Shown: positions 1 through 23,370 of the stretch, piece after piece | Numbering within the stretch: the stretch's first letter is position 1 | Layout of the letters: every line of letters starts with the position of its first letter | Source of the DNA: a virus | Length of the DNA: 23,370 bases | Direction: 5' to 3' (one strand) | Virus record (IMG/VR): IMGVR_UViG_3300047481_002042 | Location: 1-23,370 of that record | Notes under the pieces: generated by a model | Told to the model about the DNA's origin: nothing | The model's database searches: none | Seen by the model: only the letters and a program-made list of their open reading frames with translations | Program-made: the position numbers and the translations under genes

Positions 1-894
1 CTCCTGAGTTGATTTATAAATTTTAACAGAGACTGAAGCTCCATTTGTGTTTTGAATTGTAAATGTTCCAAGATTTAAAAAAGCACTTAATACCGGTTGA
101 GATCCGTCCTGAGTTATGAATGTTAAATTTCCATAAGAAGCAGGATATATTATATATGTGTATTTTGTCTTGTCGTTATTAGCTGCTCCACACACTGCTG
201 TCCAAGCTCTATCAGTATCTAATTGAGATACAACAACATCATTGTTTATTACAGATTGAGCGTCTGCATCATTCGCTATTTCAATTGTGCTTGCTGCTAG
301 ATAGTTTCTAAATTGGAATGATACGCTTGTTGACGTGCCACTTATAGCAGCAAATGTATCTGGTCTTCTTGCATTTATTATAAATGAAACACTACCTGCT
401 GTACTTCTTGTAATTGTGTAGGTTGCTCCAATACTCAGTGTATTTGAGCCTGCTAGGACATTGTCTCCAAAGTAATAATCAAAAGTTCCTATATCTGCAC
501 CCGATGATGTAAAACTCGAACTCACTGCATATAAGCCTCCTGGATTATCTACACTTGCATTAAATGATACAGCATCTATTGTAAATGATGCACCAACATC
601 CCTTGCAGCTGTTGATACACCAGATCCTCCACTTCTTAAACCTAAACCTGATAAACCCGGTGCAATGTATGTAACTAGCATTTGTGTTAGAATAGCTTCT
701 ATTGATGTACCTATAGGAAAATTAGTACCAGATGGAACTCCTCCTACAGTTATATTTGTGTTTATTGTATTGGCAATGTTCGAACCAATTGGAAATACCG
801 AGCCAGTACCATCATACACAATCGTACCATCCGTATGGAGGAGTCTTGGATAGGTTTCTTCAATATTTAACCCGGTTAAATCTGGTAATGCCAT
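1..894 (-). CDS. Fibre-like virion structural protein, N-terminal part (runs off the left edge)
   Basis: I translated this frame by hand. It opens with ATG at 894-892 and stays open for 298 codons to base 1, so the stop lies outside the window. The N-terminus (MALPDLTGLNIEETYPRLLH, then a TDGT...YDGTGS stretch) resembles the virion-anchoring start of fibre or adaptor proteins in environmental T4-like phages. Residues of about 50-75 contain a PxGTSIEAILTQML-like segment seen in such proteins. The rest is Gly/Ser/Thr-rich and beta-prone, with Ig-like repeats likely and no enzymatic motif. It is the last gene of the neck/tail block, 45 nt after the preceding gene, which fits a neck, baseplate or tail fibre. 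The exact role is inferred; that it is structural is fairly safe. Confidence 0.72.
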   Translation of the reverse strand, partial: MALPDLTGLNIEETYPRLLHTDGTIVYDGTGSVFPIGSNIANTINTNITVGGVPSGTNFPIGTSIEAILTQMLVTYIAPGLSGLGLRSGGSGVSTAARDVGASFTIDAVSFNASVDNPGGLYAVSSSFTSSGADIGTFDYYFGDNVLAGSNTLSIGATYTITRSTAGSVSFIINARRPDTFAAISGTSTSVSFQFRNYLAASTIEIANDADAQSVINNDVVVSQLDTDRAWTAVCGAANNDKTKYTYIIYPASYGNLTFITQDGSQPVLSAFLNLGTFTIQNTNGASVSVKIYKSTQE

Positions 895-939
895 ACTCTA
901 TAACTAGTTGAATATAATGAAAAGTTTAGTAAAAACCAA

Positions 940-1530
940 CTATTTCTGCAGTGTATTTAGTATTCCCTCTACGATCTGCTTTGTGTGGGTAGGTTTAATA
1001 TCTTTTACTCTCATATATGTAGCTATGATATTATTAACTCTATCCTTTTTAATTGTTATATTGTTTAGGTTAATATTTTCTCTAACGAGCAGTTTAATTA
1101 GTTTTATTACGTGCTCTCTAATTGGAGTTTCAACCTCTTGCTTCTTTTCTGGTTCTGGCTTGGCTTGTTTTACCTCAGTTACTTGTACTTTTGGTGCACT
1201 TTCAAGTATAACTTGTGCATCTTGTGATTTTATTTCTACTGTTACCTTTTTGGATGTTTCAACAGAGAACTCAGACTTCCACGGAATAAAGTAGGTATCT
1301 TCTGCTATAACCTCTAATTTAATCTCTCCTTTTACGTTTTCTGGTAAAACACCTTTTAACTTCTTAATCGGTATTTTGCAGTTTCCACTTTCATCAATAT
1401 CACCTTTAAATAGTAGTGATAAATCAGTCGATTCAATTATCAGCCTAGCTTGTGAGTTTGACAGAGAAGCACCTTCAATAGTTACTTTACATTCAAACAA
1501 CTCTGTTTTATCCGTGTATATTTTGTACAT
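940..1530 (-). CDS. Conserved phage protein of unknown function, beta N-domain plus helical C-domain
   Basis: This 196-residue protein starts at ATG 1530-1528 and ends with TAG. Residues 1-110 alternate hydrophobic and polar residues like a beta sandwich and include a repeated 'LLFKGDIDESGNCKIPIKKL'-type pattern. Residues 115-135 form a charged Pro/Glu/Lys linker. Residues 136-196 are helical and basic. I recall similar proteins beside neck and tail genes of marine T4-like phages but know no assigned function. It lies 14 nt after the 105-residue gene and before the fibre-like gene, so it is likely co-transcribed with the neck/tail set. No signal peptide or catalytic motif is visible. A virion or assembly role is an inference from position only. 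Confidence 0.72.
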   Translation of the reverse strand: MYKIYTDKTELFECKVTIEGASLSNSQARLIIESTDLSLLFKGDIDESGNCKIPIKKLKGVLPENVKGEIKLEVIAEDTYFIPWKSEFSVETSKKVTVEIKSQDAQVILESAPKVQVTEVKQAKPEPEKKQEVETPIREHVIKLIKLLVRENINLNNITIKKDRVNNIIATYMRVKDIKPTHTKQIVEGILNTLQK

Positions 1531-1544
1531 AGTCTTTATTATAG

Positions 1545-1862
1545 TTATATGCGAACTTTAACATCAATTCCTAATACCTCTTTAATTACCATCTCAACAT
1601 CCTCTGTGGTTATCTTCACATCCTTCACTTCTTTGGTTTCCTTAGTTTCATCATAACCTTTGACTTTACACCAAATTGTTATGAATCTCTTTTTCTTTTT
1701 CTCATCTTTGAAAACCTGGTCAAGGTGGCCACCAGCAGCAAGCTCTTTAAGTAATGCTACGTCATCCCACGTGAATGGATTTTTACTTTGATTAGGAAAT
1801 GGGTTTGTTTCCCAAGCAAAGTTTGCGTTATTCCATTTAAAGGGTACTCTAACTAATGCCAT
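1545..1862 (-). CDS. Small conserved protein in the neck/tail block, function unknown
   Basis: A 105-residue soluble protein starting at ATG 1862-1860. The N-terminal half is rich in Trp, Phe and Pro and includes a WxxNxxxWETNPF and an FTWDDVALLKEL segment. The middle is very basic (KKKKRF), and the C-terminus is a beta/helix mix ending in DVKVRI. It carries its own upstream promoter-like element at 1878-1887, between this gene and the end of the gp15-like gene. Small proteins with a similar TWDDV segment occur next to neck genes in other environmental T4-like phages, as far as I recall, but without a known job. Position suggests a tail-completion or connector accessory role. Confidence 0.7.
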   Translation of the reverse strand: MALVRVPFKWNNANFAWETNPFPNQSKNPFTWDDVALLKELAAGGHLDQVFKDEKKKKRFITIWCKVKGYDETKETKEVKDVKITTEDVEMVIKEVLGIDVKVRI

Positions 1863-1877
1863 TAAAGAACTTTTTAA

Positions 1878-1887
1878 TTATAAATAT
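1878..1887 (-). promoter_or_regulatory. Candidate late promoter element (ATATTTATAA)
   Basis: In the gene direction the sequence is ATATTTATAA, ending 15 nt before the ATG of the 105-residue gene. It lies in the short gap after the gp15-like gene and matches the element found at seven other starts in this window. It is preceded by CC, like the copy before the portal gene. Confidence 0.45.
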
Positions 1888-1892
1888 GGTCT

Positions 1893-2987
1893 CTATGGCC
1901 TAAACTTGCCTATAGCTAAGACTACATCGGATTGGGATAATGTCGTTCCTAACACACCTACATCGATTGTTAATACGCATGAGTTTGTGCCATTATCAAC
2001 AAAGGTCAATAATGCCGCTCTTGGTATTGGATTACCATTAAGTAAAAATACAAAATCGTCGATAGTAACTGTATTGTCTAAGAAGTCTGCGGCAAAGGTT
2101 GCTGTGTTTGTTGTTAGCTTTGTTGCACGCTTTTGAATCGATTCTACTCCTTGTGTTTCTATTTCAGTTGAAGATTCCATTAGATCTAATTCACCAATAC
2201 CCTCAGCTTCCGTTTTAATTTGAATCTGACGCTGTGAGAATGTTTTCGGACTAAGACGTTCACTGAGTTGTTTAACAAGTGCATCAGACACTATATAACC
2301 ATAGATTGTTAAATCAAATGATGTACGGACAACCCTTTCATCATCTTGTAATAAGTCGGTTGTATTTGTATAGCTATCTATCTTAGTTCTGAATTTATAT
2401 CTTTCTGGATCACCCCAATACGCACCTTCACTATATAATACACTTTCTACAATCTTATTCATTTCCTCTACGTAGTTTGTCCAAATAACTACATTATAGG
2501 TTATATCTACATAATCTGGAATGATTATATTGTAATATTCTTTTATTGGCTTTGCTGCAGTTAGTACACTAAATGCATCATACTTATTTTTCTGGCTGTA
2601 TGTATTTTCAACGGTGTAGTATAGTTGTGGATAGTTTCCATCGATTTTATTTCCTAACCCTCTATTGCGCGTTACACTACTTCTCTGATAAGCTATTAGT
2701 GGTGTTAATATCTTTCCAACCTTATCACGAAAGTAACCATCTCTTTGATAATTCTTCCATCTTTCTGGAGATCCATACACTACTGGAATTTTTACTATAT
2801 TACCAGCTTCTACAACTTGTGGCTTAATCACATTGTCAAAATAGTATTGTATTGCATTGTCTATATCGTGAAAACCAACACCGAAATCTTTAACGGTATC
2901 ATCGTCCCTACGTACATCATTTGCACGATTGTAGGTTTTGTTACGAGAGTCTTGATCCTTAGATCCAAGTGGTTTTCTTGTGTACAT
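1893..2987 (-). CDS. 15: Tail-completion / sheath-stabiliser protein, T4 gp15-like
   Basis: This 364-residue protein matches the layout of T4 gp15, which caps the tail tube and sheath and joins tail to head. Visible gp15-like segments are VKIPVVYGSPERW (about residues 65-77), a central ILTPLIAYQR and YNYT-like region, and DITYNVVIWTNYVEEMNKIVE (about 157-178), followed by a conserved tail of beta segments. The start ATG overlaps the stop of the gp14-like gene as TAATG, which suggests translational coupling. It is longer than T4 gp15 (about 270 residues). The extra sequence is a low-complexity N-terminus (residues 1-40) and a beta-rich C-terminal extension (about 270-364) with a TIDDFVFLLNGNPIP segment. 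The family call is from memory of sequence patterns and gene order. Confidence 0.78.
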   Translation of the reverse strand: MYTRKPLGSKDQDSRNKTYNRANDVRRDDDTVKDFGVGFHDIDNAIQYYFDNVIKPQVVEAGNIVKIPVVYGSPERWKNYQRDGYFRDKVGKILTPLIAYQRSSVTRNRGLGNKIDGNYPQLYYTVENTYSQKNKYDAFSVLTAAKPIKEYYNIIIPDYVDITYNVVIWTNYVEEMNKIVESVLYSEGAYWGDPERYKFRTKIDSYTNTTDLLQDDERVVRTSFDLTIYGYIVSDALVKQLSERLSPKTFSQRQIQIKTEAEGIGELDLMESSTEIETQGVESIQKRATKLTTNTATFAADFLDNTVTIDDFVFLLNGNPIPRAALLTFVDNGTNSCVLTIDVGVLGTTLSQSDVVLAIGKFRP

Positions 2988-3478
2988 TACAATCTACTTT
3001 TTATGATTTGCAATCTATTTACTCTTGCTAGGTGTGCTGTGCATATTATTGATAAGCTGTTACCGAACTCATTGCCTGGTGTTTTGGGGTAGTTAACATC
3101 TTTACCAACAAAAAACTCATTTTCGTTAGTGTTTGTAATTTCATAAAAGTTACCCCTATCCTCAACAATATCCCCCACCTCCGGTACTAAATTAATTTCT
3201 ACAAGTTTTTTTCTAAGAAATCTAAATGTATTAGATTGCGTTCTATCTGAACCAAACTGCTCGGCTGATACTCCTGTTTGATCTCCTCTTTCGATCAAGC
3301 AAGTTAGGCGGACTGGTGCGTAATAGCTTTTATTTGTTCCTTCTCCATATACATTTGTTTTTGTATCCGGTAGATATAGCTGATAGTAATCTACCTCCTG
3401 CTCAATTATATTATTAAGCAGTTCCTCATTTATTTTGTGAATAAACGATATATCTCGGGCTTTACCAAATATTGCCAT
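2987..3478 (-). CDS. 14: Neck protein, T4/cyanophage gp14-like
   Basis: This 163-residue protein begins with MAIFGKARDISFIHKINEEL and continues with IIEQEVDYYQLY, then NVYGEGTNKSYY and VRLTCLIERGDQ, a later LVPEVGDIVEDRGNFYEI segment, and a C-terminal SLSIICTAHLARVNRL. These are hallmarks of the gp14 neck protein of cyanophage-type T4-like viruses, which with gp13 forms the head-completion neck where the tail docks. It is shorter than T4 gp14 (256 residues) but normal for the marine versions. Its ATG overlaps the upstream stop (TAATG) and its own stop overlaps the gp15-like start in the same way, so gp13-gp14-gp15 form one coupled run. Confidence 0.85.
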   Translation of the reverse strand: MAIFGKARDISFIHKINEELLNNIIEQEVDYYQLYLPDTKTNVYGEGTNKSYYAPVRLTCLIERGDQTGVSAEQFGSDRTQSNTFRFLRKKLVEINLVPEVGDIVEDRGNFYEITNTNENEFFVGKDVNYPKTPGNEFGNSLSIICTAHLARVNRLQIIKSRL

Positions 3479-4620
3479 TACTTAATGTATATGTAGAGTG
3501 GTACGTTTTTCAATTTCTTTTGTAATGCTTCATCTATAACCGATTCACTTTCTGCTTGTCCTTTTCTTGTTAAGGCATCGAGCATTGTCTGTAGTTCTGT
3601 TATCAAATCCTTTTTATCTTCTCGTCCTTGATTGATTAGATCGGTTCCATTTAAAGTAACTTCTGCACCTGGAATTGGTACACTTGAATATTTACCTCTA
3701 ATTAAACCCTGCATCTCCTTGGTTATAGCCAGTGCATATTTGTATATCCACTGCTTTCCAATGTCATTAATCTTTAAGTATTGCATACGATTATATGGTA
3801 TGTTACTTAAATCACTAACTAAGTTGGTATCTGTTATTTTAAGTGGATTATCTCTATCGGCTGTTAGGATATACTCAAACCACAACTTAATTGGCATGGT
3901 TGGGATTGGGAATACTCTAAGCTTATTATTGCGTAGTTCAAAACTATATGAGGACTTTCTAATTTGGTCATTCATTTCAATAGCTTGCATACGAAGCAAG
4001 TCTGCATATAAAGGCATTACTAAGAAACTAACCGCTGGTGAGTAAGATCCCCATCCAAAGGAATCTAACAATTGCTGAGTACCAGCTCCTGTTCCTACAT
4101 ATGGATCAAAGTATCTTACAACTGCCGGAGCAAAGTCGTGATATACCTTTTTAATCTCAATACTTGCGCTAGCTTCATATGGATCAGCCCACAAAGCATC
4201 TAAGTTATATTGAGTCTGTCCTGGCACTAAATCTACATATCCTCGCTTCCAATCAACTGTACCACCAGAGCCTGCTTCTGTACCGTATTGCTTTGATATT
4301 TGAATTGTACGACCTAAATTTGGAGTTATAATCCTTCCTGTTAGGTTTTCTTGATTAGACGCACCAAGTAGTGTAAACATGTAGTCTTTAGCATTGTACA
4401 TATTCACTTGAGTACTAAACTCTGCGATGGCTTCTTCTAAAGCTGCGTAGAAGTGGATATCTTGTAGTTCCACTTCCATTATTGGATACCCTAATCGAGT
4501 TGCACACCACTTAGCTACTTTGTCAGCATCTGCTTGGAATTGTACATCATAATCATAATATCCAAACGGAGTTAGTCCTGGTGAGAAGGAACTTGATCCG
4601 GGCCATATAGCTACATTCAT
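3478..4620 (-). CDS. 13: Head-completion neck protein, T4 gp13-like
   Basis: This 380-residue protein carries the gp13-type pattern near its N-terminus: ADADKVAKWCATRLGYPIME, then VELQDIHFYAALEEAIAEFS, a helical start in which an acidic helix follows the 'LG.P..EVEL' segment. Later segments include a VDLVPGQTQYNLD beta region, FLVMPLYADLLRMQAIEMND and a LRVFPIP..PIKLWFEYI stretch near residue 240. It sits directly upstream of gp14-like and gp15-like genes, as in T4 (13-14-15). It is longer than T4 gp13 (309 residues), with an added Gly/Tyr-rich N-terminus. The role is to seal the DNA-filled head and form the tail docking surface. I see no Shine-Dalgarno sequence; the leader is A-rich. Confidence 0.75.
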   Translation of the reverse strand: MNVAIWPGSSSFSPGLTPFGYYDYDVQFQADADKVAKWCATRLGYPIMEVELQDIHFYAALEEAIAEFSTQVNMYNAKDYMFTLLGASNQENLTGRIITPNLGRTIQISKQYGTEAGSGGTVDWKRGYVDLVPGQTQYNLDALWADPYEASASIEIKKVYHDFAPAVVRYFDPYVGTGAGTQQLLDSFGWGSYSPAVSFLVMPLYADLLRMQAIEMNDQIRKSSYSFELRNNKLRVFPIPTMPIKLWFEYILTADRDNPLKITDTNLVSDLSNIPYNRMQYLKINDIGKQWIYKYALAITKEMQGLIRGKYSSVPIPGAEVTLNGTDLINQGREDKKDLITELQTMLDALTRKGQAESESVIDEALQKKLKNVPLYIYIK

Positions 4621-4631
4621 ATTGTGTGTGT

Positions 4632-5756
4632 TTATTTTTTATTTTTTAGTAAGGACTCATTTACTGGGTATACTACATCTTTTGGATTATTTGGTTTAAA
4701 CTCAGGTTTTCGCATTACTGTTGCAGCTACTAATCTTTTACTTGGGATGAGATTCAATTTATTTGATTTGGGATTTATAGCAATGTAAAATGGTACATTT
4801 ATATTTGTTGATAAATCTCTCAAAATACCTTGTGCATCTATACTTAGATCCTTGAACTGAGTACCATATTTACTATATATTTTATCAAATAATGCTTGCA
4901 ACTCCGGAGGTGTAATTGGCTTTTTGTTGCGCAAAAGATTAACTTGATCAGCGAAGTGTTTTGAAAAGTGAATATCTAATGGAATATCACTATATTTCTT
5001 ATCCAAGTTAATGTCTAAAGTCTGTATATGTTGTGGGGTAACAAACTCCTTCAACAAATCTCCAGCCATTTCTATCTTACGTGCTTCAATCTTTTTATTA
5101 GCTAACTTTTCAAGATAACCCGTATTTCTAAGGTGTTTAAATGCAAGATTCTCTATTGAATATTCACCATCTTTATCTAATCCACTTTGTCTAAGTTGAT
5201 TAATTTTATCTTTGAGTTTATCTAGCTTAGCTACGCTGCCCGATTTAGTTGGATCTACTTTCTCGATGCTGGCTGCAATTGGTTCTGCTTTTGATTTTAT
5301 TTCTTTGTCGGATATCTCAATCTTTTCTTTTGATGGCTTTTTAACCCATTTATCATCTTGAATGGAGTATATTCCCATTATATGTGGCCGCTCATCATTT
5401 TTATCTTCTACATAAACTTCTACTGGGTTAGATCCATATTTTAGATCGTACTTATCTCCAAATAAATCCTTAGCTGCGTTGAAATAGTTTCTTGCCATTT
5501 CAGCATCTTTAAACTTACTAAAATCAACTACAAGGTGGATGTCTATATCGCTTGTTGGTGTCCAGTTGTAATTTGCTGAACTTCCTGTTAGTATTATATC
5601 CTCAATGGGTGCTTTGATATCTAGTTCCTTATAAAACCGCTCAGCAACCTTTAATAATACATCTCTAAGTTTTTTCTTAATAGAATCCCCATCGAATACC
5701 TTTGGATTAAGTTCGTTTTTATTTCGGTATTCTACTAAATCACGTAGTTTGATCAT
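4632..5756 (-). CDS. Nucleotidyltransferase-fold protein fused to a conserved phage C-terminal domain
   Basis: I chose the ATG at 5756-5754, giving 374 residues; a TTG lies one codon upstream. Residues 55-75 show the nucleotidyltransferase superfamily signature GSSANYNWTPTSDIDIHLVV (G-S, then D70-x-D72), with a plausible further acidic residue in VEVYVED (112-118). Such domains transfer NMP groups to protein, RNA or antibiotic targets; the target here is unknown. Residues 120-230 form a charged helical linker containing LLKE. The C-terminal domain (about 260-345) has H-F...QVN-LLRN-KPIT...EL and NVPFYIAI segments that I recognise from other marine phages but cannot name. The first residues, MIKLRDLVE, resemble the head-targeting leader seen elsewhere in this window. 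An upstream promoter-like element lies at 5772-5781. It sits between an exported protein and the neck genes. Confidence 0.8.
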   Translation of the reverse strand: MIKLRDLVEYRNKNELNPKVFDGDSIKKKLRDVLLKVAERFYKELDIKAPIEDIILTGSSANYNWTPTSDIDIHLVVDFSKFKDAEMARNYFNAAKDLFGDKYDLKYGSNPVEVYVEDKNDERPHIMGIYSIQDDKWVKKPSKEKIEISDKEIKSKAEPIAASIEKVDPTKSGSVAKLDKLKDKINQLRQSGLDKDGEYSIENLAFKHLRNTGYLEKLANKKIEARKIEMAGDLLKEFVTPQHIQTLDINLDKKYSDIPLDIHFSKHFADQVNLLRNKKPITPPELQALFDKIYSKYGTQFKDLSIDAQGILRDLSTNINVPFYIAINPKSNKLNLIPSKRLVAATVMRKPEFKPNNPKDVVYPVNESLLKNKK

Positions 5757-5771
5757 CAATCAAAATGTTTC

Positions 5772-5781
5772 TTATAAATAG
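5772..5781 (-). promoter_or_regulatory. Candidate late promoter element (CTATTTATAA)
   Basis: In the gene direction this reads AACTATTTATAAG and ends 15 nt before the nucleotidyltransferase ATG. It abuts the downstream arm of the 5782-5811 hairpin and is identical in its core to copies at 7621, 19204 and 23253. Confidence 0.5.
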
Positions 5782-5811
5782 TTTTAGTTTGGGGAAATAA
5801 ATAAACTAAAA
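5782..5811 (-). terminator. AT-rich hairpin after the exported-protein gene
   Basis: A perfect 9-bp inverted repeat (TTTTAGTTT at 5782-5790 and AAACTAAAA at 5803-5811) with a 12-nt loop follows the stop at 5816-5818 immediately. There is no clear U-tract on the minus strand, so it may be a weak terminator, a 3'-end stabiliser or an operator-like site next to the promoter element. Confidence 0.4.
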
Positions 5812-5815
5812 GCAT

Positions 5816-6325
5816 TTATGGTATTACTTTCTGGAAGTATGTAGTATGAATATCGTAAATGTATGTATTCTCAGTTATATCATTATAAACTCTGATTTGC
5901 TTTACCGGACTTGCTTTGAGCTTATCCATGTCTTCAGTTTCAAAGTTTATAATAGCTAGAATTCTACAGCTTAATCTCTGTTCAGACACTCTCGATATTG
6001 TGTCATTTCTATCTGTAATAAGAGTTAGTCTAGTTGCATCTGAGCAATATCCATCCACAGGAGGGCCTTTCTTTAAATCTATAGGCTTTGGCATTCTATC
6101 CTTGTAATAAACCTTTATAGTGCGAACATACTGGTATTCCTTAGCCATATCAATATTCTCTACAATGGGTTGGATAATTGTTGTATCCCTAGTAGTATCC
6201 CTTAAAATAAGTGGGTTTGGTTGAGGAACGTCTAATCGACTTTGGCCTTCAACGTTTTTTAAATTGTAATCATTAACAAATAGCAATGCTATTGTTAGCA
6301 GTGTTGTTGCGATTGTGCGGTACAT
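5816..6325 (-). CDS. Exported protein of unknown function
   Basis: This 169-residue protein starts at ATG 6325-6323. The N-terminus has a typical signal peptide: basic MYR, a hydrophobic core of about TIATTLLTIALLFV (residues 4-18), then a polar stretch with possible cleavage around VEG-QS (residues 26-29). There is no lipobox Cys. The mature part has a Thr/Asp-rich segment (RDTTRDTTI) and two Cys residues (about 93 and 120) that could form a disulfide, as expected for a periplasmic protein. No family recognised. It lies 42 nt downstream of phoH. The leader contains TTTTATAC, a poor match to the promoter element. An envelope-directed role, such as superinfection exclusion or lysis, is conceivable but unsupported by motifs. 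Confidence 0.68.
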   Translation of the reverse strand: MYRTIATTLLTIALLFVNDYNLKNVEGQSRLDVPQPNPLILRDTTRDTTIIQPIVENIDMAKEYQYVRTIKVYYKDRMPKPIDLKKGPPVDGYCSDATRLTLITDRNDTISRVSEQRLSCRILAIINFETEDMDKLKASPVKQIRVYNDITENTYIYDIHTTYFQKVIP

Positions 6326-6367
6326 TGTTTTGTGTATAAAAGGTTAAGGAACCCTACAACAACATAA

Positions 6368-7048
6368 CTAATCTCGGAAATCAGAATACACTTTTAGGAT
6401 AGGTTCAACTATTTCGTGTCTGTGGTTTGTCTTTAGAGTAAGTACTTTAACTCCTTGAACATTCTCCTCCAATCTAGCGAAAAAGCTAATACCACTATCC
6501 TTTTTTGTTTTTAAGTCTACTTGAGTTATATCACCACAGAATACCATCTTACCACCTTTACCAAGTCTTCCGATAATCATTTCTGTTTGACCGTGTGTTA
6601 TATTTTGACACTCATCCACAATTACAAAGGCATTTGGAAATGTTCTACCTCTCATAAATGCAAATGGAACTATCTCAATTTCACCTTCAGCTACCATCTT
6701 TTCAACTTTCTCTTTTTCATAAAGCATTTGAAGATTGGCGTATATTGGAGCTAACCACGGATCCATTTTTTCTTTCATGTCTCCTGGTAAAAATCCAATC
6801 TCTTCACGTGATACAGTTGGTCTTGTGATTATAATTCTTTCAACCTCTCTTTTAAAGAACATATCCAAAGCTACACTACAGGCAGCTAAGGTTTTACCCG
6901 AACCGGCCATTCCCTTTAGTAGTACAACTGGATTTTCATATATTACTGCCTTTGCATTTTTTTGCTCCTCGTTTAAGTCAATCTTAAACTTTATTGGATT
7001 CTTAGGCTTTCTCTTTTCCAGATTACTTACTTTTTGATCCTGATTCAT
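6368..7048 (-). CDS. phoH: PhoH-like ATPase
   Basis: This 226-residue protein is a single PhoH-type P-loop domain. Walker A is GMAGSGKT (residues 46-53), Walker B is AFVIVDECQN (140-149, with D145/E146), a RPTVSREEIGFLPGD segment (76-90) is typical of PhoH, and GDITQVD (172-178) plus a C-terminal TNHRHEIV (about 207-214) complete the RNA-helicase-like core. PhoH proteins are common in phages of many hosts. They are ATPases of uncertain biological role, with RNA-binding or helicase activity proposed. The lysine-rich first 20 residues are not part of the domain. The gene has its own promoter-like element (7065-7074) after the terminator that closes the preceding gene. Confidence 0.95.
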   Translation of the reverse strand: MNQDQKVSNLEKRKPKNPIKFKIDLNEEQKNAKAVIYENPVVLLKGMAGSGKTLAACSVALDMFFKREVERIIITRPTVSREEIGFLPGDMKEKMDPWLAPIYANLQMLYEKEKVEKMVAEGEIEIVPFAFMRGRTFPNAFVIVDECQNITHGQTEMIIGRLGKGGKMVFCGDITQVDLKTKKDSGISFFARLEENVQGVKVLTLKTNHRHEIVEPILKVYSDFRD

Positions 7049-7064
7049 AAGAACGCTTATTTAA

Positions 7065-7074
7065 TAATAAATAG
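7065..7074 (-). promoter_or_regulatory. Candidate late promoter element (CTATTTATTA)
   Basis: In the gene direction it reads AACTATTTATTATT, one mismatch from the consensus, ending 16 nt before the phoH ATG. It lies just downstream of the 7097-7120 terminator, which supports a new transcription start here. Confidence 0.5.
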
Positions 7075-7096
7075 TTTGATAGCCTGGCTTAAGGCT

Positions 7097-7120
7097 AAAA
7101 AAGCCGGGTTATTTACCGGC
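7097..7120 (-). terminator. Rho-independent terminator overlapping the end of the double-leader gene
   Basis: On the minus strand GCCGG and CCGGC (7116-7120 and 7103-7107) form a GC stem around an 8-nt loop that contains the stop codon at 7111-7109, followed by a run of six T (7102-7097). The stem therefore uses the last codons of the gene. Confidence 0.75.
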
Positions 7121-7285
7121 TTTCTTTTCTTTGTCCTTCAAAGCTTTTTTCATCGGTTCTTTTTTATCATCGTCTTTATCCATATCAAGGAAATCAGGCT
7201 TCGCTTTCTTTTTTGCTTTTTTGGCTTCAGTAAGTATAGATTGTATCTCTTGTCTTATGATTTGTTTAAGTTCTGATAGTTTCAT
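7109..7285 (-). CDS. Possible internal in-frame start giving a 58-residue leader + basic-tail protein
   Basis: An in-frame ATG at 7285-7283 begins MKLSELKQIIRQ and is preceded by AAAGAAAAACAAGATAAT, an A-rich leader like those before accepted starts in this window. Initiation here would give a separate protein made only of the leader and the lysine-rich tail. The alternative is that this Met is simply internal and the leader was duplicated within one protein. The sequence alone cannot separate these. Confidence 0.35.
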   Translation of the reverse strand: MKLSELKQIIRQEIQSILTEAKKAKKKAKPDFLDMDKDDDKKEPMKKALKDKEKKAGK

Positions 7286-7609
7286 ATTATCTTGTTTTTC
7301 TTTTAGTCCGAATGGTTCTCCAGCTAATCCGTGAATTGTACTTCTAAATAGCTTTTGAGCTCCTTGTTGTATTGCGTTTACTATGTTTTGTTTGATTTGT
7401 GGATTTGTTAATATTACATTTACTTTTCCATTATCTGGGCTATGAAACATCGCTTGTATGCTAATGCTCATTTGATTATTGTCATCTATATGTAAATCAA
7501 CAGCTGGTAAGTCGTCAAACACATCAGTATCCCCAGTTGTAGCTGAATTTACTTCTAATACTGAGGCAACTTCCTCTCTGATAACCTGGATTAGATCTCT
7601 TAGTTTCAT
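7109..7609 (-). CDS. Leader-bearing head-associated candidate with two copies of the leader peptide
   Basis: The full ORF gives 166 residues from ATG 7609-7607. It has two parts, each starting with the same kind of amphipathic leader: MKLRDLIQVIREEVASVLE (residues 1-19) and MKLSELKQIIRQEIQSILTE (109-128). Between them is an acidic and beta/helical domain (20-105) with AVDLHIDDNNQMSISIQAMF. After the second leader comes a strongly basic, lysine-rich tail (KKAKKKAKPDF...KDKEKKAGK). The leaders end at or near (L/I)-x-E, the T4 prohead protease rule. It lies directly downstream of the major capsid gene and has its own terminator and promoter element. I infer an internal head protein; the folded domain is not one I recognise. 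It could equally be a fusion of two former genes. Confidence 0.75.
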   Translation of the reverse strand: MKLRDLIQVIREEVASVLEVNSATTGDTDVFDDLPAVDLHIDDNNQMSISIQAMFHSPDNGKVNVILTNPQIKQNIVNAIQQGAQKLFRSTIHGLAGEPFGLKEKQDNMKLSELKQIIRQEIQSILTEAKKAKKKAKPDFLDMDKDDDKKEPMKKALKDKEKKAGK

Positions 7610-7620
7610 TGTGTTGTTTA

Positions 7621-7630
7621 TTATAAATAG
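7621..7630 (-). promoter_or_regulatory. Candidate late promoter element (CTATTTATAA)
   Basis: In the gene direction it reads GACTATTTATAATAAAC and ends 11 nt before the ATG at 7609. It lies only a few bases downstream of the terminator that ends the capsid operon, the clearest context for a promoter in this window. Confidence 0.55.
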
Positions 7631-7634
7631 TCAT

Positions 7635-7664
7635 ATAAAAAAGAAACCCCGCTTTTGGCGGGGC
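7635..7664 (-). terminator. Strong Rho-independent terminator after the major capsid gene
   Basis: On the minus strand GCCCCGC-CAAAA-GCGGGG (stem arms 7658-7663 and 7647-7652) is followed by TTTCTTTTTT. It starts about 22 nt after the stop at 7688-7686 and closes the gp22-gp23 transcription unit. Confidence 0.88.
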
Positions 7665-7685
7665 TCTCTAGGTTAATTATTCAGA

Positions 7686-9356
7686 TTACAAAGTATTAAG
7701 ATCCGCAACGTAAACCTTACCGTAGAATTCAGGACGAGTTACTACTTTCGCGTAACGAGTCATTACACCACGACGTGGAATGAAGTTATTTGGATCGTAT
7801 ACAAGTGGAGTCATCATTAGTGGGATGTATGGAGCGTAAACAGCACCTGTTTCAAGGAACTGAGATCCACGGAAGCCCATCAAGATTGTATTCTCTTGCA
7901 TGTATGGGTTCTTATAAACTTGGTAGCGGCTTGTGATCGAACCAACTTTCTGCACACCCATTGCAAACTTCATCTTCAATCCATCTGTATCAGCAGCGTA
8001 TCCTGGGATCGACTCGAGGATTGTAGCTACGTTTGGAGAACATACTAAGAAGTTAGCACCACCACGAAGGGTTTTGGCGTGAATTTGGTTAGATACTTTT
8101 TGAAGCTTAGTACCAAGAGTTTGGAACCAAGTACCTTGAATGTAGGCAGTACCAGTATACTCTTGAGTTTGAAGCGTTTGACCAGCTGCATTATACTCAC
8201 GACCGATTCTAGCTGACCAGTACTCAGTTGTAGCAGCTGCGTTAATAAGCATATCAAGAATCTCAAGGTCAATTTCCATTGACACGTATTCTGAAAGCAT
8301 GCTTGTTAATTCAGCTTCTGCATCCACTGAGTGGTAAGCGTTAAGATCTTGTGCAAATTCTGGAGTCCAGCTTGCTTTCAACTTACGGGTCTTAGCAGTT
8401 ACTGGAATTGAACGCATTTGCAATTCAATTTCAGGAATATTGAGGTTAATATCAAGATCCTGAGCACTTGTTGCCGATGCACGCTGAGTTCTGTATTCAA
8501 AATCAGAGCGGTTATCGTTTTGTGGTTGGATTGAGTATGATACCGCGGTAGCTACAGTAGCTCCTGACCATACGGCTGTAGATCCAGTAACTACGAACAC
8601 TAGATCATTACCACTCTTTCTAGTAAAAGCTGGTAAGTATTGTGTGTTTGCTGTTAATGCAGCGTTGTTTGATCCTGAGAGTGGGATGAAGCTTCTTACT
8701 GCGTACGGATCTGCGTTGGTATTCAACGTAAAGAAGTTTGAGAAGGTCAACGTTTTCCAGTTGTTAGTCAATGCGTGACCACCAACAATTGAAGCGGTAT
8801 AACCCCCATCAAAGTTAACATCAGATAAAGCAGCTGCACCAGTTGCAATTAGGCCTGATCCAGTACCGACATAATTCACAGAGAATCCAAAGCGACCAGC
8901 ACCATAAAGACCATCTGTAGCGTCAGTTGATGCAGTTGTGATACCTTGTAGTGTACCAACTTGATCTTTTGATCCTGGAGAGAATCCAAATGGCTGCTTA
9001 TCGGTACCGTATTTGAAGTCAAGATAGAACACAAGGCCTGAAGGCAAGTTCATCGGCTGTACAGAAACGAATTCTTTAGCTGCAATTTCAGCAAAGATAC
9101 GACGTACAAGCGGAAGAGCTACACCATGCCATTGTTCAAAGCCTGCTCCGGCTGATCCCATCCCAGATGATTCGGCTGAACCTTCCTTAATTAATTGTTT
9201 TGCTTGGTTTTCAAGAAGGACAGCTACGGTTGATTTCTCATTACCGCCTCTAAGACCTTCCAATAAACCTGTCTTTGTCCACTTATTGATTAGTGGTTTC
9301 ACTTCGGCCGCACGAGAGTAGTCGTTTGTGCCTTCGAAAAGATTTAGTTTTTCCAT
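7686..9356 (-). CDS. 23: Major capsid protein, T4 gp23-like
   Basis: This 556-residue protein has the gp23 layout. An N-terminal propeptide (about residues 1-58) is rich in charged helices and ends at LIKE|G (I56-K57-E58), a match to the gp21 cleavage rule. The conserved capsid core follows: FEQWHGVALPLVRRIFAEIA (about 73-92), then FVSVQPMNLPSGLVFYLDFKYG, a variable beta insertion with many Asn and Gly residues (about 140-290), the TRKLKASWTPEFAQDLNAYH segment, and EYVSMEIDLEILDMLI. The C-terminal part includes PYIPLMMTP and PRRGVMTRYAKVV. It forms the hexameric lattice of the prohead. It follows the scaffold gene by 30 nt and is followed by a strong terminator. There is no Shine-Dalgarno sequence even for this highly expressed gene. 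Confidence 0.96.
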   Translation of the reverse strand: MEKLNLFEGTNDYSRAAEVKPLINKWTKTGLLEGLRGGNEKSTVAVLLENQAKQLIKEGSAESSGMGSAGAGFEQWHGVALPLVRRIFAEIAAKEFVSVQPMNLPSGLVFYLDFKYGTDKQPFGFSPGSKDQVGTLQGITTASTDATDGLYGAGRFGFSVNYVGTGSGLIATGAAALSDVNFDGGYTASIVGGHALTNNWKTLTFSNFFTLNTNADPYAVRSFIPLSGSNNAALTANTQYLPAFTRKSGNDLVFVVTGSTAVWSGATVATAVSYSIQPQNDNRSDFEYRTQRASATSAQDLDINLNIPEIELQMRSIPVTAKTRKLKASWTPEFAQDLNAYHSVDAEAELTSMLSEYVSMEIDLEILDMLINAAATTEYWSARIGREYNAAGQTLQTQEYTGTAYIQGTWFQTLGTKLQKVSNQIHAKTLRGGANFLVCSPNVATILESIPGYAADTDGLKMKFAMGVQKVGSITSRYQVYKNPYMQENTILMGFRGSQFLETGAVYAPYIPLMMTPLVYDPNNFIPRRGVMTRYAKVVTRPEFYGKVYVADLNTL

Positions 9357-9386
9357 ATCGGGTTTTAATTGTTTTTAGTTGTTTTT

Positions 9387-10619
9387 TTATTCTTCGTTTG
9401 AAAGTCCTGCTAATTTTTGGAATCTATTTACAATTGTATTTGACTCCGTTAAGATTTGTGTCTTCTTCACAGGGGTAGAAGCAAATCCTTCCATAACCTT
9501 TGTTTTCTTAGTTGTTGCTCTGATTGCGAATGATTCAGATAGAGTTGTGTAGATGATTTTGGTTTCACGTACAGTTGCTGCTCTGTCGAATGTTTCTACT
9601 ACGCGTACTTTATCACCTTCAGATAAGTTGTGCTTTTTGAAGAGTTTATTTACGTAAAGTAGTTTTGCATTTAAGAGATTCACTTCGTTGATTTTTTCAC
9701 GGAGATGTTCGATTACTGAGTAGGCTTCTTCGAGTTCTTCTGTGGCTGCAACGGATTCTTCTCTATTTCCGTAACCGGCCATGCCTTCAAAGGTGTCTAG
9801 TATGTTTTCAGCCCATTTAGAGCCCTTCTTCGCTTTTGCCTCAAGCCATTTTTTAACAGCTAACACAGTGCCTGTGGCTGTTATAGTTCCACCAATCACA
9901 CCCATTATTATTTTCCAGCTTAATACTGCTGCACCTGCTGTGGCGGCTAATTCACTTACCGCATCTACCGGTTCCTTCATTAATGGATCTTGATCATCGG
10001 AAGGAACCTCCATATCACCATCTTCATCATCCTCACGCAAAGCTGCGATTACTTCATCGAGGTTGATTTCTTCATCGAGGTCTTCTTCAAGTACTGGATG
10101 TGGATCTTCTTGTGGTTCTGGTAGCTCTTCTTCTTCGTCGTCAGCTTCGGCTAATTCCTCTTCTTCGAGTTGACGGATAATTTCTTCTAGATCAGCATCA
10201 ACGCCTTCTTCGAATTCATCATCGCCATATCCTGTGTCTTCATCGTCGTCATCAGGGAATTCATCTTTGTCATCATCACCTTGATACTCGGGCCCAATAT
10301 CAAAAGTCTCTTCGTCATCGTCATCGTCGTCAAATTCAGGATCATACTCATTAAGGCCGGCAAGCTCTTTCATACGTTCTGCCATATCGCCTTCTTTGTT
10401 CATCATCTCATTCTCAGGTTTCATCTCATCTTCCATGTAAGTTCCCTCTTTTGTGTTGTCATCTTCGGGATCCTTATCCATTTCCATTTTGATTTTCTCA
10501 GAGAACACTCTTTGCATTTGAGGTGCAAATGCTTCCTCTAATGCTAGTTTTGCATTCGCAAGAGCTGTTTCACGCACAGCTTTAGCGTCTGCGATTGCAT
10601 CTTTTAACAATTTGTTCAT
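9387..10619 (-). CDS. 22: Prohead scaffold/core protein, T4 gp22-like, with a hydrophobic central segment
   Basis: This 410-residue protein precedes the capsid gene, as gp22 does in T4. Residues 1-45 are a helical start (MNKLLKDAIADAKAV...) with LEE|A. Residues 50-215 are extremely acidic, with Asp/Glu runs. Residues 220-256 are unexpectedly hydrophobic (AATAGAAVLSWKIIMGVIGG and on) and end in KKWLEAKAKKGSK. The C-terminal third has the gp22-type INEVNLLNAKLLYVNKLF segment, an RAATVRETK region and the end NRFQKLAGL seen in marine T4-like scaffolds. The role is an internal scaffold that shapes the prohead and is then degraded by the protease. The membrane-like segment is unusual for a scaffold and may be a tether or a core oligomerisation helix. 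Confidence 0.88.
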   Translation of the reverse strand: MNKLLKDAIADAKAVRETALANAKLALEEAFAPQMQRVFSEKIKMEMDKDPEDDNTKEGTYMEDEMKPENEMMNKEGDMAERMKELAGLNEYDPEFDDDDDDEETFDIGPEYQGDDDKDEFPDDDDEDTGYGDDEFEEGVDADLEEIIRQLEEEELAEADDEEEELPEPQEDPHPVLEEDLDEEINLDEVIAALREDDEDGDMEVPSDDQDPLMKEPVDAVSELAATAGAAVLSWKIIMGVIGGTITATGTVLAVKKWLEAKAKKGSKWAENILDTFEGMAGYGNREESVAATEELEEAYSVIEHLREKINEVNLLNAKLLYVNKLFKKHNLSEGDKVRVVETFDRAATVRETKIIYTTLSESFAIRATTKKTKVMEGFASTPVKKTQILTESNTIVNRFQKLAGLSNEE

Positions 10620-10645
10620 CTTGTAAATTAGATTTTTTTTTGTTA

Positions 10646-10717
10646 CGTCCTACAGCTATTCAAGAGCTATAATAATGAAAATAATAATATAGGACGCTAT
10701 ATAAAGTAGAATAGCGT
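10646..10717 (-). promoter_or_regulatory. Structured 5' leader of the gp22-gp23 unit with competing inverted repeats
   Basis: Two perfect 7-bp inverted repeats overlap. CGTCCTA (10646-10652) can pair with TAGGACG (10690-10696), and ACGCTAT (10694-10700) can pair with ATAGCGT (10711-10717). They share bases 10694-10696, so both cannot fully form together. AGCTAT is also directly repeated at 10654-10659 and 10665-10670. No copy of the CTATTTATAA element is present here, so this leader may use a different promoter or control. Confidence 0.4.
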
Positions 10718-10737
10718 ATTCTTTAATATATATCTAT

Positions 10738-10774
10738 AAAAAAAGAAAACCCACCGTAGTAGTGGGTTTTTTTT
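10738..10774 (-). terminator. Rho-independent terminator between the core-protein genes and gp22
   Basis: An AAAACCCAC/GTGGGTTTT stem (10746-10754 and 10762-10766 plus Ts) with a 7-nt loop is followed on the minus strand by TTTTCTTTTTTT. It is symmetric, with T runs on both sides, so it could act in either direction. It separates the head-assembly run from the gp22-gp23 unit. The whole 172-nt gap 10620-10791 holds only this hairpin and the structured leader; I see no gene in it. Confidence 0.85.
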
Positions 10775-10791
10775 AATAAAAACCTAAAAAA

Positions 10792-11238
10792 TTACTGATT
10801 ATTTTTAATGTCGTCAAAATTTACCACAACCTGCACGTTATCTGGTAGTACATTAACAATTAATCCGCGTTTTGTAACTTTGATAACCTGTCCTTCGGAA
10901 CCTAAGAATTGTGTGTTTGGATTGTATCTTTTTACTGCACTGAAGTCAAATTCAATAGTTGGTACGTCTTTTTGTGGGGCTGCTTTGGCACCACCTTCTT
11001 CCTCATCTCCTTCCTCTCCACCTTCAGCACCTGCTTCTTCGCCTCCCTCTTCTCCACCTGCTGCTGCATCATCTCCGCCTGCTGCGAATGGATTTTCTCC
11101 ACCACCTTCTTCTTCTCCACCAGCATCATCAGCAGGTGCATCATCTTTTGGTGCTTCCTCTTCTTCTGCTTCTCGTAAAGCTTTTACTACGTAGGATCTA
11201 ATTAGATCGCGGAGTTCGTTTATGGAGTTCTTTTTCAT
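10792..11238 (-). CDS. Acidic leader-bearing prohead core-like protein
   Basis: This 148-residue protein starts at ATG 11238-11236. It opens with the leader MKKNSINELRDLIRSYVVKA followed by LRE|A (residues 21-24), then a Glu/Gly/Ala/Asp low-complexity region (25-88) encoded by GAA/GGT-rich repeats, and ends with a compact basic/beta domain: PTIEFDFSAVKRYNPNTQFL, then GQVIKVTKRGLIVNVLPDNV. Position between the protease and scaffold genes matches the small acidic core proteins gp67/gp68 of T4, and composition fits, but I see no sequence identity that would prove either. The leader plus LxE suggests prohead incorporation and cleavage. The shadow reading frames over its repeat are not genes. Confidence 0.78.
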   Translation of the reverse strand: MKKNSINELRDLIRSYVVKALREAEEEEAPKDDAPADDAGGEEEGGGENPFAAGGDDAAAGGEEGGEEAGAEGGEEGDEEEGGAKAAPQKDVPTIEFDFSAVKRYNPNTQFLGSEGQVIKVTKRGLIVNVLPDNVQVVVNFDDIKNNQ

Positions 11239-11245
11239 TGATGTT

Positions 11246-11500
11246 CTATTTTCCTGTTTCGTCAGGTTTTTGTTGATTTGCTTGCTGTTGTGCTTTTTTA
11301 AGGAGTGGTAATTTTTTTTGCAAAGCCTTTATTTGTGCATCTGTTTTTTCAACTCGCGCTTGCATCTCTTCCTTCTCAGCATCTATTTCAGCTTGATCCT
11401 TTTCTTGGAGTTGATTTTTTTGGTTCAATGCCTCCCTAACTGCTACTTTAAACTGTAGATAGTCAAGTTCTGTGTAGTCTATATCTTTATTAGCTTCCAT
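11246..11500 (-). CDS. Small coiled-coil protein between gp21 and gp22
   Basis: This 84-residue protein starts at ATG 11500-11498. After a short acidic start (DIDYTELDYLQFKVAVREAL), residues 25-70 are a continuous heptad-rich helix dominated by Gln, Glu, Lys and Leu (EKEEMQARVEKTDAQIKALQ), ending in a Gln-rich tail. There are no catalytic motifs. It lies 7 nt before the acidic core-like gene and 11 nt after another coiled-coil gene, in the prohead-core neighbourhood. A scaffold accessory role is inferred from position and helical composition. Confidence 0.68.
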   Translation of the reverse strand: MEANKDIDYTELDYLQFKVAVREALNQKNQLQEKDQAEIDAEKEEMQARVEKTDAQIKALQKKLPLLKKAQQQANQQKPDETGK

Positions 11501-11511
11501 GGTTATAGTCT

Positions 11512-11907
11512 TTATTCGCTATCGACAAGATTCTCATCAGGACCTTTTATCTCATAATATCTAGATAGTGTGTGACCAATATCCTCATACAAAGCCTCTA
11601 AGCGCTGTTGCATTTTTGACATTTCGTGTATTGTCTCTACGAAGTTCTTTCTTTTAGTGTTAAGCTGTTTTATTTCTCGCTTAATAGTTACTTCATCAAA
11701 CCAATCCTGAGCTTCTTCTAATGTGATTGTTTCTGCTTTTTCGCACAAGCTATTAATACTCTCAGCTACTTTACGCAAGTCTTCGGTACGATAAATTACA
11801 GAGCCATACTCATTAAAACGCTCTACTTCTTGTAGAAATGATTTTTTTTCTTCTAAGCTTGTCTTAGGATTAAGGCTTTCGATTATGTTTTTTAGTTTCA
11901 GTTTCAT
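11512..11907 (-). CDS. Helical/coiled-coil protein following the prohead protease gene
   Basis: This 131-residue protein starts at ATG 11907-11905, right after the protease stop (11909). It begins MKLKLKNIIESLNPKTSLEE, a start that resembles the leader family loosely, with IIE|S and, later, FLQE|V tripeptides fitting (L/I)-x-E. The rest is almost entirely helical with coiled-coil stretches (EIKQLNTKRKNFVETIHEM, then QQRLEALYEDIGHTLSRYYE). One Cys is present. I do not recognise a family. Its place between gp21 and gp22 suggests a prohead core or assembly factor. Confidence 0.7.
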   Translation of the reverse strand: MKLKLKNIIESLNPKTSLEEKKSFLQEVERFNEYGSVIYRTEDLRKVAESINSLCEKAETITLEEAQDWFDEVTIKREIKQLNTKRKNFVETIHEMSKMQQRLEALYEDIGHTLSRYYEIKGPDENLVDSE

Positions 11908-11908
11908 A

Positions 11909-12526
11909 TTACATTACAGATAAAATGTCAGATATAAGTGTGTTTATTTTGTAGTATGGATCTTTTTTTGATGTGTTTACTCCTTCATTAAGTGGAGATA
12001 CAAAAGCACCTTGTGTAGATGGATTACTTACTAAGTCCCAGCAAACAATTTCAAAGTCGTCTTGAACTTCCACTCTACCTTCACCAATTTGCTTTACAGA
12101 CCCCATACCACGTGAACTAATCCCAAGTCTAATTCCAGCTTTGAGTAATTCCTTTGCTATGTTGCCAGCTGGGGTTGGTAGTATTTCTAGTTTGCCAAGT
12201 AGGTCATTACCACTCCACCAAAGATCTAATATATTGTGTGATACATTTTGTAGGTTTACAACCGAGGAATCTGGGTGGTCTAGTTCTCCTAATGCACGTC
12301 TTTCACTGATAAAGGCTTGTTTATACTTTTCAGATTCACGACGAAGTATATCGAGTGGATAAAGTCTACCATTTTGGTTGATAGCTTTATCTTGTGGTGT
12401 AGAGCCTCTTTGTAGGATACCTTGTACGATAAGGCGGCCGTCGTTTGCAGATAGTGATTCGTTTATCTGCTGTGGTGTTATCTCTAGTGCACCAATATAG
12501 TCGATTATAAGTTTCTTATTTTCCAT
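11909..12526 (-). CDS. 21: Prohead core protease, T4 gp21-like (peptidase S77 family)
   Basis: From ATG 12526-12524 this gives 205 residues; the ORF can be extended to a TTG at 12550, but the ATG better matches the length of T4 gp21 (about 212) and overlaps the upstream stop by 11 nt. Conserved gp21 features are NGRLYP (52-57), ALGELDHP (78-85, likely catalytic His84), DLWWSGNDLLGK (101-112) and GISSRGMGS (135-143, likely catalytic Ser). It is activated inside the assembled prohead, cleaves scaffold, capsid propeptide and internal proteins after (L/I)-x-E, and then destroys itself. This makes it the obvious processing enzyme for the many LxE-bearing leader proteins in the window. Confidence 0.93.
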   Translation of the reverse strand: MENKKLIIDYIGALEITPQQINESLSANDGRLIVQGILQRGSTPQDKAINQNGRLYPLDILRRESEKYKQAFISERRALGELDHPDSSVVNLQNVSHNILDLWWSGNDLLGKLEILPTPAGNIAKELLKAGIRLGISSRGMGSVKQIGEGRVEVQDDFEIVCWDLVSNPSTQGAFVSPLNEGVNTSKKDPYYKINTLISDILSVM

Positions 12527-12974
12527 ATAGCATTTTTCCAATTTCGTCAACCATTTCAGCTATCTTTGTGTATGCTAAGGTTGTTTTTTTCCAGTGCTTG
12601 TTATCGGAAACATTTGCTTCTTGTTTAAGCTTCATCGCATGCCTTACCGCTCTACGAGCTTCACGTAACATTTTATATACTTCAAGGATTTTAGTATTTA
12701 CTTTATATACACTAGTTCTAGTTGGATCTTTTTTGTAATCTAAATAGTTAGCTTCGTGTATTTTAACAAAATTCCTTTTTTTCTTTGGTGGTTTGACAAT
12801 GTATGTTTTATCAGCTCCAGTAGCTTTTGGACTTCCTGGATCGGTTGGATCGCCAGTAAAAGCAGCCGGTGTGTGAAATGCACCAGCACCATCGCTAGTA
12901 CTACCTTCTTTCATACGGCGCTTAACCTTCTTTATGTACTTTTTTACCTCAGAAATTCTATCTTGTGACAGCAT
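12516..12974 (-). CDS. Conserved protein of unknown function between gp20 and gp21
   Basis: This 152-residue protein starts at ATG 12974-12972 and overlaps the previous gene by 17 nt. It has a basic helical start (ISEVKKYIKKVKRRMKEG), a Gly/Ala/Pro/Thr-rich segment containing DGAGAFHTPAAFTGDP (about 27-42), a basic KPPKKKRNF stretch, then a long amphipathic helical region (85-150). I recall the 'DGAGAF.TP.AF.G' segment from proteins in the same position in marine T4-like phages, without a known function. It carries no leader and no enzyme motif. A head-assembly role is inferred from its place next to the protease. Confidence 0.72.
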   Translation of the reverse strand: MLSQDRISEVKKYIKKVKRRMKEGSTSDGAGAFHTPAAFTGDPTDPGSPKATGADKTYIVKPPKKKRNFVKIHEANYLDYKKDPTRTSVYKVNTKILEVYKMLREARRAVRHAMKLKQEANVSDNKHWKKTTLAYTKIAEMVDEIGKMLYGK

Positions 12975-13821
12975 TTGTTATTTCTCTTAGTAGTTCGTGA
13001 TAAAGTAAAAGAGATAGTACATTATCTTCTTTCACTACTCGCACTTTATTGAATCGCTCTAACAAATTAATTGTTTCTTGTATTTTTATTTTTACAACTT
13101 TATTTGTTATTTGTGGAACAATTGATGCAAATTTATTTTTTAGATGCGTAGCCTCTTTAATTATAAACTCTCGTAATCCCTTAGTACTGCTAATGTTATT
13201 TATATATTCCTTGAGTATAAGCTTTTGTCTTGCACCCAATCTAGTATATTTCTCATTGAACTTATCTAGCATTAATTTGTATGCAAGTAAGCGGATTTCC
13301 TCATCTTGTCTCTTGTACTCTTCAACAACTAACTGAGTTTCGTCAGGTACTTTATGGACTTGTTTGCGTGTTAGGTGTTCAGTTATTGTGAACCTAGCAT
13401 CTACACTCTGTGTTGGATTGCTAAAGGATATGCCTTCAAATAAATTATAAATGGAGGCGTAGATGCGATACTCGCTGATATTCGTTTCGAAAAAAGCTTT
13501 TAAGTCGTAGTTGTGCTTAATCTCCTTAACAATATTATATTTCTCTTTAGCTAATGCGGCTTTGTCAACTCTATTTCGTAGTTGAAGAATCGTTTCTATT
13601 AACGCATCAGCCTTCTCTTTTCCTTTATACTTTTCTTTAATAAGAGTTTGATATAATACTAACTCCTTAGCTAATTGTGTAGTTGGCTTAAAGAATTCTT
13701 TGAGGATCTTTAGTGCTGGGGATGGGTCTTTGCCACTTATTACGTCGGCAGTTACCTGTCTTGTTAATAATTCAAACAAGATAATCGTATTCTTGATCTT
13801 AGAATGACTAGTCTTCTTCAT
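12958..13821 (-). CDS. Large helical protein following the portal gene, function unknown
   Basis: This 287-residue protein is predicted almost wholly alpha-helical. It starts at ATG 13821-13819 (MKKTSHSKIKNTIILFELLT) and ends LLYHELLREITNAVTR. Notable stretches are VDKAALAKEKYNIVKEIKHN (about 92-111) and LVVEEYKRQDEEIRLLAYKL. No signal peptide, P-loop or metal site is seen. It follows the portal by 16 nt with a promoter-like element between, and overlaps the next gene by 17 nt. A protein of this type occurs between gp20 and gp21 in other environmental T4-like phages as I remember them. Portal-associated assembly or core function is an inference. Confidence 0.72.
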   Translation of the reverse strand: MKKTSHSKIKNTIILFELLTRQVTADVISGKDPSPALKILKEFFKPTTQLAKELVLYQTLIKEKYKGKEKADALIETILQLRNRVDKAALAKEKYNIVKEIKHNYDLKAFFETNISEYRIYASIYNLFEGISFSNPTQSVDARFTITEHLTRKQVHKVPDETQLVVEEYKRQDEEIRLLAYKLMLDKFNEKYTRLGARQKLILKEYINNISSTKGLREFIIKEATHLKNKFASIVPQITNKVVKIKIQETINLLERFNKVRVVKEDNVLSLLLYHELLREITNAVTR

Positions 13822-13826
13822 CTATT

Positions 13827-13836
13827 ATATAAATAT
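13827..13836 (-). promoter_or_regulatory. Candidate late promoter element (ATATTTATAT)
   Basis: In the gene direction it reads ACATATTTATATAATAG and ends 5 nt before the ATG at 13821. It matches the shared element with one change at the last base and lies in the 16-nt gap after the portal gene. Confidence 0.38.
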
Positions 13837-13837
13837 G

Positions 13838-15724
13838 TTACTCCTCCGGAATAATGTTATTTTCGTCTAATAATGTATTCTTATCTTTGTTTTCTACTAA
13901 AAGATCGCCGATAGACGTTTGAATCGATCTATTTTTGTAATCTTTTATTATAGACTCCTTCTGCCATAACCTAACCTTCTTCTCTTCTGATACATTTCTG
14001 TTTGCCTTATTTCCTAGAGGATCCCATCCTAGTGGATGTTCATGGGTACCATAAGTACCTGGTTCTGTTGGACGACCAGCTCCTGGCCAGCCACCTGGAG
14101 GTGCTTGCTCTCTTTCATCATAACCTTTCGGAATATTATTCATTCCGCCACCTTTATATAATGAAGCTATATCATGTGGTGTACCAAATGATGTACCAGT
14201 CTTAACAGGATCGTTACCTTCTGTTTTAATCTGCTCAAGACGGAATAACATCTTATGGTCACTAACTATGCGGTTTTGCTCTTTCAAATAATCCTCCTCA
14301 GTCATTTTGAATACATTTTCATATATCCAATTTCTACTAAAGAGTTTTTTATCAATCATATCGCCTGCAAGCGTTGTTTTCGATGTCCAAAGCTCAATTT
14401 TTTCTTTATCGTAGAGTGTTGATGGTGCTGTTAGGTTCAAAGAGAAATCAGCAATCTCAATATCATTAAAGCCTTGGATATATAAGTGAATGATTGCAAT
14501 TTTGTATAATTCAGATACGATTATCTTTTGTATACGTTCAATTGTTCTTCCAAATCTAAAGTCTTGTGCAGCTAATGTTGATTTACCTGATACATCTTCT
14601 TCAAATCCTAAGAATGCTTTTGGTATCTTCAATGCACCTAATAACCTACCTTTCAAGTAGTTTATATCTTCAATAGTCTCATAATTCAAGCCAGTGATAG
14701 TGTCTATTTGTGTTCCAGTGTCACCACCACGTACAGGAACATAAAAATCTTCAAGTATATTTTGCATGTTGTACTTGAGATTATAATCACCAGTATTTGG
14801 ATCTATAAATGGTACTTTCTTCATTTTATCCACCATAGCTTGCATATATGAATCTACTTCATTTGGTGGAATGTTACCAATATCTATTTTAAATACACGC
14901 TTATCTGGGGCTCTCATTATACGATGAATTAACATCGCATCTTCCATTAATGTAATTTGTTTCCACACTTTACGACCTGGTTCAATCAACGATCGGCCAT
15001 ATGGTAGGAAGTTGGTATCTGTGAGTAGTCTGAAGTGAGCAATCTCCCAGTTTTCATACTCTTCACCTTTAATCGATGCTATGTGGGATCTTGCACTTAA
15101 TGCTGAGTAATCTCTCTTGAATCTTACTTTGTGTGGGTTTTCTGGATCGAAGTTCTCTTCACGAATCATTTCGTAGGCTGCAATAGGATCTACTCCAACT
15201 ACACCAAACTTCTCCGCTACATTGAGTTTCAAAAAGAAGTCACCGTATTTTAGTACGTTGCGTGTCCACGGCCATAAATTAAACTCTACGTTGAGTACTT
15301 CATAAAATAAGTTATGCAGTACCTCTTTTACTTTTTCGTTTGACGCTTTTATTTCTAAAATATCACCATACTCATTTGTAGTTGTGCATTCATCAGCATA
15401 CACATCCAACGCAGAAGATATGATACTATCGGTATCCATAGCTTCGTAGTCTCTAAAGAGCTCTAATCGTGTTGCTAATTGTAGTTGTCCGTGATGAAAA
15501 CTAAATCCAGGTACATTTGTATATAGTCTAGAAAAGCGGTCAATTCTTCTGTTACTTTCTATATTCCCAGAAGATTGTATTTTGTCAATATCTATGACTT
15601 TAAGCTGATTGCCACCTAAATTGCGTATAATTACGTCAGTTGAGAATAGCTTACGCAGTCTATTAAAAACAGAACCAGGTTTGTATTCTGGTAACCCACT
15701 TTCTTCGTTTGAAAATTCAGCCAT
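13838..15724 (-). CDS. 20: Portal protein, T4 gp20-like
   Basis: This 628-residue protein has the gp20 pattern throughout: a VFNRLRKLFSTDVIIRN start region, SSALDVYADECTTTNEYGDI (about 103-122), PWTRNVLKYGDFFLKLNVAE, an AHFRLLTDTNFLPYGRSLIE segment, then DYNLKYNMQNILEDFYVPVR and TGLNYETIEDINYLKGRLLG, followed by LKIPKAFLGFEEDVSGKSTL. The C-terminal 100 residues are Pro/Gly-rich and less conserved (PPGGWPGAGRPTEPGTYG). It forms the dodecameric DNA-entry ring, nucleates the prohead and docks the terminase. It is longer than T4 gp20 (524 residues) mostly at the C-terminus. It directly follows gp17 here, whereas T4 places the tail sheath and tube genes between them. Confidence 0.95.
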   Translation of the reverse strand: MAEFSNEESGLPEYKPGSVFNRLRKLFSTDVIIRNLGGNQLKVIDIDKIQSSGNIESNRRIDRFSRLYTNVPGFSFHHGQLQLATRLELFRDYEAMDTDSIISSALDVYADECTTTNEYGDILEIKASNEKVKEVLHNLFYEVLNVEFNLWPWTRNVLKYGDFFLKLNVAEKFGVVGVDPIAAYEMIREENFDPENPHKVRFKRDYSALSARSHIASIKGEEYENWEIAHFRLLTDTNFLPYGRSLIEPGRKVWKQITLMEDAMLIHRIMRAPDKRVFKIDIGNIPPNEVDSYMQAMVDKMKKVPFIDPNTGDYNLKYNMQNILEDFYVPVRGGDTGTQIDTITGLNYETIEDINYLKGRLLGALKIPKAFLGFEEDVSGKSTLAAQDFRFGRTIERIQKIIVSELYKIAIIHLYIQGFNDIEIADFSLNLTAPSTLYDKEKIELWTSKTTLAGDMIDKKLFSRNWIYENVFKMTEEDYLKEQNRIVSDHKMLFRLEQIKTEGNDPVKTGTSFGTPHDIASLYKGGGMNNIPKGYDEREQAPPGGWPGAGRPTEPGTYGTHEHPLGWDPLGNKANRNVSEEKKVRLWQKESIIKDYKNRSIQTSIGDLLVENKDKNTLLDENNIIPEE

Positions 15725-15733
15725 ATATGTTTT

Positions 15734-15743
15734 TTATAAATAT
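15734..15743 (-). promoter_or_regulatory. Candidate late promoter element (ATATTTATAA)
   Basis: In the gene direction it reads CCATATTTATAAAAAAC and ends 9 nt before the portal ATG, in the 25-nt gap after the terminase gene. Confidence 0.45.
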
Positions 15744-15749
15744 GGAATA

Positions 15750-17342
15750 TTATAGTAACCACGTTATGTCGTGATCAACTCCATCGATATTTTGTTTCCA
15801 GGGGTTGTTGTTTACAACTCTTTGTGTACCTGAGTAGAGACTTATTGTATTTTTTATACCATTAACTGCCATTTTGCTTAATTCGATCCCAGCTTGTCTT
15901 AGCTTTAGTGCTGTGTCACGTACCCATAAACCTTGTGCCCAGCTCATCACCAAATCGTCATTATATCCTTGTGCAGCCTCAGCTCTAGCGTTTTTCCATA
16001 CAAATACAAGGAGTTCATCCATAAGTCTTCTACTCCTTATTATACACCCTTTTTCTCGCATATACAACTCTAATTTACTAATAGCCAGCGGTCTAATCTT
16101 ACTACTTAGTGTAAACCCTGCAACCATGTCGCTTTTGTTGGCTACATCATATCCTTTCGTAAGGTATGTATCTGAGTCAAATACGTTTTCTTTATAGGAA
16201 TAGTAGATATTTTTATAATCTCTTTCCATTACTTGTTGGATTGTTGCCCATCCAACATTAGCATTTTCAATTACAAGCAATGCGTCATTATACTCAGTTG
16301 CAACACTGACAAGCATATTTCCAAAGTCTCTGGTTGTTAGTTGGCCTTTGTATTCAGCTACCTGTATTGCACTCTCTACATCTATAACGTGAAAGGCTGA
16401 GTAGTCGGATCCATCCCCACGAGCAACGTCGGCTGTGACTATGTAATCTCTTGTGTATGATGGTCTTTCCCAAACCCATATATTGTTGTCGAATCCTCTT
16501 TTTTCAATTGGATCTTGAGTATAGGTTTGTAGGTAGTATTGTAATATATCAGGCATTATGACTGTATTACCTGATGTTGAAAAGTCGCAATCACATTCCT
16601 GTGCTGCTAATCTTATACCTAATTCTACGTCTTGTTTATCTCGCCAAGATTGATCTCGTTCTGGATGAACTTGCCATGGTAGTCTTATTGTGTTAAATGT
16701 ATTTTCTCCTGACTCGGCTTTCACCCACATCTTATGGAAAAAATTACCAGTACCATTTGGGGTACTTAATAATACTGCTCTACCACCAGTAGACAGTGTT
16801 TGTTGCAATGATGCCCACAACTCCTCTGCATTATCAACGAAAGCTGCCTCATCTATAATTACTAATGATAGCGCTTCTGAACGACCTGATGTTCCAGTTG
16901 ATGCTACTGCTTTGATTTGAGATCCATTGCTTAGTCTAAGCGATAGTTTATTATCTTCCGCAGTCTTTAACTTAAGCCAACTTGGTAAGTTCTCATACAT
17001 TACTCGAACCTTAGTTACAAGGTTCTTTGATGTTGTTTGATCAATCGCAACTACTAGGATATTTTTATCATTATGAAATAGGATAGTCCATAATGAATAG
17101 CCAGCTATTAGTGTTGATATACCTAGCTGACGACTTTTTAGAATGATGTTACGATCGTGATCTTGGAATTGTTGTAATGCATCCTCTTGAAAAGGATATA
17201 GTTGAAACTGTATTTTCCCTCGAGTCGGGTGCTGTATCATGCAGTACTTTTTCATAAAGTAGACTGCTGACGTAGCGCATTTTACATACTCCTCTCTTAT
17301 TAACTGCTTAATTGGTTTTTGTGCACTACTACCATTAGACAT
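15750..17342 (-). CDS. 17: Terminase large subunit, T4 gp17-like
   Basis: This 530-residue protein has both terminase domains. The ATPase part shows the Walker A-like KSRQLGIST (69-77), Walker B LVIIDEAAF (160-168, D164/E165) and the coupling motif STPNGTGN (193-200). The nuclease part shows TADVARGDGSD (303-313, catalytic D305), LLVIENANVGW (355-365, E359) and a later YNDDLVMSWA that would supply the third acidic residue. It powers DNA packaging and makes the headful cut. The start ATG lies 1 nt after the stop of the spanin-like gene, without a Shine-Dalgarno sequence. It is somewhat shorter than T4 gp17 (610 residues). No small terminase gene is visible in this window. Confidence 0.97.
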   Translation of the reverse strand: MSNGSSAQKPIKQLIREEYVKCATSAVYFMKKYCMIQHPTRGKIQFQLYPFQEDALQQFQDHDRNIILKSRQLGISTLIAGYSLWTILFHNDKNILVVAIDQTTSKNLVTKVRVMYENLPSWLKLKTAEDNKLSLRLSNGSQIKAVASTGTSGRSEALSLVIIDEAAFVDNAEELWASLQQTLSTGGRAVLLSTPNGTGNFFHKMWVKAESGENTFNTIRLPWQVHPERDQSWRDKQDVELGIRLAAQECDCDFSTSGNTVIMPDILQYYLQTYTQDPIEKRGFDNNIWVWERPSYTRDYIVTADVARGDGSDYSAFHVIDVESAIQVAEYKGQLTTRDFGNMLVSVATEYNDALLVIENANVGWATIQQVMERDYKNIYYSYKENVFDSDTYLTKGYDVANKSDMVAGFTLSSKIRPLAISKLELYMREKGCIIRSRRLMDELLVFVWKNARAEAAQGYNDDLVMSWAQGLWVRDTALKLRQAGIELSKMAVNGIKNTISLYSGTQRVVNNNPWKQNIDGVDHDITWLL

Positions 17343-17343
17343 A

Positions 17344-18093
17344 CTAAAACTTAATTATATTATATTGTAAACCCAATCCTACACCTACGACGGGACGTTG
17401 ATTTATGAAGTCGTAGGTAATTTGTATACTTGGACCAAAACCAAAATGTTTCTTTTTAGGTATTGGCTCTTTGTCTAGATTGGCTCCTATTATATTTACT
17501 ATTTTTAGACTTGTGTCGCTTGGTATTACAAATATATTCCGAGTGCCATCCGATTCTTTTTTAATACCTACAGTTAATCCAAATCGAACTTCATCTTTAA
17601 ATATTTTTGTAAAGCCTGGTAGGATCTCAACTTTGCCGGGAACTTCTTTTTCGTTTGGTGTTTGTGTAACTCTAAAGCTTGATACACCTTCAAGTAATCT
17701 ACTTTCTGTTTTATATCCAAACTTTAAACCAAGAGAACCATCTTCTAATACCGTTAAGTCATTACTCAGGTTCAAAGTTGCTCCAACGTATTGTACATCT
17801 GTTTTTATTATAACCTCAGGCTTTCCACCTTTAACTTTATCCAACTCTTTTTTGAGATCAGCATTAAGTTTCTCTAGTGTTTCTTTGTCTGTGAATAGGA
17901 TGGCTTTTTGATATTGTAATTGACCATTTCTTAACTTCACTTCTGATAGGGTATCTGTAAGGGCTGCTATGTTTTGTTTATTCATTTGTTCGGCGTAAGC
18001 AGCATCTTTGCAGCCCTTACCTAATAAAGCAAGTAACACTAGGAGTCCTAGTGTCACAGCTGTACTATAATAAACAATTAATTGATTTTTCAC
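17344..18093 (-). CDS. Membrane-anchored coiled-coil protein, possible spanin
   Basis: The start is a GTG at 18093-18091 that overlaps the upstream TGA (GTGA). The 249-residue product has one N-terminal membrane helix (about residues 5-25, STAVTLGLLVLLALLG), a Cys at 28 without a convincing lipobox, a coiled coil over about 36-90 (LSEVKLRNGQLQYQKAIL, then ETLEKLNADLKKELDKVKGG), and a beta-rich C-terminal half that ends GVGLGLQYNIIKF, like an outer-membrane beta-signal. The pattern resembles DUF6808/DUF6549-type proteins of Bacteroidota phages and prophages. A protein tied to the inner membrane, spanning the periplasm and touching the outer membrane would suit a one-piece spanin that fuses the membranes in lysis. 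This role is inference; no holin or endolysin is seen nearby. Confidence 0.7.
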   Translation of the reverse strand: MKNQLIVYYSTAVTLGLLVLLALLGKGCKDAAYAEQMNKQNIAALTDTLSEVKLRNGQLQYQKAILFTDKETLEKLNADLKKELDKVKGGKPEVIIKTDVQYVGATLNLSNDLTVLEDGSLGLKFGYKTESRLLEGVSSFRVTQTPNEKEVPGKVEILPGFTKIFKDEVRFGLTVGIKKESDGTRNIFVIPSDTSLKIVNIIGANLDKEPIPKKKHFGFGPSIQITYDFINQRPVVGVGLGLQYNIIKF

Positions 18094-18431
18094 TGAATTA
18101 AGTTATTTTTTGTTGCTCTAAGCACACTCATAATTCCATCTTTATCTAATCCAAAGCCACCAACAATCTTAGTAACAACGTTTGTAATGTTGTCCACATC
18201 ATCACTTTCTGGAATCTCTTTGAGTTTTGAAAGATACTTGCTTGTTAACTTAGTCATCATTGCACCATAATCCTCATCATCAGTAGGCTCTTCTTCCTCA
18301 GGTTCCTCTTCAGGTTCTTCCTCAGTTGGCTCTTCTTCTGGTTCCTCTTCAGGCATTTCCTCTTCTGCTTCTAGAATTCGTTTGATTACACGACGTATTT
18401 CTTCGCGAAGTATTTGTTCTTTCCTTTTCAT
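18090..18431 (-). CDS. Leader-bearing acidic protein with Pro-Glu repeats
   Basis: This 113-residue protein starts at ATG 18431-18429, overlapping the upstream stop as TAATG. The leader MKRKEQILREEIRRVIKRIL is followed by ILE|A (residues 19-22) and then by a nearly pure Glu/Pro repeat (about 23-50) before a small helical domain (LTSKYLSKLKEIPESDDVDN). It shares the leader with the acidic core-like protein at 10792-11238 and has the same plan: basic amphipathic leader, acidic low-complexity part, small C-terminal domain. I infer a prohead internal or core protein. The function of the C-terminal domain is unknown. Confidence 0.72.
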   Translation of the reverse strand: MKRKEQILREEIRRVIKRILEAEEEMPEEEPEEEPTEEEPEEEPEEEEPTDDEDYGAMMTKLTSKYLSKLKEIPESDDVDNITNVVTKIVGGFGLDKDGIMSVLRATKNNLIQ

Positions 18432-18799
18432 TATTTTAGTGTTAGTAGGTATTTCAATTTATTAATAGCTTGCAACATTTCATCTCTAATATTTAGTAGA
18501 TCTGTGTCAGCTGCAGAGTCAAGTTGATTTGTTAGTCCTAATAGGAATTGTGTGGCATCATTTAAAAAGGATGGTATATCTATTTGATCCATATCTTTTA
18601 GTACTACACCATTGGTTTGTCCCAATTTAACTCGCCCATACTTACCCATATAAGCCTCAACAAAAGCATCAATAAGATCGTCTAGGCTGTCGTAAATACC
18701 ACCATACGCTTGGTGTCTAGCGTAGTGGTTTGTCTGCCAGTGAAATATTCGAAACTGCTGCTGCAGTTGTATGAACATAGCTACAAAACTAGTCTTCAT
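18431..18799 (-). CDS. Small Dps/ferritin-like helical protein (DUF5856 type)
   Basis: This 122-residue protein contains FRIFHWQTNHYARHQAYGGI (16-35), followed by YDSLDDLIDAFVEAY (36-50). The HW...H...D...E spacing recalls the Dps ferroxidase motif: H20-W21, H29, D44 and E48, with the D-to-E and second H-to-D spacings (4 and 15) as in Dps. The Asp expected four residues after the second His is a Gly (33), and the loop between the two His is three residues short. Dps proteins are about 160 residues with four helices, so this is a reduced version. I recall the family as DUF5856, found in large phages. Its ATG overlaps the previous gene by 11 nt. Metal or DNA binding is plausible but not shown. 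Confidence 0.75.
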   Translation of the reverse strand: MKTSFVAMFIQLQQQFRIFHWQTNHYARHQAYGGIYDSLDDLIDAFVEAYMGKYGRVKLGQTNGVVLKDMDQIDIPSFLNDATQFLLGLTNQLDSAADTDLLNIRDEMLQAINKLKYLLTLK

Positions 18800-19193
18800 C
18801 GTTTAAAATTTCTTTAAGTTTGATTGTTGGTTTATCTAGCATAGTATCAAACTTATTACCATACTTCTTTTTAATGTAGGATTTATTTTCCTTTTCAGTA
18901 GCCCTAGTTCTTTTTTCAGCTTCCTTTTCTGTTGTGGACTTTGTTTTCTTCTTTTTATTTGGCTCAATCTTTTTTTCAGCCAATACCTCACGAACAGACT
19001 CTGCGATAAGTTCTCTTAGTTTTGATATTTTTTTCATCGTATTTTCGTTAGCGTTGATATGTAGTGCCGCTATTTGTTTTTTTGCTTTTTCTTTAGTCAT
19101 CGGTTCTTTTGAAAAGCTTTTTGAAGTACCTTTCTTAAAAACCTTGTATACTGCGCCTTCTCCTTTTTTAACTTTTTTTATTTGATAGGGCAT
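18789..19193 (-). CDS. Two-module basic protein with an internal leader peptide
   Basis: This 134-residue protein starts at ATG 19193-19191 with a promoter-like element 10 nt upstream. Residues 1-48 are a small basic module with a YKVFKKGTSKSFSKEPMTKE segment and an IAALHIN end, a type found as stand-alone mini-proteins or domains in large phages. An internal Met at 53 then begins MKKISKLRELIAESVREVL, closing with VLAE|K, the same leader found at the N-terminus of other genes here. The remainder is a lysine-rich tail. Either the two modules were fused, or an internal ATG (19037-19035) makes a second, leader-first product. It is followed by overlapping genes down to the spanin-like one. An internal head protein role is inferred. 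Confidence 0.72.
   Translation of the reverse strand: MPYQIKKVKKGEGAVYKVFKKGTSKSFSKEPMTKEKAKKQIAALHINANENTMKKISKLRELIAESVREVLAEKKIEPNKKKKTKSTTEKEAEKRTRATEKENKSYIKKKYGNKFDTMLDKPTIKLKEILNDED
18975..19037 (-). other. Internal copy of the leader peptide with in-frame ATG
   Basis: This segment encodes MKKISKLRELIAESVREVL plus AE, in frame within the 134-residue protein. The ATG at 19037-19035 follows CGAAAATACG and could serve as a secondary start. It is the clearest example of the leader sitting inside a longer ORF, apart from 7226-7285. Confidence 0.5.
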
Positions 19194-19203
19194 AGTCCTT
19201 TAT

Positions 19204-19213
19204 TTATAAATAG
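19204..19213 (-). promoter_or_regulatory. Candidate late promoter element (CTATTTATAA)
   Basis: In the gene direction it reads AACTATTTATAAATAAAGG and ends 10 nt before the ATG at 19193, in the 33-nt gap after the basic three-module gene. Because of the run TATTTATAAATA the T4-type octamer TATAAATA is also present in the gene direction here, which is not so at the other sites. Confidence 0.5.
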
Positions 19214-19226
19214 TTGCATTTTTTTC

Positions 19227-19943
19227 TTACCACTTTCTACATGACCAGTATCTTGGTTTTGTTCTCGGACCTGGTGTTGCACAGCGGTGTCTTGCTCTAA
19301 ACGATCTACGTCTTGCCGGATTGCTCTTTTTGATTTTCATATTGGGATCACCAAAATTAACTTTAACTACATTTCCAGCTGGATTCTTGACGTATACTTT
19401 GAACTTTTTTACGTCTCCACGCATAGGTTTACCTAATTTAACTTTGCGGCCTCTGTATTCGGCTTCCATTAAAGTCATCTTGCCAGCTTTAATATCTTCC
19501 ATTAAAGCAATGGCGCATTCATTACAGATTGATATGTGTTCCATAGATTCTTTTGGTTTATTTCCCCAATTAGCAGCTCCAACCTTTCTACACTTTGATA
19601 GTGCTAATGATGCAACTGCAGACGGCCAGACTTTGTATCTAGCTTTTACTTTATGATAGCAGGCATCTCTTTTTGCTTCTTCTTCCAAGAAACTCTCAGC
19701 TTTGGGAGTTCTCTTACCCATTCCCACTCTACGCTTTTGTGCTACTAGTGCCTTCTTTTCTTTTTTATCAAACGCTTTCCAAGTTTTAGGTGTATCTTTT
19801 GATACTTTTTTACTTGGCCGACATTTTTTTACACCTTTAGTTTTTGAACTACCACAAGGATTACCATTTTGATCAACCCATTTTTCTTTTACCCAACGGC
19901 GTAGATCCTCATCTAACAACTCTTGTAGTTTAATTGCGCTCAT
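19227..19943 (-). CDS. Basic three-module protein with LxE tripeptides at module junctions
   Basis: I chose the ATG at 19943-19941, 1 nt after the preceding stop, giving 238 residues. Module 1 (about 12-82) is the lysine-rich LRRWVKEKWVDQNGNPCGSS and KKCRPSKK type seen in many phages and giant viruses. Module 2 (about 90-130) has DACYHKVKARYKVWPSAVAS and KCRKVGAANWG, the DUF6321 type. Module 3 (161-238) has YRGRKVKLGKPMRGDVKKF and a Arg/Cys-rich end (RRSFRARHRCATPGP then RYWSCRKW). FLEE|E (85-89) lies between modules 1 and 2, and LME|A (158-161) exactly before module 3. A C139-x-x-C142 pair is present. It looks like a cleavable polyprotein of DNA-binding basic peptides, packaged in the head. 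The individual functions are unknown. Confidence 0.8.
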   Translation of the reverse strand: MSAIKLQELLDEDLRRWVKEKWVDQNGNPCGSSKTKGVKKCRPSKKVSKDTPKTWKAFDKKEKKALVAQKRRVGMGKRTPKAESFLEEEAKRDACYHKVKARYKVWPSAVASLALSKCRKVGAANWGNKPKESMEHISICNECAIALMEDIKAGKMTLMEAEYRGRKVKLGKPMRGDVKKFKVYVKNPAGNVVKVNFGDPNMKIKKSNPARRRSFRARHRCATPGPRTKPRYWSCRKW

Positions 19944-19944
19944 T

Positions 19945-20562
19945 TTACTTTTTCTGTAAGTGATTGAATAAAATACCACCTATAGTTGCAGATATAATTT
20001 GCATTTGATTAGTTTGTGTGGTATCTAACTTGTGCTTCTTTTTAGTGTAATCAATTCCTAAACAACCTATAAGTTTTCCACTTATATTATGTACAGCAAA
20101 AATATACTGACTTTTAATATCAAAGTCTTCGGCTATATATTGCATTCCGTAATTTTGTATGTGGGGATCGTGAAAATCTGAGATCGCAACATATCCTTTG
20201 TTTGTAACATCTTTTAAGACTTTACTAAATAAATTTACTGGAATGTTCTGGTAATATGCCTGCACGGATTCGGTTTCTGGCGAGGTCACCTCATAAAACA
20301 TACTATACTTTTGTATTGATTTTCCTGTTGGATAAAAGTGACCACCGTTGTGAAACTGAATAAGCCAGGCTCTATCACATTTCATATTAATTACTAAATC
20401 GTCCAACTTATCAACCACAGAAGTAGCCACTTCCAACTCTTCCTTAATTGGATCTTTTTTTTCCTTGCGCTTTTCTAGCCAATCTCTAACTAACATAACC
20501 ACAATTGGTCCTACTACACCCGTTAGGAAGGCTACAAGTAAGTTAATGTGTATCTGTGTCAT
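19945..20562 (-). CDS. Membrane-anchored GAF-like sensor protein
   Basis: This 205-residue protein starts at ATG 20562-20560 and overlaps the previous gene by 20 nt. Residues 7-25 (NLLVAFLTGVVGPIVVMLV) are one membrane helix, followed by a basic stop-transfer stretch (KRKEKK) and a helix (40-60). The rest (about 60-200) looks like a GAF domain: DRAWLIQFHNGGHFYPTGKS, later VAISDFHDPHIQNYG, and LIGCLGIDYTKKK near the C-terminus. GAF domains bind small ligands or chromophores; I cannot see which ligand here. A single-domain membrane GAF protein without an output domain is odd for a phage. It could sense the host state, shield the membrane or act as a dominant partner of host receptors; all of these are speculation. 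Confidence 0.75.
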   Translation of the reverse strand: MTQIHINLLVAFLTGVVGPIVVMLVRDWLEKRKEKKDPIKEELEVATSVVDKLDDLVINMKCDRAWLIQFHNGGHFYPTGKSIQKYSMFYEVTSPETESVQAYYQNIPVNLFSKVLKDVTNKGYVAISDFHDPHIQNYGMQYIAEDFDIKSQYIFAVHNISGKLIGCLGIDYTKKKHKLDTTQTNQMQIISATIGGILFNHLQKK

Positions 20563-21043
20563 TTTCGTTTTGTTTAAGTTTCTCTATATACTCAGTAACC
20601 ATAGATGAAACTTTCTTTCTATCTTCTCCGACCCAAGCTTCTACAACACCATCTTCAGTAACGTGTTTTCTACTCACATCTTCTTTTATGAAGTCTTGCA
20701 GATAATCAATTAGATCTTTATTGAAACTTTTTTTGTTTGCGTTTTTTCTTTTTTCCAAATATTCTTCCCACTTACCTTGCTTCATTATTTCATGCTCTAA
20801 GTCAATCACACAATTAAAACAAACTCTGTGAGTGTCCCATGATTGTTGATTTAAGTAATGATTCATAGACTTTGAACATTGTGGGCATACTAGTGGTGCT
20901 AAGAAATACTTACGTGTATCTTCCATTTTGTTTATGGTACGTTTTACACCATTTTTAATAGTCCACGTTTTACCACTTTCTACCCAAACATCTCCTTCAA
21001 AATGTTTAATTGACTTTTTATTTTCACCTGCGAAATGTAACAT
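20543..21043 (-). CDS. Zinc-ribbon protein of unknown function
   Basis: This 166-residue protein starts at ATG 21043-21041, 1 nt after the stop of the 734-residue gene. It contains C53-P-Q-C56 and C75-F-N-C78, a four-cysteine zinc-ribbon-like site, after an N-terminal beta segment (GDVWVESGKTWTIKNGVKRT) that I recall from several marine phage proteins. The C-terminal half is helical and charged, with DLIDYLQDFIKEDV and a later VVEAWVGEDRKKVSSMVTEY segment. It probably binds nucleic acid or a partner protein through the zinc site. It carries no leader and no catalytic motif. Its place between two accessory genes gives little further clue. Confidence 0.75.
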   Translation of the reverse strand: MLHFAGENKKSIKHFEGDVWVESGKTWTIKNGVKRTINKMEDTRKYFLAPLVCPQCSKSMNHYLNQQSWDTHRVCFNCVIDLEHEIMKQGKWEEYLEKRKNANKKSFNKDLIDYLQDFIKEDVSRKHVTEDGVVEAWVGEDRKKVSSMVTEYIEKLKQNENDTDTH

Positions 21044-21044
21044 A

Positions 21045-23249
21045 TTATAACTTGTATTTTGTAAATAAATTTTGTAATCGATCGTTAAATTCCTTGAAAG
21101 CTTGAGTTATCTCTGATTTAACTTTATTTGAGTATGCCTCCGCTTGTTCCTTTGATTGTAATGTTTTTGCAAAAACTTTGCCACCAGTTGAGGATATTGT
21201 GATTTCCATTTTTAAATCTACACCAGGCATAGCTTGACTCTCTCTTTCAACTTCATGCTCAAAGTGCAATCTCAGGTTTAGAGCTGGTGCTGTGGCTACA
21301 ATCTCTTTTTCTTCTGTTAGATTTTCTTTTACACCAAAGCCACTTTGTAGTCCTTGTGTTAAAAATTTTCCAGTAATCTTAAATGGATGACCTTTATATA
21401 TTGCATCATCGTTGATTACAATTCCTTCATGCTTTTCTAGATCTCCAATCTCGCTGGTTGCATTGTTTAAAATCTCATCACCTAATTTCACAATTGCTGT
21501 ATATACAACGCTATCATTAATTACTTTTTGCAGGTCTAGATTTGGAAAATCCTGAGCTATATTTTTGCTATCAATTGCTTTTATATATTGCTGACGTGTA
21601 ATTAGTGGTGTTTGAAATTTCACATCCTTTAGCCAATCTCCTAATGTTTTTTCAACCGCAGTGCCTTGTGGATAAAGCGTTATCTTTTCAGATAATGGTC
21701 TTTGTAGGTTTGGAGTTGCTTTGAATTTAACATCAACTGTACCTAATACTTTAAAGCCATTTTTCTCAGCTACAACATTTAGCTTATTAATATAGTCTTG
21801 CATAGCCTGCTTATCGTAGCTTATATTGTTAGCTTCGCGAGACTTTACTCTACCAGTTTTAGGATCTACATTCTTAGGTTTTATTTCTTTTAATCCGTGG
21901 ATAGCTAAGAAGTTGCCTATATCGCCATATCCAATTACGTTTGTTTGTCCTTCTACGTATTCAATATTTAGTAGGATGTTTGGATTATCTATTAAGCCAA
22001 GTCGTTTTAACTCATTTCCTGTGGATGGAATTGCGTCGTTGAAGATTTTTAATACTTTACCACCTATCTTTATGAAGCCATGCTCTTGTCCATCTTTGGC
22101 TGGAAAGCGTGTTGGTAGGTCTGCCGTCGTAATTCCCTTAATATCTAAATCGCTTGCAGATCCTCTATCCATTGCAAACTCACGTTTACCATTAATATCG
22201 GCTAATCTTACCGATGCATTCACTCCATCTATTTTTACACTAGTACCACCTCTTTTTATAGACTCAATTGATTTTTTGAATACATTAATCAATCCTTCTC
22301 CAGTATTAGTAAAGTCAAAGGGGTGAGCCATATGACCTCCAGCACCACCCTCAGATAGCATACCCTTTGCAGCTTTTTTAATTTTTGGTGCTAGGTAAAG
22401 TCCCAACGCTACTATAGAGCCTCCAGGTATAGCTGCTATTCCTACTGCTTTGAGTGTTGTTATTAGTGCAGCTTTTTCTTCAGCATTTAGCTTTTCTCGA
22501 CGAACTAGTTTTGATAATCCACTTTTAGCATCACCTCCCTGCTCTTTTGCTTTTTGTATAAATTGCTTAATCTTAGAAGTATCAAAAGCCACCTCCTTTA
22601 TATTTGTTGGATTTTTTAGTAGTGTATTGGTGACTTTTTCTAACTCATCATCAGATAGGTTGGGGTAGTTTGATTTTATATTCTCAATATCCTTTTTTTG
22701 TATATCCCTTCTTAATACACTAGCGCTGATAGATCCATTAAATCCATCGGTTCTATTACTATAGTTAAGTGGAGTTACATCTACTGGTAATTTCACAGCC
22801 ATTACTCCTTGTGGAATGAATCGACCATCTTTAGTACCTTGTTTTTTGTATTTTTCATTGATAGCTTGAACAAACAAGTCTGACCTTTTGGCATCATCAC
22901 CTTTGCTACTTGCTGCCATTGCAAGTTTGGCTTTTGAGTTTTTAGACAATCTCAAAGCATACTCATAAGCAGCTTGCATTGGGTTATCGAAGTTTACTGG
23001 AATTACTTTTATTTTTGAGTTTGTAGCTAGAATATTCCAGATTTTTATAGATTCCTCTCTGGTAATTCCTTCACGCTCAACCGGTCCTACCATTACCAAC
23101 ACCTCTTTTACATCTTGTCTTTCTGCATATTTATCTGCTAATTGAAGATGTCCAGCGTGTGGTGGTTTAAATCCTCCTGGAAGGAGTACAGTGATGCCTT
23201 GCTCCTCTAGCAAGATACTTTCTACTAGATATTTAACTAAATCGTTCAT
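21045..23249 (-). CDS. Leader + cytidylyltransferase-like domain + DUF6267/ligase-like nucleotidyltransferase fusion
   Basis: This 734-residue protein starts at ATG 23249-23247. Residues 1-17 (MNDLVKYLVESILLEEQ) are leader-like with LLE|E. Residues 18-185 form an HxGH nucleotidyltransferase domain: PGGFKPPHAGH (24-34) and the SISASVLRRD signature (173-182), as in NMN adenylyl- or cytidylyltransferases. A helical linker with a hydrophobic, Gly-rich part follows (262-289). At 298-310 it reads LSE|GGAGGHMAHP, the usual start of DUF6267-type proteins. The ligase-like half has motif I KIDG (339-342), LLNIEYVEG (426-434), HEGIVI (607-612) and FKITGKF (623-629), as in covalent nucleotidyltransferases. 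Substrates are unknown; NAD-related chemistry or nucleic-acid end repair are both possible. LTE|E (644-647) precedes a C-terminal domain. The start ATG overlaps the preceding TGA. Confidence 0.85.
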   Translation of the reverse strand: MNDLVKYLVESILLEEQGITVLLPGGFKPPHAGHLQLADKYAERQDVKEVLVMVGPVEREGITREESIKIWNILATNSKIKVIPVNFDNPMQAAYEYALRLSKNSKAKLAMAASSKGDDAKRSDLFVQAINEKYKKQGTKDGRFIPQGVMAVKLPVDVTPLNYSNRTDGFNGSISASVLRRDIQKKDIENIKSNYPNLSDDELEKVTNTLLKNPTNIKEVAFDTSKIKQFIQKAKEQGGDAKSGLSKLVRREKLNAEEKAALITTLKAVGIAAIPGGSIVALGLYLAPKIKKAAKGMLSEGGAGGHMAHPFDFTNTGEGLINVFKKSIESIKRGGTSVKIDGVNASVRLADINGKREFAMDRGSASDLDIKGITTADLPTRFPAKDGQEHGFIKIGGKVLKIFNDAIPSTGNELKRLGLIDNPNILLNIEYVEGQTNVIGYGDIGNFLAIHGLKEIKPKNVDPKTGRVKSREANNISYDKQAMQDYINKLNVVAEKNGFKVLGTVDVKFKATPNLQRPLSEKITLYPQGTAVEKTLGDWLKDVKFQTPLITRQQYIKAIDSKNIAQDFPNLDLQKVINDSVVYTAIVKLGDEILNNATSEIGDLEKHEGIVINDDAIYKGHPFKITGKFLTQGLQSGFGVKENLTEEKEIVATAPALNLRLHFEHEVERESQAMPGVDLKMEITISSTGGKVFAKTLQSKEQAEAYSNKVKSEITQAFKEFNDRLQNLFTKYKL

Positions 23250-23370
23250 TGCTTATAAATAGTTGAGCTTTTGTGTATTATTGCCGTTAGCTCATTTACT
23301 TTTGCTTGTAATTTATTTACTTTTTCTATTAACCCAACAATTAAATCACTAATAGACTTATCCTTTATTG
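23246..23370 (-). CDS. C-terminal end of an upstream gene, coiled coil (partial)
   Basis: The frame is open from the right edge and ends at TGA 23248-23246, overlapping the next ATG (ATGA). The 40 visible residues include KSISDLIVGLIEKVNKLQAK and VNELTAIIHKS, a parallel coiled coil. Endings like this are common after peptidase-S74-type chaperone domains of phage tail fibres and spikes, but such a short fragment cannot prove that. The last codons (TIYKQ) also contain the promoter-like element used by the following gene. Confidence 0.65.
   Translation of the reverse strand, partial: IKDKSISDLIVGLIEKVNKLQAKVNELTAIIHKSSTIYKQ
23253..23262 (-). promoter_or_regulatory. Candidate late promoter element (CTATTTATAA)
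   Basis: In the gene direction it reads CAACTATTTATAAGCAATG, only 3 nt before the ATG of the 734-residue gene and inside the last codons of the upstream gene. If it is a promoter, the transcript would be leaderless or nearly so, or initiation would lie inside the gene. Confidence 0.45.

Follow-up and report, generated by a model that had tools for sequence, protein, structure and literature searches.

In phage T4 the internal proteins IPI, IPII and IPIII carry a capsid targeting sequence (CTS) whose targeting function has been proven experimentally, and the prohead protease gp21 of this phage cuts according to the rule L/I-x-E (PMC9026906). IPII and IPIII start MKTYQEFIAE↓A (the arrow marks a cut or candidate cut site). 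The N-terminus of T4 gp22, MLKEQLIAE↓A, resembles the CTS when judged by eye, a possible parallel. Three injected proteins of T4 inhibit restriction enzymes of the host (PMC12373910). For the giant phages of the SPN3US/phiKZ type, the part of the account cited here describes head and ejection proteins with N-terminal propeptides of 20-254 residues, which a prohead protease removes (PMC10052503).

The DNA analysed here (the window) is the whole of a 23,370-base virus contig, a fragment of a T4-like myovirus (gp17, gp20, gp21, a gp22-like scaffold and gp23) in which every substantial gene lies on the minus strand. Its genes encode an NMNAT-like enzyme, small proteins, terminase, portal, a gp21-type protease, a gp22-like scaffold, gp23, PhoH, a nucleotidyltransferase-domain protein and neck proteins. 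Among isolates, Flavobacterium phage immuto (54%) and Microcystis phage Mel-JY01 (53%) have the closest capsid proteins, RM378 being further off (40%), and a gp21 homologue was found in all 20 relatives searched.

A first-pass annotation of the window had proposed that unrelated proteins of this phage share an N-terminal tag ending in a gp21-type site, and that a gp21-like protease is encoded alongside. The window by itself supports this weakly; sequences outside the window support it strongly. They make a strong case that T4-like viruses of aquatic bacteria front many unrelated proteins with a few stock tags, each ending at what is predicted to be the cut site of the virus's own head protease. 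The proposal was right in kind, and the system is broader than it foresaw: at least three classes of tag, and the identity of one class with the tail of the scaffold, had been overlooked. The sequences themselves show that the tags exist and are terminal, that they end in LxE with conservation dropping beyond it, that this end matches the site in the capsid protein, that the tagged genes cluster around gp21 and that class B is identical with the scaffold tail. The features discussed below are as follows.

4632..5756, minus strand: nucleotidyltransferase-domain protein (PF01909), start MIKLRDLVE↓Y; the weakest candidate
7109..7609, minus strand: two-leader protein; class A leader MKLRDLIQVIREEVASVLE↓V at the N-terminus, followed by a domain of about 90 aa and a second leader at 7285
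7285, minus strand: second leader of 7109..7609, MKLSELKQIIRQEIQSILTE↓A, then a basic/EF-hand-like module
7686..9356, minus strand: major capsid protein gp23 (PF07068, E 1e-77), predicted propeptide cut QLIKE58↓G
9387..10619, minus strand: gp22-like scaffold, C-terminal tail QILTE↓SNTIVNRFQKLAGLSNEE (the class B peptide), internal copy RMKELAGLNE↓Y at aa 82
10792..11238, minus strand: acidic protein of the prohead core with gp67-like architecture and the leader MKKNSINELRDLIRSYVVKALRE↓A
11512..11907, minus strand: conserved core-region protein with a short N-terminal leader
11909..12526, minus strand: gp21-type prohead protease (phrog_207, E 1e-54), the presumed processing enzyme
18090..18431, minus strand: small protein whose possible class A leader, MKRKEQILREEIRRVIKRILE↓A, is followed by an acidic stretch
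18789..19193, minus strand: MPYQ-type protein with a basic tail after the internal helix MKKISKLRELIAESVREVLAE↓K
21045..23249, minus strand: NMN-adenylyltransferase-like enzyme, short leader MNDLVKYLVESILLE↓E directly before the catalytic motif

The gene called gp21-like in the first-pass annotation is indeed one, both by its match to the family profile and by its adjacency to gp20, gp22 and gp23. A site of the kind that T4 gp21 recognizes is predicted in the capsid protein: at the propeptide cut [VIL]xE↓, Glu58 and V, I or L at P3 are present in all of 81 relatives and A, S or G at P1′ in 75, P2 being variable. The site fits the rule L/I-x-E and ties the tags to the protease of the same genomes.

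All the starts cited in the first-pass annotation (7609, 11238, 18431, 23249, 5756, 11907 and 10619) exist, as do the in-frame internal copies at 7285 and 19037. Their assignment to one leader family held in part. When the window was scored with a leader HMM built from 83 leaders found independently in IMG/VR, the copy at 7285 reached 27.8 bits, 7609 reached 12.2 bits and 18431 a marginal 6.6 bits; by these scores the gene 7609-7109, with its two copies, is the only recurring-leader gene in the window. The other six, 11238, 19037, 23249, 5756, 11907 and 10619, each scored below 1 bit (the 19037 helix -1.0 bits, 5756 below 0 bits) and drop out of the family. In the search of related genomes with such a profile, which had been suggested as a check, 50 of 6664 candidate N-termini in 15 genomes reached at least 12 bits, compared with about 5 internal-Met decoys after scaling and no shuffled sequences. 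As to the (L/I)xE end, the 7285 copy has it (LTE) and 7609 nearly so (VLE).

What 11238, 11907, 19037, 23249 and 5756 have in common is limited to an amphipathic start and an LxE-like site. The weak members (19037, 5756, perhaps 18431 and 23249) might owe their likeness to chance among Leu/Glu/Lys-rich starts, a possibility that we put slightly below even: 19037, 5756 and 23249 are among those below 1 bit, and LxE by itself is frequent, random segments and distant genes having [LI]xE at rates of 18-22% (internal segments 18%). Against chance stands an excess of LxE starts near gp21, so that as a group the window proteins are still unusual: 57% of them have [LI]xE within residues 6-25. In the relatives [LI]xE at this place occurs in 43.8% of the genes up to 15 kb from gp21 vs 22.4% of those more than 30 kb away (p 7e-20), and [LI]xE[AGS] in 14.9% vs 4.0% of distant genes. 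Relatives of the NMNAT-like enzyme, moreover, carry short leaders: in G001, G020 and Mel-JY01, where the enzyme domain is N-terminal, these too are LxE-like, and in the window protein an NCBIfam match (E 2e-4) starts at residue 19. The C-terminal part of the 5756 protein is related to the leader-bearing immuto protein 113188. A search for relatives of 18431 found none, and the G001 relative of the 19193-18789 protein keeps the helix without the Glu, which leaves this candidate weak.

Residues 10-105 of the 7609 protein bear a different leader, MKDFDIHEWQAKYLRE↓S, in the relative L068, and the C-terminal module of the same protein is placed after an N-terminal leader in L030. Leader swaps of this kind indicate that tags and cargo are exchangeable modules.

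The class A leader, MKKSELRQIIREEI..LNE, is found in IMG/VR relatives on at least 100 unrelated proteins, with at least 153 matches in total (match counts throughout are lower bounds). A DNA pattern for MKx(S/T)ELxxIIREE gave at least 120 stretches in IMG/VR, where a codon-permuted control pattern had 0 matches; in 257 Gb of bacterial and archaeal genomes the unpermuted pattern gave only 2 stretches, which come from a single MAG. With a pattern free of ATG, Met stood exactly two codons upstream in 117 of 124 distinct matches, several of which are in-frame internal copies with a Met of their own, as at 7285. Within residues 14-27, a stretch left free by the pattern, 79% of the leaders have [LI]xE vs 27% in shuffles (z 12.7; contigs may share ancestry, so that shuffle z-scores serve as a guide and not as exact probabilities). 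The controls [LIV]xD, [LIV]xS and [LIV]xN were unenriched, and [LIV]xxE and [LIV]E, like [LIV]xD, showed no comparable enrichment. The Glu lies anywhere from position 16 to 26, conservation falls steeply past it, and P1′ is A, G or S in 39 of 91. A Glu that shifts in position and keeps its own pattern looks like a protease site.

Some observations on class A point the other way. [LIV]xK is likewise enriched after the leader (z 6.0, again a guide), 9 of 100 leaders are without LxE in the stretch tested, a baseplate-adjacent gene family has a class A-like start, and terminase N-termini (LKQIIREEYxKC) match the leader HMM though cleavage is unexpected there. The last two, together with the G001 helix that has no terminal Glu, would suit a shared N-terminus that serves as an interaction helix (a coiled coil, a part in tail/baseplate assembly or a general T4-like adaptor), with LxE as a by-product of helices rich in Leu and Glu. 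We consider this quite improbable, since the LxE enrichment is specific in spacing, its distance from the helix varies, conservation drops past the Glu, and classes of unrelated sequence share an ending that the capsid protein also has. We do not claim that class A mimics terminase, the terminase N-termini being one homologous family without LxE.

The class C leader, NF(D/N)LKKFLVENKLTxNSRLLxE, was traced in IMG/VR relatives with the motif F(D/N)LKKFLxENKLTxNS(R/K)(L/M/I)LxE; the permuted controls cover classes A and B. It fronts at least 74 unrelated cargos, with the first ATG 3-4 codons upstream in 101 of 115. [LIV]xE is present in 98.6% vs an expected 41%, [LI]xE in 89% vs 30%, and conservation drops right past the Glu.

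The class B leader, RMQKLAGIITE, is found on at least 25 unrelated proteins in IMG/VR. Its sequence is that of the scaffold's extreme C-terminal tail, itself preceded by a candidate cut site. The window scaffold lies between gp21 and gp23 and is acidic and helical, as is gp22; it had no match to PHROG or Pfam profiles. Its tail is modeled by AlphaFold as a helix (389-403) following a linker of low confidence. In 15 genomes (R/K)(M/F/W)xKLAG(I/L) occurs in 26 copies, namely 11 scaffold C-terminal ends, 13 N-termini of small proteins and 2 internal sites, and the reversed motif in 0. RMQKLAGI gave at least 121 matches in IMG/VR. Of these, 93 are at an extreme C-terminus, in most cases that of a scaffold, with at least four on proteins of other kinds; 26 are at an N-terminus and 2 are internal. 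A codon-permuted control pattern gave 6 stretches. All 25 distinct N-terminal copies have [LI]xE up to 12 residues downstream (expected 47%, 0/1000), and [LIV]xE precedes the scaffold tail in 89% vs an expected 34%. In the alignment of scaffold tails the Arg, the Leu-Ala and the upstream Glu are invariant. Most simply, class B cargo would borrow the end of the scaffold to join the core; because the tag copies the tail, the cargo probably uses the scaffold's own contact. The copy thus suggests a route by which cargo may be loaded into the virus particle.

Tagged genes cluster around the protease. Of 68 tagged genes in 14 long relatives, 73.5% are no more than 25 kb from gp21, compared with 24.9% of random small genes (0/2000); some lie 40-75 kb away, which is a counter-sign. 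In the related bS21 phages the genes of the head region are transcribed together, late (PMC9723584). Among contigs of at least 55 kb, those found via the scaffold being left out, 24 of 28 tagged ones carry gp21 vs 4 of 12 random ones, a small control (p 0.002). The first-pass annotation had tied the leader to genomes with a gp21-type protease, and this largely stands: the tagged contigs without gp21 are also without gp23 and gp20, and four of them have 40-98 ORFs in common with the T4-like set; these contigs are thus probably fragments. The 136-kb G024 is an exception to this explanation.

Not all that had been listed in the window is cargo bearing the recurring leader. The start at 10619 is that of the scaffold, 11238 that of an acidic core protein with gp67-like architecture and 11907 that of a conserved core-region protein, leaving 7609-7109 as an example that fits. 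The 11238 protein has the layout of T4 gp67 (a short amphipathic start, an LxE-like site, a polyacidic C-terminal part and a place in the head cluster), with no PHROG or Pfam profile match. Its relatives have unrelated leaders, yet keep an LxE-like junction before the acidic domain (MRSKELKDLIRREIVAALRE↓Q, ..FKQYLKE↓AED, ..LSVLKE↓AEK and ..DLMPLRE↓AEG). Among 40 relatives in the 11907 family, 70% have [LIV]xE[ASGNK] ahead of the conserved core vs 25% in shuffles (0/1000).

These two proteins raise the question whether the tagged proteins are instead consumed in the prohead core or in assembly: they would bind the core, be processed by gp21, act in building the head and then leave or remain inert, and would not be injected effectors. 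The resemblance of 11238 to gp67 and the conservation of 11907 beside gp21 in many relatives agree with such a role, cores typically hold acidic or basic cargo, and T4 gp22, gp67 and gp68 are cut to pieces (PMC9958956). We nevertheless think it rather unlikely for the tagged proteins as a whole: the mutually unrelated, genome-variable cargos of classes A, B and C (at least 100, 25 and 74) resemble an accessory repertoire and not assembly parts, and the candidates include an NMNAT-like enzyme and nucleotidyltransferase-type domains. Of 71 tagged cargos compared with known defence-system models (PADLOC) 0 matched, and very few matched Pfam or PHROG profiles; the cargos are therefore a large unexplored set. 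A literature search for virion proteomics or N-terminal sequencing in the immuto group found none, the Baltic Flavobacterium phage paper being without immuto.

Our preferred reading is that the leaders are probably removable prohead-core targeting peptides, cut by the gp21-type protease after (L/I)xE. For docking, cleavage, presence in virions and ejection this reading draws on T4 as well as on the sequences. A cargo would be made with one tag out of the small stock of classes A, B and C, and this tag would dock it on the scaffold core during head building, class B cargo via the contact that the scaffold uses. After closure of the shell the protease would cut past (L/I)xE and destroy the scaffold, and the cargo, freed of its tag, would stay in the head and could enter the next host along with the DNA. 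Whether the tags amount to an interchangeable address code, in which at least three stock tags, one of them from the scaffold tail, would route hundreds of accessory proteins to the core, to be cut by gp21 and injected in mature form as first-strike effectors, we judge to be evenly balanced. If so, the way in which T4-like cores select cargo would be explained by docking that imitates the scaffold end. A tag identical with the scaffold tail is a concrete docking rule open to test, and the tags allow likely packaged proteins to be read from sequence among thousands of unannotated small phage proteins.

Several described systems share traits with this one. The scaffolds of P22 and of herpesviruses bind the shell via C-terminal helices; here, too, a short C-terminal scaffold tail, helical in the model, lies near a candidate protease site, with the difference that its peptide also fronts other proteins. 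Encapsulins load unrelated proteins into an HK97-fold shell by short peptides, which are usually C-terminal and not cut by a protease, whereas the tags proposed here as loaders of unrelated proteins are N-terminal and predicted to be cut. With the SPN3US/phiKZ-type phages the system would share the removal of N-terminal propeptides from head proteins by a prohead protease, and it differs in the member of the protease family and in the set of proteins; a tag common to many unrelated small proteins is not described in the part of that account cited (PMC10052503).

The closest likeness is to the T4 CTS: in both cases a short N-terminal peptide ending in (L/I)xE, often with Ala at P1′, stands on unrelated proteins, and gp21, gp22 and gp23 are encoded in the same phage. 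The differences are that here the tags fall into at least three classes and sit on far more cargo families, that copies also occur in tandem and internally, and that one class is the scaffold's C-terminus. MKTYQEFIAE is unrelated to classes A, B and C, with which, by eye, it has little in common apart from the final xE; because this sequence likeness fails, we regard the tags as a functional analogue and not as a homologous CTS. The tag system is thus, as judged by its predicted role, analogous to the T4 CTS and non-homologous in tag sequence, and apparently a large and so far unreported variant of the T4 capsid-targeting system.

Proteins such as MKLTELRKIIREEVREAIQDELKDILLEAVRSP have a start like that of the class A leader, the recurring N-terminal tag that ends at (L/I)xE, in several of the related sequences compared (L168, L200, L205, G019:141169-141654, Flavobacterium phage immuto 81525-81944 and G001:55100-55561); in immuto and G001 the gene adjoins baseplate genes, outside the head cluster. 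Three features of the window:

15750-17342: terminase, N-terminus IKQLIREEYVKC, with likeness to the class A core (LRQIIREEI)
18431-18799: untagged protein within the tagged-gene cluster, matching PF19174 (DUF5856) and phrog_858
7109-7200: EF-hand-like module, sequence KPDFLDMDKDDDKKEPMKKALKDK, phrog_24078

The terminase N-termini of several relatives show the same likeness, and no LxE follows this start. The resemblance may be either a coincidence or the mark of a shared binding partner. The EF-hand-like module recurs behind different leaders (L030, L019), and phrog_858 is annotated as a starvation-inducible transcriptional regulator.

The class B peptide, the C-terminal tail of the scaffold, terminates four proteins unlike scaffold in appearance (L337, L339, L394, L405) as RMQKLAGI(I/V)K. 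In the first three it is preceded by (I/M)NE|S and may be a cleavable C-terminal version of the tag.

In LR756508 (156486-158129) and G002 (71427-72491) the homologue of gp21, the prohead protease, lies in two separated halves within long open frames of 576 and 367 amino acids, respectively, which suggests that this protease carries an intein or an inserted domain. Beside gp21 in Mel-JY01 (L002) lies:

22183-22410: bS21 gene, between gp21 and scaffold

The bS21 phages of PMC9723584 have their bS21 gene in the same place.

Follow-up and report, generated by a model that had tools for sequence, protein, structure and literature searches.

In a T4-like virus of aquatic bacteria, several small basic head proteins appear to be joined in one chain and separated from each other by sites for the viral head protease. 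The chain, P0001, is encoded on a virus record of 23,370 bases that was analysed over its whole length (hereafter the window; such records are often a fragment). We hold it very probable that P0001 is a polyprotein of basic internal head proteins processed by a gp21-type enzyme, with the reservation that cleavage and head location are inferred and that mature fragments have no support from mass spectrometry in the data at hand. What we observe is a set of modules with sites between them, conservation of these sites, a protease gene in the window and, in phages devoid of that protease, the same modules as separate genes. A reading as a prohead-protease polyprotein had been put forward in an earlier note made without database searches. 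The conservation of the border sites in homologues and the presence of an S77 gene in the window now support it; cleavage, residence in the head and the DNA-condensing or host-acting roles that it envisaged remain undemonstrated. The relevant features of the locus are as follows.

19227..19943, minus strand: gene P0001, 238-aa putative three-module polyprotein (open reading frame and translation)
19908..19943, minus strand: residues 1-12, MSAIKLQELLDE, candidate capsid-targeting leader ending LDE|D (position and motif, by analogy only)
19680..19907, minus strand: module N (DUF5872) with a basic tail, residues 13-88 (PF19197, 2e-12, residues 12-74)
19677..19688, minus strand: predicted cut LEE88|E89 at the N/M border (relatives carry a site at the equivalent place)
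19497..19679, minus strand: module M (DACYHKVKARYKVWPSA..CRKVGAANWG) and CxxC segment, residues 89-149 (HMM matches)
19464..19496, minus strand: short linker from LME149|D to LME160|A, residues 150-160 (11 residues)
19461..19472, minus strand: predicted cut LME160|A161, just before module C (129 of 132 distinct fused modules of this type have hydrophobic-x-E at exactly this position)
19230..19463, minus strand: module C, residues 161-238 (78 residues), with two Cys (phrog_7595, 1.3e-10)

The frame opens with an ATG at 19943 and closes with a stop at 19227-19229; the coordinates first given for the gene were thus right, and its strand, left unstated at the time, is the minus strand. The three basic Cys-bearing modules originally read from the sequence alone were recovered by Pfam and PHROG matches. 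DUF5872 scored 48.1 bits over residues 12-74, against a Pfam gathering threshold of 27.5, and module M, whose pattern is DACYHKV..VWPSA..CRKVG, matched phrog_727 (8.7e-17) and also phrog_38880. With a net charge (K+R-D-E) of +15 for residues 13-88, +5 for residues 89-160 and +22 for residues 161-238, module M is only mildly basic. Binding of the modules to DNA is inferred from this charge only, and a host-acting role cannot be excluded. No peptidase domain was found in P0001 by Pfam and PHROG profile searches. Weak Pfam matches, such as Phage_terminase (0.0063, below the cut-off), were set aside. Three relatives (L001-L003) have the same N-M-C order, with a best segment 74-79% identical to P0001.

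The FLEE|E (85-89) and TLME|A (157-161) junctions singled out in the earlier note are exact in the translation. The complete list of [LI]xE sites in P0001 comprises LQE|L (6-8), LDE|D (10-12), LEE|E (86-88), LME|D (147-149) and LME|A (158-160), and allowing V, M or F at the first position adds just VKE|K (18-20, within module N) and FLE|E (85-87). Two of these sites, LDE12|D, which closes the possible leader, and LME149|D, come in addition to the two borders named originally. When P0001 was shuffled 20,000 times, an [LI]xE near residue 88 together with one exactly at 158-160 occurred in a fraction of about 0.0001. At the N/M border, these three relatives carry LEE|K (L001) and IDE|E (L002 and L003).

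The border preceding module C was analysed in a collection formed by the best 80 of 570, 597, 599 and 538 confirmed candidates. The relatives consequently lean towards near ones, and one of the search patterns favoured free forms. Module C was matched 177 times, in 177 of 186 loci; 171 matches begin at model position 1, and the remaining six were excluded from the border count. Among the 171, the module follows a hydrophobic-x-E motif and two further residues in 153, stands free as Met-Ala-x-Tyr in 15, and makes an exception in 3. Merging identical rows left 12 free and 132 fused modules, 129 of the latter with the motif (L, I, V, M or F at P3) at the border. To reduce shared descent, the fused rows were thinned to 44 clusters in which the upstream stretch (-30 to -6) is less than 40% identical. 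In these clusters of unrelated upstream sequence the motif occupies the border register in 42 of 44, but any of 27 other registers in only 0-5 of them. Ala stands at P1' in 42 clusters and the residue just before the border is Glu or Asp in all 44, while P3 is Leu in 22, Ile in 9, Val in 8, Met in 4 and Tyr in 1. The strict L/I-x-E form accounts for 30 of the 44 and V/M-x-E for 12 more; processing at V and M would need an enzyme looser than the strict rule. Inside the module, the motif is found once in 132 copies.

Fused borders departing from the motif are VYNE|A, LFD|A and TFE|A (3 of 132), with a further LFD|A in L283; the exceptions lie at loci L164, L127, L139 and L283. PMC9026906 reports that processing of the T4 IPIII leader depends on its residues 8 and 10 and is blocked by an Asp at position 10; by the T4 rule, the LFD|A borders of L127 and L283 should therefore resist cleavage. 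The C modules of L127 (LFD|A), L139 (TFE|A) and L283 (LFD|A) group on the tree with a support of 85. On the same tree, free and motif-bearing states interleave, with 5 changes, although resolution is poor, 38 of the 68 inner branches being open.

The same data might be explained if the chain were never cut, the hydrophobic-x-E|A motif being a binding or folding element of a permanent fusion, with an acidic stretch upstream that serves to neutralise the basic domain or to anchor it. Charge pairing of this kind is plausible: the 60 residues upstream of module C contain 16.0 Glu and 12.1 Asp per 100, facing 29.2 Lys plus Arg per 100 in the module itself, where Glu makes up only 0.8% of residues vs 16% in the preceding 60. 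The CxxC segment before module C (CxxCA..[LM]E[DE]), which recurs in 7 distinct proteins including P0001, also speaks for an uncut fusion. But only positions -5 and -3 are conserved upstream of the module, position -4 and everything beyond being variable, and free C modules lack the motif and begin at the very next residue after its position. All 12 distinct free-standing modules of the Met-Ala-x-Y form start in this way; removal of the initiator Met would therefore yield an N-terminus identical to that of the cut product. Furthermore, an AlphaFold2 model of module C alone, without the motif, is confident (mean pLDDT 85.1, pTM 0.68). Counted from the predicted mature end, the first strand of this model starts at residues 2-3, which brings the border up against the fold. 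These considerations make a permanent fusion an unlikely explanation, and we continue to favour proteolytic release of module C. Other structural comparisons gave little: the model of full-length P0001 was uninformative (mean pLDDT 42), a fold search of the PDB with the module C model returned nothing at E<=0.001, and sequence comparison with PDB entries gave no convincing match (best E 0.054). All matches of the module C model in BFVD at E<=0.001 were phage proteins, one of them named XkdF.

Modules N and M were treated likewise, leaving aside the C row of the joint count, which mixed in free genes with an open frame running upstream; the separate count given above was used instead. Module N had 195 matches, 166 of them distinct, in 78 clusters, and a hydrophobic-x-E lies within 12 residues upstream in 70 of the 78, as opposed to 12 of 78 in a control stretch. 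Module M, present in 366 phage records, had 180 matches (156 distinct with a full start, 95 upstream clusters), with the motif at most 12 residues upstream in 77 of 95 clusters vs 45 of 95 in the control stretch. In most of the 18 M clusters without the motif within this distance, one stands a little farther away on the upstream side, with a K-rich or KDKKGKGSG tail after it. Conservation of LxE-type sites at the borders, proposed earlier as a check, was thus borne out for all three modules (C, 129 of 132 distinct), only loosely so for module M. The companion proposal, depletion of the motif within modules, stood for module C and failed for module N, where an internal W[FV]KE is retained by 25 of the 78 clusters.

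The presumed cutting enzyme is encoded in the window 7 kb from P0001, which lies in a T4-type late block with all genes on the same strand:

11909..12550, minus strand: S77 prohead protease, gp21 homologue, presumed cutting enzyme (PF03420, 8.8e-29; phrog_207, 7.9e-55)
7686..9356, minus strand: major capsid protein, gp23 homologue (32% identical to T4 gp23)

The protease is 34% identical to T4 gp21, with His92 and Ser145/146 aligned; we take this His and Ser to be the catalytic pair. In the gp23 homologue, IKE58|G59 is a predicted site, judged by eye to lie close to where T4 gp23 is cut. Judging from sequence and gene order, 15750-17342 is presumably terminase-like and 13838-15724 portal-like.

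Among 25 named phage genomes with at least one module, S77 is present in 10 and absent in 15. In the S77-positive genomes, 15 of 17 module copies have a hydrophobic-x-E within the 20 residues that precede them; of the two misses, one is an N module at the start of a P-SSM2 protein and the other an ACG-2014f copy cut by the end of the fetched stretch. In the S77-negative genomes only 1 of 19 copies, that of CRP-6, has such a site, and all copies have at most 17 residues ahead of the module, being free or behind short leaders. The contrast is therefore one of architecture, free genes on one side and chained modules with cut sites on the other. It is not free of ancestry, since S77 status follows T4-like descent. 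Intact modules without LxE at the border, which the earlier note would have counted as a refutation, do exist; nearly all are free-standing genes, the named ones from genomes without an S77 protease. The note's statement that the modules occur separately or in other combinations elsewhere was confirmed by the searches for relatives. In CRP-901, M, N and C occupy neighbouring separate frames (M and N unannotated there), CRP-7 has M and N as separate frames, and HTVC106P has separate C and N plus an M-like gene recognised by eye. The record label HVA1 on module C of CRP-901 and CRP-902 is a label only, and a literature search on it gave nothing relevant among the entries listed. In Roseobacter phage CRP-6 (L094, 1135-1824, plus strand), module C is fused ahead of an XkdF head protease (Peptidase_S78_2, 7.2e-18).

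Location in the head is supported by the protease rule, by the free N or C genes of P-SCSP2 and MedDCM-S30-C28, which sit between those for scaffold and capsid (both phages are Autographiviridae; the P-SCSP2 locus, L186, holds a free-standing N homologue), and by the join to XkdF. The M-bearing protein of S-SCSM1 is labelled a virion protein in its record and the S-B43 homologue a structural protein. Mass spectrometry of S-SCSM1 virions detected 45 phage proteins (PMC9602691).

That the borders are truly cut, but by a host protease or a second phage enzyme, would accommodate V and M at P3 and the few borders without the motif, both unlike the T4 rule, as well as the failure to find S77 on most IMG/VR contigs tested. 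Only 11 of 64 were positive; most are fragments, and the figure among contigs of at least 100 kb is 6 of 9. Against another enzyme, S77 occurs in 10 of 10 named genomes with site-bearing chained modules, the motif is that of T4 gp21 (PMC9026906), and the window itself encodes an S77 protease with aligned His and Ser. We regard a different protease as quite improbable, and S77 remains the enzyme of choice. Release of modules by internal translation starts, in keeping with the existence of free module genes and with a Met134 preceding the C propeptide of P0001, can hardly be credited, as no Met lies just ahead of the border, where Glu or Asp stands in 44 of 44 clusters.

In T4, internal proteins (IPs) carry targeting propeptides of 10-19 residues and gp21 cuts after L/I-X-E (PMC9026906). 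By the published rule, the leaders of IPII and IPIII are 10 residues long and end in IAE|A, and that of IPI is 19 residues long and ends in ITE|A. Close analogues of such leaders start 7 distinct C-bearing proteins, for example MKTFRDYLSE|T, MKSFREYLAE|S and MKTLKEYITE|A. The T4-like 10-mer is found at 7 of 818 Met upstream of module C; a comparison set of 2,222 other ORFs, each 100 aa or longer, has it at 4 of 10,872 Met, and shuffled first 10-mers gave a mean of 0.004. P0001 itself does not match the strict IPIII-like pattern: its 12-residue leader is proposed from position and shares a looser form with MIKLHDLMNE|D, the start of L002 (L003 begins MIRLQDIMNE|D).

We envisage that the chain would enter the prohead core, probably by means of the N-terminal leader and the propeptides between modules. 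There, the S77 protease would cut behind four hydrophobic-x-E motifs (LDE12|D, LEE88|E, LME149|D and LME160|A) and thereby free N, M and C as basic modules; the leader and the linker pieces would be discarded as in T4. The modules might then remain with the packaged DNA and enter the host; DNA binding and a role in the host are speculative.

Several other genes, in the window and at other loci, deserve mention. Next to P0001, the frame at 18789-19193 (minus strand) holds a basic PYQIKKV..KQIAAL module and then a helix ending VLAE|KKIEPNKKKK, and looks like a second, smaller polyprotein; a DUF5856 protein (4e-20) is encoded in the same cluster at 18431-18799 (minus strand). The small protein at 7109-7609 (minus strand) has two leader-like helices, one N-terminal and one internal, MKLSELKQIIRQEIQSILTE|AKKAKKKAK, and may represent another processed basic peptide. 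At 21045-23249 (minus strand), a 734-aa protein starts with MNDLVKYLVESILLEEQ, followed by a weak cytidylyltransferase-like stretch (0.025). In L106 (1816-3234, plus strand), a cytidylyltransferase domain (PF01467, 2.1e-8) and module C share one open frame, with C behind IFE|A. Enzymes of cytidylyltransferase type have been reported in cyanophage virions (PMC10665884, PMC9602691 and PMC3037559), so packaging of the 734-aa protein by way of a leader is conceivable. In L078 (7562-10246) and L074 (6251-8632), module C ends long proteins with peptidoglycan-binding domains (PF01471). An 870-aa chain in L167 (643-3252) displays six spaced VNE tripeptides, each before E, S, A or G, as if punctuating segments.

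We lean, by a narrow margin, towards a broader view in which hydrophobic-x-E punctuation is a general cargo-loading code in T4-like phages of aquatic bacteria: leaders and acidic linkers would chain interchangeable basic modules, and sometimes enzymes, into polyproteins that enter the prohead as a unit and are freed by S77, while phages without S77 would keep arrays of small genes. If so, fusion state would follow protease content, which would account for modules being chained in one phage lineage yet encoded separately in others. Virion cargo could be predicted from cut sites, and under the border rule many unannotated proteins of abundant aquatic phages would become predicted head peptides, packaged and with defined N-termini, for which mass spectrometry offers a direct test.

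No description of such a polyprotein or of its processing was found in the literature, as searched through titles and abstract openings with subscription papers outside the search, and the domains concerned, DUF5872 (module N), DUF6321 (a further module of the P-SSM2 chain) and phrog_7595/727, are marine phage domain names without a function. Closest are T4 IPI, IPII and IPIII, which share the S77 protease, the L/I-x-E cut, a short N-terminal leader and a basic mature protein (PMC9026906); unlike these proteins, which give one mature protein per gene, a chain of the P0001 type strings together two to three or more modules with sites between them. P0001 gave no meaningful sequence alignment with IPI, IPII or IPIII, but the IPs are poorly conserved among T4 relatives (PMC9026906), so the lack of homology is not decisive. 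The T4 core proteins gp22 and gp67 likewise undergo several gp21 cuts in one chain (PMC9026906), although their fragments are mostly removed, whereas the pieces of P0001 are conserved domains with separate genes in other phages. Ejection proteins of phiKZ and SPN3US are also packaged internal proteins matured by an S77-related prohead protease; there, the motif is different (A-x-E) and an N-terminal propeptide is removed from single proteins (PMC10052503). Polyvalent proteins (P1 DdrB and kin) resemble P0001 as multi-domain chains believed to undergo processing and to travel with the virion, but they carry an embedded peptidase (PMC5512222); Pfam shows no such domain in P0001, which would depend on the prohead protease instead. 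The parts of the P0001 system, a gp21-type protease and LxE sites, are ordinary; what the literature searched does not describe is their arrangement, a chain of conserved basic modules, by inference freed by the head protease, with free counterparts in phages lacking it.
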